Shown here in pieces: positions 1 to 64,000 of a stretch of 64,000 bases of DNA. Position 1 is the stretch's first letter. Every line of letters starts with the position of its first letter. The position numbers and the translations under genes were made by a program. The notes beneath the pieces were generated by a model. That model worked only from the letters and a program-made list of their open reading frames with translations, searched no databases and had not been told where the DNA came from. Source of the stretch: Nereocystis luetkeana (lineage: Eukaryota; Sar; Phaeophyceae; Laminariales; Laminariaceae); contig JARUPZ010000018.1 in assembly GCA_031213475.1 (NCBI GenBank), forward strand, positions 4,030,733 through 4,094,732. Reading direction: 5' to 3'.

Positions 1-480
1 ACAACAAAAGCCTTTTACTGTGATAACAGTACCTTGAAAATTGAAAGTTATTCATACATACATGTGCGTTGTGGTTTACAAGAAAAGCCTGTTACCATGC
101 CTTGACTACTGTTTTTTATTCATGATATGGCGTGTTACACAAGAAAGCATTGTTTCCATAACCTGAAATTTGAAACCTCATATCATACCCTGGTACACCT
201 TATACTCAGGAAGGACTATTCCGTTTTACAAGAATGTATTTTTTCCCTCACCCTGAAAATCGAACTTGGCAAAAAAAAATGTGTTTGTTCACGAGAAAGC
301 CTTCTTTTCCATACCCGGAAAATCGAGTTTCGTTTCAAACCAAGAGGTGGGTTTTACGAGAACAGCTATGTACGTACCTATCTTTTTACCTGTGTACCCT
401 GAAAATGGGCCACAAAATACAAAACACGCGTGCGTTTCATACGAGCGCTGTTCGTGATAAGGCTGTGTTTTACGAGGAAA
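1..480. repeat. Degenerate tandem repeat
   Basis: The stretch repeats a loose unit of roughly 50-60 bp built on 'ttacaagaaagcct', 'ccataccctgaaaa' and 'tcgaa', seen about seven times with heavy divergence. Short open frames here change frame between units and show no conserved protein, so I read it as non-coding satellite-like DNA. Its left boundary lies outside the window. Confidence 0.5.
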
Positions 481-1110
481 AAAAAAAAACATTGCCCGGG
501 CAGCAACATCGCTACAACTACGAACGAGTACGAAGTCCTCTGCTCCTCAGCTAATATATCTGTAACGCGAAGGGTGTTCAATTCTCGCACAGAAAGGGGT
601 GCGTGCGATCGTTATTTCAGCCGTCGGTTTTTTTTTCCGGGAACAACGGGAAGGTTACCGGTAAAGGAAAAAAATATTAGGGATCGGGAACCCTGGTATG
701 ATAATAACCTGCAGTTTGTTGTTGTTGAGAGAATAAGGCGTTATGGTTCATAATCTTTGGCTGGGTACGTATCTGCAGTACGTAGTCACTTCGACAGCAG
801 CAGGCATTGTTTGGTTGATCGCGCTTGTGGGAGTACCAAGTGGATACCGCACGGAACGGTGCTGGTAAACTGGTGGAACACGCCAACAGACAGGGCCCGT
901 GGCTCGCACCTGGACAGCGGTCGTTCGCTGGGCCAGGGATTCGCGAATTCTGGAACAGATATTTCGTGAGTTCTGATTCAGCATCGGAAGCGGAGCGGAG
1001 GTGGAGGGCTTCATACGTGGCACAGGCGCCGATAAAAAAACGAAAACAACGAAAGTTGTTCTCGGACTGATCTGAACTGCAGAGAGAGAGAGAGGAGCCC
1101 CCCGAAAATA
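481..1110. other. No gene recognised
   Basis: Unique-looking sequence. The open frames between 677 and 1207 have no recognisable domain, no matching splice sites and no similarity to the transporter exons to the right. It probably lies within an intron or beyond an exon of the AEC transporter gene, which is transcribed leftward through here, but I found no further transporter exon. Confidence 0.4.
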
Positions 1111-1418
1111 TAACTATGTTCGACTTTTTCATTATCACTCTGTCCCTATGTAAGGATTGGTTGCATTCTGTCCCCGAATATAATGACCATTTTATAATTA
1201 CATTCAATATAAACGGTCACTATATTCGGAGACAGAGCGGTATTAATGGCACGACTATAATTACTCATTACCGTTTAAAAAGAAAAAAGTAGAACGATCG
1301 TTTGTATACTAGTATTCACTACAAACGGTCATTATATACGGACAGAGTGTTATTGATAGCACGGTTGTTTGCTCACGACCGATTTAAAGAGAAAACAAAC
1401 GTGCACGGATCGTTTGTA

Positions 1419-1528
1419 TACTACGGGGGACCATAGTAATAGACCTATGGTACACACAAAAGCTCATATATTTACCTATTTTCACTCACAATATTTGGTC
1501 CTGTTTACTATGGTCCCCCGTAATAGTA
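1419..1528 (+). mobile_element. M1 MITE copy 1 (hairpin element)
   Basis: About 110 bp. The left end reads tactacgggggaccatag and the right end tatggtcccccgtaatagta, giving terminal inverted repeats. The interior carries an AT-rich segment. There is no coding capacity. It is inserted at the junction between two satellite units, and its orientation is opposite to that of copy 2. It is non-autonomous and I saw no matching transposase in the window. Confidence 0.8.
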
Positions 1529-1649
1529 TCCATTCACTACAAGCGGTCATTACAAACTCGAGGACAAAGTTGATTGTGATAGCACGTTTATTAACTTACG
1601 ATCGATTTGAAGAGAAAAAAAACGTATGAGGATCGTTTGTACCCTGGTA

Positions 1650-1762
1650 TACTATTACGGGGGGCTATAGTAAATAGGACCAAATATTGCTCGTAAAAAT
1701 AGGTGAACATATAGTTTTTTGTGTAACGTGGGTCCTATTTACTATGGTCCCCCGTACTATTA
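1650..1762 (-). mobile_element. M1 MITE copy 2 (hairpin element)
   Basis: The left end is tactattacggggggctatag and the right end tatggtcccccgtactatta. The internal strand-specific segment (accaaatattgctcgtaaa) is the reverse complement of that in copy 1, so the two copies lie in opposite orientation. It sits at the homologous position of the next satellite unit, just after a TACCCTGGTA motif. Confidence 0.8.
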
Positions 1763-2161
1763 ATACTATCTAACACAAACGGTCATTATATACTCAGGGA
1801 CAGCGTGGTATATTAATATCACAATTATTTACCGATTACCGTTCACAAGAGAAAACGAGCCTTAAAAAAACGATGACACCCCTTTGCGAACCCAACGCTC
1901 TCCGCGGAACAAAGAAAAGTAAAGAGGCGTTTCACTATAAATACTTGAAAAAATATTCAATACTAATCCCAACTTAGCTTTTTTTCTCGTGGCGAGCCGG
2001 CTGACCTCTGGTCTTTTAACCTCCTGCTACTGCTGTGCTGTACTCTGTGGCCTTGAACCGGATGGTTCTTGAATGGATGCACCATGCACCACTGCCGTAC
2101 GAGTATATCTCCAAATGCAACGACTTCTGTTTCAATAGCAGCCTGCACACCGGACGGTACA

Positions 2162-2245
2162 TTTAGTACTGCAGTCCCGTTTTTGGGAACACTCCACTCG
2201 AAGTCCAAGTAGTTTGTCCCCACGACGGGACCGCAGTCCTAAAAG
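2162..2245. mobile_element. M2 MITE copy 1 (piggyBac-like hairpin)
   Basis: Terminal inverted repeats: gtactgcagtcccgtttttg on the left, acgggaccgcagtcctaaaa on the right. The interior contains caagtagtttgtccc. The left TTAACCC end is lost. Confidence 0.75.
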
Positions 2246-2589
2246 ATGCCAACACACCTTGGACAGGTGATCATCTACAGACCACTCCCACCGCATGAAC
2301 TAAAGTAGTCATTTCAGGACGGGCAGTCTAGGCCCCTGATCTGCTGCGTGTGATCCATCTATCGCACGTTGGTGGTGTCGGGTGGGAGCCGTGTAAGGTG
2401 CGTGATCCGCCCGGGACGAGTACGGCAGTAGTTGCGGGGGTTAGATCTGTATCCTACTCGCGTGTGAACAGACCCTGCATGGCACCTCAGCCGGGAACGG
2501 TTCGAGTCGAGATTATCTACCGCTGTGCGGTACACCGTGATATCTGTCGTGTCACGACATGTGAACATGAAATCACATAATATTTAATT
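2246..2589. other. No gene recognised
   Basis: Mixed-composition sequence without repeats shared elsewhere in the window and without a convincing exon. The open frames at 2350-2580 on both strands have no recognisable motif. Confidence 0.35.
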
Positions 2590-2712
2590 CGTTTGATTCA
2601 CCATCAACCCGTGTCCTGCCGACGACGCCAAATGTGGTGGAGTCACCAGCTGAGCTACAGGGATAAACGATCGATCGATTACCCAGCCCAGGGTAATTTA
2701 ATCCTTATAATA
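2590..2712 (-). mobile_element. Truncated tRNA-derived SINE (SINE2 family)
   Basis: On the minus strand this reads ...ccctgggctgggtaatcgat, then a tRNA-like box A (tgtagctcagctgg), gcgtcgtcggcaggacacgg and a degenerate box B. The same sequence recurs at 53034-53640 and 55357-55705. Only the 5' part of the ~260-bp unit is present. Confidence 0.6.
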
Positions 2713-3659
2713 ACTACTGTTGTAGCCTGGGATATGCAATCTATCTGGAAGAAATGGGGACAGAGTATTGGCGACAGAGTTTCGCACAAAATTGGTCCTG
2801 CCAATTGCGCGCGAGTTCCTAGCGACAGCAGCTGCACAAAAACACTATATTGTGAATAGTAAAAAAAAACGGGTTTGCATATTTTTCTTCTCGCGGTCAC
2901 ACCTTGATGCGTACTTGTAGTGCATATTTACGGGCTGTTTTCGCGTGATAGGCGCTTGAACCCAGACCCACTGACCCCTAGCCCTCTGGCAGTGACCAGT
3001 GCTTGGATGCTGTGCTTCGTAAGACTTGAGGCTCGTTCGCGGCCGGCTTTGGTGCTGTGATTGGAAAAACTCTGCCGTGAGATCGTTCGGCCGGCCCGGA
3101 ATGCTTCGGCTTGGGAAGGCTCTACGTTGACTGAGCCGTGAGTAGCTACCTGAAAATCCACCACCACTATCGACGCGTTCTACAATATAGGTAGCAATTT
3201 TCCGTTAAAATGATTTCTGAATGACGGGGTTCCTTAACCCAAAATCGTCAGAATGCCAATCTTGTTTAAAAAAATGACATTTTTGTATACTTGAGCCATG
3301 GGATGATTCATCGGGATGCAGTTGGTTTTTGCTGAAGTCAGTTTTCGGGTGACTTACTACTAGTATGGAGCTCCTCAAGCGATGAGCCTCAGAAAACTAG
3401 GGTGAACCTCTATCGTAGAACGCCTTTATCATGCATGAAGAAGATTCATTTCTCATACCCGCTATGCCTGAAGAAGATCCACTATCAAAAAGTACCACCA
3501 CACAATAGATACATACACACCGTTCACATGATGGACCGTTTAGCCTTTCAGGACAGTGCTGCATGTACATCATATCATGTATCTCTCAAAGACTAAAACG
3601 GCCTACTCGTACTCCACTTGAGCACCTTTTTATTTACATTTATCACGTTACAAAACTAT
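2713..3659. other. No gene recognised
   Basis: No shared repeat, no transporter exon and no long open frame with recognisable composition. 3402-3596 has an open frame but no supporting feature. Confidence 0.35.
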
Positions 3660-3780
3660 CCTACTGTCCCGGGGAACCGACCGTAGTAAATAGGACCTGC
3701 GGCCCACACAAAAACCTACATATTTACCTATTTTTACCAACAACATTTGGTCCTATTTACTATGGTCCCCCGTAATAGTA
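3660..3780 (+). mobile_element. M1 MITE copy 3
   Basis: The right end tatggtcccccgtaatagta is intact. The left end is diverged (ctactgtcccggggaaccga), so one TIR is decayed. The interior matches copy 1 (acatatttacctatttttac). Confidence 0.75.
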
Positions 3781-3861
3781 AAAAAAACACGCAGTTGTAC
3801 CCTTTTTTCTCGCATTTTCTTACCATGAATCAAAACAGAAAAAAATCCGTCACGTACGTAC

Positions 3862-4029
3862 CCGCCCGATGATGGAGCCGAAGCATATCTGGAAAATCGC
3901 GAACACCGGCAGGACGAGCAGCTTTGACAGGCTCTGCCCGGGACTTCCCAGCGTGGAGGCCACGTTGACGAAGAGCAGGCAGGGCTGGAACACGAAGAAG
4001 ATAAGCCTCGACAAAGAACTGATGGCGCT
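3862..4029 (-). CDS. AEC/PIN-like membrane transporter, exon 3 (partial gene)
   Basis: This exon has 56 codons, phase 0 at both ends. The minus-strand acceptor is gcacgcag and the donor is cgg|gtacgt. It encodes the end of the second membrane helix region and the third one: SAISSLSRLIFFVFQPCLLF, then VNVASTLGSPGQSLSKLLVL and PVFAIFQICFGSIIGR. The 'LSRL(V/I)F.VF.PCLLF' pattern after a short first-helix exon is typical of the auxin efflux carrier (AEC) family, which are integral membrane proteins of the plasma membrane or ER in plants and algae. Joined to the exon at 11411-11479 the reading frame runs KKGVLDQ-SAISSLSRL, the spacing expected for the family. The remaining exons must lie left of 3861 and were not found. 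Substrate (auxin or another solute) cannot be read from this part. Confidence 0.8.
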
Positions 4030-4350
4030 CTGCGTGCCGTTTTATAGAGTCGCACACCATCATAAAGAACGAAAACGGAAATGGCAATAGCGACGAAAAT
4101 GGCGACGAAAACGGGAGTAAATGCCGAGAAAAGAAGCAGGAGCTAAAGGACGGAAAGCGAAACGGAAAAAGAAACGGAGACGGAAATTGAAGCAGAAAAT
4201 TAGAAACGGAAAACGGAAAAGGAAGTGGAAGTGGAAATAAAATCGGAAACGAAAACGGGGACGCCCACGCACGGGTAAAATTAAAAGTGGAAACAGAATT
4301 CAGAGGCGTTCGTACGGAAACGGAACCGAGAACGAAGACGGAAACGGACC
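4030..4350 (-). repeat. Long polypyrimidine/hexanucleotide tract upstream of exon 3
   Basis: On the plus strand it is a degenerate (ggaaac)n purine tract of about 270 bp. On the transcribed minus strand it is a (gtttcc)n polypyrimidine tract ending about 50 bases before the exon 3 acceptor of the transporter. It may act as an extended polypyrimidine tract. Open frames through it (SFPFPF.. type) are repeat artefacts. Confidence 0.6.
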
Positions 4351-4394
4351 CGGGTCTACCGAAGGACATGCTCGAAAGCAGTCACACCCCAGCG

Positions 4395-4925
4395 GACACA
4401 CTTTTGTTGTTGACTGACGTGGTCTAAAGTTAGTCTTACGATCACTTGACGCGTCACATAACTACTGAAGACACCCAAACCCCGACACCTTTGGCACTAA
4501 CGGGCCAGGGCCCGGTCTAGGACCAGTCTGACGAGGCTTTCACTCACCACGACTACTGCTGTAGACACCCGAACCCGACGCATTTGCTACTGACTGGCCC
4601 GGTCTAGGACGAGTCATGAGGCCCCTTGACACGTCACAACTGCTGTAGACACCCAGACCCGACACCTTTGCCACTGACAGACCCGGTCTAGGACCAGCCT
4701 GGAGAGATCTTGACGCGTCACAACTCTTGTGGATCGTCAACGGATATGTATATCGACGAACAGCTGTCAAGGGTGTTCCCTATACTACAACTACGAGTCA
4801 TTATACTACAGTATATCCTGAAGAGGTTTTGACGCGTCAAAATACGAGTCAGTTATACCAAGTCCAAGAATGCGAGTACGTTACATTTACTGTAAGCCTG
4901 AAGAGCCTCGTGACGCGTGGAAAAA
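4395..4925. repeat. ~95-115-bp tandem repeat with gacgcgtca core
   Basis: Three to four units contain 'ttgacgcgtcacaact', 'gtagacacccgaacccgac', 'ccggtctaggac' and 'gaggc'. Degenerate units with tgaagag...gacgcgtc continue to about 4920, and a fragment recurs at 11225-11240. Confidence 0.6.
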
Positions 4926-5054
4926 AGGGACCGTCAACCTGTCATCGCCGGATAGATGGCAAGGAACTCCCCGTACAAGACACTACGAAGCACTCCCGAC
5001 GAACAGGAAAGGATTTGGTATCCATTGTCGTGTTTAAACGCTCCCAACATTTCA

Positions 5055-5295
5055 CACGTATGACAGATATATTGTCTACAGATATATCGTCTACAGATAG
5101 ATAATCTACAGATAGATCATCTACAGGTAGTAATAGTCCATCTACAGATAGGTTATGTACACATATATCATCTACAGATAGATCATCTATAGATAGGTCA
5201 TCTACATATAGATAATCTACATATAGATCATCTACAAATATATCACATACAGATATATTAGCTACAGACATATCATCTGCAGATATTATATATAT
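5055..5295. repeat. Minisatellite, ~14-bp unit (atctacagatag)
   Basis: About 17 imperfect copies of an ATCTACAGATAn unit. The minus-strand open frame of this region (DDLSVDDL type) is a product of the repeat. A short array of the same unit recurs at 10585-10640. Confidence 0.8.
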
Positions 5296-5479
5296 ATATA
5301 CATACAAGTTCTCCCTTCGGAGTGGCATGAGCGTAGCGTGTAAGAAGACTCTCGCCGAAATACGTATTCGGTGGGTAGGTTTGAATTATTCCACCAATTG
5401 CAGTTATGTTCTGCAATTGGGGCAATAGCTCAAATGTACCTGTTAACAACCAAATATGTATTATTAATAGTATAAGGAA

Positions 5480-5595
5480 ACTAGTATTACGGGGGACCAT
5501 AGTACAAAGGACCAAATATTGTTATTAAAGATAGCGAAATACATGGGGTTTCGTACGTACCGTAGGTCCTATTTACTATAGTCCCCCGAAATAGT
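5480..5595 (-). mobile_element. M1 MITE copy 4
   Basis: Left end ctagtattacgggggaccat, right end atagtcccccgaaatagt. The interior has accaaatattgttattaa, matching copy 2 orientation. GGAA occurs immediately outside both ends, but the target duplication is not certain. Confidence 0.75.
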
Positions 5596-6555
5596 GGAAC
5601 ATGCAGATGAGGGTGACGCAAGAGGGCAGTTCTAATGACCGAAAAAGCGGGTAGAAATTATGTATTACAGCTGTTATGAGACATGAAGGTGACATGAGCG
5701 TGATATGCAACTACGACAGTACGCACTTCTTCAACGAACCGGAGCGCCAGTAGACGCATGTCCTGCGACACCTAACGGTTCGACAACGAACGAAACCTTT
5801 GGCGGACGCCCAAACCAACTACGACATTAATTCCTCAAGGAAAAACGTCTTCGTAGCAGTGGGCCCGGGGCCGGCGTGAACCGCAAAAAACTCGAAGCCA
5901 CGGGAGTAGTAGCAGAAATTCTCTCGCAAACGCGAATGTCACTACTAACAACGGAATCAGCACCATGGTAAACACCCAAGGTAGATCGAAAAATACAGGA
6001 TCCTTCGCTGTCCACAGCACCCAAAGAAGATGCAGAAAAGTCAGTTAGACCTTGGCACTCGCCAAGGCAATAGCTTGATGAAGGCAACGCAAAACCTGAC
6101 ACTCTTCTTAGGTGAAGAAACCCCCACCGAAAAAAATGAACCAGTCCGCTCCCCACGCTTGAACTCAGGGCACCCGCTGGCAGACGTGCAAGTACACGCA
6201 CAACGGATGTTTGCTGAAAGTATTAAAATATTATAGACACAGGCGCACGCTGCAACGAAACGCCCGCGAACACCTCAAATTCAGACCCCAGGCGCAGACC
6301 AAAGGCAGATCAACTGTGTATGGTGTTCTACCAGAAGATCATGATAGACACGAGAACAGACCCTTAAAGTACGAAGATCTATTCCGAGTCCGAACCGAGG
6401 AGATCGACCGACACAGCCTTCCCGCTTGGCGGCGCTCTTCTCCAGTTCCACCCGAGCCTTTTCGCCGAACTTCGCGTGGCGTTCGCCCTAATTTTGCTCG
6501 ACGTGGGCGATGAAGAGCTTCCTGAGCGCTTGGAGCACGAGAAGTGCAGGGGAGG
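5596..6555. other. No convincing gene; possible pseudogene tail
   Basis: Most of the stretch has no recognisable content. Directly downstream of the stop of the exon at 6556-6624, about 6420-6535, the minus strand reads protein-like in another frame (ALRKLFIAHVEQN, a stop, then HAKFGEKARVELEKSAAKRE). This suggests the Cys-rich reading frame may once have continued through a frameshift. Confidence 0.35.
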
Positions 6556-6624
6556 CTAGCACAGACCGATCAAGTTGTCATAGTCCTTGATAGTTCCTTT
6601 GCAGTAGACACAATCCTTCCTGAC
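6556..6624 (-). CDS. Candidate Cys-rich nested gene, last exon
   Basis: The minus-strand acceptor tttttgcag precedes 22 codons (VRKDCVYCKGTIKDYDNLIG and LC) and a TAG stop. It starts in phase 0, matching the phase-0 donor of the exon at 6833-6927. It adds a C-x2-C pair. Protein-like sequence continues after the stop in another frame, so the stop may be the result of an indel and the gene may be broken. I do not recognise the family. Confidence 0.4.
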   Translation of the reverse strand, partial: VRKDCVYCKGTIKDYDNLIGLC

Positions 6625-6832
6625 CTGCAAAAATAGATCATAGACAACAAACCGACAGCACAAAAGAGACATGTAAGACGTGTTGAATACAAATATTTCA
6701 GTTGGTACGAGTTGGGTTGACGAAGACTTTAAAAGTAGTTTAGAAAATACGCGTTGGCGTGCGTTGTAGAGGCAGGAAGCACGAAAGGTAAACAGTAATG
6801 GGATACGATGAGTGATGTTGGCAAATCCTTAC

Positions 6833-6927
6833 GTATTTGTTCGCGGCAGAGACGGCGACGGCAGAGTCGGAGGGGCAGCCCGAGACGACGTCCTTAAGAC
6901 AGTTCCAAAAATGGGCGTTGGCGTGCG
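6833..6927 (-). CDS. Candidate Cys-rich nested gene, internal exon
   Basis: The 95-bp open segment lies between a ctgtacag acceptor and an aaatac|gtaagg donor on the minus strand. It enters with two bases (completing a codon begun by the donor at 9724) and leaves in phase 0. It reads HANAHFWNCLKDVVSGCPSD and SAVAVSAANKY, with two cysteines. A degenerate copy of its acceptor region (cctctacaacgcacgccaac) occurs 170 bp downstream at 6745-6775. Function unknown; could be a zinc-binding or secreted protein. Confidence 0.4.
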
Positions 6928-7559
6928 CTGTACAGGAAGAAAACATGCATTTATCGTTTCCTGAGTCGTGGGAGAGAGAGAGGTTCCTCCCCTCGGCCAG
7001 ATACCTGTATCGCAGCTTCCTGCAATACCCTGGGTATCTCGACCACCCTAATTTTCCGTCTCTCTCCCTCCTGTGATACCGGCCGGGTTCCTAACTAGTA
7101 CGGCCTACAGTTGTCTCGGATGACCAAGCCTCCGAATGGTACGGTACCATTCGACTCCTCCAATCTAACTAAAGTAAAACCCTAGCGGAAGGAAAGACAT
7201 TTCCTCCGTACCCCCGGCTACTCGTGCCCCCCCCCCCCCCGCTTCGAAAGAAAAAATAGGGGGGGTGGGGCGGCAGAAAATAAGGCACTAATTCCTGGCT
7301 TGGATCGACATACCAGCGATTACCTCACGTCTGCCCGTGCTCGTCACAGGACCTCGTGCTTGCTCGTGCCCGGCGTGGGGATGCTGACCTACGCTCGGTG
7401 CTTTGCTTGGAAGGACTGCGTGCGACGCCTTCCCTTCCAACCAAACTTGCTCTATCCCAGTTCCCGATACGGACATGCCACACTCTCTCTACCAATAAAC
7501 CCTGCTTTGTCCGTTACTTCGTTTGCGGAGGCCGTTACCTCGTCTACGGACAAACCTAC

Positions 7560-9644
7560 CCTAGTAAACAGGAATGGGAGTGAAGGAACAACAACAACAA
7601 CAACAACAACAACAACCGCAATGGCGGCGGCAAACGTAAGTGGTAGTAGTAGTAGTTGTAGAGGCAGTACTGGTATCCTAAACAAATAGTTGCCGTAGAC
7701 TTCTACGAGCAAAATAACAAAAACATACGCAAAGAGCAGCAGCAGCATAAATCATGGGAACGTGTTAAGTGTATTTATCGCCTGTCTGTTATCATGTCTG
7801 AACAACGACAGCAGTAGCGGCGGTAGACAACTGTCTCAGTGGGAAGGAAACGCAGGCTGTAAACAACAACGACAACTGTTCGATCAAAAAAAGTTGGTTA
7901 TAGTGTGCAAAAATACAACAACGGCAGCAACAGCGCATATACAAATGGTAGTACGCGTACTATACCCCTGTCTCGGTGTGAGCTCCTATCAAGCAAAACA
8001 AAATGGCCAAACTGTTTCGGTTATAGTGTGCAAAACAAAATCTCGAAAAATGTACCTGGTATGTATTTGTGTCTTGTATTTAGTGCGGAAGGTCGACAAC
8101 ATGCGGGAACAGCAACAACGCCAACAACAACAAAGACAACAGCTGCAGCAGCAGCGGCGGCAGACACTGACTCAAAGTTGCCTACAACAGCAACAACGCG
8201 AACGACGACTGCGTACACAACAAAATCAGCATTAGAGACGATAGGCGCGCGGGGTTACAGCAGCAGGAAAAGGAGCAGCAGCAGCAGCAGCAGCAATGGG
8301 CTGCGCCACCAAGTCGTTTTCTCGCGTGCGGGAACAGCAACAACGCCAACAACAACGGGATAAACAACAGCAGCAGCGGCGGTAGACACCTACTACAGTA
8401 AAACGGCGAGTACATAAACAACAACTGCAGCATCAGGGGCGGTAGACGCGCGGGATTACAGTAGCAGGGAAAAGAGCAGCAGCAGCAGCAGTAGTGGGCT
8501 GCGCCACCAAGTCGTGTCTCGTATCACAAATAAAAATGGCAAGTGTGGGAAAAAATCAACAACAGCAGCCGCGGGAACAGCAACAACGCCAACAACAGCA
8601 ACAGAAACAATAACGCAGCAGCAGCGGTAGACACTGTTGCGGAAACGAACGCAGGCTGTAAACAACAACGGCAGTAGCAGCGGCAGCAACAGCACAAAAG
8701 CAAATGGCAGTAGGCGCAGTAGCGCATAAACAAATGGCATGATGGAAATTAGTACGTTTTTAGTCTTGGATTCAGTGCTAAAGGTCGACTACGTGCGGGA
8801 ACAGCAACAACACCGCCACCAACAGCATACCAGGTAAACAACAGTAGCAACAGCGAAGGTAGACATCTGCCTCGGCGTGGAAAGGAATGCAGGCTGTACA
8901 GAACAACGGATGCAGCAGCGGCAGCAGCAGCGCATACGCGTACTATACCCATATCTCGGTGTGAGCTCGTATAAAAGAACACAATAGCAAAAACATCTTG
9001 GTTGTAGGTTCAGTGCTGGAGGTCGACAACGTGCGGGAACAGCAACAACGTCAACAACAGTATACCAGGTGAACAACAGTAGCAACAGCAAAGGTAGACA
9101 CCTGTCTCGGTGTGGAAAGGAACGCAGGCTGTACAGAACAACCGAGGCGGCAGCGGCAGCGGCAGCGCATCCGCGTACTATACCCATATTTCGGTGTGAG
9201 CTCGTATACAAAAAACAATAGCAAATAAATCTTGGTTGTAGATTCAGTGCTGGAGGTCGACAACGTGCGGGAAGAGCAACAACGTCAACAACAACAGCAT
9301 AAACAACAGCAGCAGCAGCGGCGGTAGACACTGACTCAAAGGTCCCTACAACAGCAACAACGCGAACGACGACTACATAAACCAACCTGAAACGAGAAAA
9401 GCAGCATCAGGGACGGTAGGTGCGCGGGGTTACAACAGCAGGAAAAGGAGCAGGAGAAGCAGGAGCAGCAGCAAAGGGCTGCGTCACCAAGTCGTGTTCT
9501 CGTATTAATAATACAAACCAAAATGGTAAGTAGGGTGGAAAAAATTCAACAACAGCAGCCGCGGCGGTAGACATAGGCGACAAACAACAACAGCAGCCGC
9601 GGCGGTAGACATAGAGAGCAAACAACAACAACAACAACAACAGC

Positions 9645-9691
<47 letters not shown>

Positions 9692-9705
9692 AAAAGCACA
9701 GAACA
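7560..9705. repeat. CAG/CAA-rich tandem repeat region (~240-bp unit plus (CAA)n)
   Basis: Degenerate ~240-bp units contain 'ggtagacacctgtctcggtg', 'gaacgcaggctgta', 'cgcgtactatacccatatct', 'ttcagtgctggaggtcgac' and 'gcgggaacagcaacaacg'. The best copies lie at 8750-8990, 9000-9240 and 9245-9400, with older ones from about 7800. It ends in a nearly pure (CAA)n run at 9620-9690. Poly-Gln, poly-Leu and poly-Cys frames on both strands come from the repeat. It lies in the 7.4-kb intron of the transporter. Confidence 0.75.
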
Positions 9706-9723
9706 CAACTCACCGCCACCTAC

Positions 9724-9815
9724 CTCCTGTCTCGAGCGTGAAGGACACGATGCTGACGTCAATAGGCCTGGCGCAGAATTCACAGTCTTTGGGCCACTTC
9801 AAGATTATCCCGCTG
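9724..9815 (-). CDS. Candidate Cys-rich nested gene, upstream exon
   Basis: The minus-strand acceptor is cctgccccag and the donor gag|gtaggt. There are 30 codons plus split bases: SGIILKWPKDCEFCARPIDV then SIVSFTLETG. The donor is in phase 1 and fits the exon at 6833-6927 exactly. Just upstream (about 9850-9990) another frame reads KCNRCISRLWRQNFGGK followed by FATCDR. If a small frameshift is allowed it joins this exon and adds further C-x2-C motifs. All of it lies in the second intron of the AEC transporter gene, on the same strand. Confidence 0.4.
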
Positions 9816-10159
9816 CTGGGGCAGGTGTCGCGGTCGGTCGCAGGTCGCAAAATCAACCTTGCCTCCAAAGTTCTGTCTCCATAGCCGGGAGATGCAGCGG
9901 TTGCACTTTACAGCGGGATTGAGCACTGACTTGGAGGGGGGGGTTCTGTTCGAAACGGGCTTCCAAGATCCGCCAGAAGAGGGCAAGGGAGAGGAGCCTT
10001 GGGGAGTTTTCGTAGGTGTATTGAAGGCAGCACCAATAATAGCGGCAGCAGGAAAAAGTGCTGTCCACTCTGTAGAAGCAGCACCGCCAGGAGCAGGCGA
10101 TGCCGTCTACCAGGCAGGAGCAGCACTATCTAGCGGGAGGAGCACCCGGTACCAGCAGA

Positions 10160-10270
10160 AGCAGCGAAAGCAAATGCAGCACCAGCAGGAGCGGCACCAG
10201 AAGGAGCGACACGAGCAGGAGCGGCACGAGCAGGAGCGGCACGAGCAGGAGCAACGCCAGCAGGAGGCCC
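10160..10270. repeat. Minisatellite, 15-bp unit (gagcaggagcggcac)
   Basis: About six copies of a unit around gagcaggagcggcac make the plus strand read QERHEQERHEQE and keep an 181-codon frame open (9859-10404). No splice or domain evidence supports coding. Confidence 0.7.
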
Positions 10271-11240
10271 AGCGGTATACGAAGAGGCAGCACCAGCGTG
10301 ACGCGCGTCGTATGCTGTCTACATGTGCCCACGCACGCAAATCATCCAGTGACCCGCGTCGTATGCCGTCTCATAGCCGGTCTTTTCACGCCAAAGCAAC
10401 TTAAATCAACGTTCAATTGCCCAGAAAACTGACAGTCCTGTTGAAACTATTCCCGAGAAAAAAAAAAAAAACGTCTACTCGCCAAAAGTTCCAAGCTCTC
10501 GAGAATCATGGTTGCCAATCTTGCGAAAGGCTACCGAAACGCCCTCACAGCGACCGTCCAGAGCGAACGAGTTTATACTTGTATTTATAGAAAATCTACA
10601 GATGAATCATCTACAAATATATCATCTACAGACAGATCTTCTAGTTCCTCGCCTTATACAGGATTTGCATAGTACACATCCAACCTAGGAAGCATTTGCT
10701 ATCAATAAATCATCATGCAGATTTTACAGGTACCACTCGGCAACATGAGCTACTGTAGATCATATGTGCAAGGTCGGGAGCAGAGAGATCTATCTGTCTT
10801 GAAATATCTAGATCATCGAGTGTGACTGGTTTGTAGATGATGTGTACACGATATGTGCGAGGCAGTCTATTCGTGTATACAGCCGGCGTCCCCTGTGGCT
10901 TGGTAGGTGGGTCCGCGTGCCTATCAAGATCAATTTCGTCGATTCGAGTCTCACCGAGTGCATGCTCATGGGGACTTTTTCTTGCGAAAAAAAAATGCGT
11001 ACCGGAAAGCGCGAGAGCGTAAGTTAGCTACATTCGATGAAAATCGACGAATAGTGGGAATGTTGAACCCTATGCGCGATAACAAATGAAGACACGTATC
11101 GGGGGGAAGAAGGGACGACACCTATGATCACGGCTTGTCCAGAAGATGGCTGACGGTAAAACCTCCTATGAGTTGAGGCTGGAAAGTAAAAGTGATGATT
11201 AAAAATAAAAAAGCAGTACTCGTAAATCTGAAGAGGCCTT
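10270..11240. other. No gene recognised
   Basis: It contains a short atctacagat minisatellite fragment (10585-10640) and otherwise unique sequence within the transporter intron. Confidence 0.35.
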
Positions 11241-11408
11241 GACGCGGGCTGTTAACTGACTTAACTGACTGACTGACCGATTGAATGACTGTCTGGCTGA
11301 CTGACTGACTGGTTGAATGACTGGCTGACTGACTGACTGACTGACTGACTTAACTGACTGGCTCGCTGAATGGTTGACTGACTGACTCGCTGACTGACTG
11401 ACTGGCTG
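11240..11408. repeat. (CTGA)n microsatellite beside exon 2
   Basis: Degenerate ctga/ctgg tetranucleotide array. On the minus strand it starts within a few bases of the exon 2 donor (cag|gtcagcc), so the intron begins almost directly with gactgact-type repeat. The SQSVSQSV frames are repeat artefacts. Confidence 0.85.
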
Positions 11409-11410
11409 AC

Positions 11411-11479
11411 CTGGTCTAGGACTCCCTTCTTGCTGAAGCCGTACCCGATAGCGCACGAGGCCACCAGCTTCATCACCGC
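11411..11479 (-). CDS. AEC/PIN-like membrane transporter, exon 2
   Basis: This exon has 23 codons, phase 0 at both ends. The minus-strand acceptor is tttttccccttcag and the donor gaccag|gtcagc. It encodes AVMKLVASCAIGYGFSKKGV then LDQ. The pattern 'V.KL....C.IGY...KKG(V/L)LD' is the first membrane helix of AEC transporters. It joins the upstream exon (VQPSILILATK) and the downstream exon (SAISSLSRL) without a frame break. The downstream intron (11410-4030) is 7.4 kb and contains repeats and a candidate nested gene. Confidence 0.8.
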
Positions 11480-11699
11480 CTGAAGGGGAAAAAAAGCAGC
11501 AGCAGTATCATGTACACAGGCGAAAAGATAAACCCGCCCAAATTCATTACTGTACGTACGTAAGCAGAGGCGCGTTCGAAGCAAGTATCACTCCAAGCTT
11601 CCTTCCGATGCACAACGAAACATGGGCTTTTGAGGGGGGGGGAAAGGAGAGCTAACACAAGCTTTTGACGTCTCAAGTTTGTTCAAATATCTCAAGGTC

Positions 11700-12175
11700 A
11701 AGGCTAAAACTGTTGGGGGCGCTGCTGTGTGCTCTGAGAGAATTGCAGATTGGCCTCTTTGGCACCCCCCAGATAGCGACCTACCAGGTAAACAACAACT
11801 ACTTTGGTGTTGCGGGGCCGCCAACTAGCAGTAGAAGGGGTAGGCAGGATCATGCTGCGCCCGCCCCGTGCCGTGCGACCCCCTTCCGTTATAACTCGGA
11901 CACCAGTTACAGAATATCGTCCCCTCAAAATCACGCTGTGTGCGTTTTTGCTGTGTGGTTCGTCAATCAATATCATCAGCTTTCCCTTCAAGATGGCTAT
12001 GAGATCGGGGTCGGCGGCGAGCGGGCCACTTTGTACGCTCGAACAACCGCTAACGGCCCTCGTGCTCGAGAATTTACTGGAGGGTGCGGTCACGGTCACA
12101 ACTGAGTGCCGGGGCCTTGCTCTCAAATGGCTGTTCATGTTGGCGGAACCATTTGCGTGTGGATACGAGCACACA
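11700..12175. other. Unique region open on both strands, unassigned
   Basis: A plus-strand frame (11804 onward) and a minus-strand frame both stay open for over 300 bp across a non-repetitive, GC-balanced segment. On the minus strand it contains LIAILKGKLMILIDEP; on the plus strand a possible donor follows ATYQ at 11787 (cctaccag|gtaaac). The transporter reading frame needs no exon here, as exons 1 and 2 join directly. It could be an alternative exon or an unrelated fragment; I do not recognise it. Confidence 0.3.
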
Positions 12176-12357
12176 CATGGTATGGTGTGGTATGGTATGG
12201 TGTGGTATGGTATGGTACAGTACGGCATGGTACGGTACGGTACAGCATGGTATGGTATGGTATGGTATGTTAGGGTGTGGTATGTTGTGATATGGTATGG
12301 TATGGGACGGTACGGCATGTTATGGTATGGCATGGTATGGTATGGTATGGTATGGTA
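12176..12357. repeat. (TATGG)n pentanucleotide array
   Basis: About 35 imperfect copies of tatgg/tacgg. The SINE1 copy at 12357-12701 begins directly at its right edge, and a short tatgg remnant (ctggtatggtatgg) follows the SINE at 12714-12727, consistent with insertion into this array. Confidence 0.9.
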
Positions 12358-12701
12358 TTTTTTATTTTATTTTTTTTCATCCCATTTATTATCTTCGCAC
12401 ATCTTCTTCTCTCTCTCCTTCCAACTCGTAACTCAGATCCGGGGTCACATAGCAGGCTCTTCTACCCCCTTCCCGCTACGGTACGTGCCTTCATTTTTAT
12501 CGCGAGAATATTTCAGCCTTTTCTTCCCTCGTCGACTCGCATCGAATTGTGCCTACCCACGCTGCAAGGCGCTCTCAACAATTGAATCCTTTTTTATTTT
12601 TATTTTTGTAAATAAAGTCAAATGTCGGACCCACCTGGGGCTCGAACCCAGGACTCAAACAAGTAGAATTCGAGGTTAACCACTTGAACCACCGGGGCGA
12701 C
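12357..12701 (-). mobile_element. SINE1 copy 1 (tRNA-derived)
   Basis: On the minus strand the element starts gtcgccccggtggttcaagt, with box A tggttcaagtgg and box B gggttcgagcc inside a 5-bp/7-nt T-arm (ctggg ttcgagc cccag). A ~230-bp unique body follows and the tail is A-rich (taaataaaa type). About 345 bp. A second copy (15637-15981) is nearly identical over its whole length. Copy 1 is flanked on both sides by tatgg repeat. Confidence 0.8.
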
Positions 12702-12789
12702 TTGGGCTATGGCCTGGTATGGTATGGTGAGAGTTTCGGCTGATCATCAACCGTCAAATAAACCATCGATCATCAAAAAAAATATAAAA

Positions 12790-12905
12790 TCATAAACCAT
12801 CAACTACTACGGCCACCTTTGTGACGAGGATGAATGTACTACAGTAGACGGTTGCACAAAGCCCACTGTCGAGCTAACAATCAACAATCAACAACTTTCA
12901 ATGCA
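12790..12905 (-). pseudogene. Degenerate duplicate of the end of transporter exon 1
   Basis: The sequence around cacctttgtgacgaggatga and agacggttgcacaaagccca matches the end of exon 1 and its donor (12981-13035) with substitutions and a small insertion (tactacagtaga in place of aataga). Flanking aaaatcat.aac sequence is shared too, so a ~150-bp tandem duplication that includes an exon-intron boundary is likely. The reading frame is broken. Confidence 0.55.
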
Positions 12906-12984
12906 GCAAAGAATTACGCCAACAATAATCTAACAATCAGTAACCATCAAAATAGTCGTAAAATCATCAACAAATCAGGGTCAC

Positions 12985-13149
12985 CTTCGTGGCCAGGATG
13001 AGAATAGACGGCTGCACAGAGCCCAACATCGAGCACACCGCCAAAGCCGTAGCCCGAGCCGCGTTCCGGCCCACCCTCAACCTCCCGCCGAGTATCCCCT
13101 CCACTCCCAACCCCGCCCCCGCCCCCGCCCCCCCACCGCTCGCAGCCAT
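12985..13149 (-). CDS. AEC/PIN-like membrane transporter, exon 1 (start)
   Basis: This exon has 55 codons from ATG at 13149 to donor acgaag|gtgacc, phase 0. The N-terminus is a Gly/Ala-rich leader (MAASGGGAGAGAG), then GRLRVGRNAARATALAVCSM and LGSVQPSILILATK, the beginning of the first hydrophobic segment. ATG 13149 is chosen because it is the first ATG in a frame that stays open to the donor. A GTG-initiated extension five codons longer is less likely. The ALAVCSMLGSVQP.(I/L) start followed by V.KL....IGY in the next exon fits the N-terminus of AEC proteins. No clear promoter element is recognisable upstream. Confidence 0.7.
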
Positions 13150-13489
13150 CGACAGCGCCTGCACATCACCACGAAGTCAACAAATATGTTAGCCTGCACA
13201 CGGGCGCCCGGAAAAAAAAGATGTCAACCGTCACATTTTTTTTTTTCGCTAGACAGGGGGGGGGAGTTATTATTTAATACCTGGTACCAGGTAGAACCGA
13301 GTGCAACAAATGAAGACATGAAGAAAAAAAAACTTATTTCATCGTGTGATAACAACTGCCAGGTACTGTTGTAACGGTTTTCCATTCCGACCTCTGGGGG
13401 TGTTGTGCGTCGTTTTCTCTTTTTCACGGACACCCCTGGCCTGCCACTCATATATATGTCAAAATCAAATGCTGCCTGCACACTTCGAG
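13150..13489. other. Probable 5' flank of the transporter gene
   Basis: It contains a perfect 16-bp palindrome TACCTGGTACCAGGTA at 13279 (two fused TACCWGGTA motifs) and homopolymer runs. No TATA-like or initiator sequence can be assigned with confidence. Confidence 0.35.
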
Positions 13490-13895
13490 CAGGTCAGATC
13501 ATTGTACGTTGTACAGATCACACAGATCGTTGAACAGATCACACATATTCTTATACAGATCACGCAGGTCGTTGCGCAGATCACACAGATCATTGTGCAG
13601 ATCACGTAGATCATCGTGCAGATTACACAGATCATTGCACAGATCACACAGATCATTGTGCAGATCACACAGATCATTGTGTAGATCACACATATCGTTG
13701 AGCAGATCACACAGATCATTGTGCAGATCACACAGTTCATTGTACAGATCACACAGATCGGTGTACAGATCGCACAGATGGTTGCGAAGATCACAAAGAT
13801 CGTTGCACAGATCACACAGATCGTTGCGCAAATCACAAAGATCGTTGTACATATCTCAACGGTCATTGCGCAAATCGCACAGATCATTTTCACGG
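13490..13895. repeat. Minisatellite, 21-bp unit (cacagatcattgtgcagat)
   Basis: About 18 imperfect copies of a 21-22-bp unit built from cagatcacacagatcattgtg. Because 21 is divisible by three, several frames on both strands stay open (minus strand DLCDLHN heptads up to 142 codons; plus strand RSHRSLCRS up to 193 codons). I see no start context, splice site or domain to support translation. It lies ~350 bp upstream of the transporter start codon. Confidence 0.85.
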
Positions 13896-14650
13896 GTCTT
13901 CATCGTCTGTATACATATACACAAGTTTCCACGGGTTGGTTGGCCTACAGGCTGTGAAACATCTGACCATAGATGGTTCCGCGGTGGCAGCTTATATGGC
14001 AGTGATCTACAGGGCTTGTGGATGTTTCCACGGTTTCACTCAAGCGTATGCATGGATTTGGTGAGCACATTTCAGCACATTTCGTCGTGATGATCTGACA
14101 CGTGCGGTCTTACTGTGATCCGTTTACAATTTTCCACGTGATGGATCTATGCCGGGTGCACCAACACAACGGCTACAGTAGTAGTAGGTATGATTCCAGC
14201 ATTTATCCCCCACTCGAATCGTATATGAAGAACGGAAATACACGAAATCAGCTGACCTGTATCCGTCCGGTGCTTGCCACAGTATGTCCAAGACAGCCAT
14301 ACTCCGTCCCCGCGTATCCCACAGCGTATGCATGTACGTACGCGCAGCAGTTAAGAATCTCCTATTCTGGCCACGGCTTACTGCGATATCAACCTTGGGC
14401 ATAGATAGCCTTACACATTGTACTGTATAGGATTGAGGGTGGCGTTCCTCGCTGAGCCACAAATGCGTACGCATGTAGCTGTAAGCTCCGGGGGACAAAA
14501 CCCCCCCCCCCAAAAAACAAAAAAAAACAATGCATGTCAGCCTGAAATATTTTTGCTAGAAAAAAGGAACACTTATCGCGTATCGTGCAGCTGTAGTCTA
14601 CCCCACCTCCTTACCGTATTTATCGTACCGCAAAGTACGTGCATACCACA
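13896..14650. other. No gene recognised
   Basis: Mostly unique sequence; open frames on both strands are short and overlap each other. Nothing supportable. Confidence 0.35.
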
Positions 14651-14652
14651 TA

Positions 14653-14727
14653 TGTCCGGAAATGTAAGGAACATTTGAGTATCCATTTTATACCCAATTG
14701 TTCCTTACATTTCCGGACAAAAGACAA
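14653..14727. repeat. 75-bp perfect-arm hairpin
   Basis: The left arm tgtccggaaatgtaaggaac and the right arm gttccttacatttccggaca are exact reverse complements over about 20 bp, separated by ~35 bp. It could be a tiny MITE or a foldback remnant; no second copy is seen in the window. Confidence 0.75.
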
Positions 14728-15461
14728 ATACAACGAAAAGCACCTGTGCTCGCCCCCTTCGCGCGACGAGCCGCCCTCGCGCGACGAGCCACCCCCCCCC
14801 CCCCGACGGTCGCCCAAGCCCCGTCCCCGCTCCCAGAGCAGGCGCTCTTGAAAAAGCGGGGACAAAGCACGAACGCCCACGGCCATAGTCGCAGCGGGCG
14901 GCTGCTGATCTGTGAGGTACGAGTACGACATGAGGGCGGGGTAGGTACGCGACTCATTACAAACAAGGACAAACACGAAATCGTCCCCCCCCCGATTACA
15001 ATCGCCGCGGGGGCTGCCGATCTATATACAATGTACGAGTGTTATGATTTTTACAAATAGGTTGTCAAGGGTGGAGATAGGCGTTTGGTAAAAAAAGGGG
15101 ACGAAACGCGAACATCCCCGGTCATCACAGCCGCCCCGGGAGGCTGCCGGTCTGTGCATTGGCGCAAGCACCATGTAACATGCACGTCAAGGGCTTAGGG
15201 CAATTTGCGTTTGTTTTTCAAGCGGGGATGAAACTTCAACCTCCCCCGTCACAATCCCCGCGAGGGGTTGTCGATCGGTGAGCCAACGTGTCATTCATTT
15301 TGGGATGTCGAGGGCGAAGCTCTAAATAGGCGTTCTTGTGAAGGCGGGGGCAGCGCACGAGCATCCCCGGTCATCGAAATCGCCGCGGGGGGCTGCTGCT
15401 CTGTAGATACAAATATCACGAACAAATTGTGCGTGCCATCAAGGGGGGGACGGACGTTTTT

Positions 15462-15557
15462 TAACCCCTTTAGCACCGCACTCCCATACGTGGGGACAAA
15501 CCATCCAAATTTGAAGTAGTTTGTCCCGAAACAGGACTGCAGTTCTAAAACGGTTAA
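15462..15557. mobile_element. M2 MITE copy 2, TTAA at both ends
   Basis: Left ttaaccccttt, right ctaaaacggttaa, with the central caaatttgaagtagtttgtc. TTAA followed by CCC at one end and by the complement at the other is the piggyBac-type arrangement. Inserted in satellite DNA. Confidence 0.75.
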
Positions 15558-15636
15558 CCGGGGATGAAACACGAACGTCCCCCGCCACAAAAACCGCGGG
15601 AGGCTGCCGATCCAAATACCGTATATATATATATAT

Positions 15637-15981
15637 ATATTTTATTTATTTTTCTCATCCCATTTATTATCTTCGCCCATCTTCTTCTCTCTCTCCTTCC
15701 AACTCGTAACTCAGATCCGGGGTCACATAGCAGGCTCTTCTCCCCCCTTCCCGCTACGGTACGTGCCTTCATTTTTTATCGCGAGAAGATTTCAGCCTTT
15801 TCTTCCCTCGTCGACTCGCATCGAATTGTGCCTACCCACGCTGCAAGGTGCTCTCAACAATTGAATCCTTTTGATTTTATTCTTGCAAATAAAGTCAAAA
15901 GTCCGACCCACCTGGGGCTCGAACCCAGGACTCAAAACACAAGTAGAATTCGAGGTTAACAACTTGAACCACCGGGGCGAC
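15637..15981 (-). mobile_element. SINE1 copy 2 (tRNA-derived)
   Basis: Near-identical to 12357-12701, with the same tRNA-like head at 15900-15981, body and A-rich tail. A (TA)n run abuts the tail, and ttatatatacatatat follows the head, suggesting insertion in a TA repeat. It sits inside the satellite array. Confidence 0.8.
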
Positions 15982-16469
15982 CGGTTATATATACATATAT
16001 CGTAAATACGACGTCAGGGGCAGAAACAAGCGTTCTTGTACAATCGGGAACACAAGACGATTACCCCCCCCCCCCTTCACGATCGCCGCATAAGGCTGCT
16101 GATCTGTAGATACAATTATCGTGTATTAATAGTAGCACACATCGCGGGGCGGGGATGTGGGTTTTCATAACGGGGATGAAACACTAATGTCCCCGGTCGT
16201 AGTAACCGTGGGTGTATCATACCTGGTATATGGTATGCCGTCGAGGGCATATATAACCCTTACTGAAAAGCGGGGACAAAACACAAACAACCCCGGTCAC
16301 AATCGCCGCTGGAAATTGCTGCCCTGTGGGGTATGAGTATCGCGTGATATGCATATCAGAGGCAGTTTTTTCGGCGGGGGTGAATGACAAGCTACGAGAC
16401 AATAACGTACAATCACCACCGGGAGGTAATGTACGTAAAAAGGCTCGTGTATGACGAGCCTTCGACAGG

Positions 16470-16750
16470 CCAGGGGGGCGAGGGGCGGGGGGGGGAGAGG
16501 CATGGGGGGGTGCTCATTGTCATGCATGGCCGTAGTCGTATGACCATAGACCCTCGAATCCCCACGTTCGAGGGACGGGGCACCCGCCGGGTTTTCACCA
16601 ACCAGGCGCACATTGCTTGCTTGCACCAAGCGTGAGGCGCCGTGAGGTTGTTTGTCGGCGAGTCGCTCGGAGGGTGAACTTCATCCTGCTGAGAACCGGT
16701 TGCCAGACGGAACTTGCATGTGGATGATGACAACATAAACTCCGATGGGG
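16470..16750 (+). mobile_element. Family A element, head part
   Basis: It starts with a G-rich run, then catgcatggccgtagtcgta, tgaccatagaccctcg, cgggttttcacc and ggcgccgtgaggt. The 3' half is missing; the sequence continues as diverged A (gaaccggttgcc, cttgcatgtggatgatga) and then returns to satellite. Confidence 0.7.
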
Positions 16751-16830
16751 GGGGGGTGGGTATAAAGAGGGGGTCCATGTTACAGCGGGGATAACGGGAA
16801 AAACGTCCCCGACACAAAATCGCCTATTGA

Positions 16831-17249
16831 GGCTAATAAGAGCCGTTCTGCATTTCACTTATGTATGATGCACTCTTGTCATGCGAGAAACGTGCACGTA
16901 ATAAACAACGAGGCGGCTTACTCAAAGGGGGAGCTGTACGCCGCCCCCCGCCCAAAAGCTGAGCCTCGAGAAAACTGAAGAAGAAGAAGTGCACGCTTCT
17001 GACGCGTCCTACGGCAGAGGCAACGTAGCGCCTAATTTTTGTGGAGGCCCCTAACTTGATTATAGCATACACAGGAACCCTAGATCTCTCCCCCAAAAAA
17101 CTGTTTGCGACAGAAACAAAAAACGGGCAGGCTCCGTGTTGTTTTTGTGTTTTGTTCGTGTATTGCCACTCTGCTCCCTAAACGCTGGGGCCGTTTCGTT
17201 TGAATATTAGTGTACAAACGATCTTGATATTTAGGGGCAAGAGTGGATG
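16831..17249. other. No gene recognised
   Basis: Unique sequence without shared repeats; short overlapping frames only. Confidence 0.3.
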
Positions 17250-17332
17250 AAGACTGCAGTCCCATTCTGGGGGCAAAGCCAGTCAAGTTGCAAGTAACTC
17301 GCCCCAAAAACGGGACCGCAGTCCTAAAAGGA
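17250..17332. mobile_element. M2 MITE copy 3
   Basis: Left gactgcagtcccattctggg, right aacgggaccgcagtcctaaa; interior caagttgcaagtaactcgcc. Confidence 0.75.
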
Positions 17333-17435
17333 TAAAAAAAAGTTGAATGAGAAAAAAAACAAGTAGCTGTGAGATCGAGCACTTCATCGAAACTGCATGA
17401 TACCTCGTACAGTATGTAGGTGTGTAAGTATGTAT

Positions 17436-17936
17436 GTACAAGGCGCTGCGCTCCGCGGGCGGCCTTCGCCGCCCGCTACGCTCGGTCAGGAAAGAGAAAT
17501 ACATCAAATTACTGTGCCAAGCGGACAGAGGTCCATGATTGAAAATAGTGTTTTCATGATCGATCGTAGTTGCAAACTGGCAACTTGATAATACCAAGAG
17601 TCCTGCCGCCATGCTTCAGGAGAAAACAGCTCGGACGCCCCAAAACGCTTCGCGTCGCGGGCGGTTGTCGGACGCACGTCGCCCTCTACGCTCGCTCACA
17701 TGCCGTATGTAAGTACGTACATACCCGAGGTAGGGTAATCCCTTTCCTCTTGTCACATGCTGTACTGCTGTGCGAAACACAGCCTTTTCCTTTCTTGACG
17801 TGGAAAGAGAAAGCACAGCACGGCACAGCAGCACCGCAAAAACAATGAAAATTAAACCGAAAAAATTGGGAAGAAAAAAAATCCCCGTCCCCTCGTGAAA
17901 TCATTTTCTGTTTGATTGAAACACCTTGCACCGGCC
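17436..17936 (-). mobile_element. Family B element, truncated copy
   Basis: Reverse complement of the right half of the ~1.1-kb copies at 23549-24660 and 42031-43145. Shared parts include tacaaggcgctgcgctccg, gcctacgccgcccgctacgc-type palindrome, ccgccatgcttcaggagaaa and atccccgtcccctcgtg. It contains no recognisable coding sequence. Confidence 0.8.
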
Positions 17937-18560
17937 AAAATAAAATAAAAATGTGCAGACCCAGCCGCAACACCAGCATCAGCACAACAGCAGCAGCAGC
18001 GGTACACCTTGCGTACGGCATCGCAGCAGACAACAACTTGCAGTATACGCCCAAATTACTGGGAGAACAGGACGCGTATTGTACGCGCATTATCGCACTC
18101 AATCCTGAGAACAGGCAGTGTTCGAGATACTGCGAGTATGAGCAGCATCGAACGCCTGATACCTGAAAGCAGATACCTGATATCGATCGGCAACACAGAA
18201 CAACCGCAAAGTACTGCTGACATGGGCAGTATTCTCATAGCGTGAATACCAAAATATTCATGTTGGATATACGTGTAGCACACGCAGCAGTATACAGCAG
18301 CACAAAACTCCGACATACTGCGAGTACTTGCAGTCTGAGCAAGCAGTCTCCACATCCCGATTCCGTCCAGTAATGCTCGCCGAAACAACTGGACGCACTT
18401 TTCAACAGAAAATGGTACCCAGCCGAACATCATATCTTATACCTGGAACGAAGGATCATATCTTCAAAGCGGGTCCGTATCTACCATTTACTAGGAAATA
18501 AAAACGTCGCATCTGGGCTGGATATGATTACTTTCTCAAAGTGAAAAACGTCTGCTGTGT
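17937..18560. other. No gene recognised
   Basis: Unique sequence with a short (CAG)n run near 17985; nothing else supportable. Confidence 0.3.
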
Positions 18561-18569
18561 ATGATATAT

Positions 18570-18915
18570 TCCGATGCGATTGGTCGGTTTTTCTTATCGA
18601 ACTCACAACACTCGGCCGACTTGCCAACAACCTTCATTCAATTCGACCGGCGAAAACACAGCTTTGTACGTACATATTCGAAGTAGAACAACTCTGAAGA
18701 ACTACTACTGTACTGCTGCTGTAGTTGTTAGTACTGGTATTCCAATGCGCCTCACTCAGCCGTAGTGGAAAGTCCGAGCATGTACGGCCACCTTACGATA
18801 CCCTCCGATGTGATTGGTTGCTTTTTCTTATCGAACTCACAACACTCGACCGAATTCATACTACCCAACAACCTTCATTCCATTCTAGCGGCGAAAACAG
18901 AAGACTTGCCGAGTG
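18570..18915 (+). repeat. Direct duplication, ~225-bp spacing
   Basis: 18570-18660 and 18797-18910 share ccgatgcgattggtcg, ttttcttatcgaactcacaa and caacaaccttcatt.cattc. Divergence is about 15 percent by eye. Confidence 0.7.
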
Positions 18916-19500
18916 ATAAAAATTATACTAAAAAAAAACACCAACAAAGCAATCACCGGGATATGCAACGAGCTGGTACCAAGAACGGCGCGATACCCCG
19001 AGAAGGCGCGGGTAGTCGTCCGGCGAAGAGAGAGGGGCAAGGGAAGGCAGGCACCGAGAAAGGCAGGACCGAGGGGTTCGAACAGGCCGATGGCAGCGCC
19101 CCGCTATGCAAGGCAGTTGGTAGAAAGCGGTAGCATCAGCAAGGCCGAGAAATCGAACCTCGGAGAGAAAAAAACTACTGTGAGATGAAACCTGTCACAA
19201 GAAGCTTTTCGCGGAGCAGCAACACCTAAACAAATTTCCAGGACGAAAGAAAATAGAACGTCCGTGTCTCCTCTCCCCAGCAAATATTCCTCGAGTTCGG
19301 GGTCGCCGCGCTCGTCGGTGGCGCAAGACTCCGAGACGCGCGCACGGGAGAACACCCGTCGGAGCCCGGCGAGCGCGACCCTCGAGGAAACCGGTCGAAA
19401 AAGCAAGCACGAAGGCAGGGAAGCGAAGACGTCCGGAGTCCCAGACAAAGTTCAAGACGAAATAAGGATTTTAGGCTTCGCTCACAGCGGCCGAGAAGGA

Positions 19501-19501
<1 letters not shown>

Positions 19502-19539
<38 letters not shown>

Positions 19540-19540
19540 C
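19502..19540. repeat. (TA)n microsatellite
   Basis: About 18 uninterrupted TA dinucleotides. Confidence 0.95.
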
Positions 19541-19784
19541 TATATATAGACAGCGTGATGCCCAATTTATAACTTCATCATAGTATTGCCTCTAATATCA
19601 ACTTGTTTCAAAAATGTTCGCCTCACGTACTTCAAAATCAACTTTTGTAAGATCCGTTCGTGCAACAACGTAAAAACAAATGTATCTCTCACATACTCCG
19701 AATCACCTTTTGCAAGCTGCCTTCGTGCAACGTTCCAAGATCTTGTCCTTTGCGACGTCATCTTCGAAACACGCATGTGTTCCT

Positions 19785-21030
19785 GCCCTCCTGCGCTCTG
19801 AACATCCGGTCCTCGTCATCTACCGCCGCTTCACCCGAAGTCGATCGAAATAAGAGTCTTTCGAGCTACCGAGGGGCTCATACAATCCTCTCTGTCGTCT
19901 TTTGTACACTACATACGCCGCGTTGTGGACTACTGCAAGCAACAAAGCAGTACCTTCCTCTATAGCTCTGCAACAACACCCAATTTCCAAAGCACCCTCC
20001 CTATCTCCTTCTACCGCAGCATACTGCTGTACACACACAATCATGCACGCTTGACACGAGAAGGTATCTCCCGCGTTTGTCCCGCCGCGTTGTTGGTCGA
20101 GATCGTACTTTGCCGTTACATATCGAAAACCCACCGCAACTTTTATTTTTTAACCAACCGACTTCACCTCCCGTTTAGAGAGGATGAGCGACGCTCGCTA
20201 CACCGCATTGTTGGTGGCCCGTGGCGATGACGATGAGTTTCGGCGCGAAGACCTTGCCCCGAGCAAAAACAACTAACTGCATACAGCCGCGGAAGGAAGA
20301 AACCTGCCTGCGGCACCTGTGGCGAGACAACACAAACCGCCTGTCGCCGCAACGCGGAGACTCACGACACCTTCCCATATTGATATCTTACGAGCATCGT
20401 CATGTGCTCCTGCCCTTCCGCGCTTTGAACATCCGGTCCTCGTCATCTACCGCCGCTTCACCCGAAGCCCATCGAAGTAAGAGTCTTTCGAGCTACTGAG
20501 GGGTTCACGCAATCCTCTCTGTCGTCTTTCGTACGCTACATACGTCGCACTGTGGACTATTGCAGACAACAAAGCAGTACCTTCCTCTATAGCTCTGCAA
20601 CAACACCCAATTTCCAAATCATCCTCCCTATCTCCTTCTACCGCAGCACACTGCTGTACCTGTGTACACACACAATCATGCACGCTTGACACGAGAAGGT
20701 ATCTCCCCCTACAAAGCTTGTGTGTCCCGCCGCGTTGTTGGTCGAGATCGTACTTTGCCGTTACATATCGAAAACCCACCGCAATTTGTATTATTCACAG
20801 CTGCAGTAAGCAACCGACTTCCCCTCCCGTATAGAGAGGATGAGGAGCGACGCTCGCTACACCGCGTTGTTGGTGGCCCGTGGCGATGATGATGAGTTTC
20901 GCCGCGAAGACCTTGCCCCGAGCAAAGACAGCTAAACTACATACAGCAGCGGACGGAAGAAGCCTGCCTGCAGCACCTGTGGTGAGACAACACAAACCGC
21001 CTATCGTCGCAACGCGGAGACTCACGAACG
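19785..21030. repeat. ~620-bp tandem duplication carrying a conserved minus-strand reading frame
   Basis: Copy 1 (19785-20370) and copy 2 (20405-21027) align over their whole length, about 90 percent by eye. On the minus strand each keeps an open frame (104 codons at 20134-19820, 110 codons at 20779-20447) that begins FRYVTAKYDLDQQRGG and ends SSSKDSYFD.LRVKRR. The middle part is read in a different frame in the two copies but the frame is restored, so small indels compensate. A second minus-strand segment, ARGKVFA.KLI.IATGHQQ, is also shared. There is no ATG at the frame starts and I recognise no family; this may be part of an exon or a transposon fragment. Confidence 0.6.
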
Positions 21031-21734
21031 AACTGGCTGGATGCGTTACCGGTAAAAAAAGTTGACCGAAGGCATACGACACCTGACTATACCTCCAACA
21101 GGGCGGGAAGTCGGCCAATGGGTTGGCCGCGTCTGTCTGTCTGCCTCGCAACTATCAACCCGGCCGCGAGAGATGAGTTAACCCGTGTTCTTCACACAGT
21201 TAGTTCTGTACCCATTTACCTCTATTTCACAGCCGTGCTTCTCGCGCGTTTATCGCTTGTTTCCGGTCCACTTTCTCCGCTGTTGCGAGACGCTTGTTCG
21301 CGGTGCGAAGGCGTTGGCTCTCCTAGCAGGAGCGGATGTATGACGCGGATGCGCGGTTTGTTTATCATCCTCCGTCGGTTCACATTTGCTCGTGCCAGCT
21401 TCGTTTGATCCCCGTCGATTTTTACCACTCGGCTTGACGCTGCTGCTGCTGCTGCTCCTCCTTCTTCTGTTGTTTCGCCATCGTATAATGCTGTTGTTGG
21501 CACCCTGCTCGAGCTCCACCACTAGTTTAGTATCAGTAAGAATCACGATGATCCAAACCAGCTTTTCACGACGTCAAAACTCGCCCTATATCACCTGTAT
21601 AGCAGCTGGTTTTACGGTTTTTGAGGGTTGTACCGACAATGCTCGCGGCTCGAAAGCGTTCGATTCCTCGGTATCATAAAATGCACCGTAGCAATCATCA
21701 TCCGTGCGTACACTTCGTCGAACCAACATTCCAC
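21031..21734. other. No gene recognised
   Basis: It includes a (CTG)n run near 21440-21460 giving poly-Leu/poly-Ser frames. Nothing supportable as a gene. Confidence 0.35.
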
Positions 21735-22745
21735 AGATGCTCAGAGTATACTCGATACTCGGAGTATACTCGGAGTTTACTCGGAGTATACTCGGAGTAT
21801 CGAGTAATTTTCGTACTCCGAGCATTAGTTTGAGTACTGGTGGCCTAAATACTCGCTGGCTGTGCCCGATAGGTTTTACGATCTGGAGGGATTTTGGTGA
21901 CGGCCGGCCTCCAACTACAGGGCCAAGTGTACGACGACAGAGATCGATACTGGAGAGTACGCTACAGCGACCAGAACTGGGAAGAGCTGACTCGCCGCGA
22001 GATGGAGCAGTTGAAGGGCTGAAGCCATCTCGAGCATCAAGCCCAGTGTACCGCTCCCTCGTTTTCTCGTGCGCCGTTCCTTCTCTGCCTCGCTGCACCG
22101 CTCTCTTGCCCCGACGCCGTGCGTTTGCTCCGGTGTCTTGCCCGGAGTACTCGGAGTATGAGCAGTACTGAAGGCCCAAATACTCCGAGTACTGTGGGTT
22201 TGAGCAGTACTTAAAGTCGAGTACAAGCAGTACCCGGAGTACAAACATCTAAATTACTCGCAGTACTCCGAGTATCGCGAGTGAACCCAGGAATACTTCA
22301 TCATCCGAGTTAAGTACTCCGAGTAATACTCTAACCCGGAGTACCTTGGAGTATATAACCCTGAAATACTCCGAGTATTACTCGTACCTCGGAATATGAA
22401 ACCCTGAAATACCCCGAGTGTTGAAGTTTTCGCAATAAGACATGCCCAAGTACTCCGAGTACTTAAAGTATAGGAGCAGTACAAGATCCCCAAACGCTTC
22501 AAGTACAACGAGTATTCTAGAGTAATAAACCCCAAAATACTCGGGAGTACAGCAGTATTTCAGAGTATCGAACCCCAAAATACTCCGAGTACAAGCAGTA
22601 TTGAGAGTGATCATACCCGAAATACTCCGAGTACGAGAAGTATCCCGGAGTATCGAGCCCTGAAGTACTCCGAGTACACGAAGTACCTGAAGAATTTATC
22701 TCCGATACTCATTACTTTACTCCAAGGTACTCGGAGCATCTATCT
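21735..22745. repeat. Dense array of ACTCCGAGTA palindromic motifs
   Basis: More than 25 copies of (t)actccgagtact or its diverged forms (actcggagtat, tactcgcagta) are scattered in two clusters, 21740-21840 and 22135-22740, around a motif-free core 21845-22135. The layout (motif-rich flanks, plain core) is that of a DNA transposon with subterminal repeats, but I could not define the ends. Confidence 0.6.
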
Positions 22746-23548
22746 ACACCTTCCCATATTGATATATTTCGAGCATAGTCTGGCCTTTGCTCAGGACGAC
22801 CTAATCCGGCACACTCTTCTGTCGATGACCACCATACGTACAGCCGTTCTTCGTGCAGATACGTCTCGTACGGCACTCATATTTTCCGCTGCCACTGATG
22901 CTGCCGTCTCCATCATCCTCGTGTTTGTGATGAAGTAAGTTAGACATCGTTTTCATCTCATCATCCTACCAGCACGGTCGTCTGACCTCTGCTCTGACAC
23001 CTCGATTTAACTCACCTCATCCTCTCGATTAAAGTGATACTATTGACGACCGTTCATTCGGATATTTCGGCGTCCGACCCTGCGGGCACTCCTTGCACCC
23101 GTGGCATGGATCTTTAGTACTACTCACACTCGCACTTACTCGCAACATTCAGGCAGTATTTCGAGGTTTGAAGTTGAGTACTGCTCACACTCCCAGTCAC
23201 TCGCAATGTTCAGGCCGCAAGCACCCTCCTAATAGTCTCAGCATTCAGAGTACGAAATTTGCTCGATACGGAAACAGTCGATACTCCGAGTGTGGTCCCT
23301 CTGCTGTGCGTTTATCGTATTACCCGCAGATTGTGTTGCATCGTACTGCTGCAGCCAACGACTAATAAAGTTGCAGTATGAGATTTCAAAGAGGGATCAA
23401 GCACATCAAATAATTATTGCACAATTCATAATTTTAACGCTTATTGAGGTTCTACATAAAGTGACTTACATGGTGGTTTTCATTCATAATTTCAAGCACG
23501 GGGCCACAATTAATGTCCATCTTATGTATTGCCTCACCTATTATAGAA
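22746..23548. other. No gene recognised
   Basis: Unique sequence with a few isolated ctccgagt motifs (23283). No exon could be supported. Confidence 0.3.
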
Positions 23549-24660
23549 CTACGTACTTAGATCACAACCCCTGAGCGTGCTCGGTTGGTGCATCCCTGGC
23601 CTCTCAAAGCTCCCACTTCCAAACCGCCTCCTTTCATTACTTGCGGGACCTTTCCAGCTGTTCTTTGTTTTCTCGGTCCTTCCTTCCTTTTTTCTTCTTT
23701 CGTTTCGTGTGCGTGCGTGTTTTCCGAGCACGGCATCGCGGGAGGACCTGGCACCGTCGCGGGTGCCAGCGGGTGCTGGCGGGTAGAGGGGGGGTTGCAA
23801 AGAGCGCGGTCGCCGCTTTCGTGCCTAGGCGTCGCGTGTGCCTCGAGACACGAGGGATGAATAAACGGGCTTTGTCTGGCTTCGATTTATGATTGTTGAT
23901 AGAGTATGTACGAGGTCATAAAGGTCGTTCGGGAGGGCAAGACAATATTCAAGCGGTGCTTATTTTTGCGACCACGCTGAAGTTGAAAGAGGGAGGTGTG
24001 CAGTTTGAACACCAACGTTATCGAGCTGGCGAACGACGGCCACGGTGAGCACCGGGCTTCACGCGGGGCGGGCGACGGGGATGATTGTGGCAGAGAGTGA
24101 TAAAAGCTTACCCGGACCGAATCGGTAGCGAGGTGGTCGCGAGAGGGGCGGGCGGCGTACGAGGCTGAGAGAGAAGCTCTTCTGTGCGTTTTTTTTCGGG
24201 TGTAAGGTGTTCCAATCAGGCAGAAAAATATTACACGAGAGGGGACGGGGATTTTTTTTCCTTTCCAAGTTTTCGGTTTCATTTTCATTGTTTTTGCTGT
24301 GCTTTCGCTTTCTTCGTACATGTACAGTACAGACCAGACACAAAAAGCATATCGAAAGAAAAAAATAAGTACAGACAGCAGTAGTACCCTACCTGGGGTG
24401 TATGTACGTACGTACGACATCCGCGACGCGAAGCGTATATGTGGCATCCAAGCTGACGTCGGAGCTGTTTTTTCCTGAAGCATGGCGGCGGGACTCTTGG
24501 CATTATCAAGTCGCCGGTTTGCAATTACGATCCTTGAAAACACTAAACTCAATCGTGGACCTCTGTTCGCTTCGCATAATTTGATGTACTTTTTTCCTTC
24601 CTAAGCGAGCGTAGCGGGCGGCGTAGGCCGCCCGCGGAGCGAAGCGCCTTGTAGCTCCTA
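23549..24660 (+). mobile_element. Family B element, near full length
   Basis: It starts tatagaactacgtacttaga, then cctgagcgtgctcggttgg, and ends cgcggagcgaagcgccttgt. The copy at 42031-43145 aligns end to end. No terminal inverted repeats are seen. The strongest internal feature is a GC-rich palindrome near the right end (gcgggcggcgtaggccgccc). No recognisable protein-coding domain; non-autonomous or decayed. Confidence 0.8.
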
Positions 24661-25305
24661 TATTATCTACAGGAATATGGCCCGACCGCCGTGGGGGCGG
24701 GAGGGCCTTTTATTCCCTAGTATATATATAGCTCATGCTGACAAGTGGGAGCCGTATAGTCTGCACGATGATCTCCTACTGCTGTGGCACCTGTTTACTG
24801 GCTTGGATCTGCTGTACTACATGCCGATCCTGCTCAACCTCTCACGACAGCGGGCGATAGAGAGAACTAGATGATCTAGATGATCAGATGACCTAGATGA
24901 TCTAGAAGTTCAGGATGTTTCTGTCCAGGATAGCAGTATTTTGAGTTTTTTTTTTCTCAAAATCAGTACCTGGTATTTCGGTGGAGGCAGGGAGCTCCTG
25001 TACTACATATAATCCAGAAAGTATTCTCTTCGCATGAAGAGTTTGTGCTACGACCAAGACCCCACCCATCCACCCACCACACAAGGCTCACCTTCTACCG
25101 GCCGCCGCTGTGTGTGGTATCTCCACCCCCACCCCCCCTCCCATAAAAGCTTCCGTAGTTCTGGTGAATGATATGAGAGCGACCAGTCCAACCAGGCCCA
25201 CCATCATCCCTCCCCTCCCCCCTCCCCTATCCCGTCTCCCCCCTCCTCCTCGAACTCTTTCTTTCCCCTCGTCCCTCCTATTACCAGCTCTTCCTTGTTG
25301 CTGTT
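24661..25305. other. No gene recognised
   Basis: It contains a short tagatgatc repeat at 24870-24905 and C/T-rich sequence at 25120-25275. No exon. Confidence 0.3.
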
Positions 25306-25309
25306 GCCA

Positions 25310-25400
25310 CTGTTGCTGCTGCAGTTGGTGGTTGGGAGACATTGTTCCCTATCTCCGGGGTTTTGTAAGGGGTATTGGATTGCACGGGAGGGTATGGGGA
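25310..25400 (+). repeat. ~95-bp direct repeat, left copy
   Basis: Shares gttgctgctgcagttggtgg, gagacattgttc and attggattgcacgggag with 27342-27440. The two copies bracket the family A / hAT-like composite. Confidence 0.6.
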
Positions 25401-25618
25401 AGGGGGGGGTGTACTCATTATCATATATGGCCGTAGTCGTATGATCACAGACCCTCGCATAAAATGGCGGTGTTTCAGCACGCCGGTTTTTCACCGACCA
25501 GGCAGGCATTGCTTGCACCAAGCTTTGATCGAAGCGCCGTGAGGTGTTAAGCGAGTCGCAGGAAGTGTGAGAGCTGCATCCTACCACCAAAAACAACTGC
25601 GTTAGAGGCGGAATTTTT
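25400..25618 (+). mobile_element. Family A element, left half (split by hAT-like insertion)
   Basis: G-run, then atggccgtagtcgtatgatc, cgggttttc.accg and gcgccgtgaggtgt, ending at gttagaggcggaattttt. The other half resumes at 27162. Confidence 0.75.
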
Positions 25619-27161
25619 CAGGGCTTTTCGCGGGTCAGGGGGGTTTCAAAATGTCGCGGGTCGGGTCGGGTGGGGTAAAAAAAAATCAAAATCTCGCGGG
25701 TCGGGTCGGGTCGGGTCAAAATTAAAATAAATCTCACGGGTCGGATCGGGTCGGGTCAAAGGGTTTTGAAATCTCACGGGTCGGGTCGGGTCAAGAGGTT
25801 TTGAAATCTCGCGGGTCGGGTAGGGTCGGGTCAGGAGGTGTTCAAAATGTCACGGGTCAAGTCGGGTCATGACCTGTGAGATACGGGTCATGACCCGTGA
25901 GATACGGGTCATTCACGGGTCAGGTCATCATGACCCGCGATTTTTTTCCGGCTGACCCGCACGTCCGACCCGCGGGTCTGGCCCACGGATCAGTATTTTT
26001 GCTATCGTGTGCAGCTACCTGCCGGAAGGCCGCCTTTGTGACCCGCGGGTCCGGCATTGTACAAAAAAAATACTCGCCGTTTCCCGCCCAAAGGCTTCTC
26101 TCGTACCGATACGTAGACCTCCGAGAGCATATCATGGCGTGTAGAACAGTCACACGCGAATCCCGAGTCGGGTGAAGCCGTACAGTAGTATATTATTGTG
26201 TTCATGTTCACGTCCATCCATTTCCACACAAAAAAACGGCCACACTCTCATGCAGGGTGCAACTATGAAGACAAGACATGACAGCAGTGTAGGAAGCCCG
26301 CGCTCGTCGCGGCAGCAGCAGCAGCAGCAGTAGCAGCAGCAGGCCCCGGATCCTCCAGTAGCAGCAGCAGGCCCCGGATCCTCGCGGATTGTGGCCCCCG
26401 CTGTCAGAACCTCCGCTTCAGTGCTTGCTGCTGGAGCCTGCACAGCTAGGTCGCTCGCCGGGGCGCCAGCAGAAGCCATCGGAACAGAGCTCTAGGGTCG
26501 ACCCCAGGGGCCGGAAGGTATCCGCCCGGCAGAGTGCGGGTGTGTGCTTTTTTCCAAGTCATCATATTTCTGATCATCATGGTCTTTTTTTAAGCGCACA
26601 CCACACAATGTTCCAAAAAACTACAAAAAATGAAAAAACCGAACACAAACGTACGACACTTTCGGAAAAGTCAAGGGACCAAGGGCCATCCAACCGACCA
26701 ACGTACCAACGTTCATGTATTTGGACCCGTTAGCTTTCGTCGTTGACCCGTGAGATATGTCATGGGTCCAGTTGACCCGACCCGCATGAAACCCGTGTCT
26801 CACGGTTCAATCGGAAGGTGGCGGGTCGGGTCGGGTCGGGTCAGGAAGCGTTGAAAGCCTCGCGGGTCGGGTCGGGTCGGGTCGGGTCAAAGGGTTTTGA
26901 AATCTCACGGGTCGGGTCGGGTCGGGTCACGAGGCTTTTAAATCTCGCGGATCGGGTCGGGTCGGGTCAAGGGGATTTCAAAATCTCGCGGGTCGGGTCG
27001 GGTCAGGTCAACACACCTCAAAATTTTCGCGGGTCGGGTCGGGTCAGCTGACCCGACCCGACCCGACCCGACCCGACCCGACCCGACCCGACCCGACCCG
27101 ACCCGACCCGACCCGACCCGACCCGACCCGTGAGGTTTGACCTGACCCGCGAAAAGTCCTG
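25619..27161. mobile_element. hAT-like non-autonomous DNA transposon with GGGTC subterminal arrays
   Basis: 1543 bp. Terminal inverted repeats of 21 bp differ at one base: left CAGGGCTTTTCGCGGGTCAG, right end complement CAGGACTTTTCGCGGGTCAG. Inside each end are long (cgggt)n/(acccg)n arrays in inverted orientation: 25630-25990 on the left and 26740-27135 on the right. A core at 26000-26740 has no recognisable transposase. The flanking 8-mers gaattttt and tatttttt are a plausible 8-bp duplication inside family A. The CAGG(G/A) start and 8-bp duplication fit the hAT superfamily. Confidence 0.8.
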
Positions 27162-27335
27162 TATTTTTTTTGCATATGGATAACAGCGTCTATAAATCGA
27201 TTCATTTTTCTGATGTGGCCGCTTCCAGAGACAGCAATGGGAGTACCATGTAACTGCCTCGCGGGTGCCTTACCACATACCAGGTACGCACTATTAACAG
27301 GGATTTACATACAATCATCCCCCTTGTGCAGAGTT
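27162..27335 (+). mobile_element. Family A element, right half
   Basis: Resumes with tgcatatggataacagcgt, ccagagacagcaatgggagt and aactgcctcgcgggtgcctt, and breaks off after gagttaaggtt. A CCAGGTA micro-insertion is present at 27281. Confidence 0.75.
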
Positions 27336-27700
27336 AAGGTTGTTGCTGCTGCAGTTGGTGGTCTGGAGACATTGTTCTCCATGTCCGGGATGTTGCAGGG
27401 TGTATTCGATTGCACGGGAGAGTATGGGGAGGGGGGGCGAGGGGACGACAACAGCAGCAGTACGTACCTGGCACGATCAGTTACTCCGCTGTTGGATAGT
27501 CGTGGTTCCGGATGTAAATTAAGCTCTATTTGTGTAGTCTACAGCAGCAGTGGTGACACATTTATCGAAATTGTGGAACAAACTGCACAGAGTTGATCGG
27601 GACCTCCTCGACCGAGATTGATCGTGAAATAATCAAAAATGTTAAATAAGTCTCTTGGTACGCATTAATAGTAGTATGACATGCTAAATCCTACCGACGA
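27336..27700. other. Right copy of the 95-bp direct repeat, otherwise no gene
   Basis: 27342-27440 repeats 25310-25400. The rest shows nothing supportable. Confidence 0.4.
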
Positions 27701-27704
27701 CGCC

Positions 27705-27835
27705 AATATGGGGCGAAGCCCTGGGCAGGTTGGTGCCTCGGGTCTTCACGAAACGGAGTGAGGCACCTCTGTTGACCTTGAACTTGTGTGTAATGAGGCG
27801 GTGCAATCTAGGGGGAAGGGGACCTGGTATCCACA
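27705..27835 (+). repeat. Family D repeat copy 1
   Basis: Shares ggggcgaagccctgggcagg, aacggagtgaggcacct.tgttgac, atgaggcggt.caatctagg and cctggtatccacac with 33950-34130. Confidence 0.7.
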
Positions 27836-27957
27836 CGACTGTATGGTTGTTAAAGATCAAAGAGCGATCGACTTTTCAGTTGACACCTACTGCTGTACGC
27901 GTTAAATATATACGAACAGATGGCAAGTAATAGAAGGAGGCGGTGTCCAAGTGGGGG

Positions 27958-28004
27958 CTCTGAGAGGCCAGGGATGTATGTACCAACCGAGCACGCTCAG
28001 AGAG
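27958..28004 (-). mobile_element. Family B terminal fragment
   Basis: gaggccagggatgtatgtac followed by caaccgagcacgctcag is the reverse complement of the left end of family B. Confidence 0.6.
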
Positions 28005-28039
28005 AAAGGTATCTGGAAGTAGTTCCATACATGAGTACA

Positions 28040-28500
28040 AGGTTCCCCTCCGGGAAGTGCCTCGGGAAGTGGCGCAAGAGCGAACTATAATGCTCGTATG
28101 AAATACCTGCACACCTGTTGAGAACTAACTGCCTGTTGAGAACTAACTGCATCCACCCATCATGTGAAGAACACACACATTTTTGAGGACAGACTACATA
28201 GTGCTGCTAGTGGAAATAGTGTGCGATCATATGAATTTACTACTACTGCTGTACACACAATAAAACAAAAGAGGGTATACCGGTAAGTGGATATTGATCC
28301 TGAACAGATGACTCGCGGCGATCATTTCCTTGCTTGCGGCGTAAATGTAATTACAAAAAGTTGCTTGAGGTCGAGGTTGCGTTATATTACTTTGTGACCG
28401 GCTGAGTAAAATCCAGCACATACAAAATACTTCCATTCCTCCCTAAAAAAAAATGTTTCTGGCGCTCTGGGTAAAAAACATCTTCACGGACACAGAGTAG
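28040..28500 (-). mobile_element. Family C element, copy 1
   Basis: Reverse-complement match to 32900-33370: ttacaaaaagttgc / gcaacctcgacctcgcg, ttgtgaccggctgagtaaaa, cacatacaaaat, tgaagaacacacacat and gcgcaaga. Both copies abut arrays of gagtatactgagagtat-type motifs. It is unclassified, with no coding sequence. Confidence 0.7.
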
Positions 28501-29010
28501 AAGATGCTCGAGAATAACTCGTAGTCCGAGTACTGAGAGTATTGAAGTACTGGAGGCCAGTATATAGTGAGTACTGAGAAGGCCCAGCGACTGAGAATAT
28601 ACTGAGAGTATGAGCAGTACGGAGGCCAATATATAGTAAGTACTGAGAAGGCCCAACTACTGAGAGTATACTGAGAGTATGAGCAGTACGGAGGCCAATA
28701 TATAGTAAGTACTGAGAAGGCCCAACCACTGAGAGTATACTGAGAGTATGAGCAGTACGGAAGCTCGAGAATACAGGCAAACATTTGTACCCGCAGTGAT
28801 AGTATTGAAACACGAAATACTTGGGAGTACAGAACGTATCTGAAGTGCAGAACCTCGAATCCAATCCCGAATTAGTTCGAGCCCGAAAGTATCCGCAGAG
28901 TAGTATCCTCAGTATAGCAGTAGTACAGAACCTCGAAATACTACACAGTAATACTGCGAGTACTCGCAGTATCTATCTGCTGCTGCTGCAGTGAAAACCC
29001 GGAATACTGC
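28500..29010. repeat. gagagtat-motif array with a ~65-bp tandem repeat
   Basis: Three near-identical units (28555-28760) carry ggaggccaatatatagtaag, tactgagaaggccca and ctgagagtatactgagagta. Scattered further motifs run to 29000. Confidence 0.8.
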
Positions 29011-30345
29011 GAGCGCACGAAGTAGTACCTACCAGGTACAGTATTTTCCCCTGCATACTTTGATTTAGTCCCAAGTATTGGAGCAACTATAACTAAACTG
29101 TGCAAGGTTGAGGTGTATGAACGTACGCCAAGCGTATGCGCGCCCAAACTCCGTGGCACTATTGCGTGAAAGCACACAACTTGTAGGCTAAGTGTATCAT
29201 ACGCGTGAATAGCAGGTCAGAAAAGCAAGATGGGTGTGGACAGCGGGTTTTTGGTAGATGCTTCTCAGGGGGAAGTGGTTGTTTTTCTGGTGGAACTGAG
29301 ATGGAGGGATGTTGGTTGTGGTAGTCATGTGCATCAAATCGGTGTATTTGTCGTATGATACTACGAGTATTATATTGTACTGGTGGAAATATTGAAGAAA
29401 AGAAAAGAGCAAGGATCGTCCCAGTCGAACCTCGGTACAGAAGTAACGAAAAAAAAATAATTATCATCAAGCGCACTTTGTCATCGATCATACATACGCT
29501 ACATACAGCAGTACTTACACACTGACACGTTGTGTGTTTTCACGCAATCTAGAGCACATCGCAGGGTATAACAGCATGTATGTACAGCAGTACTGCTTTA
29601 AAATGCCATGTGATATGATACGACAGCACAAGATACGCGTACTGCGACAAAGGAACGTGTACTGGTGCTCTTTCGGCTGGCTCTAGGATCGGTCAGCAGT
29701 GTAGGGCACACAGCAGTCCGTAACTTAGAGTATTTTTGTACGAATGCTGCTGTACGCGATGCTTGTAGGAATGATTTGCTTCGATCAGGGGATGATCGGT
29801 AAGGAGTAAAAAATGCCGGTCACACGTCACACACTGCATGCAGCAGGTACGTGCCTACTATAGGCCAATATACCGAAGACAACAACAAACACCACTGCTT
29901 GCTGCAGTACTGAGAGTATTGCGCGGATCTGCCACATGTGCATAGTACGCTACCTGCTGCTGTTGGCGCACTGTGTCGAGCACGGCTGGAGCAGTGACAG
30001 TGTTACATCACACACAGCAATACGTAGAAGAAGCAGAGATAGAGGTGTGTTGTTGCGGGATGATCGATCTCGGGTCAAAAAAAAGCAGATAGCCACAGCA
30101 ATAATACAGCAGCATGTAGACCTGCCACACGTGCCCGTGACTGATCACTGTGCTGCTGCTGCTGGAAGGCAGGGTTGCAGTGCTGTATGCAGCTGGGGTT
30201 AACCACGCTCTCTGCTCTGCTGCTGTATTGGTTTGTCTGTTGTCTGTGTTGTGTGTTGTGTCCAGACGCAAAAAAAACGTACCGGTAGGTACTACGAGTA
30301 CATGAACGACCAAAAAAATGACGACATTTCAGAGGTACGTACGTA
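29011..30345. other. No gene recognised
   Basis: Unique sequence rich in tacagcagtact / tactgctgta words; no exon with matching splice sites was found. Confidence 0.3.
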
Positions 30346-30349
30346 CGAA

Positions 30350-31014
30350 ATAAGGCCTCTCGTGTCGAAACCAGGGAAATCGTCTTATCCACTCCCCCCG
30401 GAAAAAAAAACTTAGAGCGCCTGCCACGCGCTCCAGAGTGCACGGATCGCGCCTAGACCTGGACCAATGTGTCCGGCCGGGCTTCATGTGCCCGAGCATT
30501 TCGTGTTTTGCCGAAAATTGCTGTGTACGAAGAGAAAAGTTGGCAAAAGTACGAAAAATTGACAAGCATACGTATACATATAAGGCCTCTCGTATCGAAA
30601 CCAAGGAAATCATCTTATCCACTCCCGCCGGAAAAAAGCTTTGAGCGCGTGCCACGCGCTCTAGAGTGCACGGATCGCGCCGAGACCTGGACCACTGTGT
30701 CCGGCCGGGCTTCATGTGCCCGAGCATTTGGTGTTTTGCCGAAAAGTGCTGTGTACGAAGAGAAAAGTTGGCGAAAGTACGAAAAATTGACAAACATATT
30801 GGTCAAATTTTCGTACTTTTGCCAACTTTTTTCTACGTGCAAAGCACTTTTCGGCGAAGCACCCAATGCTCGGACACGGGAAGCCCGCCCGGACACATTG
30901 GTCGAGATCTCGGCGTGATCCGTGCACTCTGGAGCGCGTGGCGAGCGGTCAAAGTTTTTTTTCCGGCTGGAGTGGATAAGACGATTTCCCTGGTTTCAGC
31001 ACGAAAGGCGTTAT
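30350..31014. mobile_element. Foldback-type element: two direct and one inverted ~210-bp units
   Basis: Units 30350-30589 and 30590-30797 are in direct orientation. The third, 30806-31014, is the reverse complement of the second, so 30590-31014 forms a hairpin with ~205-bp arms. The outer ends are taaggcctctcgt.tcgaaacc and its complement ggtttcagcacgaaaggcgtta. Both outer flanks are gtacgtacg, possibly a target duplication, though that word is common in the window. Confidence 0.8.
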
Positions 31015-31199
31015 GTTGTACGTACGTATCGGTAAATTGTTGCCCTGGTCTATGTGTCTGTTTTCCTCACACCAGGTACGCAACAGACAATCACAGATAG
31101 ATCCCATAGTTCCAACGCTGCCGCCCACACGCCGTGCGTGTGCGACACACCCATATGCGCAGTATTGCTGTGGCTTGTTGTGTTTGTCGGAGCCTGCCG

Positions 31200-32002
31200 T
31201 CCGTATTTCACCATCTGCCTTAGGGCCGTTCCTAACGAACCGAGAAAAAATCACGATTCGTGACTTTTTGGCATGCCAAAATATCACGATCCGTGACATT
31301 TCAGTTCTAACGAAAAAGGCCGAAAAACGTCACGTTTCGTGATATTTTCAAATTGTAAAAATTCCGATATTTCAAACCCAACGATTTTTGCGGGTGGAGC
31401 CAACTCTCGCGAGTGGGGCTCGGCTAGGCCGAGCCCCGGCCCGTGGTATATTCGAATCACGGGCCGCAGCCTGACCCAGCTTGCGAGATTCCTATTTCAC
31501 CGACCGTCGGCCAAGCCCGGTTCGCGACGTTCCATCTCGCAGGGCGTCTTTGTCCGGCCTGGCCTGTGACATCCTCAGGTCATTTTCGCGTTTGTCTTCC
31601 AAGCTGTGGCTCGTCCTCCTCGAAATTTGGAGGCCACAACCAGCTCGTTAGCTCGCGCTCAGCGGTGTCTTTGGGTAGCAGCCCGTTGTCCACAAGCGGC
31701 GTACGAAGCAGAGTCTGCCATGCCCCTGTACCGACCATCGGATACCGTTGGTGCGCGTGGGTTGCGTAGTGCCTTGATCAGGCGTATTTGGAGACACGAC
31801 AAATGTCACTAATCGTGATTTTGTTTTTTGAGGCAAAAGCTAAAAAAAATTGGCGTCATGAATCGTGTTTTTTTTTTTCTTCGTATTAGACCGATGCCAA
31901 TGAAAACGCGAAGTTGAAAAGTTTTTTTTCAAATATGTTGCTTTCAAAAAACAGCCGAAAAATTTCTCGTACCGCCGCTGTGGGAAAAAAAGAGAAAAAT
32001 GT
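31200..32002. other. Element-like region with atcacgat.cgtga palindromes
   Basis: Palindromic words tcacgattcgtga, tcacgatccgtga and tcacgtttcgtga cluster at 31240-31350, and tcactaatcgtga and catgaatcgtg at 31805-31870, with a plainer core (31380-31800) between. This is the same layout as the other subterminal-repeat elements. Confidence 0.45.
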
Positions 32003-32533
32003 TTGATCGTTTATTTTTTTCCCCCCAACGGCTGCAGGCGGCGCAATTTGTTTTTTCTGCTTGCAAATTGTCAAGACGGTGATCGAAACCAGCTCGTGCG
32101 ACGATCGACGCTCGATCTCGACATAGACTCAGCCCACGGCCAACCCGCTCGGTATCTGGCAAGGCCAACGAATATAGATGACGGCCTCGAAGATATCAGG
32201 TGGATCCATGGTCTAGGGGGCGAGAGCTTGCCGGCGGCGTCCTACGGTATCCTCCCACACCTGAAAAAAAGTCTATTTTTTGCCATTCGAGACGGATGGA
32301 GAAGTTTTGTCTTCTGTTTTGTGCAAACCAGCGGCCGAATGTTTTTGTATCATACGCCTGGTCAGCTCTCGCCACATGACACCGGCCATGGTGTGAAGAC
32401 GGTGACCCTAGGGTGGGTCGAAGCCCCTAACGAGCGCTCTTCGTTCAGAATTCATGACGCAATCGTTGGTTTTGTTGATCGATGTCTGTCGAGGACTCGG
32501 AATCTCGCAGCTTCGAACCAAAGATCGGCCTGA
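32003..32533 (+). CDS. 176-codon open frame, unknown, low confidence
   Basis: Uninterrupted plus-strand frame over non-repetitive sequence with protein-like composition (for example GQPARYLARPTNIDDGLEDI and LPHLKKSLFFAIRDGW). The apparent start codon lies in a T/C-rich run, and neither splice sites nor a family could be assigned. It may be a remnant of a mobile-element protein, as it follows a palindrome-rich element-like region, or a chance open frame. Confidence 0.2.
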   Translation: MIVYFFPPNGCRRRNLFFLLANCQDGDRNQLVRRSTLDLDIDSAHGQPARYLARPTNIDDGLEDIRWIHGLGGESLPAASYGILPHLKKSLFFAIRDGWRSFVFCFVQTSGRMFLYHTPGQLSPHDTGHGVKTVTLGWVEAPNERSSFRIHDAIVGFVDRCLSRTRNLAASNQRSA

Positions 32534-32589
32534 GTTTTTCTCAAGCCGATGTTGGCCCAACATCGGCCCCAGATTTGCTTTTTTGATGC

Positions 32590-32900
32590 GGGTACTGCAA
32601 GTAAGTATGCTTACTTCAAGTATTTCGTCCGTTGGTTCATACTGCGAGTACTCGCAGTAGTACCGAAATACTCTCAATATGCTCAGTAATACTTAGAGAG
32701 TGAAGTATACTTCGACCGTCTGCGCACCGCGTGTCGACAATTCTCAGGCCCATTGTTCGGCACAAAAATCACTCACAGATGGTTCGACGAGTGGGAGTTG
32801 GAGCAAATTTCTTTCCATGGGGGCAACTGGAATACTTAGAGCACTGGCAGTACTTCGGGAATATGTATTGCGAGGAGTATGTACTGCGAGTATACTCTCA
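32590..32900. repeat. Scattered tactgcgagtact motifs
   Basis: Same motif family as 28500-29010, adjoining the second family C copy, which makes these motifs a probable part of that element. Confidence 0.5.
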
Positions 32901-33370
32901 GTATCTCGATTTCATGTTTATTTTACCCTGAGCGCGAAGAAACATTTATTTTGCGGGAATATATTTTGTATGTGCTGGATTTTACTCAGCCGGTCACAAA
33001 GTATCGTGTCGCAACCTCGACCTCGCGCACCTTTTTGTACTTAACGTTTTCGCCGCAAGCATTGGAGGACAGATCGCCGCATCACATCTGTATAGGATCC
33101 ATATCCACTTACTACCCGTACACTTTTATATTATTGTAGCATTAATAGCAATGATCCCACAATACCATTGCCACAAACAGCACATACTACATAGTCTGTC
33201 CTCAAAAATATGTGTGTGTGTTCTTCACGTTATCAATGATGGGTGGACGCAGTTACTACTGTAGTTCTAAACAGACAGGTGTGCAGGTACTGCAAACGAC
33301 GGCGTGTATTATTTCTTGCGCCACTCCCCTAAGCCCTAGGCACGGCCCGGGGGGGAACCTTGTAAACAGT
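32900..33370 (+). mobile_element. Family C element, copy 2
   Basis: Inverted counterpart of 28040-28500, about 80 percent identical by eye, ending ggcccgggggggaaccttgt. The two copies are 4.4 kb apart in opposite orientation. Confidence 0.7.
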
Positions 33371-33787
33371 ACCAGGTATTACTTAATAGTATACCTGGTA
33401 AATAGTATACCGCCGTACCAGGTAGATCCACGAATAAGAAGAAACAATGTTTTTCTTTTTCGCTTTCGATTTGTTTTCTTTGTTTTTGTTTTTTTTCTTT
33501 GTTTCCTTTCGTTTCTCTATTTCATAGAATGTGTATGTCGTGCCTGTCGTATCCAGTATCATGACATGTCATTGCATTGCCCACTGCTGTGCTTACTGCG
33601 TACGTGGCAACGTAGCTAGCAGTATCTCTGTGGCGTAGCTTTGTGACCACAGAACTTGTATCTCTTCCACGATTGAAGAATCGGCACGGACACTGGTTGT
33701 GCTGGATGCCGACGGGTAGAAAGAACGGTTTAATGTGAAGAACACACACACGAATCAGAAAGAAACATTACAAGTATATACATATTC
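33371..33787. other. Three TACCWGGTA motifs, no gene
   Basis: Motifs at 33371, 33390 and 33417 lie within 50 bp, followed by a T/C-rich run (33430-33520). No exon. Confidence 0.4.
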
Positions 33788-33880
33788 ACCCTTTTAGACC
33801 TGCACTCCCATTTAGGGGGACAAACTAGCCAAATTCCAAGTAGTTTGTCCCCATAACGGGACTGCAGCCCTAGCAGGGTT
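33788..33880. mobile_element. M2 MITE copy 4
   Basis: Left cccttttagacctgcactcc, right cgggactgcagccctagcag then ggtta; centre ccaaattccaagtagtttgt. Confidence 0.8.
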
Positions 33881-33949
33881 AGCAGGGAATATGACAACGC
33901 TCAATTTGTGGGGGACGCTACGTGAGAAATTCGGATTAAGAAATCGGGC

Positions 33950-34130
33950 TCATGTGGGGCGGAGCCCCGGACAGGTTCTCTTTCATGTGGTTATGGTGTG
34001 GAGGACACACCGAGGTTGGTTGGTGTCCCGAGTCTTCGGGGAACGGAGTGAGTCACCTTTGTTGACTTGAACTTGTGTACTATGAGGCGGTACTATCTAG
34101 GGGAAGGGGGAAGGGGGCCTGGTATCCACA
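33950..34130 (+). repeat. Family D repeat copy 2
   Basis: Longer than copy 1 because of an extra ~45 bp after ggacagg; otherwise matches 27705-27835. Confidence 0.7.
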
Positions 34131-34262
34131 CTCAGCTGCCATCATAGCGGCATCATGGCATACAATGAAGCCAACATATTCATACTCCCAATACTTATTA
34201 TTAACAATAGTCTGCTCAAGTGTGTCACCAGAATAAGCTCGCTCAGACTGCTATTACAATAT

Positions 34263-34370
34263 TAACCCTTTGAGTACTGCAGCCGGTCCCGTTTAGGGGG
34301 CAGCATACTTGGAATTAGAGTCGTTTGCCCCCAAATCGGGACTGCGGTGTTACTATTCCTAAAAGGGTTG
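34263..34370. mobile_element. M2 MITE copy 5 plus half copy
   Basis: Left ttaaccctttgagtactgc, right ctaaaagggttga. A further half element (agggccgcagtagtcccgtt) follows at 34372-34400, giving a tandem one-and-a-half copy. Confidence 0.75.
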
Positions 34371-34399
34371 AGGGCCGCAGTAGTCCCGTTCTGGGGAAA

Positions 34400-34744
34400 A
34401 TTGACGAGAAAAAGTTACGATTGTAGCAACAGCCCCTTCGGTGATTGGGGATGGTGTAAGTCGGTGTCCGGCTTACAGCAGTGCTTGCAGTCGTACGGCA
34501 CTCGGAGCAACATGTTCCTACCTCCTCCCCCGTATATGCTGCTGGGTGCTCACGCTGCTTCTACTCTAGACGGTTGATACGAGTAACGCCAGAGTTATCC
34601 TTGGTTTGGTCGATATCTCGGGGACCCAATATCGTACCTGGTACGAGGCTTTCTTCTTGGCGGGACCATACTGCTGTCTGTACGTGGTACATTGCTAATG
34701 CAGTTATAATAAACGATCCCTTCGTAAAATCTGCTGTAGTGTGG
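34400..34744. other. No gene recognised
   Basis: Contains one TACCTGGTA (34637). Open frames are short and start in MITE sequence. Confidence 0.3.
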
Positions 34745-34826
34745 AACACTGCAGTCCTGTTTCGAGGATGAACCACTCAAAATTCGGGTATTTTGTCCCC
34801 AGAACGGGACTGCGGCCGTACAAGGG
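34745..34826. mobile_element. M2 MITE copy 6
   Basis: Left acactgcagtcctgtttcg, right agaacgggactgcggccgta. Confidence 0.75.
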
Positions 34827-36280
34827 ATCCAGCACAGCAGTTTAGGTCCGCCGATAAGAAAGTGCCCAATAAGAACATAAGGCTCCCTCTTGGATCGCGA
34901 ACCTAAGAAGATTGGGTTAGGAATAACGGCTCAGTGGTGGACTCTACACTAAATCCTATATAATGGCCTACGCTCAAGGTTGTTTGAAGATACGGCGCCC
35001 CAATAAGAATCTCAGGCTTGCCCAGACAACGTACTCGTACGAGTACGTGTTTCTTGTCGTCGGGCCCATACTGCTGTACGCTGCTTGCCGTGCTGCCGCT
35101 GCGCTAAGCACTATTAGGTATTAATAACTGATGCGCGCTGTCACCACGTCACGATCCTTCAAGAAGACGAACCGCTACGATGCACCACCAGCTGCCAGCA
35201 TTAAATTTTGCGTACGTACACCACGTTGGTATGAATGATGTACGTTTTATACGTTTACAATTGTTCAAGTTTCATTGCGTAAAAACTCAGCGAAATTCAG
35301 AATTATCCGTCATCTCAGGATTGACTGCTGTTGATCTCTTGCTTGATGCTCACGGTTGATAACTGCAGCAGCAGTACTGCTGGAAGACTACGAGTACCGG
35401 CACGTACTGCGTTTGGCTGTCTGTTTGGTCCAGAACTTGCATTTCTCACGCACGCCGGGTATTTACAGCTCGCACAACAAGCTTCTTTCTTGCCATCCCA
35501 TCTTGGGCAAGAGCACAAGCACTTCACGCCGAGGGCACGGCAACAGGGGCCTGGGTCTAACCTGATATGTACACGTACGGTTTTGTCGAGCGTAATAGAT
35601 GGTGCATAAACTCGTCCATATTACGAGTACAGGTACGATGCAGGTACTCGTACATCAGAAGTAGCAAGGAAATCGGGGGGGGGGGCAGGAAAAAGGGGAA
35701 AACGAGAAAATATATGCCGCAAAATGCGAAGGAATGCGAAAAAAAATGCGGCCCATTCAAAAATGGGCAAAACAGAAAGAAAGAAAAAAAACGCACCTCT
35801 TTCGTCCTTCTACCAGCAAAGCTTGAACACGATTGGCGGAGAACCTCTAGGACAACTCTGCCACCAGAGCAGCGCTCCCTCCCTAGCTATCTGTTGCTGC
35901 TGGCGCTGCCGTTGTCGCCGCTGATGCTCCTCCTGCGGTGCCTTTCCCTTGCTCCGTTGTATCGTGTGTGGCTGGCAGCCGTGACGGTGCGGCGTGTTTG
36001 GCATGTTTCCGTTTCTGTCAGAAATGAAACGTCAAAATATATCTGCACATTTGTTTTCAAATTCCATGAAACTTATTGCGCTCGTATTGTGCTGCAGAAT
36101 TGACTTTGAGCTCCAGCATTGACAATTTCTGACAGTACCCGCTCGCCTGCTGCATACAGCACGAGATAGTCTCGGTCAAAGGGTATGCATGGGTGCATAA
36201 AGCAAGGAAAACTGTGTCTATGGGCCAGGAAACATGACTTCCGCTTGTTGTCGCTGGTCGTCGGGAGTCAGGAGTGAAAC
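34827..36280. other. No gene recognised
   Basis: Unique sequence. The 178-codon plus frame at 35567-36103 is A-rich and low-complexity in the middle, lacks any recognisable domain, and has competing frames on the other strand. Confidence 0.3.
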
Positions 36281-36284
36281 CGTC

Positions 36285-37172
36285 AACGGGGCGAATATTT
36301 CGTGTACCGGGCAACCGGATATTTCGTGTACCGGGCTTACCACACGCGGATGTATACGATACATTTCCGTCTCGTTTTCGTCCGTTTTTTTGTGCCCCAG
36401 GGCTGCAGATTATACAGTAGTGCCCCTCGTATTTCCACTTGACAACCCTTTTAGAACCGCAGACTCGTTTGTGGGGACAAACCAGTCAAATGCTAGGTAG
36501 TTTGCCCCCAAAACGGGACTACGGTTCTAAAACCCCGACCTGTGAAATTCAACGACCTACCACGCTGTATGCTGTGCGGTAGAGTTGCACCCCGGCCTCA
36601 AAATTTGGAACCGGGTACCCGACCGGGTGGGGGACGGTTGAGGCGGAACCGGTACCGGGTACTGGGTCCCGGCAGACACGGGTACCCGGGTACCCGGGTT
36701 ACCATACACTATTTGCTCCCCTTTTAGCATTTGAGCGGTGGCGGATGAGGCGGACGCGGATATCTGGGTACCCGCGTACCCGAGTACCCGGGTTACCATA
36801 CACTATTTGCTCCCCTTTTTGCGTTTGAGCGGCGGCGTAAGGCGGGCACGGGTACCCGGGATACCATACCATATATATTTGCTAAACTTGTAGCTTTGGA
36901 ACGGCGGCGTGGTAGGCAAGGCAGGTATTGTTAGGGGTATTCTCTATTCTCGGTCTGTAGTCTGCAGCGACGAGAGGCGAGAGTCTAGCGGCACAGCCGC
37001 AGGAGTGTAAAAATCAACGTATACCCCAGTCTTTTGGGGGCCTCCGTACAGCACAATTGATGGGTACCCGGGGTACAAATACCCGCGGTTCCGTGAGTTG
37101 GACCGGGACGGTTCCGGTTCCGACGGTTCCGGGTACCCGGTTCTCAGCGGCGAATATTTCGTGTACCGGGCC
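36285..37172. repeat. GGGTACCC-rich element-like region
   Basis: Many cgggtacccggg words (36605-36870 and 37060-37145) flank a plain core, and the 21-bp word gcgaatatttcgtgtaccgg occurs at 36292, (partly) 36315 and 37150. The element start may be tagagttgcaccccggc (36581), resembling hAT termini, with gaaccgggtacccg in inverted orientation at the two sides. Confidence 0.5.
36443..36535. mobile_element. M2 MITE copy 7
   Basis: Left acccttttagaaccgcagac, right acgggactacggttctaaaa. Confidence 0.8.
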
Positions 37173-38600
37173 TGCTTTTAATTAATTGAATATTAATCCC
37201 GGGGGCGAAGCCCCCGAAAATTCTTGGAAACCTTTTGTGCTGTATGTAACTGGGACCGTACGGAATAAACGGAAATGGACAGGACTCTGCGTTCGAGGAT
37301 ACATCCGCTCGGCGCTTCGATATATCACCTTCGTTGCTGACTGCGACTGTAGAGTGTTTTCACTGTTACCGGTAGCCGTCGCTGTCCGTGCAGCTGGCGC
37401 TCTGCTGTTCACAAGAAGACTTGAGCTCTTTCTTCCCTCGTCGACTCGCATCGAAGTTATGGAAGGCTTTGTATCATGCAGAGGGGGGACGGGTCTCTAC
37501 CGTCCACTTTGTTCAGTGTTATATCGTCATTCTTCAGGCGTAGACGGAGGAGACGGTGTGAGGCCCCCCACCCCCTGTCCGGAGGGTCGAAGTTGGATAA
37601 TTCGTAATTCGACTTGAGACTTGCGGTTTGAGGTATAGAAAAAAAAAATCACCCGCCCCTCGCGGAAGAGAATAATATACGGGATGAAGGGAAAAAAGTT
37701 ATCGGTACAGAGGCACATCAGCAGTACGTACATACCAGGTACTTACTACTGCTGTCGCCATGCCATAGGCATATTATAGACCTCATCTGACCCCTGACCA
37801 CTACTGACTACCAGGTACTTCTGACTGACGCCTGATACATACCTGGTAGCAACTACTAATAATGCTGACTTCTGAAAAAAGGTAGAGAAGTTTGGCTCGT
37901 GTGGAGAGCGATGCTAAAGTGGGCATACCACTACTAACAGTTAACTGCTGTTGTTGTTGTTATTGGTTTTTCACCTGTTTTTAGAGGCCGGGCTACTAAC
38001 TTACTATTCGACACTACTACGAGTTGGTTGTGAGGCACTACTACTGTTGTGTGTGTACTGCACCATTATGTCCCTAACCTATACAAGTACGCCTTACGAG
38101 TGTCGGTAGGTACTTGCTTAACCCTTTACCATCAGCCCCACAGACTAATATCAGCTGCTGCAAGTAAGTAGCGGTATGACGGTACGAAAGACCCCAACCC
38201 AATCAACCAATCAATGTATACCGTCCTCAATGACTGACAGCTAGCTACTTCTGCTGCCGTGACAGCTACGGGGTCGGTCTCGAGGCTAAAACCTCCTGTT
38301 ACGGTAGCATTGCCCTGGAAAGCCTGTGAAAAGGCCATCCATCCATGGAGTCCACCCGGAACGGCACCCGCGGGCCACGGCACAAAACCCAGCCAAACCA
38401 TGCCGAGGACCAGCGAAGAGGGAGCGCGCAGGCCGCAGGCCCGGACAAGGTAGATGGTCCCGTCGTCCACGGGGATTAGTCGGCTAGATCCACTGCGGCC
38501 GTGCTCAGCGGCCGGTTGTGGCGGGCGGGACAGAGACGGGGTCGCGTGTTTTGCCGCTGTCTGCCACACGCGTTGTTTTATTTTGATTGCCCTGCCCGTC
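37173..38600. other. No gene recognised
   Basis: A 22-bp core fragment of SINE1 (tcttccctcgtcgactcgca) is present at 37431-37450. The rest is unique with several TACCWGGTA motifs (37731, 37811, 37844). No exon. Confidence 0.35.
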
Positions 38601-38605
38601 CCCCC

Positions 38606-39000
38606 CGGAGGGAGTTGATGCACAGATGTGCCCGTGTGCCAAATCAATACCTGGTAGAGAATAGTACTCACACAATAATAGGAGAATGTGAGTTGTGCAA
38701 GGAGGCACGGGACGTCTTAGAAGAGGAGATGATAGAAATAGACGAATGTGACATGGGGGGATATGGTGCACTAGAAAGCAGCGAGAAAACGATCGTTATC
38801 CTAGGAGGTAGACGGTGGCCACAGGCGGCGAAACAGGAAGGGGATAAGACTAGCAAAAAGTTTCGATGTATAGTATGGAAACAAAACGTAATGAGCGCCC
38901 AACGTCGAAGGTGTCTCTATTAGGAGTAGGATCGGTGCCCCGTCTCGAGAGGGATGCGTGGTCAATGGTCAAACGACCAAGGCAAGCAACAAATGAGGAC
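38606..39000 (+). pseudogene. LINE (non-LTR retrotransposon) C-terminal fragment
   Basis: The frame encodes a C-x-C...H-x4-C zinc-knuckle-like segment (VDAQMCPCAKSI, then STHTIIGECELCKEARDVLE) followed by EMIEIDECDMGGYGALESSE and RRWPQAAKQEGDKTSKKF. The same protein end is encoded at 51112-50540 on the other strand. This arrangement is that of the extreme C-terminus of a LINE ORF2 protein. The frame is broken at 38646 by a 7-bp CCTGGTA insertion. Upstream reverse transcriptase sequence is absent (5'-truncated, as usual for LINEs). Confidence 0.65.
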
Positions 39001-39355
39001 GCCCCCCCCCCCTCCCTGCAATCGTCGCCGGGGGTGGTCCGAGGGATGTCGCCGTCCGTTCCCCGGCACAGGCACGTACTTCTTGTGTTTTTGCCTTCTT
39101 CAACGACGCATTTTATTTCCGCCCTGCCCCTCTCCCCTCGCTGGGGGTATTGCAGTAGCTCGTGTTCTGCCATTTCTGAATGTGTTTTCGTCCCACCCCC
39201 GCCCCTAATTTATACCTATATAGCTATTAGGTGGGGTTGGAGTCGGTCAGCAAATACGCAGTAAAACACGCGAATCACTGCTCGAGCTAGACATTCAGGG
39301 TACTGTTGCTTTGTTTTGGAGGTCGCCATGGCTGGCGGTTGAGTAATTCCGTTTG
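39001..39355. other. No gene recognised
   Basis: C/T-rich sequence with poly-C runs; no exon. Confidence 0.3.
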
Positions 39356-39359
39356 TGCT

Positions 39360-39765
39360 AGGTGGAGAACCTCAACTCCGCACAAGGGCGATTATCGTAT
39401 CACGTTGTGTGCAGATGGCAAGGCACCCACGAGGCACAGTTACACAGTATACCCATTGCTGCCTCTCGAAGCGGCCACACCGGACAGCAAATCAATTATT
39501 TCAAAGCTGTCATCCATACGCAAAAAAGTACGCACAACATGCCGAAACCCGCGTCACAAGGGGTTCTCAGTTATTAGTAGGACGCAGGTCACGCTCCATG
39601 CGACTCACCGACCACCTCACGGCGCTTCGCGCCTGGAGCAAGCAATGTCTGCCTGGTCGGTGGAAACGCGACGAGCTCTGCTTCGGCATTGTAGTCGTGC
39701 GAGGGCCTATGATCATGCGACTGCGGCCATGCATGACATGAGTACCTCCCCCCCTCCTTCCCCCG
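39360..39765 (-). mobile_element. Family A element
   Basis: Reverse-complement orientation: ends in the C-run (gtacctccccccc), with tcacggcgcttcgcgc, cattgtagtcgtgcgagg and ggccatgcatgac. The left portion contains ccacaccggacagcaaatca (diverged interior). Confidence 0.75.
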
Positions 39766-39914
39766 CCCCTCGCTGGGGATGTGGCGATTAGTTGTGTTCT
39801 TTTGTCATCAGGGGTATATTTTCACACCCCCCCCCCCCTCTCTCTGGGAATGGGGTGGCTGCACGTTTTTGACCCCCCTCACCCCTACCCATGGCTATCT
39901 CTGGGGAGACCAAA

Positions 39915-40170
39915 ACAGAAAACGAACCAATCAACTTGAAGCTGTCATCCCTATGCAAGTCCGCCTCTCAGGGAGCTCTTACTAGGATGCAGCTCACCCC
40001 TTAATGCGACTTGCTCAACACCTCACGGCGCTTCGCGCTTAGTGCAACTAATGTCTGTCCGTTTGGTGAAAACCCGACGTGCTCCGCCCCGGTATTGTAG
40101 GGATGCGAGGGTCTATGGTCATGCGATTATATGGTCATGCGATTACGGTCATGCATGACGTAAGTACACC
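39915..40170 (-). mobile_element. Family A element, partial
   Basis: Contains cacctcacggcgcttcgcgc, ggtgaaaacccgacgtgctc and an internal duplication of ggtcatgcgatta. Confidence 0.7.
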
Positions 40171-40350
40171 CGCCGGACACCTCACGGTGCTTCGCGCTTG
40201 GAGACAGACAATGTCCCTGGTCGGTGAAAACTCGACATGCTCCGTCCCGGCATTTTAGGGAGGCGAGGGTCTATGGTCATCCGACTACAGCCATGAATGA
40301 GATCGAGAGTATATATCTCCTATCGAGTACGCCCCCCCCCCCCCCCCCCC
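40171..40350 (-). mobile_element. Family A element, partial, with a 19-C tract
   Basis: cacctcacggtgcttcgcgc, ggtgaaaactcgacatgctc, agggtctatggtcatccgac, then a homopolymer C run at 40331-40350. Confidence 0.7.
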
Positions 40351-40634
40351 GCTCCTCGCTGGGGGTGTGGCGATCCCTTGTTATCTTCTGTTGTCCGGTG
40401 TTCTTCCCTTGTCAGCGATACACTTTCACCCCGCCCCTCCCCCTCTAGGCATGTGATACCAGTTTGTGCTTATCTGTTTTCAGGATTACTTCTTCGTCCC
40501 CCCCCTCCCCCCCCCTCTACCCTCGGTCGAGCTGTGCGACGGTAGTTTCTGCGCGTGACGAGCCCGTCCCTTACGAGTGGGTGGTCGGTGTCCCTTTTGC
40601 TTTTTTAGCCTTTTTGACGTTCCTGGGTAACGTT

Positions 40635-41075
40635 TCACACCCTGTACAACTACTTTAGTTGTCAGTTGTCAGGCAGACAACTACTCTTTGAAAAAGCTGC
40701 GCAACTAGTTGTCCTGGGCACCTACTTTTGAATAAAGTTACGCAACTAGTTGTCCTGGACAACCACTTCATAATAAAGTTGCGCAACTAGTTGTCCTGGA
40801 CAACTCCTTTCGAACAAAGTTACGCAACTAGTTGTCCTGGACAACTGAACAACTCCTTTTGAAAAATGCTGCGCAACTAGTTGTTCTGGACAACTACTTT
40901 GCAAAAATGCTGCGCAACTTGTTGTCCTGCACAACTATTAATAGTTTTGAATAAAGTTACGCAACTAGTTGTTGAAACATGCTGCGCAACTACAGTAGTT
41001 GCTCTGGACAAATTACTTTTCAAAAATGCTGCGCACCTAGTTTTCCTAGACAACTACTGGGTGAACATGCTGTGT
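40635..41075. repeat. Minisatellite, ~43-bp unit with CAACTAGTTG palindrome
   Basis: About ten copies of tgcgcaactagttgtcctgg / acaactacttttgaataaag. One copy has TACAGTA in place of TA (40988) and one has TATTAATA (40936). Confidence 0.85.
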
Positions 41076-41164
41076 AATGCGTCAGTAGTGGTATGGAGGA
41101 GGCGGAGGAGGTCTAGCCTTGTGTCATCATATAATGCAAATTCGTATCGGCAAAATACATTCTC

Positions 41165-41585
41165 AAATCAATGCAAATGCATGCATGGGAGACCACGTTC
41201 ATCGGGGGGGGCGGGGGCGGGGGGGGGGGGGGGGTACTCATTCTCATGCATGACCGTAGTCGTATGACCATAGACCCTCGCATCCCTACAATGCCGGGAC
41301 GGAGAATGTCATGTATTCACCGACCAGGCGGACATCGCTTGCACCTAGCGCGAAGCGCCGTGAGGTGTCTGGCGAGTCGCATGAAGGGTGAGCTAAATCC
41401 TGCTAACAACCGCTCTAGAGGCGGATTTCCTTCCATATGGATGACAGCATCAATGAATTGATTTAATTTCTGGTGAGCCCAGTTTCCAGAGGCAGCAATG
41501 GGCTTACTATGTAACTGCCTCGTCGGTGCATCACCATATACACACTACATGATACGATCATCCCCCTTGTGCGAAGTAAAGATTA
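41165..41585 (+). mobile_element. Family A element
   Basis: A ~28-base G-rich run, then the full head, the 'gcgcgaagcgccgtgaggtg' segment, tgacagcatcaatgaattga, agaggcagcaatgggcttac and cccccttgtgcg. The tail is partly retained. Confidence 0.8.
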
Positions 41586-41689
41586 TCCCCGCAAAAACTG
41601 ACCGCCAGTCGTGATGACTGCTAAAGCAACACAAAAAATGGTACCCTGGCTGTCTAGATCACGCAGCGAGAGGCGTGTTTCCACCTTCA

Positions 41690-42030
41690 TCGGGGGGGGG
41701 GGTGTACTCGATAGGAGAGATGTACTCGATCTCATGAATGGCCGTAGCCGTATGACCATAGACCCTCGCATCCCTACAATACCGGGACGGAGCACGTCGG
41801 GTTTTCACCGACCAGGCGGACATTGCATACACCAAGCGCGAAGCGCCGTGAGGTGTCCTTCGAGTCGCATGAAGGGTGAACTACATCCTGCTAAGAACCG
41901 CTTTAGAGGCGAATTTTCTTGCATATGGAAGACAGCTTCAACGAATTGATTTAATTTCTGGTGTGGCCAGTTTCCAGAGACGGCAATGGCTTTATTACGT
42001 AACTGCCTCGTGGGTGCCTCACCGTATATA
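41690..42030 (+). mobile_element. Family A element, left part (interrupted by family B)
   Basis: Runs from the G-run to gtgcctcaccgtata, where family B begins. The A sequence resumes at 43145 (tacacactacgtgatacgac). Confidence 0.8.
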
Positions 42031-43145
42031 TAGAACCACTTACTTAGATATAAATCCCTGAGCGTGCTCGGTTGGTACATCCCTGGTCTCTCAGAGCTCC
42101 CACTTCGAAACCGCCTCCTTTTATTACTTGCCGGACCTTTCCAGCGGTTCTTTGTTTTCTCCATTTCTCTTGGCACTCTCGGTCCTCTCTTCCTTTTTTC
42201 TTATTTTGTTTCATGTGCGTGCGTGTACTCCGAGCACGGCACGGCGGGAGAGTCCGGCGCCGTCGCGGGTGTCAGCGGGTGCTGACGGGTAGAGGGGGGG
42301 TTGCAAGGAGCGCGGTCACCGCTTTCGTGCCTAGGCGTCGCGTGTGCCTCGAGACACGAGGGATGCATGAATGGGGTCTGTCTGGCCTCAATTTGTGATT
42401 TTGGATAGAGTGTGTACGAGATATAAGGTTCGTTCGAAATTGCAAGATAACATTCAAGCGGTGCTTATGTTAGCAACCACGCTGTAGTTGAAAGAGGGAG
42501 CTCCAAGTCTGAGTACCAATATTGTCGAGCTGGCGAACGACGGCCACGGTGAGCATCGGGCTTCACGCGAGGCGGGCGACGGGGCTGACTGTGGCAGAGA
42601 GTGAGGAAAGCTTTACCTGGACCGAATCGGTATCGAGGTGGTCGCGAGAGGGGCGGGCGGCGTATGAGGCTGAGAGGGAAGCTCTGCCGTTCGTTTTTTT
42701 TCTTTTTGACCGGTGCAAGGTGTTCCAATCAGGCAGAAAATTCAGGAGAGGGACGGGGATTTTTTTTTCTTCCCGATTTTTTCGGTTTCATTTTACCTTG
42801 TTTTTGCGGTGCTGCTGTGCCGCTGTGCCGTGCTGTGCTTTCTCTTTTCTCGTACATAGCATATCAAAAGAATAAATTAAGTTCCCTACCTCACCTCGGG
42901 TACGTACGTACGTCCGGCAACCGCCCGCGATGCTGAGCGTATATGGCGTCCGAGCTGTTTTCTCCTGAAGCATGGCGGCGGGACTCTTGGCACTATCAAG
43001 TCGCCGTTTTGCAACTACGATCATAATAAAAAAACTATATTCAATCATGGACCTCTGTCCGATTTGCATAGTAATTTGATGCGCTTTTCCTTCCTGAGCG
43101 AGCGTAGCGGGTGGCGTAGGCCGTCCGCCGAGCAAAGCGCCTTGT
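42031..43145 (+). mobile_element. Family B element inserted in family A
   Basis: Full-length counterpart of 23549-24660: begins tagaaccacttacttagata, ends agcaaagcgccttg. Compared with the uninterrupted A sequence (ccgtatacacactacg), the insertion point is at TATA/TACA, suggesting a TA or TATA duplication. Confidence 0.8.
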
Positions 43146-43330
43146 ACACACTACGTGATACGACCACCCCCCGTGTGCGGAGTAAAAATTCTCCTCGTAC
43201 AAAAACAATCTAACTTGACCGCCAGCCGTGGTAATCGCCAATAACGGTACCCTGGCTGTCTAGTTCACGCAGTGAAAGGTGTGTTTTACAGCGTCGTCGC
43301 CAACCGACGCCAACCCAACCTATACATAGA
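43146..43330 (+). mobile_element. Family A element, right part
   Basis: cacactacgtgatacgacca, cccgtgtgcggagtaaa, gtgtgttttacagcgtcgtc and the terminal caaccgacgccaacccaacc. Confidence 0.8.
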
Positions 43331-45330
43331 GAGAGAGAGGGGGAGCGGTGAGTGGGGGGGGGGGTGGGCAGGTAGAAGAAGCAGGCAGAGACGAGACGAG
43401 TCCTTATGTAAAAGGGTCTGTTGAATTAATATCTGATGGAATGATGCGTGTCGAGGCTCTGTCTTCTGTGAGAAGAGATGCAGAGGTTGCACCGAAGTGT
43501 CTGTGAAGATCACTTGTGATGAAGAAAAGAGATTGTTTGGAAAGGTGCTTATGTGGCCAAATTTGGAAACGAAAGAGAATGATCGAGGTGGGCGATGCCA
43601 TCACCTGATCACGAGACAATGCCCATGCTACGGGCAGGTGTATTCTACAGTAGCCCGTCAAGGTTCCCTGAACCGTTCCTAGCGATGTCCCTGCAACGTT
43701 CTATGTAGCGTACTCGTAAGGTTCTATGCAACGTTACCTGATAATTATGGTGGTAAGCTAGCTACCCTGCATTACGATCAGTATGATAGAGGTAAGTTGA
43801 ATACAGTGCGTTGGCAAGAAAGAACAAACTCAAGTCTCGCCGCATATCGTATTTCTCCGCATCTATCATAAGGTACCAGGTACTTAGTATGTTCGTGTAA
43901 AGTGACTGCACATCAACATAGATATGGATCTCAACGCCCATATTTCAATAATATCTGGTCGACGCAGGCTGGTGGGGGTGGGTTTTGGCGGGCGCTTTGA
44001 GGGGGCGGGGAAGGGGGGTAGCGGAGCTTTCAACAGGATAATACTAGCTCATTTCTTCAGTTGCACGCAGCATCCACCAAGTAGAACGCGACTCCTTTCG
44101 GTTGCATGTTGCCTAACAGAGATCGGGCGGGGGGGGCGGGGGAGGGAGGGTGAGTGTGGAATTGGGGAGGGGTGCACTGGAGGTTGGGCTCAACTTGCGA
44201 GGAAAGGGGCAAAGATGGACGACCAGGGGACGCTCCAAATACGCCTAAATATCATGGGAGACCGTTCGTTTTGGTCGCGTCAAGGCCTCTTTCGGCCTTA
44301 CTCATCGGTAGATTTAGTGCAGGTGGGGGGGCGGCCAGTCAAAGCGTCAACCCCCGGTCTCCTACGTAGCATCTTTTCGTTTCCCCTTGAGACCTGCACT
44401 CTGGTTGTAGGACCAAAACACTTGAAATTGCAGAAATATTCAGTTGTTGTACAGAAGCGCAGCAACATCTTACAGTGAAAAGGTTCGAGGAGTAAGCCGT
44501 CTTTTACTCTCAGATGTCCGCCGGGGGTGGTGGCAATGACCACGGAGGCATGTACATAGGGCGAGGAAAAGTTGTAGGATAATGAGTCCGTCGACTGGAT
44601 GGAGGTCGTGGCATATTAGCTTATTCTGGGGGCGCGTGTCGATGGTGTGAGGGGGTAATTATCGGGAAAACCGGGCAGGTGGGGAGGAGGGAGGCAGTCC
44701 TGACGAGACAGCGGCGGTGGCGGTTAGGTTTGCCGCGAGTGAGTTTGTGGGGCTGACAACTCCGCCGAGTAATGCGAGGATCAGATCGGCGGGTTAAACA
44801 AGGCATCGAGAGGCAGAGCGCGTGGAGATGAGATAGTCGGCAGAGGGTATAGTATGATGATATTGGCGACGGCGCGCGCTATGCTGACAGGGACGCCGGA
44901 GAGCACTCCAGCGTGTGGGGAGTGAGGTGAGGGTAAGGGCGTGAGGGGCATAAGGGTAGCAAGGGTGGCGGTGTGGTCGGGTTTTAGCGTTTTCTTACTA
45001 GTCGTGACGTTGCGGGCATCGGGCCTATTTTTTCTACTGTGTGTTGAGTCACTGCGTGGAACTATCTTACGTGGCAGGCATTGGCCGCCGAAAGAAAACA
45101 AAAATCGGCTTGTTGATTCGCTGCATGCGACTACCGCTGTACGCATCAGACATCAGCCGTCGAACAACAGAAAATCGGCTTGTGAAGGTTCAATACTTCG
45201 GGGGACAGGAGAAGAACGCACACGTGAAGCTCAAAATGTGTTTGTTCTTAGTCTTTCTAGTAATAGGCATAATGGTAATCCTTGCAGAAGAGAGGAGTTC
45301 AAGTACTAGCCAAAGATAGAGATGAGCATC
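43331..45330. other. No gene recognised
   Basis: Several open frames of 60-184 codons on both strands (for example 43924-44478 plus, 43661-43404 minus, 45041-45319 plus with a hydrophobic stretch CLFLVFLVIGIMVILA) lack family similarity or a consistent exon structure. Not annotated as genes. Confidence 0.3.
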
Positions 45331-45575
45331 GCACGAGAATCGAGTTGAAATACGATATCGATCGACGAAGAATCTTATCGATTCGTACGATATCGATAAA
45401 CGAAAAATCTAATCGATATATGCTACGTATACACACGATCTCGATTTTCGATATACCGAAAAGTTTCGTTCAGTGTCGTCACATAAACAAATGCGGGAAT
45501 GCCAACGGATGGTCTGGGCAAAAACGCGTTCGAAGACCGGCAAAATCGATGTATCGACAAAACCGATACGATATC
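45318..45575. repeat. ATCGAT-motif element remnant
   Basis: tagagatgagcatcgcacga (hAT-terminus-like) is followed by more than eight atcgat/gatatcga words up to cgatacgatatc. Only one end can be recognised. Confidence 0.45.
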
Positions 45576-46946
45576 TAACAGTAACTACTATTAATAGACA
45601 AATAACGCCCAGTGACGATAAGACAAGAAACTAGAGGCCTTACAGACAACCAGGGCAAAACGTTTTCTTCATTTTTAGAGACCCCGGTCGGCACTGGGAT
45701 ACACGTAGAGTCTAGCGACAAATGCCATTTAAGTTGCCAACCCCACTATTCGTTTCAACAGCAAACAAACAAGCAAGGGTACATAAACACTAAGACGCCC
45801 TCACGCGTAAATACACGGTGCAGTGCGCCGTCGGCTGGACTCTCGTGCGCGCATGAGACATGTCGACAGCGGGGCGCTCCTGCGATCAACCAACTACAGC
45901 TACCGACAACAAGAAAATAACGCCAGACACATATTCCACAAAAGCCTGAAAACTATTGTGAAAACCAGACTAACCTTCAGTTTCCCAGATTATGACACCG
46001 TTGCAAGCAAAACAATAGCAAGACGAGTCAGCTACTCACGGGCATCTCCTCTGACATCAGCAATCAGCTTCACTCGCAAGCAAAACGTGCGAAAATGTGC
46101 CCCGTCCCCTCCCCCCCCTCCCTTCCCCCCGCCGCAGGCATCACGACATGCCAACAACCCGTATACCCTGGTACATAATTTGGCCAACTCGAAGTTCCAC
46201 GGCACTGCTACGAGTGCTTGTACGAGTGTATCAAATACTGCTTGCTACGTACAGGTATATGTATATCAATAGAACACCTGGAAAAAAATGTAGGAAAACA
46301 AGCAAAAATACGAAAGGCAGACTGAGGTTTACGGGAAACAAGAACTTCGGGAATCATAATATTGAAAATGGTGGAGAATGCACCCGTTTCCAAACAAGAA
46401 ATCTACATTCTGGGTCGGTACTTCGGTTTGGTACCACAATAGGTGTATTTTACCATTGCTGAGTGTCGTTTATAAACGCGTTCCCGCGCCAACGCCAGCG
46501 AGAAAAAAAAAAAAACTGAAAAAATCCAGGAAACCACCACTCTCAGCGGACTACAGCAAGCATACGTGCTGTCTGGTTGTCCGTACAGAAGCAGCAGCAG
46601 TACAAGCTCAGCACGAGCAACGCTAGCCTAAGATGGGCGGCTTTGCTGCTGCTGCTGCTGCTGCTGCTGGGCCGGTGACGTACACCTGGTAGCACAGAAT
46701 ACGCTACTGCCGTTCAGTCTAAATACGTCCGTAAAACAACTTCAGCCCACTTTTTTTAGTTGATACCAGGTATGTACTAGTAAGTGGCAAGTGGGTGTAT
46801 CTTTCTAGCTATCGTCCTGCGGTAAAGCTGACAACGCCCTTCCTACAAAACGTGCGTACGTATACGTATACGTTTGTCTTTGTTTTTTTTTGGTGCGGCC
46901 CAAAGGGCGTCGGCACAACTTGTGGAGGGTACGTCCGGGGTATTCT
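45576..46946. other. No gene recognised
   Basis: Unique sequence; a (CTG)n run at 46645-46670 and TACCWGGTA motifs at 46687 and 46764. Confidence 0.3.
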
Positions 46947-47037
46947 TAACCCTTTTAGGACCGCGGTCCCGTTTTGGGGACACATTACTTAGAATTTGAG
47001 TGGTTTGTCCCCAAAACGGGACTGCGGTTCTAAAAGC
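46947..47037. mobile_element. M2 MITE copy 8
   Basis: Left ttaacccttttaggaccgcg, right acgggactgcggttctaaaa. One of the least diverged copies. Confidence 0.85.
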
Positions 47038-47795
47038 CGGGATACTTTCACCGCCCCGCACCCCGAAGACTACGAAAAAAACACCCAACACCACGGAGGT
47101 GATAAAAATAATAGCGATTTCAAGAGTAACTACAAGATGTATGGAAGCACTCGGTCGATTGGGGGTCGCCGAAGCCTGACACTTCTGTGCCGGACGCACA
47201 GCAGCTGCAGTGACCAGCGGCGGCTGCAGCCGCAGCACCGGCGGCAGCAGTAGCAGCGAGTTTCCCAATTTACACCAAGGCGTTTCTCTCCATCGTGCGA
47301 TGCGGCACGCACGACAGCACTATTAATAGACAAAATCTAAGCCTTTTTAACATACGTACCTGGTATCGGTTGTATCCAACATTTTTTACCTACACTAGAC
47401 ATCGACGAAACAAATCGAGTACGGGTACCACCTATAAAACCACACATGGGTTTGTAGCCCCTTGTTAGGCTTATAGTACGACCTATCCACAAATAGCTTT
47501 GTAGCCCCTTGGCAGGCTCAGGCTCGTACTGGGGTGTAAGAAGCTGCAAATCACGAGCTATGACAGATGGTGGCTGGTTTCTCCTGCATAGCGTGGTGGT
47601 GGACCGGTGGGCGGGCGGGCGCACGATCGACCCCACTGCACAGTACCACTGACGCTTTCCACTTTAGCTTCAGCTGATCAAGGAATGAAGCCCGCACCCC
47701 ACATTTTTCGCGCAAAAATAATCTGCGATGAGGCAGGGATAAGGGACGCGGGGAAGGGGGGAAAGAGAGAGGTGGGGAAGGGAGCGGGGGGCGGG
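47038..47795. other. No gene recognised
   Basis: The minus strand at 47160-47060 contains a hydrophobic run (LVVTLEIAIIFITSVVLGVF) in an otherwise unsupported frame that continues into M2. Not called. Confidence 0.3.
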
Positions 47796-48395
47796 GGGGG
47801 GGGGGGTACTCGATATTATACGTGGCCGTAGCCGTATGACCATAAACCCTCGCATCCCTACAATGCCGGGACGTAGCACGTCGGGTTTCACCGACCAGGG
47901 GTGTACTTATTACCATGCATGGCCGCAGTCGTATGACCATATACCCTCGCTTCTCTATAACGCCGGAACGGAGCACGTCGGGTTTTCACCGACCAGGCAG
48001 GCATTGCTTACACCAAGCGCGAAGCGCCGTGAGGTGTCCGGCGAGTGGCATGAAGGGCGAGCTGCATCCTACTAGGAACCGCTTGTGTTGGCGGACTTGC
48101 ATATGGATGACAGCATCAATGAGTTAATTTAATTTCCGGTGTGCCCACCTCCAAAGACAGCAAAAGGTAACTGCCTCTTGGGTGCCTTACCATAAAGGCT
48201 ACGCGATGCGATCGTTCTCCTTGTGCGGAGCAAAGGTTCTCTACCCCGCACAAATGATCAAACTCGACCTCCAGCTGTGATCGACCGCCAAAAACAAAAA
48301 CAGACAAACAGTACCCCATTGTCTAGCTCAGGTAGTGAGCGGCATGTTTTACAGTGTCGTTGTCGACCGACGCCAACCCAACCTATAAAAATGGC
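47796..48395 (+). mobile_element. Family A elements, head-to-head-duplicated copy with full tail
   Basis: A G-run and a first head (47810-47885, cut at cgggtttcaccgaccagg) are followed directly by a second head (47890 onward) and a complete body to caaccgacgccaacccaacc at 48360-48385. A slippage- or template-switch-like duplication of the head. Confidence 0.75.
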
Positions 48396-48399
48396 AGGG

Positions 48400-48660
48400 A
48401 ACAGGGGGGGGTGGGGGTGTACTCGATAGGAGAGATGTCCATCTCATGCATAGCCGTAGTCGTATGATCATAGACCCTCGCATCCCTACCATGCCGGGAC
48501 GGAGCATGTCGGGTTTTCACCGACCAGGCAGGCATTGCTTACACCAAGCGCGAAGCGCCGTGAGGTGTCCGGCGAGTCGCATGACGGGTGAGCTGCATCC
48601 TACCAAGAACCGCTTGTGAGGCGAACTTAGGGTGGGGGGGGGGGGGGGGGGGGGGGCTCA
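48400..48660 (+). mobile_element. Family A element, head only, with a second long G-tract
   Basis: Begins within 15 bp of the previous copy's tail, so the two are head-to-tail. After gcgaacttagggtg it ends in a 24-base G-run (48630-48656). Confidence 0.75.
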
Positions 48661-49469
48661 GGAAGAGAGACGCCGGACATCAGACGGACTGGTCGAACTG
48701 TCCAACCGTAGGAGGGAAACAGAGAAGACCCCCTCTACGGAACAGATCAACAGTAGGTCAGCACAGTACTGTGGCGCTCGTTATTTTTGCTCTTGATGTG
48801 TATTCGTGTCAACCTTCTGACGAGCGTCCCTTCCCAACAGATCTCAGGGCAAAGACCAATACTGCCAGGTGTTAACAGCTGATGTGTAGTGCTTTGTGGC
48901 GCTTTCGTCCTGGGTAAGCCTTGGTTCGTTCGTTGGTCGGAGGAAGGGTCTCGCAACATGAACACGCTGAACGCACTTTAAACTTCTCCCCACTGAAAAC
49001 AGACAGGTCAGCACACGGTTGAAACTGATGAACAAACCGAGACAACACCCCAAGTGAATAAAATCAGTCCGTCAATGCGTCGTGCCTGCAGCTGCGAAAA
49101 CCAAGGCCGATTACGTCGAAAGGCCACAATATTGCCACCACGAGTGCACACAGCGCTACTCACGTGCCAGGTCTGTACGTACCAGGTACGTACGACGTCA
49201 CAATCCCCGGCAATGAACACGACCGCGCCGCGGTTCCTCGGGCGAAGAATCATGTACTCGGATATTCCCTGGTTTCACTCCAAGGCTAGGCCGCCTCCGT
49301 CCTCTGGCAGAGAACGAAGGCTAAGTAAACTGCTCTACTAAATTTTGCCGCGAGCCGGGGCGGAGACGAAAAGTCGCGTCCCTCCCACCCACGAAAACTA
49401 CTTGTAGGCCCAAAACATGGCAGTCTAAAGCATTACACTAGTGGCGCTCTGCTGTTTTTTTCCCCTCCG
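48661..49469. other. No clear gene; candidate 3' end of the kinase gene
   Basis: Mostly unassigned. On the minus strand a good pyrimidine-rich acceptor (cgttctctgccag) at 49304 precedes AGG ACG GAG GCG GCC TAG, which could be a short terminal exon. Another frame nearby reads YMILRPRNRGAVVFIAGDCD up to a gtacgt donor at 49192. Neither can be confirmed. Confidence 0.3.
49286..49303 (-). CDS. Candidate terminal exon of the protein kinase
   Basis: The acceptor ctctgccag, then five codons (RTEAA) and a stop, phase 0 to match the phase-0 donor of the exon at 50113-50292. Only the splice signal and frame support it. Confidence 0.2.
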   Translation of the reverse strand, partial: RTEAA

Positions 49470-49592
49470 CGCAATGTCTGCCTGGTCGGTGAAAACCCGG
49501 CGTGCTCCGTGCCGGCATTGTAGGGGTGCGAGGGTCTATGGTAATACGACTACGGCCATGCATGAGGTCGAGTACCCCCCCCCCCCCCCCCC
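49470..49592 (-). mobile_element. Family A element, head fragment
   Basis: gcaatgtctgcctggtcggt, cattgtaggggtgcgagggt, ggccatgcatgagg, then a C-run at 49576-49591. Confidence 0.75.
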
Positions 49593-49599
49593 TGCAACT

Positions 49600-50095
49600 C
49601 CCCAACTCCCTCCCCACCATAACTCTTATCATAATATTGGCGCCCCACTGTGTAACCCCTCCCCCCTCCCGCCCCCCAACCCCCCCCCCCCCCACCCGAA
49701 CCCTAACACAGTAGTGGCCCAATGTTCAACCCCAACCCCTCACCCGACCCTACCCCTAGCACAGTAGTTGCGCCTTGCTTTATAACCCCCCCCTCCAAAT
49801 CCTTGCCCTAACATAGTAGTGGCGCCTCGTTTAACACCTCCCCCCCTCCACCCTCCCCCCACCCCATCCTCATTCCACCCTATAATCCTAACACTACAGT
49901 CGCGCCCCGTTGCTTCACCCCCCCCCCCCCCCCCCCCGCCCCCCACTCCATCCTTCCCCCTAATACAGTGGTGCCGCTGTCAACACACACACCCCTGACC
50001 CCCCTCCCCCCCCCCCCTGCCTGCCTCCCCACCCGGACCCTATATCAATACCGACGCCCCACTGTCCACCGCCTTGCCCCCCCCCACCGTCGCCC
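49600..50095. repeat. C-rich minisatellite, ~50-60-bp unit
   Basis: About seven units of ccctaacacagtagtggcgc plus variable C-runs (up to ~20). It lies just downstream (minus strand) of kinase exon D, so it is intronic or 3' flanking. Confidence 0.75.
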
Positions 50096-50112
50096 CCGGC
50101 CCCGACTCTCAC

Positions 50113-50292
50113 CGACCGGACCGCAGCTAGCAGCTTTCTTTTAGCGCTGGAGATTCTGAGCGGCTCCAGACTCAAACTGAGGTCGTTGCCCTCCATGCTA
50201 GGCGCCTTCGTGGAAAGCCAGGGGTGATCAAGCGCCTCAGCCGCCGTCATCCTAGTCGCTGGATCAATGATCAACAGGCCCCTGATCAGATC
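50113..50292 (-). CDS. CAMK-like protein kinase, exon D (end of C-lobe)
   Basis: This exon has 60 codons, phase 0. The minus-strand acceptor is tatcgatag and the donor cggtcg|gtgaga. It encodes DLIRGLLIIDPATRMTAAEA, LDHPWLSTKAPSMEGNDLSL and the tail LEPLRISSAKRKLLAAVRS. The Arg in 'DPATRMTAAEALDHPWL' is the conserved subdomain XI arginine and HPWL the standard helix-I motif. The 'KRKL.AAVR' tail resembles the segment after the kinase domain in CaMK/CDPK-type enzymes, where it begins the regulatory helix. The frame joins exon C as SDDAK-DLIRGLL. No EF-hands are seen in the window, so CaMK versus CDPK cannot be decided. Confidence 0.85.
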
Positions 50293-50439
50293 CTATCGAT
50301 ATGAAGAACAGATAGCGTGAGATGGGCGGCGGGGGGGGGGGGGGGATCAACAGCTTCTTGTGAATACCTTACATATGGTGTATTCGTATTTGTACCTGAT
50401 GTGAATATTAGAGAGCGGGGGATGGGGGCGGGGGGGGGG

Positions 50440-50530
50440 GGGGGGGGAGTACTCATGTCATACATGGACGCAGTCGTATGACCGCAGACCTTCGCATCCA
50501 TACAATTACTGGACGGAGCACGTCGGCTCT
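50440..50530 (+). mobile_element. Family A element, head fragment
   Basis: A 20-base G-run, then gtcatacatggacgcagtcg, tatgaccgcagacc and ggacggagcacgtcgg; antisense to the kinase gene, in its last observed intron. Confidence 0.7.
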
Positions 50531-50539
50531 GTTTCATTA

Positions 50540-51330
50540 GAATTGAAGCGAAAACGGGTTTTGTTTGGCATACGGCGGTGCCTCCAGCGGGGCCCTCTCA
50601 CCAGCCGGGAGAGCGTACCAATTTTTTACTTGCCTTAGCCGTTTGACCATCGACCACGCGCCCCTTTCGAAACGGAGTACCCTTCCTACTCCTAATAGAG
50701 GCATCTCCAACAGTTGGGCACTCATTGTGTTGTTTCCATGAATTACATAGAAAGTTCTGACTAATCTTATCCCCGTCCTATTTCGCCGCCTGTGGCCACC
50801 ATCCATCTCCTAGGATAGCGATCATTTTCTGGCTGCTATCTAGTGTACCAAATTCATCCATGCCACATTCGTCTATTTCCCTCATTTTCTCTCCTAACAC
50901 ATGCTTCTTTTGTATATTTCACATCCTCCTACTATGTGAGTTCTACTCTCTATGGCTTTGCCACACGGGCACATTTGTGCATCTACTTCCTCCTCCTCCC
51001 GACTACTGGTATACCTCTTTCTTCTTTCTGGCGGGTCCAGGTCCCTCACACGAAATCGCAGTTTCAGCGTTTTCGCCAAGTCCATTGGGTCGGCAAACAC
51101 TTTCTCATTCATGTCCCTTCGCCCAGCCCCCCATACACCTCTTGAAGTGTTTCTCCGATTTCACCTTATTTCTTAGCGCTACCGTAGCCTTTCCCTTATT
51201 TCTGTGATTCCTTCTACCTCTGTCTGGGGCCTCTCAAACTTCTCCGTGGGCATCATATCTTCTTGGTTTCGACCTATATCCTTCCATACTGTCCTATACC
51301 TTCCACCCTTTCTCGACTACGCTACCCCAC
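50540..51330 (-). pseudogene. LINE (non-LTR retrotransposon) C-terminal fragment, second copy
   Basis: The minus-strand frame has RFRVRDLDPPERRKRY, then DAQMCPCGKAIESRTHIVGG and CEIYKRSMC, a C-x-C-x(n)-H-x4-C zinc-knuckle-like motif. It continues as diverged REIDECGMDEF, WWPQAA and GDKIS segments with frameshifts, homologous to 38606-39000. It lies in the 1.08-kb intron between kinase exons C and D, in the same orientation as the gene. Confidence 0.6.
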
Positions 51331-51369
51331 CTTATTCCGGCTCGCCCTTCTGTTACTTTCTTCGCGTAC

Positions 51370-51528
51370 CTTAGCGTCGTCCGAGACGTGGCTCCAGATT
51401 CTGGCGTAAAACCCGAAGTGGCCCGCTTTGATCTTGCGAAACAGGATATTGACGTCCTTCGCCACGAAAGGGTAGCCGCCGCAAAGCAGGTGGTAGATGA
51501 TCACACCCATGCTCCACATGTCTACCGC
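51370..51528 (-). CDS. CAMK-like protein kinase, exon C
   Basis: This exon has 53 codons, phase 0. The acceptor is cactaacag and the donor gctaag|gtacgc. It encodes AVDMWSMGVIIYHLLCGGYP and FVAKDVNILFRKIKAGHFGF, then YARIWSHVSDDAK. This is kinase subdomain IX (DMWSxGVIxYxLLCGxxPF) and X. The text joins exon B (KGYGT-AVDMWSMG) and exon D without gaps. The residues 'LLCG(G)YPF' are characteristic of the CAMK group. Confidence 0.9.
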
Positions 51529-53033
51529 CTGTTAGTGTTGTTGTTGGTGGTGGTAGTGTTGTTGCGCGCACGACGAGAGGCCAAATGCGCGATAGGAAAA
51601 CGCATGAACGTTAGTTAGTCGAGAATGGCGAGATTGAACAATTTGTGTCATGTCTTTATTGGGCTCATTTTGCGCCGCCCCCGTCGACGGTGGTCAAGAA
51701 TACTGCGCCAATAAATCTGAACATAACGCACGGCACCGCACCGCACCGCATCCCGCTCGCCTACTTGCTGGGATGCTGGCGCGCGACCGCAAACAAACTT
51801 CGACACCAACGACGTACTCAACACCACGTACGTACACACCAGGTACACAAAAACTTCCGGTCACATCTATTACTTTTAGACAGGACTACACATGGAAAAA
51901 AAGGGAAATACAATAGACCACAAATAAAGGAAAACATAGCCTTGTCTCTTGTGCTGGTCGTTATCATCGGGTTCCTTTCCAGCTTGCCAGCCGTAGATTA
52001 TTTCACGCTGCCAACGACCACTCAACGTGAGTATTGGATTGGATGAGGCCTCCTGCTCCGGAGCATGAGGGAGGGCCTCGCCCGGGAAAAGCCCCGCGGT
52101 GAGTGCGCTCTCCGCGCGGCGCCCATCCCTGGGATTGAAATGATCGAGCAGAAAAAAAAAAAAAAACTACCAAGCCTGTAGGTGGGTGGGAAGGTCACGA
52201 TTTTACCGGCTCGAAAGCTGGAGGCAGTGGCAGTTCGCTCGTGGTCGGGTATCAGTGGTCCCGCTTCCTCTTTGGTGACGGTTGGACCTGAGGGCAAGTA
52301 GTCGATCCGATGTGGAAATCCGCTGCGTTCTCCGACTTCAGGATCTCGTCAACGACCGTGCCCGCCGGTGGCTTGTCCTCCGAGACGTGGAAAGGGGGTG
52401 CATGGTGGTCGGGCATCCCCACCGCTCACCAATGCCCCTCAACGCCGCCTCGTTGTCCCTGTTGGTCAGTGCTTGCGCTCGCCGCAAGGCACCGGGATGT
52501 CGCGTATCGATGTACTGTAGATATGAAGTATAGTCGGTGTTTTTTCTCCTTTCATCCTCAGAAATTTCAAGCTCAGCACCCAAATAAGTATTGTATTTAT
52601 TAAGAAGGGTAAAACATAGGGTGCAGTCCGTAAACGCGCGACGTGTGGTGGACCGGGTTGGTTTCTTGTTGAAAAAAAAGTTGGCCGAGCTCCGATCCGG
52701 AGTCGGCGAGAGGACGGCGCCGTGGTCGCGGGCGCCAGGGCCAGCGCTACGGCGCTGCTTGGTGATGGGCAAGGCCCGGCATAAATCCTCTGTAGGTTTC
52801 CTCTGTCTATCCTGTGCTCGCAGGGTAGGCTAGGCTTCGACAGACTGATCGTTTCATGCGTCTAACTCGGAGTAAATCCAACAGATCCTAGATTCTTATT
52901 TTCGTGCCAAAGATTGGTTGCTTGGATTAGGTCACGATTTTACTTCCATAAGTACATACCTTACTCTGTAGAATAAAAAAAAACGCATAACAAGGATGAT
53001 AGCACACCTTCCTTGAATAAGACCCCCCTGTTT
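51529..53033. other. Kinase intron B-C, no second gene supported
   Basis: Contains a tgttgttggtggtggt run by the exon C acceptor and a minus-strand frame near 52430-52260 (FHVSEDKPPAGTVVDEIL, KSENAADFHIG, ending PSPKRKRDH and a stop). The latter reads protein-like but has no splice support; it could be a remnant of a mobile-element protein. Confidence 0.35.
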
Positions 53034-53640
53034 TAAGAACTACCCTGGGCTGGGTAATCGACCGGCCTTTTAACCCCATAGCTCAGTAGGTAACACCGCC
53101 ACATTAGACGTCGTCGGCAACGTGGGTTCGAATCTCTCTGCGAACGTTGCTTTATAGAAACGCTTGGGCGTGCGTCCCTAAAAACATATCTTCCTGGTTC
53201 CTCAGGTATTGAAACGAAGCGGTTAGGCCACCGTACAGACGAATACGGTACCGACAACCCAACGATTCCGCCGTTCAGAGGAGGGGGAGAGTGTTATAAG
53301 GATTACCCACGGCTAAGTAATCGATCGATCTCTCACCCCTATAGCTCAGTAGGTAATACCGTCACATTTGACCTCGTCGAGGACAGGGGTTCGAATCTCA
53401 CTTAGAACGATTCTTTTAGAGAAACATGTGCGCGTGCGGCCTTAAAAACACATCTCCCTAGTTCCCCAGGTGTGCAAACGAAGCGGGTAGGTCAGCGTAC
53501 GGCCGTATACGGTACCGACGCCACAAAAAATCCCACCGTTCAGAGGGGGGGGTGTATTAAGGATCACCCTGGGCTGGGAACCGATCGATCTTTCACCCCT
53601 AAAGCTTAGTAGGTAACACCTTCACCCCCCCCTACAAAAA
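53034..53640 (+). mobile_element. SINE2 tandem array, two full units and one truncated
   Basis: Units start at about 53034, 53294 and 53562. Each has aatcgatcga, then a tRNA-like box A (atagctcagtaggtaa), a box B (gggttcgaatctc), ggttcc.caggt.ttgaaacgaagcgg, taggcc.ccgtac and cccaccgttcagaggggggg. The period is ~260 bp and the junction is attaaggat.accc. Such head-to-tail tRNA-SINE arrays are unusual. The units are intronic in the kinase gene, antisense. Confidence 0.7.
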
Positions 53641-54426
53641 CACACCCGGGGGTATATTGTTTGAGTTGGTTTTGGGCTGTACGTTGAATACCACACCCCG
53701 ATCGAACGTACGCCTGAAAATGTATCAAATAGTCACTTTTTCAGTCGGACAAGGGCTCTGAGGTCTCTGGTACCTGATAGCATACCACCCGAAGAATATC
53801 TTAATCCGCATAGGTCTCCCCCGCAGCTTGAAGGTTTCTGCTCTGACGCACATCGCTGAATAGCGAATACGATGCCAAGACTGTCGTCGGAACACAGTAA
53901 AATAGAAGAAGCGCCTACGCAGTGGCCTGGTGCAGTTAAGAGTTTGATCAACGAGGCGTCTGCCACGCTCGTCAATCCACCACTTATTTTAATATGGAAC
54001 GCAAAAACACGCACAAGGCACGCAGAGCAGAGCAGAGCAGGACCTTTCCCCTTTCCCCCCTGTTCTTGTTTTCCGTGATACTGTCTTGCGTCATTGCCGT
54101 GCGTGCGTTACCCCAGCTAACGCTGAAGCCCGCCTACTGCGGGCTAATTGTGCTGTGCATGCCCCCTGCTGTCAGCTTATGGTGCAAAACGCCAACCTGC
54201 TTGGGTTGGTCGTAGCGGGCACCAACCCCGGAGTAAAATTGTTTGGGCTAGTCGGAGCGGCCACCTGGGACAAAAATATCACCCTTTGTGTGTCTACATA
54301 TATCCCACGAAGCTTGCATATATTAGTTCCGACAAAACCTTCGATCTTACTGCTGTCGTTTTTTAATTATAGCATATACCGTGTATGACATACCTGGTAT
54401 ATACCAGGTGTACATTAATAACTCAC
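53641..54426. other. Kinase intron, unassigned; perfect TACCWGGTA palindrome near the exon B donor
   Basis: tacctggtatataccaggt (54391-54409) lies 17 bp into the intron after exon B. A minus-strand frame at 54014-53733 (93 codons, HIKISGGLTSVADASLIKLL) is protein-like but unplaced. Confidence 0.35.
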
Positions 54427-54684
54427 CGTGCCGTACCCCTTCAACTTCAGAATCTCCGGGGCCATGAACTTGCGGCTTCCGCAAACGTCATTCACAAAGC
54501 CGTCCTTCACGCTGCAGGCCATGCCGAAGTCTGCGACCCGGATGCTCAGGTCGTCGTCGGGCGAGGCCAGCAGCAGGTTTGCCGGCTTGAGGTCTCGGTG
54601 CACGACGTACTTAGCGTGCATGTCCTCGATGCCGCTCAAGAGGACGCGGCAAAGGTCTCGTGCTTCCTCCTCATTGTATGCGGT
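54427..54684 (-). CDS. CAMK-like protein kinase, exon B (catalytic loop and activation segment)
   Basis: This exon has 86 codons, phase 0. The acceptor is atgaacag and the donor ggcacg|gtgagt. It encodes TAYNEEEARDLCRVLLSGIE, then the catalytic loop HRDLKPANLL (catalytic Asp, Lys and Asn intact), the metal-binding DFG in RVADFGMACS, and the activation-segment end CGSRKFMAPEILK. Subdomains VIa to VIII are complete, so the active site is intact here. The R before D in HRD and 'KP' after it mark a Ser/Thr kinase that is activated on its loop. The 'CGS...APEIL' form is CAMK-like. Cellular role cannot be read. Confidence 0.92.
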
Positions 54685-55356
54685 CTGTTCATATATGAGT
54701 AACATACGTACATATATATAATGGGTTTCTGTGCGTGTTGCCATTTTGACAACAACATCAATGTAAGCAACCAGTGGAACGCTTTTCGGGGGAGGGGGAG
54801 GAGGCGGGTACGGGAGAGGGGGGGCGGAGTGTTAGGGAGGTGTCGTTGTCCATCCATCGCTAGGAAATTTCCTGACGCCTATGCACCGTACAGACAACAG
54901 TAGTGAAAAATCGTCCAATCACGTTGCAATACTTCCATACGAAGATTAAGACTGGGTGCCACCTTGCCTCCTTCTACCGTAAAGAGCGTTCACTTCGCAC
55001 ACGGATGGTGATCGTGTTTCAGCGCTCGATTTTTCTCCGAACGGGAAGGAAGGTTGCCAAGAATACCACACAAGGCGATTCGGGAAAAATCTGATCGAGA
55101 GTCTTTCCGAAAATATAATGCTCGGCTTTAGGCACCCATATTACCGTTGCCGAGAAAACGAACGCTGAAAAAAAGCGATCGCACCCCTCCCCTGTGCGAA
55201 CTCAATGCCCTTTGCGGTACTCCTCCCCCAGTGTCGCGGGAAATTTTATCCCCTCCACTCCCCCCTACTTCCTCTCTCCGCCTGCCTGGACAGCCTCCAG
55301 GATGCGACGTGCGCCCCAAGGCCATCGGGGTCCTTGGAGCCTGTGTAGCCTTGTAC
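54685..55356. other. Kinase intron A-B, proximal part; no gene
   Basis: No supportable exon; overlapping short frames on both strands. Confidence 0.3.
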
Positions 55357-55705
55357 AAGGATTGCCCTGGGGTGGGCAATCGATCGACCCTATAGCTCAG
55401 AAAGTAGCACCCCCTCACACTTACTTGACGTCGTCGACAGGACACGGGTTCTTCTCGTCTCACTTCGAGCGTTCCTTTTGCAGAAACGCTTGCGCGTATG
55501 TAAATGAAAACATGCCTCCCTGGTTCCCCAGCTACTGAAGCGAAGCAGGTAGGTCCACGTACGGCAGTGTATGGTACCGTTACGTCTCGAAGATCCCGCC
55601 GTTGAGAGGGAAGGGAGTGCTGCAAGGACTGCCACGGGCTGGGCCATTGATCGACCTTTCATCTCTATAGCTCAGTAGGCAGCACCTTCACAGAAGTAGG
55701 CAGCG
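55357..55705 (+). mobile_element. SINE2 array, one full unit and one truncated
   Basis: Unit 1 from aaggattgccctggggtggg to ccgttgagagggaaggg; unit 2 (55621-55700) is truncated just after box A (atagctcagtaggcagcacc). Same family as 53034-53640. Confidence 0.7.
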
Positions 55706-56555
55706 CTTGTGCGGGACGTCGGTGTCAAGGTCGGCGAGGGGACTACACCCGGGGGTTTGTAGTTGTAGCTGTATTGCTGTATTGCTGTATAGCTGTAACT
55801 GTAGCTGTACACCTGCAGCATCGTTTCATATTGCATACCTCTTGGTCGATTTTTTTCCATTCATTCATGCTTAAATATGTGAGCTTGGGTCGATTGCTCG
55901 ATACTTTGGCCGACCCAACCCAGTCCGGCCCGACCCGGCCCGACCCTACTCAACCTAACCTGAAGCCTAAACCCTTACAGCAACCCATCGTGAACTACGT
56001 TTTTTTGTCGCGCGTGACATGTGCCTCTTTTTGGTGTTTGTGTATGTTTACAATACGTCGTAGAGCTGGCTGTCATCCCGGTAAATAACATGCCCCGCGT
56101 GGGGTTTGTTTGGTTTCGTTTTCCAACTTACTTGCACACTATTAAGAGACTTCTTGAGCTTTTTCGTGATATTATGGCAACGAGCAAATACGAGTTCATC
56201 ATCATCATCAACAACAACAGCAACAGGTAAATACCTGGTACTACTGTAGAGGTTTCCGCAGCGGGAATCGGCGCGTTTTGCGCCGAATTCGACCCAAACA
56301 AACGAGGAGACAACAGAACCGGAAGGGACTGGAAAAGGAGAGTTCCCGAAATGACGACAGCCACGGAAGCAATAGTGGGAGGAGTGCGGGTTCTCTCTAT
56401 ATATTGTCGGTATGCGCGAGGCCAAAACACACCGGCGTTATGACGAGCACCGGCTGTAGTCAGGTATGAGCGTGTAGCAGCACGAGAGTTGTCCGTACGT
56501 GTTCCTGCCTGGGGGCGTGTCGCACATCTATATGCATCTCCCTGAACCTTTTTAC
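55706..56555. other. Kinase intron, no gene; cgaccc-rich patch
   Basis: 55905-55975 has cgaccc/cggccc words (cgacccggcccgaccct) resembling the subterminal arrays of the hAT-like element. Nothing else supportable. Confidence 0.35.
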
Positions 56556-56701
56556 TATAGCAAGAAGTGCCCCACACAAATTCCAAGTATATTGCCAACT
56601 AAAACGAGGGGGGGCACTTCTACGACCGGGTTCAAGTTGAGGCACTTGACGCAAGGAACCCAGTATTCCTCCGAGTGGAACTGTTTGGTTCTCCAGCGCA
56701 A
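56556..56701 (-). CDS. Candidate exon with C-x2-C motif inside kinase intron
   Basis: The strong acceptor ctctttttgtttcag at 56702-56703 precedes 47 open codons: LRWRTKQFHSEEYWVPCVKC then LNLNPVVEVPPLVLVG, ending in TAG. It cannot belong to the kinase, as exons A and B join without it. No donor is evident. It may be a terminal exon of a nested gene or a chance open frame. Confidence 0.2.
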
Positions 56702-56958
56702 CTGAAACAAAAAGAGAAACGGAACCCAATGTTATAGCGCCATCTATATCTACGCCGAGCTTTTCACTAAGCCGCCGATATTATAAAGGAGCCGCTTCAG
56801 TTCGCCTTCCTTCGCTGCCTCCTTTCCGCCCTCCCGCGTTAAAACAAACACTTTCAGGAAACGCGTGTACCACCAATCCCGCGTACCGTCTGTGATATAT
56901 GGCCCGGGCTGTTTCGCGTGGACGATACTGTTAGCGGGGTGTCCGTGTGTGGCATTGT

Positions 56959-57260
56959 ATTGGACGTGCTGGCCCAGAGGCTTGGCGCGAGCCACCGTTA
57001 GGCGGAATCGCGACGTCCGTCCATAAGAAGTATATATGATGGTGTCTCAGAGTGGCACTCTCATGGGCCGAGACGATGAAAGGTTAGTCGAATCGAACTG
57101 AATTGGACGTGCTGGTCCGGAGGCTTGGCGCGAGCCGCTGTTAGGCGAAATCGCGACGTCCGTCCGTAAAAAGACTATATGATGATGTCTCAAAGTGGCA
57201 CTCTCAAGGGCCGACACGATGAAAGGTTGGTCGAATCGAACTGAATTGGACTGATTCAAA
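56959..57260. repeat. Tandem repeat, ~142-bp unit, two copies and a start
   Basis: Units start attggacgtgctggcccaga and aattggacgtgctggtccgg, and share ggcttggcgcgagcc, gcgacgtccgtcc and gatgaaaggttagtcgaat. Confidence 0.8.
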
Positions 57261-58319
57261 CTGAACGAGGTAGGTGCAACCATTCCCGATCAAGATCAGC
57301 TCGGTACACGCTCTACCTCAACGAAGGTTTATTCTAACTGGTCGTTGTTTTGGCCGATCAACAGCGATGTTTTCTTGGTGCTTGCCCGTGGAGGTTGACC
57401 AGCTACGTTCTACGGGTTGTTGTGTTGTTATTGCTCCGCCGACATCGACGACTGACTACGAGTACCAAGAATGCTGTTTTGCTGAAATGATGTCACACAC
57501 TGATGAATTTACATATATGACCAAGTACTATTGACGTGTATGGTACATGACTGTATGTACCCTTTCCTCGATATTGTGCTCCATGCTACTACTGAGTATT
57601 GGCTACTACGGTAAATTGATTTTCCAGGCTGCTTCACGCACCTATCTGGCATAGGCAACTTTGTTCCCGACTAGCGACTCGGTAGGCTACTGGCGGCTGT
57701 TGTAACATGTTATGTACAGTAGTATGTGCCTACATCAGCACGACCCCTCGATGGAGGTGACGAAGTGAATCGAGGCGTGTCACGGTAAGGGTACCATCAA
57801 ACGTATATGGGCTCCTCACTGACGCGTCCTACGACATGGGTATACGTATGATGATGATGACGATGATGTGCTCACGATAGCTCGATTCCCTGACACCCTG
57901 CCTGTGGTCACGACGCAGGCTGAAGCAAAAAAATCGCATCTCGACGGGAGAAACACAAGGAAAATACGAAAAAAAGCGCACGGTGGCAGGACCAGCACGC
58001 AAGGGAACGGCATTAACGAGCTGTGTGTACACCACCCCGTATCACTTGCGACAAAACAGTACTACAGCAGTAGGAGCATACCCTTGGTATTATATGTACA
58101 TCCGAAAAAATGTATGCGAGTAGCCCATTTTGGCCAACATTTCAGATCAATGGGGCCCCTGTGTGGTTGGAATACCGTTGGAGTGGTACCTGGTATAGCG
58201 TACGGTAATTAGTTAAATCGTACCTTCAGAGGCCATCCGATTTTTCATCGGGGTTGTACTTTGTATAATATTTTCCCCGGGGTCAAAGATTAGAGCGAAG
58301 TACGAGCAAAAAGCTCATT
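57261..58319. other. Kinase intron, no gene recognised
   Basis: Short overlapping open frames only; TACCTGGTA at 58188. Confidence 0.3.
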
Positions 58320-58410
58320 TAACCCGTTTAGGACTGCAGTCCCGTTCGGCGGACAGACGACTTAGAAATTGAGTGGTTTGCCCCCAAAATGGGACCGCAG
58401 TCCTGGAGGG
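58320..58410. mobile_element. M2 MITE copy 9
   Basis: Left ttaacccgtttaggactgca, right aatgggaccgcagtcctgg; centre cttagaaattgagtggtttg. Confidence 0.8.
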
Positions 58411-59919
58411 AGAGCCTGTGGCGTCTTCTGGGCCATGCGAGAGAGCTGCTATCACGGTGGCCCGTAATATATAGGCCCAAAACGGGGGGAAGAAGCTTCC
58501 GCGCGTATATTTATGAAGAATACGAATGTATCATCCGATGGAGAGTCTACCATCAACGCCGTATTTGAAACGGACAACATTTTCCATTCACTCCGTGGTT
58601 CTTGAGATGCAACGCTCCAAACTGGGTTACTTAGGCTGATCTTGGGCCTAAATACAATGGGCCTCCGTGATACGTGTATACCTCTGCCGTTGTATGGACC
58701 CACGTGAGAAACTGTACGCCTGGACTAACCCAACCACAAACCCAACAGCCGGCTTGGAGAAAAAATGTAAAGTTATGATGAAAGCCCGATACACAACCCA
58801 TGCGGAAGCCTAGAAGCACAAAAAACGAACGCTATTATAAAGTGCATGCTTCGAAGTACCCGTTCTAAAATGTTGGCGCATATAGTTGTCATGGTGCTGC
58901 TTTGAATGACGTGGAAAGGCGGATTATTACCGGGGTGCAGGTCTTGGGATCGTATTTCTGGTACCTGTGAGACGTACTTCAGATTGAATCTTCTGCAGTT
59001 GAGGAACCCCGTTGGCGAGAAACGTTCATGCTCGGACCCAAAAATGTGCAACCCCTTAGCGTAGCCCGGCTCAATCGTCATTAAAGTTGGTTACGAGTAC
59101 GTATTCGCCACTTCTCCATTCTGAATTAGGGTTAATTAAGTGACCCTTTTTGGACCCAGGTGTAGCGACGTACAGAGAACGACAAGTAAACTGCGGTGTA
59201 ATATCAACCATGAAGGGAGAGCGGGTGCAGCAGCAGCAGTAGCAGCGGTAGCAGCAGCAGCATTTGAAGCATGATTATCGTCATGCTGCGTGTGTGTGTT
59301 GTCTGTCCGCATGTTGCAACTTCGAGGACACACTCCCCCACCCCATCAGCGACGGGGTTTCTTGTCGCCTTCGACGCTGTAATCTGTTCGTCGCACTTTA
59401 CCCTCCTCAACTCCCACTATTAGTAGCCGAGAAGGGTATGAGGAGCTAGTGTTTATTCGCCAACCATAAGCGGGAATGGAAAGTCAACCACGGATAAAAG
59501 GTCGAGAGAAGTTAGTGCTTATTCACCAACCACAAGCAGGATTGGAAAGTCAACCATGGATAAAAAACTAACTACACAAGATACCCACACAAATCATGCA
59601 TATATATAGGAATCAATCATAAATACAAAATCCGAAGATAATAACATGAACTCATCCACAGGTATCAGATTCACCATGCGTACAATTTTTAACCATGGGT
59701 ATTGAAGTCAACCATCACGAGTGCAAAATGTAAACATGTGGATATTTCAACCACGGATATAAAATTCGACCAGACATAACTTGGACCACAGCTATAAAGT
59801 CACCCACACGTAGGCCGAAAAAAGCAACCATAGGTACAAAAGTCAATATATTTACATACATAATCTAACCTTGCGCTTAAACCTCAACCATAGACATAAA
59901 CGTCGCACCGACGCCTCAC
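58411..59919. other. Kinase intron, no gene; degenerate caaccat repeat
   Basis: 59450-59880 has loosely repeated 'aagtcaaccatggataaaa' words (roughly 30-40-bp spacing). The rest is unassigned. Confidence 0.4.
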
Positions 59920-60054
59920 CTTTTGGGCGATGCGATCCGTGAGTTCGCCCCCGGCCATAAACTCCATCACCATGTAGAAGTACTCGGGATCGTTGTCGTA
60001 GAAGCACTCGATGTGTACTATGTTCGGATGCGTCATCTCGCGCATGATGCGGGC
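59920..60054 (-). CDS. CAMK-like protein kinase, exon A
   Basis: This exon has 45 codons, phase 0. The acceptor is caacgaaaag and the donor caaaag|gtgagg. It encodes ARIMREMTHPNIVHIECFYD, NDPEYFYMVMEFMAGGELTD and RIAQK. This covers the end of helix C, subdomain IV (HPNIV) and the hinge/subdomain V (MVMEFMAGGEL), where the Glu of MEF and of GGEL are the usual hinge and ribose-contacting positions. The αC glutamate, the VAVK lysine and the Gly-loop should be on earlier exons, not found up to 64000. The acceptor abuts a minisatellite. Confidence 0.85.
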
Positions 60055-60074
60055 CTTTTCGTTGTTGATGTCGA

Positions 60075-60315
60075 ATATTTGGGTCGATGTCGTCGTTCGT
60101 GATGACGATGATGTTGGTTTTAGTGTTGTTGACGATGATGTTGGTTTTAGTGGTGGTGATGTTGATGTTGGCGCCGATGGTGATGGTGGTGTTAGTGTTG
60201 GTGATCACGTTGACGATGTCGGTGTTGTTGGCGTTGGTGTCGATGTTGATGTTGATGTTGGTATTGGTGTTGATGTTGATGTTGATGTCGGCGTAGATGT
60301 TGACGTTTCGTCGGG
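60075..60315. repeat. Minisatellite (gatgttgatgttggtgtt)n directly upstream of kinase exon A
   Basis: About 25 copies of 6/9-bp words gatgtt, ggtgtt and gacgat. On the transcribed strand it is CA/AAC-rich and ends ~20 bp before the acceptor. The NININ and DVDVDV frames are repeat artefacts. Confidence 0.85.
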
Positions 60316-61205
60316 AGCAGGTTCCATACCACGCGGTCGCAGGGAAAGCGAGGGAAGATAATATTATGGACCACGGAGTATTCAGAGACGAGACGCGACA
60401 TGGCGTAGAGTGCATCGGACCGGCTTAGTCCGCATGACGCGGGGATGGCATACAGCGCCGCAAGAAGGGAGGTTGTTGAATTTAATCGTACTACAGTCTG
60501 AGATATGTAGCGCGTACTATTAATAGCAGTTATCTACAGACACTAAGGACGGTTTGTCTCTCCCGCACTGGAAAATAAGACATAGTAGGATATATCGCAG
60601 CACCGAACCGCACCGTAGGATTTACAATGTATGAAAACCGCCCCGAACCGCGCCGCAAGCTTTTCGGTTTCTTGAAACCGCACCAAATTGGACCGTAGCG
60701 TTTTCGATTTCTGAAAAAGAACCCAGCAAGAAACGAGATCCAACGATCACACAGCATACAAAATAAGAATTTTGACTCAACGAAACCCTCGATTTAAAAA
60801 GATGAACCAATCATACTGCTGCCCATATATATACCAGGTACAGCATACGAAATGGTTTTCGATGAAATCTCCGATCTCACAGTCGACATTTTCTAAGACA
60901 CCGGTACGTCTCAGACGAAAAGACAAAAAAACAAAGGTCACTACTATTGTAATAATTTAACACCAAATGTGTAAATATTTTAATTAATTTACACACTTTT
61001 CGTCATTTCTACTCGTCGTATGACCGCTAGGTACTGCATAGCCACTACGGTACTGCAAAGGTATACTGTACACACGTAGGTACTACACACAGTACTCGTG
61101 GTAAGGATAAAACCCAGGCGAGTAAGTACTAACACTAAGAACACTTTTTAAGTATTGCACCAATACACAGCAGTGTACTTGAAAAAACAAAATAGTGCGT
61201 ACCAG
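60316..61205. other. No gene; ccgaaccgcaccg-motif patch
   Basis: 60585-60715 contains gaaccgcaccgtag and ttgaaaccgcaccaaattgg in both orientations, another subterminal-repeat-like patch. No kinase N-terminal exon was found here. Confidence 0.35.
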
Positions 61206-61207
61206 GT

Positions 61208-61490
61208 ATACATTGCCCCGTTGGGCACGTGGTACCCTCGATGCTGGAGTTCGAATCCCAGGTCTGTCGAACTTCAAGGCGCAATTCAATGAGAGTCGAC
61301 GAGGGAAGACAGGGCTGAAGTCTTCGCAATAAAAATGCCTTCCAAGGCGAGAACCGTAGTGGGGAGGAGGGAGAACGGTCTGCTTTGTGACACCAGAGCT
61401 GAGTTACGACTATATAGGAAGAAGAGAGAAGAGAAGGGCGAAGACAAAAAAATGGGACGGAAAAAAACAAAATAAAATAAAACAAGGACA
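61208..61490 (+). mobile_element. SINE1 copy 3, diverged subfamily
   Basis: tRNA-like head attgccccgttgggcacgtg ... ctggagttcgaatcccaggt (box B), then gagtcgacgagggaagacag, gtgacaccagagctgagtta and the A-rich tail gggaaaaaaacaaaataaaa-like. The body aligns with copies 1 and 2 in reverse orientation but is clearly older. Confidence 0.7.
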
Positions 61491-61659
61491 TTAACATATT
61501 TTACTTCAAAACACCAATACACAAATTGTACACGCAACACCAGTATACACACTGCGCGTAATTCCTACTCGTGATAATTCTGCGTATACTGGTACGAGTT
61601 TGCTTTCCGAGGAAAGTCTCAACCTCACAACTGATGTAAATTTCAAATTTCCACCAGAT

Positions 61660-62280
61660 ATGTAACACTCCCTGGGTTCCACAGAAGTCACATGTTGTTC
61701 CACTCAATGCGAGACATAAATACTTGAAGAGTATACACCAAACTCGTAGTACGCGCGATCGATGTATCACCCACAGCTTGGAAAGATGAGTTTCGACGAA
61801 TTCTTCGATCTCACAGCCGTATGTTATTTTTTGTATATCAAGCGCTCAGAGACGGCCCCACGTGGTGGCTTAAGTGACTCGATAATTTTGGGTACTTGAT
61901 TGCGGCCCATGTCTGTGGTGCCCGTTTGATCACGTTAATTCCTCGGGATCTTTGACCTTCCCGGATATGACCTCACCATACCCATTGAAACTGCCGGAGT
62001 CACTAAGGATATCGAATGGGACAAAAAAACAGCGTTTGGGGGTTAGGAGGGTTTGTTGAATGGCCTGCTAGAGCAATGACAGTGTGGCTGTACCGATAAC
62101 AGTAAGACCGTAAAGACGCACTGCCTGAGTTCCACAGGGGTCACATGTTGTTCCACTCCATGCGGGAGATATATACCCTTCAACAGTTTACACAAAGCCC
62201 GTAGTACGCGCGATCGAAGTATCACACACAGCTTGCAAAGATGAGTTTCGGCGAAATTTTCAAACTCACCACTTACTGTG
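61660..62280 (+). repeat. Direct repeat, ~450-bp spacing (two copies of ~165 bp)
   Basis: 61668-61825 and 62118-62278 share gttccacag.ggtcacatgt, tgttccactc, gtagtacgcgcgatcga and aaagatgagtttcg.cgaa. A short third match (gatctcacagtcgacattt) lies at 60872-60890. Confidence 0.7.
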
Positions 62281-62553
62281 ATTTTAAGTAACGTCCGGGG
62301 AGTTCCTTTGTCCGGTTCTCAGAAGTTAGCAGATGGGGGAAGCTTTCATGACACTTCTCCCTGTCTTCTTGGAAATATCACACCTCCTCTAGGTTGCTTT
62401 CCACCGCCTCGTGACAACCCTGGGCTCCTCATACTGACGAAGCACCCCCGCGCACGAAACGATATATATTATGCCTGTCGCCTTGAAAAAAACGCCTAAT
62501 CCACGACTTCGATTTACTCATAATTTACAGCCCCTATTAGAAGGCATGCTGAT
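62281..62553. other. No gene recognised
   Basis: No repeat or exon supported. Confidence 0.3.
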
Positions 62554-62554
62554 C

Positions 62555-62794
62555 TGGGGGGGGGGGTACTCGATACTCGATCTCATGTATGGCCGTAGTC
62601 GTATCACCATAGACCCTCGCATCCTTACAATGCCGGGACGGAACATGTCGGGTTTTCACCGACCAGACAGACATTGCTTGCACCAAGCGCGAAGCGCCGT
62701 GAGGTGTCCGGCGAGTCACATATAGGGTGAACTGCATCCTACCAAGAACCGTTCGAGAGGCGGGTCTTGCATATGGATGGCAGCTTCAATGAGT
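62555..62794 (+). mobile_element. Family A element, truncated
   Basis: G-run, atggccgtagtcgtatcacc, cgggttttcaccgacc, gcgaagcgccgtgaggtgtc and catatggatggcagcttcaa, then directly the next copy. Confidence 0.8.
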
Positions 62795-63312
62795 GTGTGT
62801 GGGGGTATTCGATATCATGCATGGCCGTAGTCGTATGACCATAGACCCTCGCATCCCTGCAACGCCGGAACGGAGCCCGTCGGGTTTTCACAAACTAGAC
62901 AGGCATTGCTTGCACCAAGCACGAAGCGCCGTGAGGTGTCTGGTGAGTCGCATGAAGGGTGAGCTGCACCCTGCTAAGAACTGCTTTTTAGGCGTATTTT
63001 CTTGCATATGGATGCCAGCGTCAACGAACTGATTCACTTTCTGGTGTGGCCACTTCCAGAGACAGCAATGGGCTTACTATGTCACTGCCTCGTGGGTGCC
63101 TTACCGTACACACCCTACGTGACACGACCATTCTCCTTGTGCGGAGTTAAGGTTCTCCCCGCACAAAAAATGATCCAACTCGATCGCCAGCCGTGGTGAC
63201 CGACGAAAAAAGAAAAAAGAAAAAAACACAAAAAACGGTACCTTGGTTGTCTAGCGCCCGCAGTGAGAAGCATGTTTACAGCTTCGTCGCCAACCGACGC
63301 CAACCCAACTCA
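62795..63312 (+). mobile_element. Family A element, near full length
   Basis: The most complete copy without a G-run: ggccgtagtcgtatgaccat, ggtgtctggtgagtcgcatg, ccagagacagcaatgggctt, gccttaccgtacacacccta, tccttgtgcggagttaaggt, aacggtaccttggttgtcta and the end caaccgacgccaacccaact. It is the reference for consensus length (~520-560 bp). Confidence 0.85.
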
Positions 63313-63563
63313 TATATACCAGGTATATAATATGGGGGGGGGGCTGGGGAGGATAAGCTATTTACGTTGGGTCAGTTTTAAAGTGGTTAGGGATGGTGAC
63401 GCCCAATCAACACGGAAAGCTCACCCAGTTGACTACAGAGAGCACACCGGTCAATGAGAGGCCTAATGTAGATAATATACCCCGGGGTTTTAAGAGTGTA
63501 GTTTAACCAACGTGCCCCGCCTATTCCAAGAGCTACGTATTGCTCACTACGGAAAATAGCAAC
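63313..63563. other. No gene recognised
   Basis: A TACCAGGTA motif at 63316 directly follows the family A tail. Confidence 0.35.
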
Positions 63564-63677
63564 CATTATTACGGGGGACCAAATTAAATAGGACCTCCGG
63601 CACGGACAAAAACTAATATATTAAACTATTTTTACTAACAATATATGGTCCTACTTACTGTGGTCCTCCGCAATAGC
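63564..63677 (+). mobile_element. M1 MITE copy 5
   Basis: Left attattacgggggacc, right ggtcctccgcaatag; interior atattaaactatttttac as in copies 1 and 3. Confidence 0.75.
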
Positions 63678-64000
63678 TATGCAACCGTGCCCATTGAGGC
63701 GTGCCACGGGGTGCCCGCTGTACACAATCCCGAGACGAAGGGCGGGTGTGGTAGGCTTGTGGCCGAAGCACGCCGGGTTGGGGTCACCTGAGCGCTTTCA
63801 GGGGCCTGTGGCAATTGCATACAAACGTTCATGTCTGTATCACGCACCTTTGATGGTGAACACTCTGCTTGATGCCTTCCCGAACATCCGGCTGCATACA
63901 AAACTAATATATATACCAAGTATCAATATGTAAACAATAGGCTACATGTACTACTGCTGTATACGGATATCAGATACCAGGTATGTACGAAGGTATTTTT
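63678..64000. other. No gene recognised
   Basis: Overlapping short frames on both strands; TACCAGGTA at 63975. Confidence 0.3.

Follow-up and report, generated by a model that had tools for sequence, protein, structure and literature searches.

Why does a nine-base palindrome, TACCWGGTA, recur throughout the window (the whole 64-kb stretch of DNA analysed here), and what process could have placed it there?

Abundance of the word

Exact copies of TACCWGGTA number 28 in the window, against 0.65 expected under an order-2 and 0.52 under an order-3 Markov model; this bears out the initial annotation, which had counted about 27 such words by eye and whose 17 coordinates prove correct within 2 bases. 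The bare ACCWGGT occurs 35 times. With up to one mismatch, 47 matches are found, compared with 12.14 in shuffled sequence (sd 3.62; largest value 22), and the flanks differ from those of the other copies in 26 of the 28 words. Half-words occur in the window about as often as chance predicts, with 7 TACCWGG and 11 CCWGGTA lacking the other TA, versus about 8.7 expected for each.

Exact TACCTGGTA words lie at 8053-8061, 16220-16228, 24967-24975, 33392-33400, 34635-34643, 37840-37848, 47357-47365, 56232-56240 and 58187-58195, and a further one at 54391-54399 is situated just outside a protein-kinase exon and, judged by eye, is probably intronic. Exact TACCAGGTA words lie at 11782-11790, 29030-29038, 33370-33378 (in a cluster of three), 33416-33424, 37733-37741 (likewise in a cluster of three), 37809-37817, 43874-43882, 46764-46772, 49180-49188, 60832-60840, 61200-61208 and 63975-63983. 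Among 30 reading frames of the window compared with Pfam, a protein kinase alone scored above the cut-off; the window gave no match in scans for tRNAs and Rfam families, nor did its stretch 52500-56000 when rescanned at E 0.01.

The enrichment on which the initial reading depended holds genome-wide, with 182,395 copies in 465 Mb versus 1,744 of the reversed pattern, an excess of about 100-fold. Of 20 stretches of 10 kb, one from the 1.0-Mb position of each of contigs C1-C20, 18 contain at least one word (mean 3.85 per stretch). Of the 256 possible arms of odd 9-base palindromes with a W centre, TACC accounts for 112 occurrences in the DNA sample, the runner-up arm for 27 and the median arm for 2; the centre of the palindrome is W in 112 cases versus S in 12. 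A and T are about equally frequent there (16 A and 12 T in the window, 54 A and 62 T in the sample), so that TACCWGGTA is an odd palindrome of the Sleeping Beauty type, a footprint whose centre is likewise A or T. A crude flank test leaves only 76 of the 112 sample words as independent, and the order-7 Markov expectation of 101.5, computed from sub-words of the word itself, lies near the observed value because any repeated word predicts itself from its sub-words. Spacing between words is in excess only below 100 bp, with none below 500 or 1,000 bp.

Gain of a 7-bp unit at TA

The words represent CCWGGTA units inserted at a TA. Among words with an alignable paralog in the window and sample, an exact TA-empty paralog exists for 4 of 12 CCWGG words versus 1 of 234 other TA-N5-TA words, and in the window alone for 2 of 4 versus 0 of 66. 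The two window words that pass this strict test are TACCAGGTA at 8828-8836, with its empty paralog at 9241-9337, and TACCTGGTA at 38648-38656, with its empty paralog at 50993-50808 on the minus strand; the former also has a tandem-duplicated, decayed copy, TACCAGGTG, at 9063-9071 within a 235-bp repeat. The cases outside the window are L012:3808 and L026:7056, the latter with six empty copies. The remaining 8 of the 12 spanned words are gapped or unclear, and for 3 of the 12 the paralog carries TACCWGGTA too.

The initial annotation had claimed that paralogs in four repeat families lack exactly the insertion, which stands in the strict sense at 8828 and 38648. For TACCAGGTA at 27278-27286, which has no exact-empty paralog by the strict test, the paralog at 41431-41584 is near-exactly empty only if the insert is left out of the flank search, and the aligned relatives at 63049 and 39475 are empty too. 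The case at 1640-1649 is TACCCTGGTA, a 6-nt variant scar (8-bp variant CCCTGGTA); its paralogs at 1274-1314 and 1357-1439 have an empty TA, in the latter beside a 3-base gap. Under the same exact-empty test this variant scores 0 of 1, and it recurs at 186-195 and 46164-46173. At 63317-63325, an exact TACCAGGTA word, the paralog alignment is ambiguous.

The TA...TA frame of the word is a short direct repeat, and slippage across it would leave exactly one TA, so that the word could be ancestral in the repeats and deleted between the two TAs. We consider this extremely improbable: in one MITE family alignment the word is missing in 16 of 18 copies, and the two copies filled at the same TA do not share a centre base and, as judged by eye, belong to different subgroups; the six empty copies at L026:7056 point the same way, and deletion would leave the 100-fold excess and the flank consensus described below unexplained. 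In the paralogs and the MITE family, the 7-bp unit was gained rather than lost, in agreement with the initial annotation.

A visible element in the same DNA offers a parallel. A second word, TATTAATA, is consistent with being the scar of a TA-inserting MITE of this genome with TTACGGGGGACC ends, and its flank preference is that of the MITE. The word occurs 62 times in the sample versus 5.9 expected, and exact empty sites are found for 5 of 13; the copy at 40936-40943 in the window has a TA-empty paralog. The MITE contributes 22 ends to the sample, and copies without the scar lie in the window at 1420-1526 and 1652-1759 (both of the TTACGGGGGACC family), 3679-3778, 5485-5594 and 63567-63676. 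Other TA-N4-TA words have an exact-empty copy in 16 of 264 cases (13 resting on one L017 copy without 6 bp, 2 on L027 and 1 being TACCAGTA), and TTAA is therefore less sharply distinct than CCWGG. The two words share the TA duplication, a symmetric target consensus and exact TA-empty paralogs, whereas the MITE word has a TTAA core, a TAC-TA-GTA target and a visible element, the CCWGG parent not having been seen.

A dense, dispersed 9-bp palindrome inside a longer symmetric consensus is also what might be expected of a functional site (a binding site, origin or insulator) kept or spread by selection. We judge this very unlikely, for three reasons: selection acting on point mutations would not make paralogs that differ at TA by precisely CCWGGTA; one-mismatch words are in excess (123 versus 58 expected), which is what neutral decay would give; and an unrelated second word matches what a resident MITE would leave as a scar.

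Target preference and a putative excision mechanism

Word sites share a symmetric target consensus, approximately TANTAYR-TA-YRTANTA, outside the window as well as within it, which reads outward on both sides of the word as TA followed by YRTNNTA. Of 224 flanks, 125 have T at outward position 6 (56.9 expected) and 109 have A at position 7 (59.5 expected); in the 168 flanks outside the window, chi2 values for these positions are 79.4 and 57.5. TA at outward positions 6-7 is found in 76 of 224 word flanks versus 2,297 of 30,760 at all TAs. A preference for palindromic, A+T-leaning targets with TA at their centre is a trait of Tc1/mariner/pogo elements, as is insertion at TA with TA duplication, seen here in the 4 of 12 paralog words and the MITE alignment.

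TACCWGGTA is thus very probably, on the evidence of these sequence patterns, the excision footprint of a Tc1/mariner/pogo-like cut-and-paste DNA transposon with an unusually long stagger of 4-5 nt. The putative parent would insert at a TA, preferentially one within the above palindrome, and duplicate it; upon excision, each flank would retain, through a staggered cut, a 3' overhang made of the terminal bases of the transposon, CCAG(G). Pairing of the two overhangs, either along CCAGG/CCAGG or along the inner CAG, would leave a single mismatch, the centre A facing A; repair would therefore place CCAGG and CCTGG between the TAs at about the same frequency, with a net residue of 7 bp. Imperfect annealing may give rise to the rarer CCAGGG/CCCTGG and CCAGGGG scars. 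Since a scar carries its own TA 7 bp away, it would be well suited to a further insertion, with nested scars as a result; nested words number 6 versus 1.6 expected, and the pair at 13278-13293 (TACCTGGTACCAGGTA) is read as a second insertion into the TA of the first word.

The variant words are lopsided, with 11,422 copies of TACCAGGGTA (control 409) versus 1,578 of TACCTGGGTA (control 362), an asymmetry that suggests that the lost transposon ends began with CCAG(G); TACCTGGGTA, too, reaches 4 times the control level, which such ends do not predict. The flanks of TACCAGGGTA keep the target consensus in part (position 1 is Y in 19 of 22, position 6 is T in 13 of 22). Among the longer variants, TACCAGGGGTA occurs 918 times (control 74) versus 403 for TACCASTGGTA (control 148).

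The main word would be no different if the overhang left by this transposon mechanism were 4 nt (CCAG) and paired over CAG/CTG, resembling a Sleeping Beauty or pogo end lengthened by one C; this is a real possibility. It accords with the CAG-ended pogo-type element of this genome and with TACCAGTA, for which L018:1414 provides an exact empty site in two empty copies and which occurs 27 times versus 13.2 expected (2.1-fold), and the overhang stays within the published 2-4 range cited below; its predicted 7-nt product, CCASTGG, is 2.7-fold over control, whereas CCAGGGG, predicted by a 5-nt overhang, is 12-fold over control, although G-run slippage could also give CCAGGGG. An overhang of 5 nt is somewhat favoured over one of 4 nt.

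Parent element, known systems and control words

The initial annotation's footprint logic gains from the target consensus, the parallel between TATTAATA and the MITE, and the asymmetry of the variants; the element it foresaw is the part that did not materialize, no element with CCAG or CCWGG ends adjoining TA being found in the window, the sample or five 8-kb transposase loci. For this reason, we infer the parent and its 5-nt stagger from the scars. The search covered TA-flanked inverted repeats with any start or a CC start, half-word pairs at most 150 bp apart, half-words ranked by flank score, sequences after TA with a raised target-flank score, and transposase loci. Such raised-score sequences were mainly of the TATA type, followed by several weaker ones including CCAGG. 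A flank score above 2 is reached by 20% of half-words, 6% of all TAs and 38% of words, the rise in half-words being that which decayed scars would give.

Several candidates were rejected. Short half-word pairs, such as a 25-bp TA-CCTGG...CCAGG-TA in L007, share no common end; CCTGGTTTATATT, considered as a transposon end, looks like a decayed scar followed by a preferred A+T-rich target; and CCAGGTGTACA at 54402, which we take to resemble a Mos1 end, equals TACCAGGTG plus target flank, a decayed scar. DDE_1 (PF03184) has 28 matches in the genome, none linked to a scar, and one pogo-type element carries 26-bp inverted repeats starting with CAG at TA. None of 30 candidates matched PF13358, and PF01359 had no match in this genome or in the control genomes.

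In the 336 kb examined there are 130 scars and no parent copy, as would be expected if the units arose by a transposon-free process, e.g., biased repair at TA breaks. This is improbable, as the fixed CCWGG, the TA duplication and the palindromic target consensus look transposase-made and the MITE control behaves alike. Within the transposon reading, the question becomes how an element can hop often and leave so few copies. The scars may be the trace of an element inserting at TA, with an unusually long 5-nt self-annealing stagger, that was excised again and again across the genome, e.g., by programmed elimination in each life cycle, so efficiently that scars far outnumber surviving copies; such a scenario is rather unlikely, and if true, the element would survive mainly as its own excision record.

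Minos, a Tc1-like element, leaves a 4-nt scar that likewise has more than 3 nt between the TAs; its core is of the CGAG type and not self-annealing. Pogo/Fot1-type (DDE_1) elements share the TA target, and one with CAG ends is present in this genome; however, none with CCAG ends was found, and the stagger here would be longer by 1-2 nt. PMC8151067 describes the Sleeping Beauty excision footprint as CAG between TAs; the likeness lies in the TA target, the 3' overhang from the transposon end and the short core between two TAs, the difference being a core of CWG (3 nt) versus CCWGG (5 nt). According to PMC7913693, its target is ATATATAT, versus a TA 7 bp away on each side here. The same paper gives Tc1/mariner footprints as 2-4 bp, and PMC9976928 gives those of Passer, a pogo element, as 0-4 bp; the 5 nt between the TAs here follow the same logic at greater length and, as a self-annealing scar, would widen the 2-4 bp range given for Tc1/mariner. 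The CCWGG scar is not mentioned among the literature matches listed.

Excision assays usually provide a handful of footprints for study, whereas one genome with about 180,000 copies of a single footprint permits a statistical reading of target choice, stagger, annealing and repair in the element's absence; the variant words serve as a kind of repair assay and hint at the first bases of the lost end. As a 7-bp insertion, each scar could shift a reading frame, and its presence or absence can be counted as a marker among strains and relatives, with the caveat from the MITE alignment that favoured targets can be hit twice.

Among the other control words, TACWGTA occurs 107 times versus 46.5 expected, and an exact empty site is found for 1 of 16 spanned, namely, TACAGTA at 40991-40997, which is TA-empty in adjacent repeat units; a pogo scar is plausible, its flanks being confounded by CAG/GTAG simple repeats. 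TACGAGTA has 36 independent occurrences versus 12.9 expected, and the target-flank signal is absent from both TACGAGTA and TACTCSGAGTA. The flank score of TACGTA is mildly raised (P 0.0036).

Abundance and gain of the TACCWGGTA word

The exact word TACCWGGTA occurs 28 times in the window (G000:C18:4030733-4094732), against 0.65 and 0.52 occurrences expected under order-2 and order-3 Markov models, respectively, and matches with at most one mismatch number 47 versus 12.14 in shuffles. The initial annotation had noticed these words from sequence alone, and all 17 coordinates that it gave are correct to within 2 bases. Since the flanks of 26 of the 28 words are dissimilar to those of the other copies, the word is not one repeat that has been copied around. 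The same enrichment extends genome-wide, with 182,395 copies in the assembly of 465,085,209 bp versus 1,744 for the reversed letters. Among 20 stretches of 10 kb, each taken at 1.0 Mb of contigs C1-C20, at least one word is present in 18 (mean 3.85).

The sample used below (~280 kb) pools the window and the 20 stretches with five or six loci of 3 kb from elsewhere in the genome (L001-L004, L007, and initially L008; the overlapping L005 and L006, and later L008, were left out); the loci were chosen for containing the word, and thus the sample is biased very slightly towards TACCWGGTA. Among the 256 arms of W-centred 9-base odd palindromes in this sample, TACC is counted 112 times, while the runner-up reaches 27 and the median is 2. 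Altogether, 130 words were found in the 336,045 bases examined. One-mismatch words number 123 versus 58 expected; by a hand estimate, this excess suggests a mean divergence of ~6-7% per base among the scars, i.e., the CCWGGTA units read as inserted at TA, which are thus decaying and not all recent.

The direction of change was assessed by comparing each TA-N5-TA word with alignable paralogs, which were either ungapped over the stretch or carried exactly one TA instead. In the window, 70 such words are spanned by a paralog, and an exact TA-empty copy exists for 2 of the 4 CCWGG words versus none of the 66 others. In the sample, the corresponding fractions are 4/12 and 1/234 (hypergeometric chance ~1.6e-5, calculated by hand), the sole non-CCWGG case being TACCTCGTA, which is one mismatch away from TACCWGGTA; hence, the earlier claim that paralogs lack the insert after a TA holds under a strict test for these four words, two of them in the window. 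A paralog also bearing the word was found for 3 of the 12 spanned words in the sample, and 8 of the 12 have no exact-empty copy, their alignments being gapped or unclear (words 27278 and 63317 among them); for word 27278, a near-exact empty copy was recovered once its flanks were searched without the insert. The clearest case is a MITE family of ~105 bp with 18 aligned copies (60-200 bp): the word is absent in 16, whereas one shared TA is followed by CCAGGTA in one of the other 2 and by CCTGGTT in the second. These two filled copies fall, by eye, into different subgroups and differ in their centre base, so that independent insertion into a preferred site on two occasions is likelier than a single gain. 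As judged from the paralog alignments, TACCWGGTA words are gained, not lost.

Target-site consensus and the TTAA control

The flanks of the scars display a distinct consensus. Counting outward from either terminal TA, A is scarce at position 1 (13 of 224 flanks, 42 expected), and there is an excess of T at position 6 (125, 57 expected) and of A at position 7 (109, 60 expected); TA occupies positions 6-7 in 76 of the 224 scar flanks versus 2,297 of 30,760 at all TAs. The consensus, derived on the window, is repeated in the outside loci (168 flanks, chi2 79.4 and 57.5) and persists in the whole sample after the removal of TATATA flanks. Scored in the window, it is not found around TACGAGTA, TACWGTA, or TATTAATA, and the score is mildly raised for TACGTA flanks. 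The target is palindromic, roughly TANTAYR-TA-YRTANTA. As every scar contributes a further TA at a distance of 7 bp, it is in turn a suitable site for new insertions; nested words number 6 versus 1.6 expected, and window spacings below 50 bp account for 4 of 27 versus 0.7 expected, whereas those below 500 bp show no excess (6 versus 5.5).

Another strongly over-represented dispersed core of the TA-x-TA type, TTAA, serves as an internal control. The word TATTAATA is present in 62 copies versus 5.9, with independent flanks in 49 of the 62. Of its 13 spanned words, 5 have exact TA-empty paralogs, and for one of these the empty copies number 14. Among other TA-N4-TA words, exact-empty copies exist in 16 of 264 cases, 13 of which are relative to a single 6-bp-shorter copy in one locus (L017). 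The flank consensus of TATTAATA is TA|GTA, and a resident MITE family starts with TTACGGGGGACC adjoining a duplicated TA; in the flanks of 22 sampled MITE ends, positions 1-3 are G in 14, T in 17, and A in 16, which is the same preference. Excision of the MITE would leave TTA at one flank and TAA at the opposite one, and annealing over TA would yield TTAA. In view of the MITE ends, the shared flank preference, and this annealing, TATTAATA is consistent with the scar of an element that is itself visible.

Proposed excision mechanism and the putative parent element

The source of TACCWGGTA would most likely be a TA-inserting cut-and-paste transposon with CCAG(G) ends, the excision of which would leave a 4-5-nt 3' overhang; the overhangs would anneal with A opposite A, and repair would yield either CCAGG or CCTGG. 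The two forms number 54 and 62 in the sample and 16 and 12 in the window, respectively. Footprints of 2-4 bp are described for Tc1/mariner (PMC7913693), CAG for Sleeping Beauty (PMC8151067), and 0-4 bp for the pogo element Passer (PMC9976928). The scar of the putative parent resembles these footprints in its working but has a longer core. Many Mariner-Tc1 MITEs are described in the brown alga Ectocarpus (PMC12477816), a possible relative of the source of this genome. TACCWGGTA is read as a transposon footprint of a known kind whose core is unusually long; the observation made in the initial annotation is confirmed, and its footprint interpretation stands as far as the present evidence reaches.

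Variant words bear on the lost end. If both overhangs were CCAG(G), partial overlap would give CCAGGG or its complement CCCTGG, not CCTGGG. The genome counts of TACCAGGGTA are 5,725+5,697 versus 195+214 for its control, and those of TACCTGGGTA are 780+798 versus 185+177; in the sample, TACCAGGGTA occurs 11 times, partly retaining the target flank, versus none for TACCTGGGTA. Since the variants mostly follow CCAGGG/CCCTGG rather than CCTGGG, the third base of the lost end is probably A. The CCAG(G)-overhang model leaves TACCTGGGTA unexplained at ~4 times its control, part of which may come from mutation of very common words. The model words are CCASTGG and CCAGCTGG for a 4-nt overlap and CCAGGGG for a 5-nt overlap. 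CCAGGGG, the next-step prediction of a 5-nt overhang CCAGG, is counted 918 times versus 74 for its control, and CCASTGG, predicted from a 4-nt overhang CCAG, 403 times versus 148. These counts lean towards the 5-nt overhang, although slippage in G runs could also yield CCAGGGG.

The element with CCWGG ends at TA that had been proposed as the source was not found: no element with CCAG/CCWGG-type ends was seen in the window, the ~280-kb sample, or five extended transposase loci. Zero parents in the sample corresponds to fewer than ~5,000 genome copies, a rough hand bound that applies if copies retain both ends. In their present number, the scars would document across the whole genome the activity of a transposon that itself has yet to be observed.

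The transposase search with PF03184 gave 28 matches in the genome, while PF13358 gave none among 30 candidates; PF01359 gave none either here or in the control genomes, which makes that null result uninformative. A TA-bounded pogo-type element (L041:3554-6161) carries perfect 26-bp inverted repeats CAGTGGGGGGCCCTATATAGTGCAGG, with Pfam DDE_1 and HTH_Tnp_Tc5 together in one frame; its end recurs in L039, and weaker look-alikes (19/26) occur in L013 and L023. The CWG core fits the CAG ends of this element; CWG words number 107 versus 46.5, partly confounded by simple repeats, with exact-empty copies for 1 of 16. In addition, a TA-bounded stretch of 1,912 bp (L037:1036-2951) has GCACCGGGGTGCGATAAAAAACAC-type ends (19/24 alike) flanking a DDE_1 match.

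Other features of the window

Pfam searches of 30 window frames gave a single family above the cut-off, Pkinase, in a protein-kinase exon on the minus strand at 54418-54831 (E 1.4e-23), beyond which a donor-like GTGAGT is visible by eye. An inverted repeat at 28036-33364 has arms of ~450 bp that are 72% alike and ~4.4 kb apart, with many short inter-arm indels; the 6 inner frames searched have no Pfam match above the cut-off. The 264-bp tandem repeat at 53069-53625 includes a tRNA-like GGGGTTCGAATCTC stretch and has no Rfam match. A TA-flanked 8-bp insertion of another type, TACCTGTGTA at 20657-20666, stands where the 97% identical paralog at 19970-20072 has TA; read from this alignment, the insertion is recent. 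Arrays rich in TACTCSGAGTA and TACTGAGAGTA lie at 21736-22685 and 28531-28761, both words being near-palindromes between TAs that are restricted to a few clusters. Arrays of the pentamer CGGGT/GACCC occupy 25642-27130, and G runs are very frequent throughout the window.
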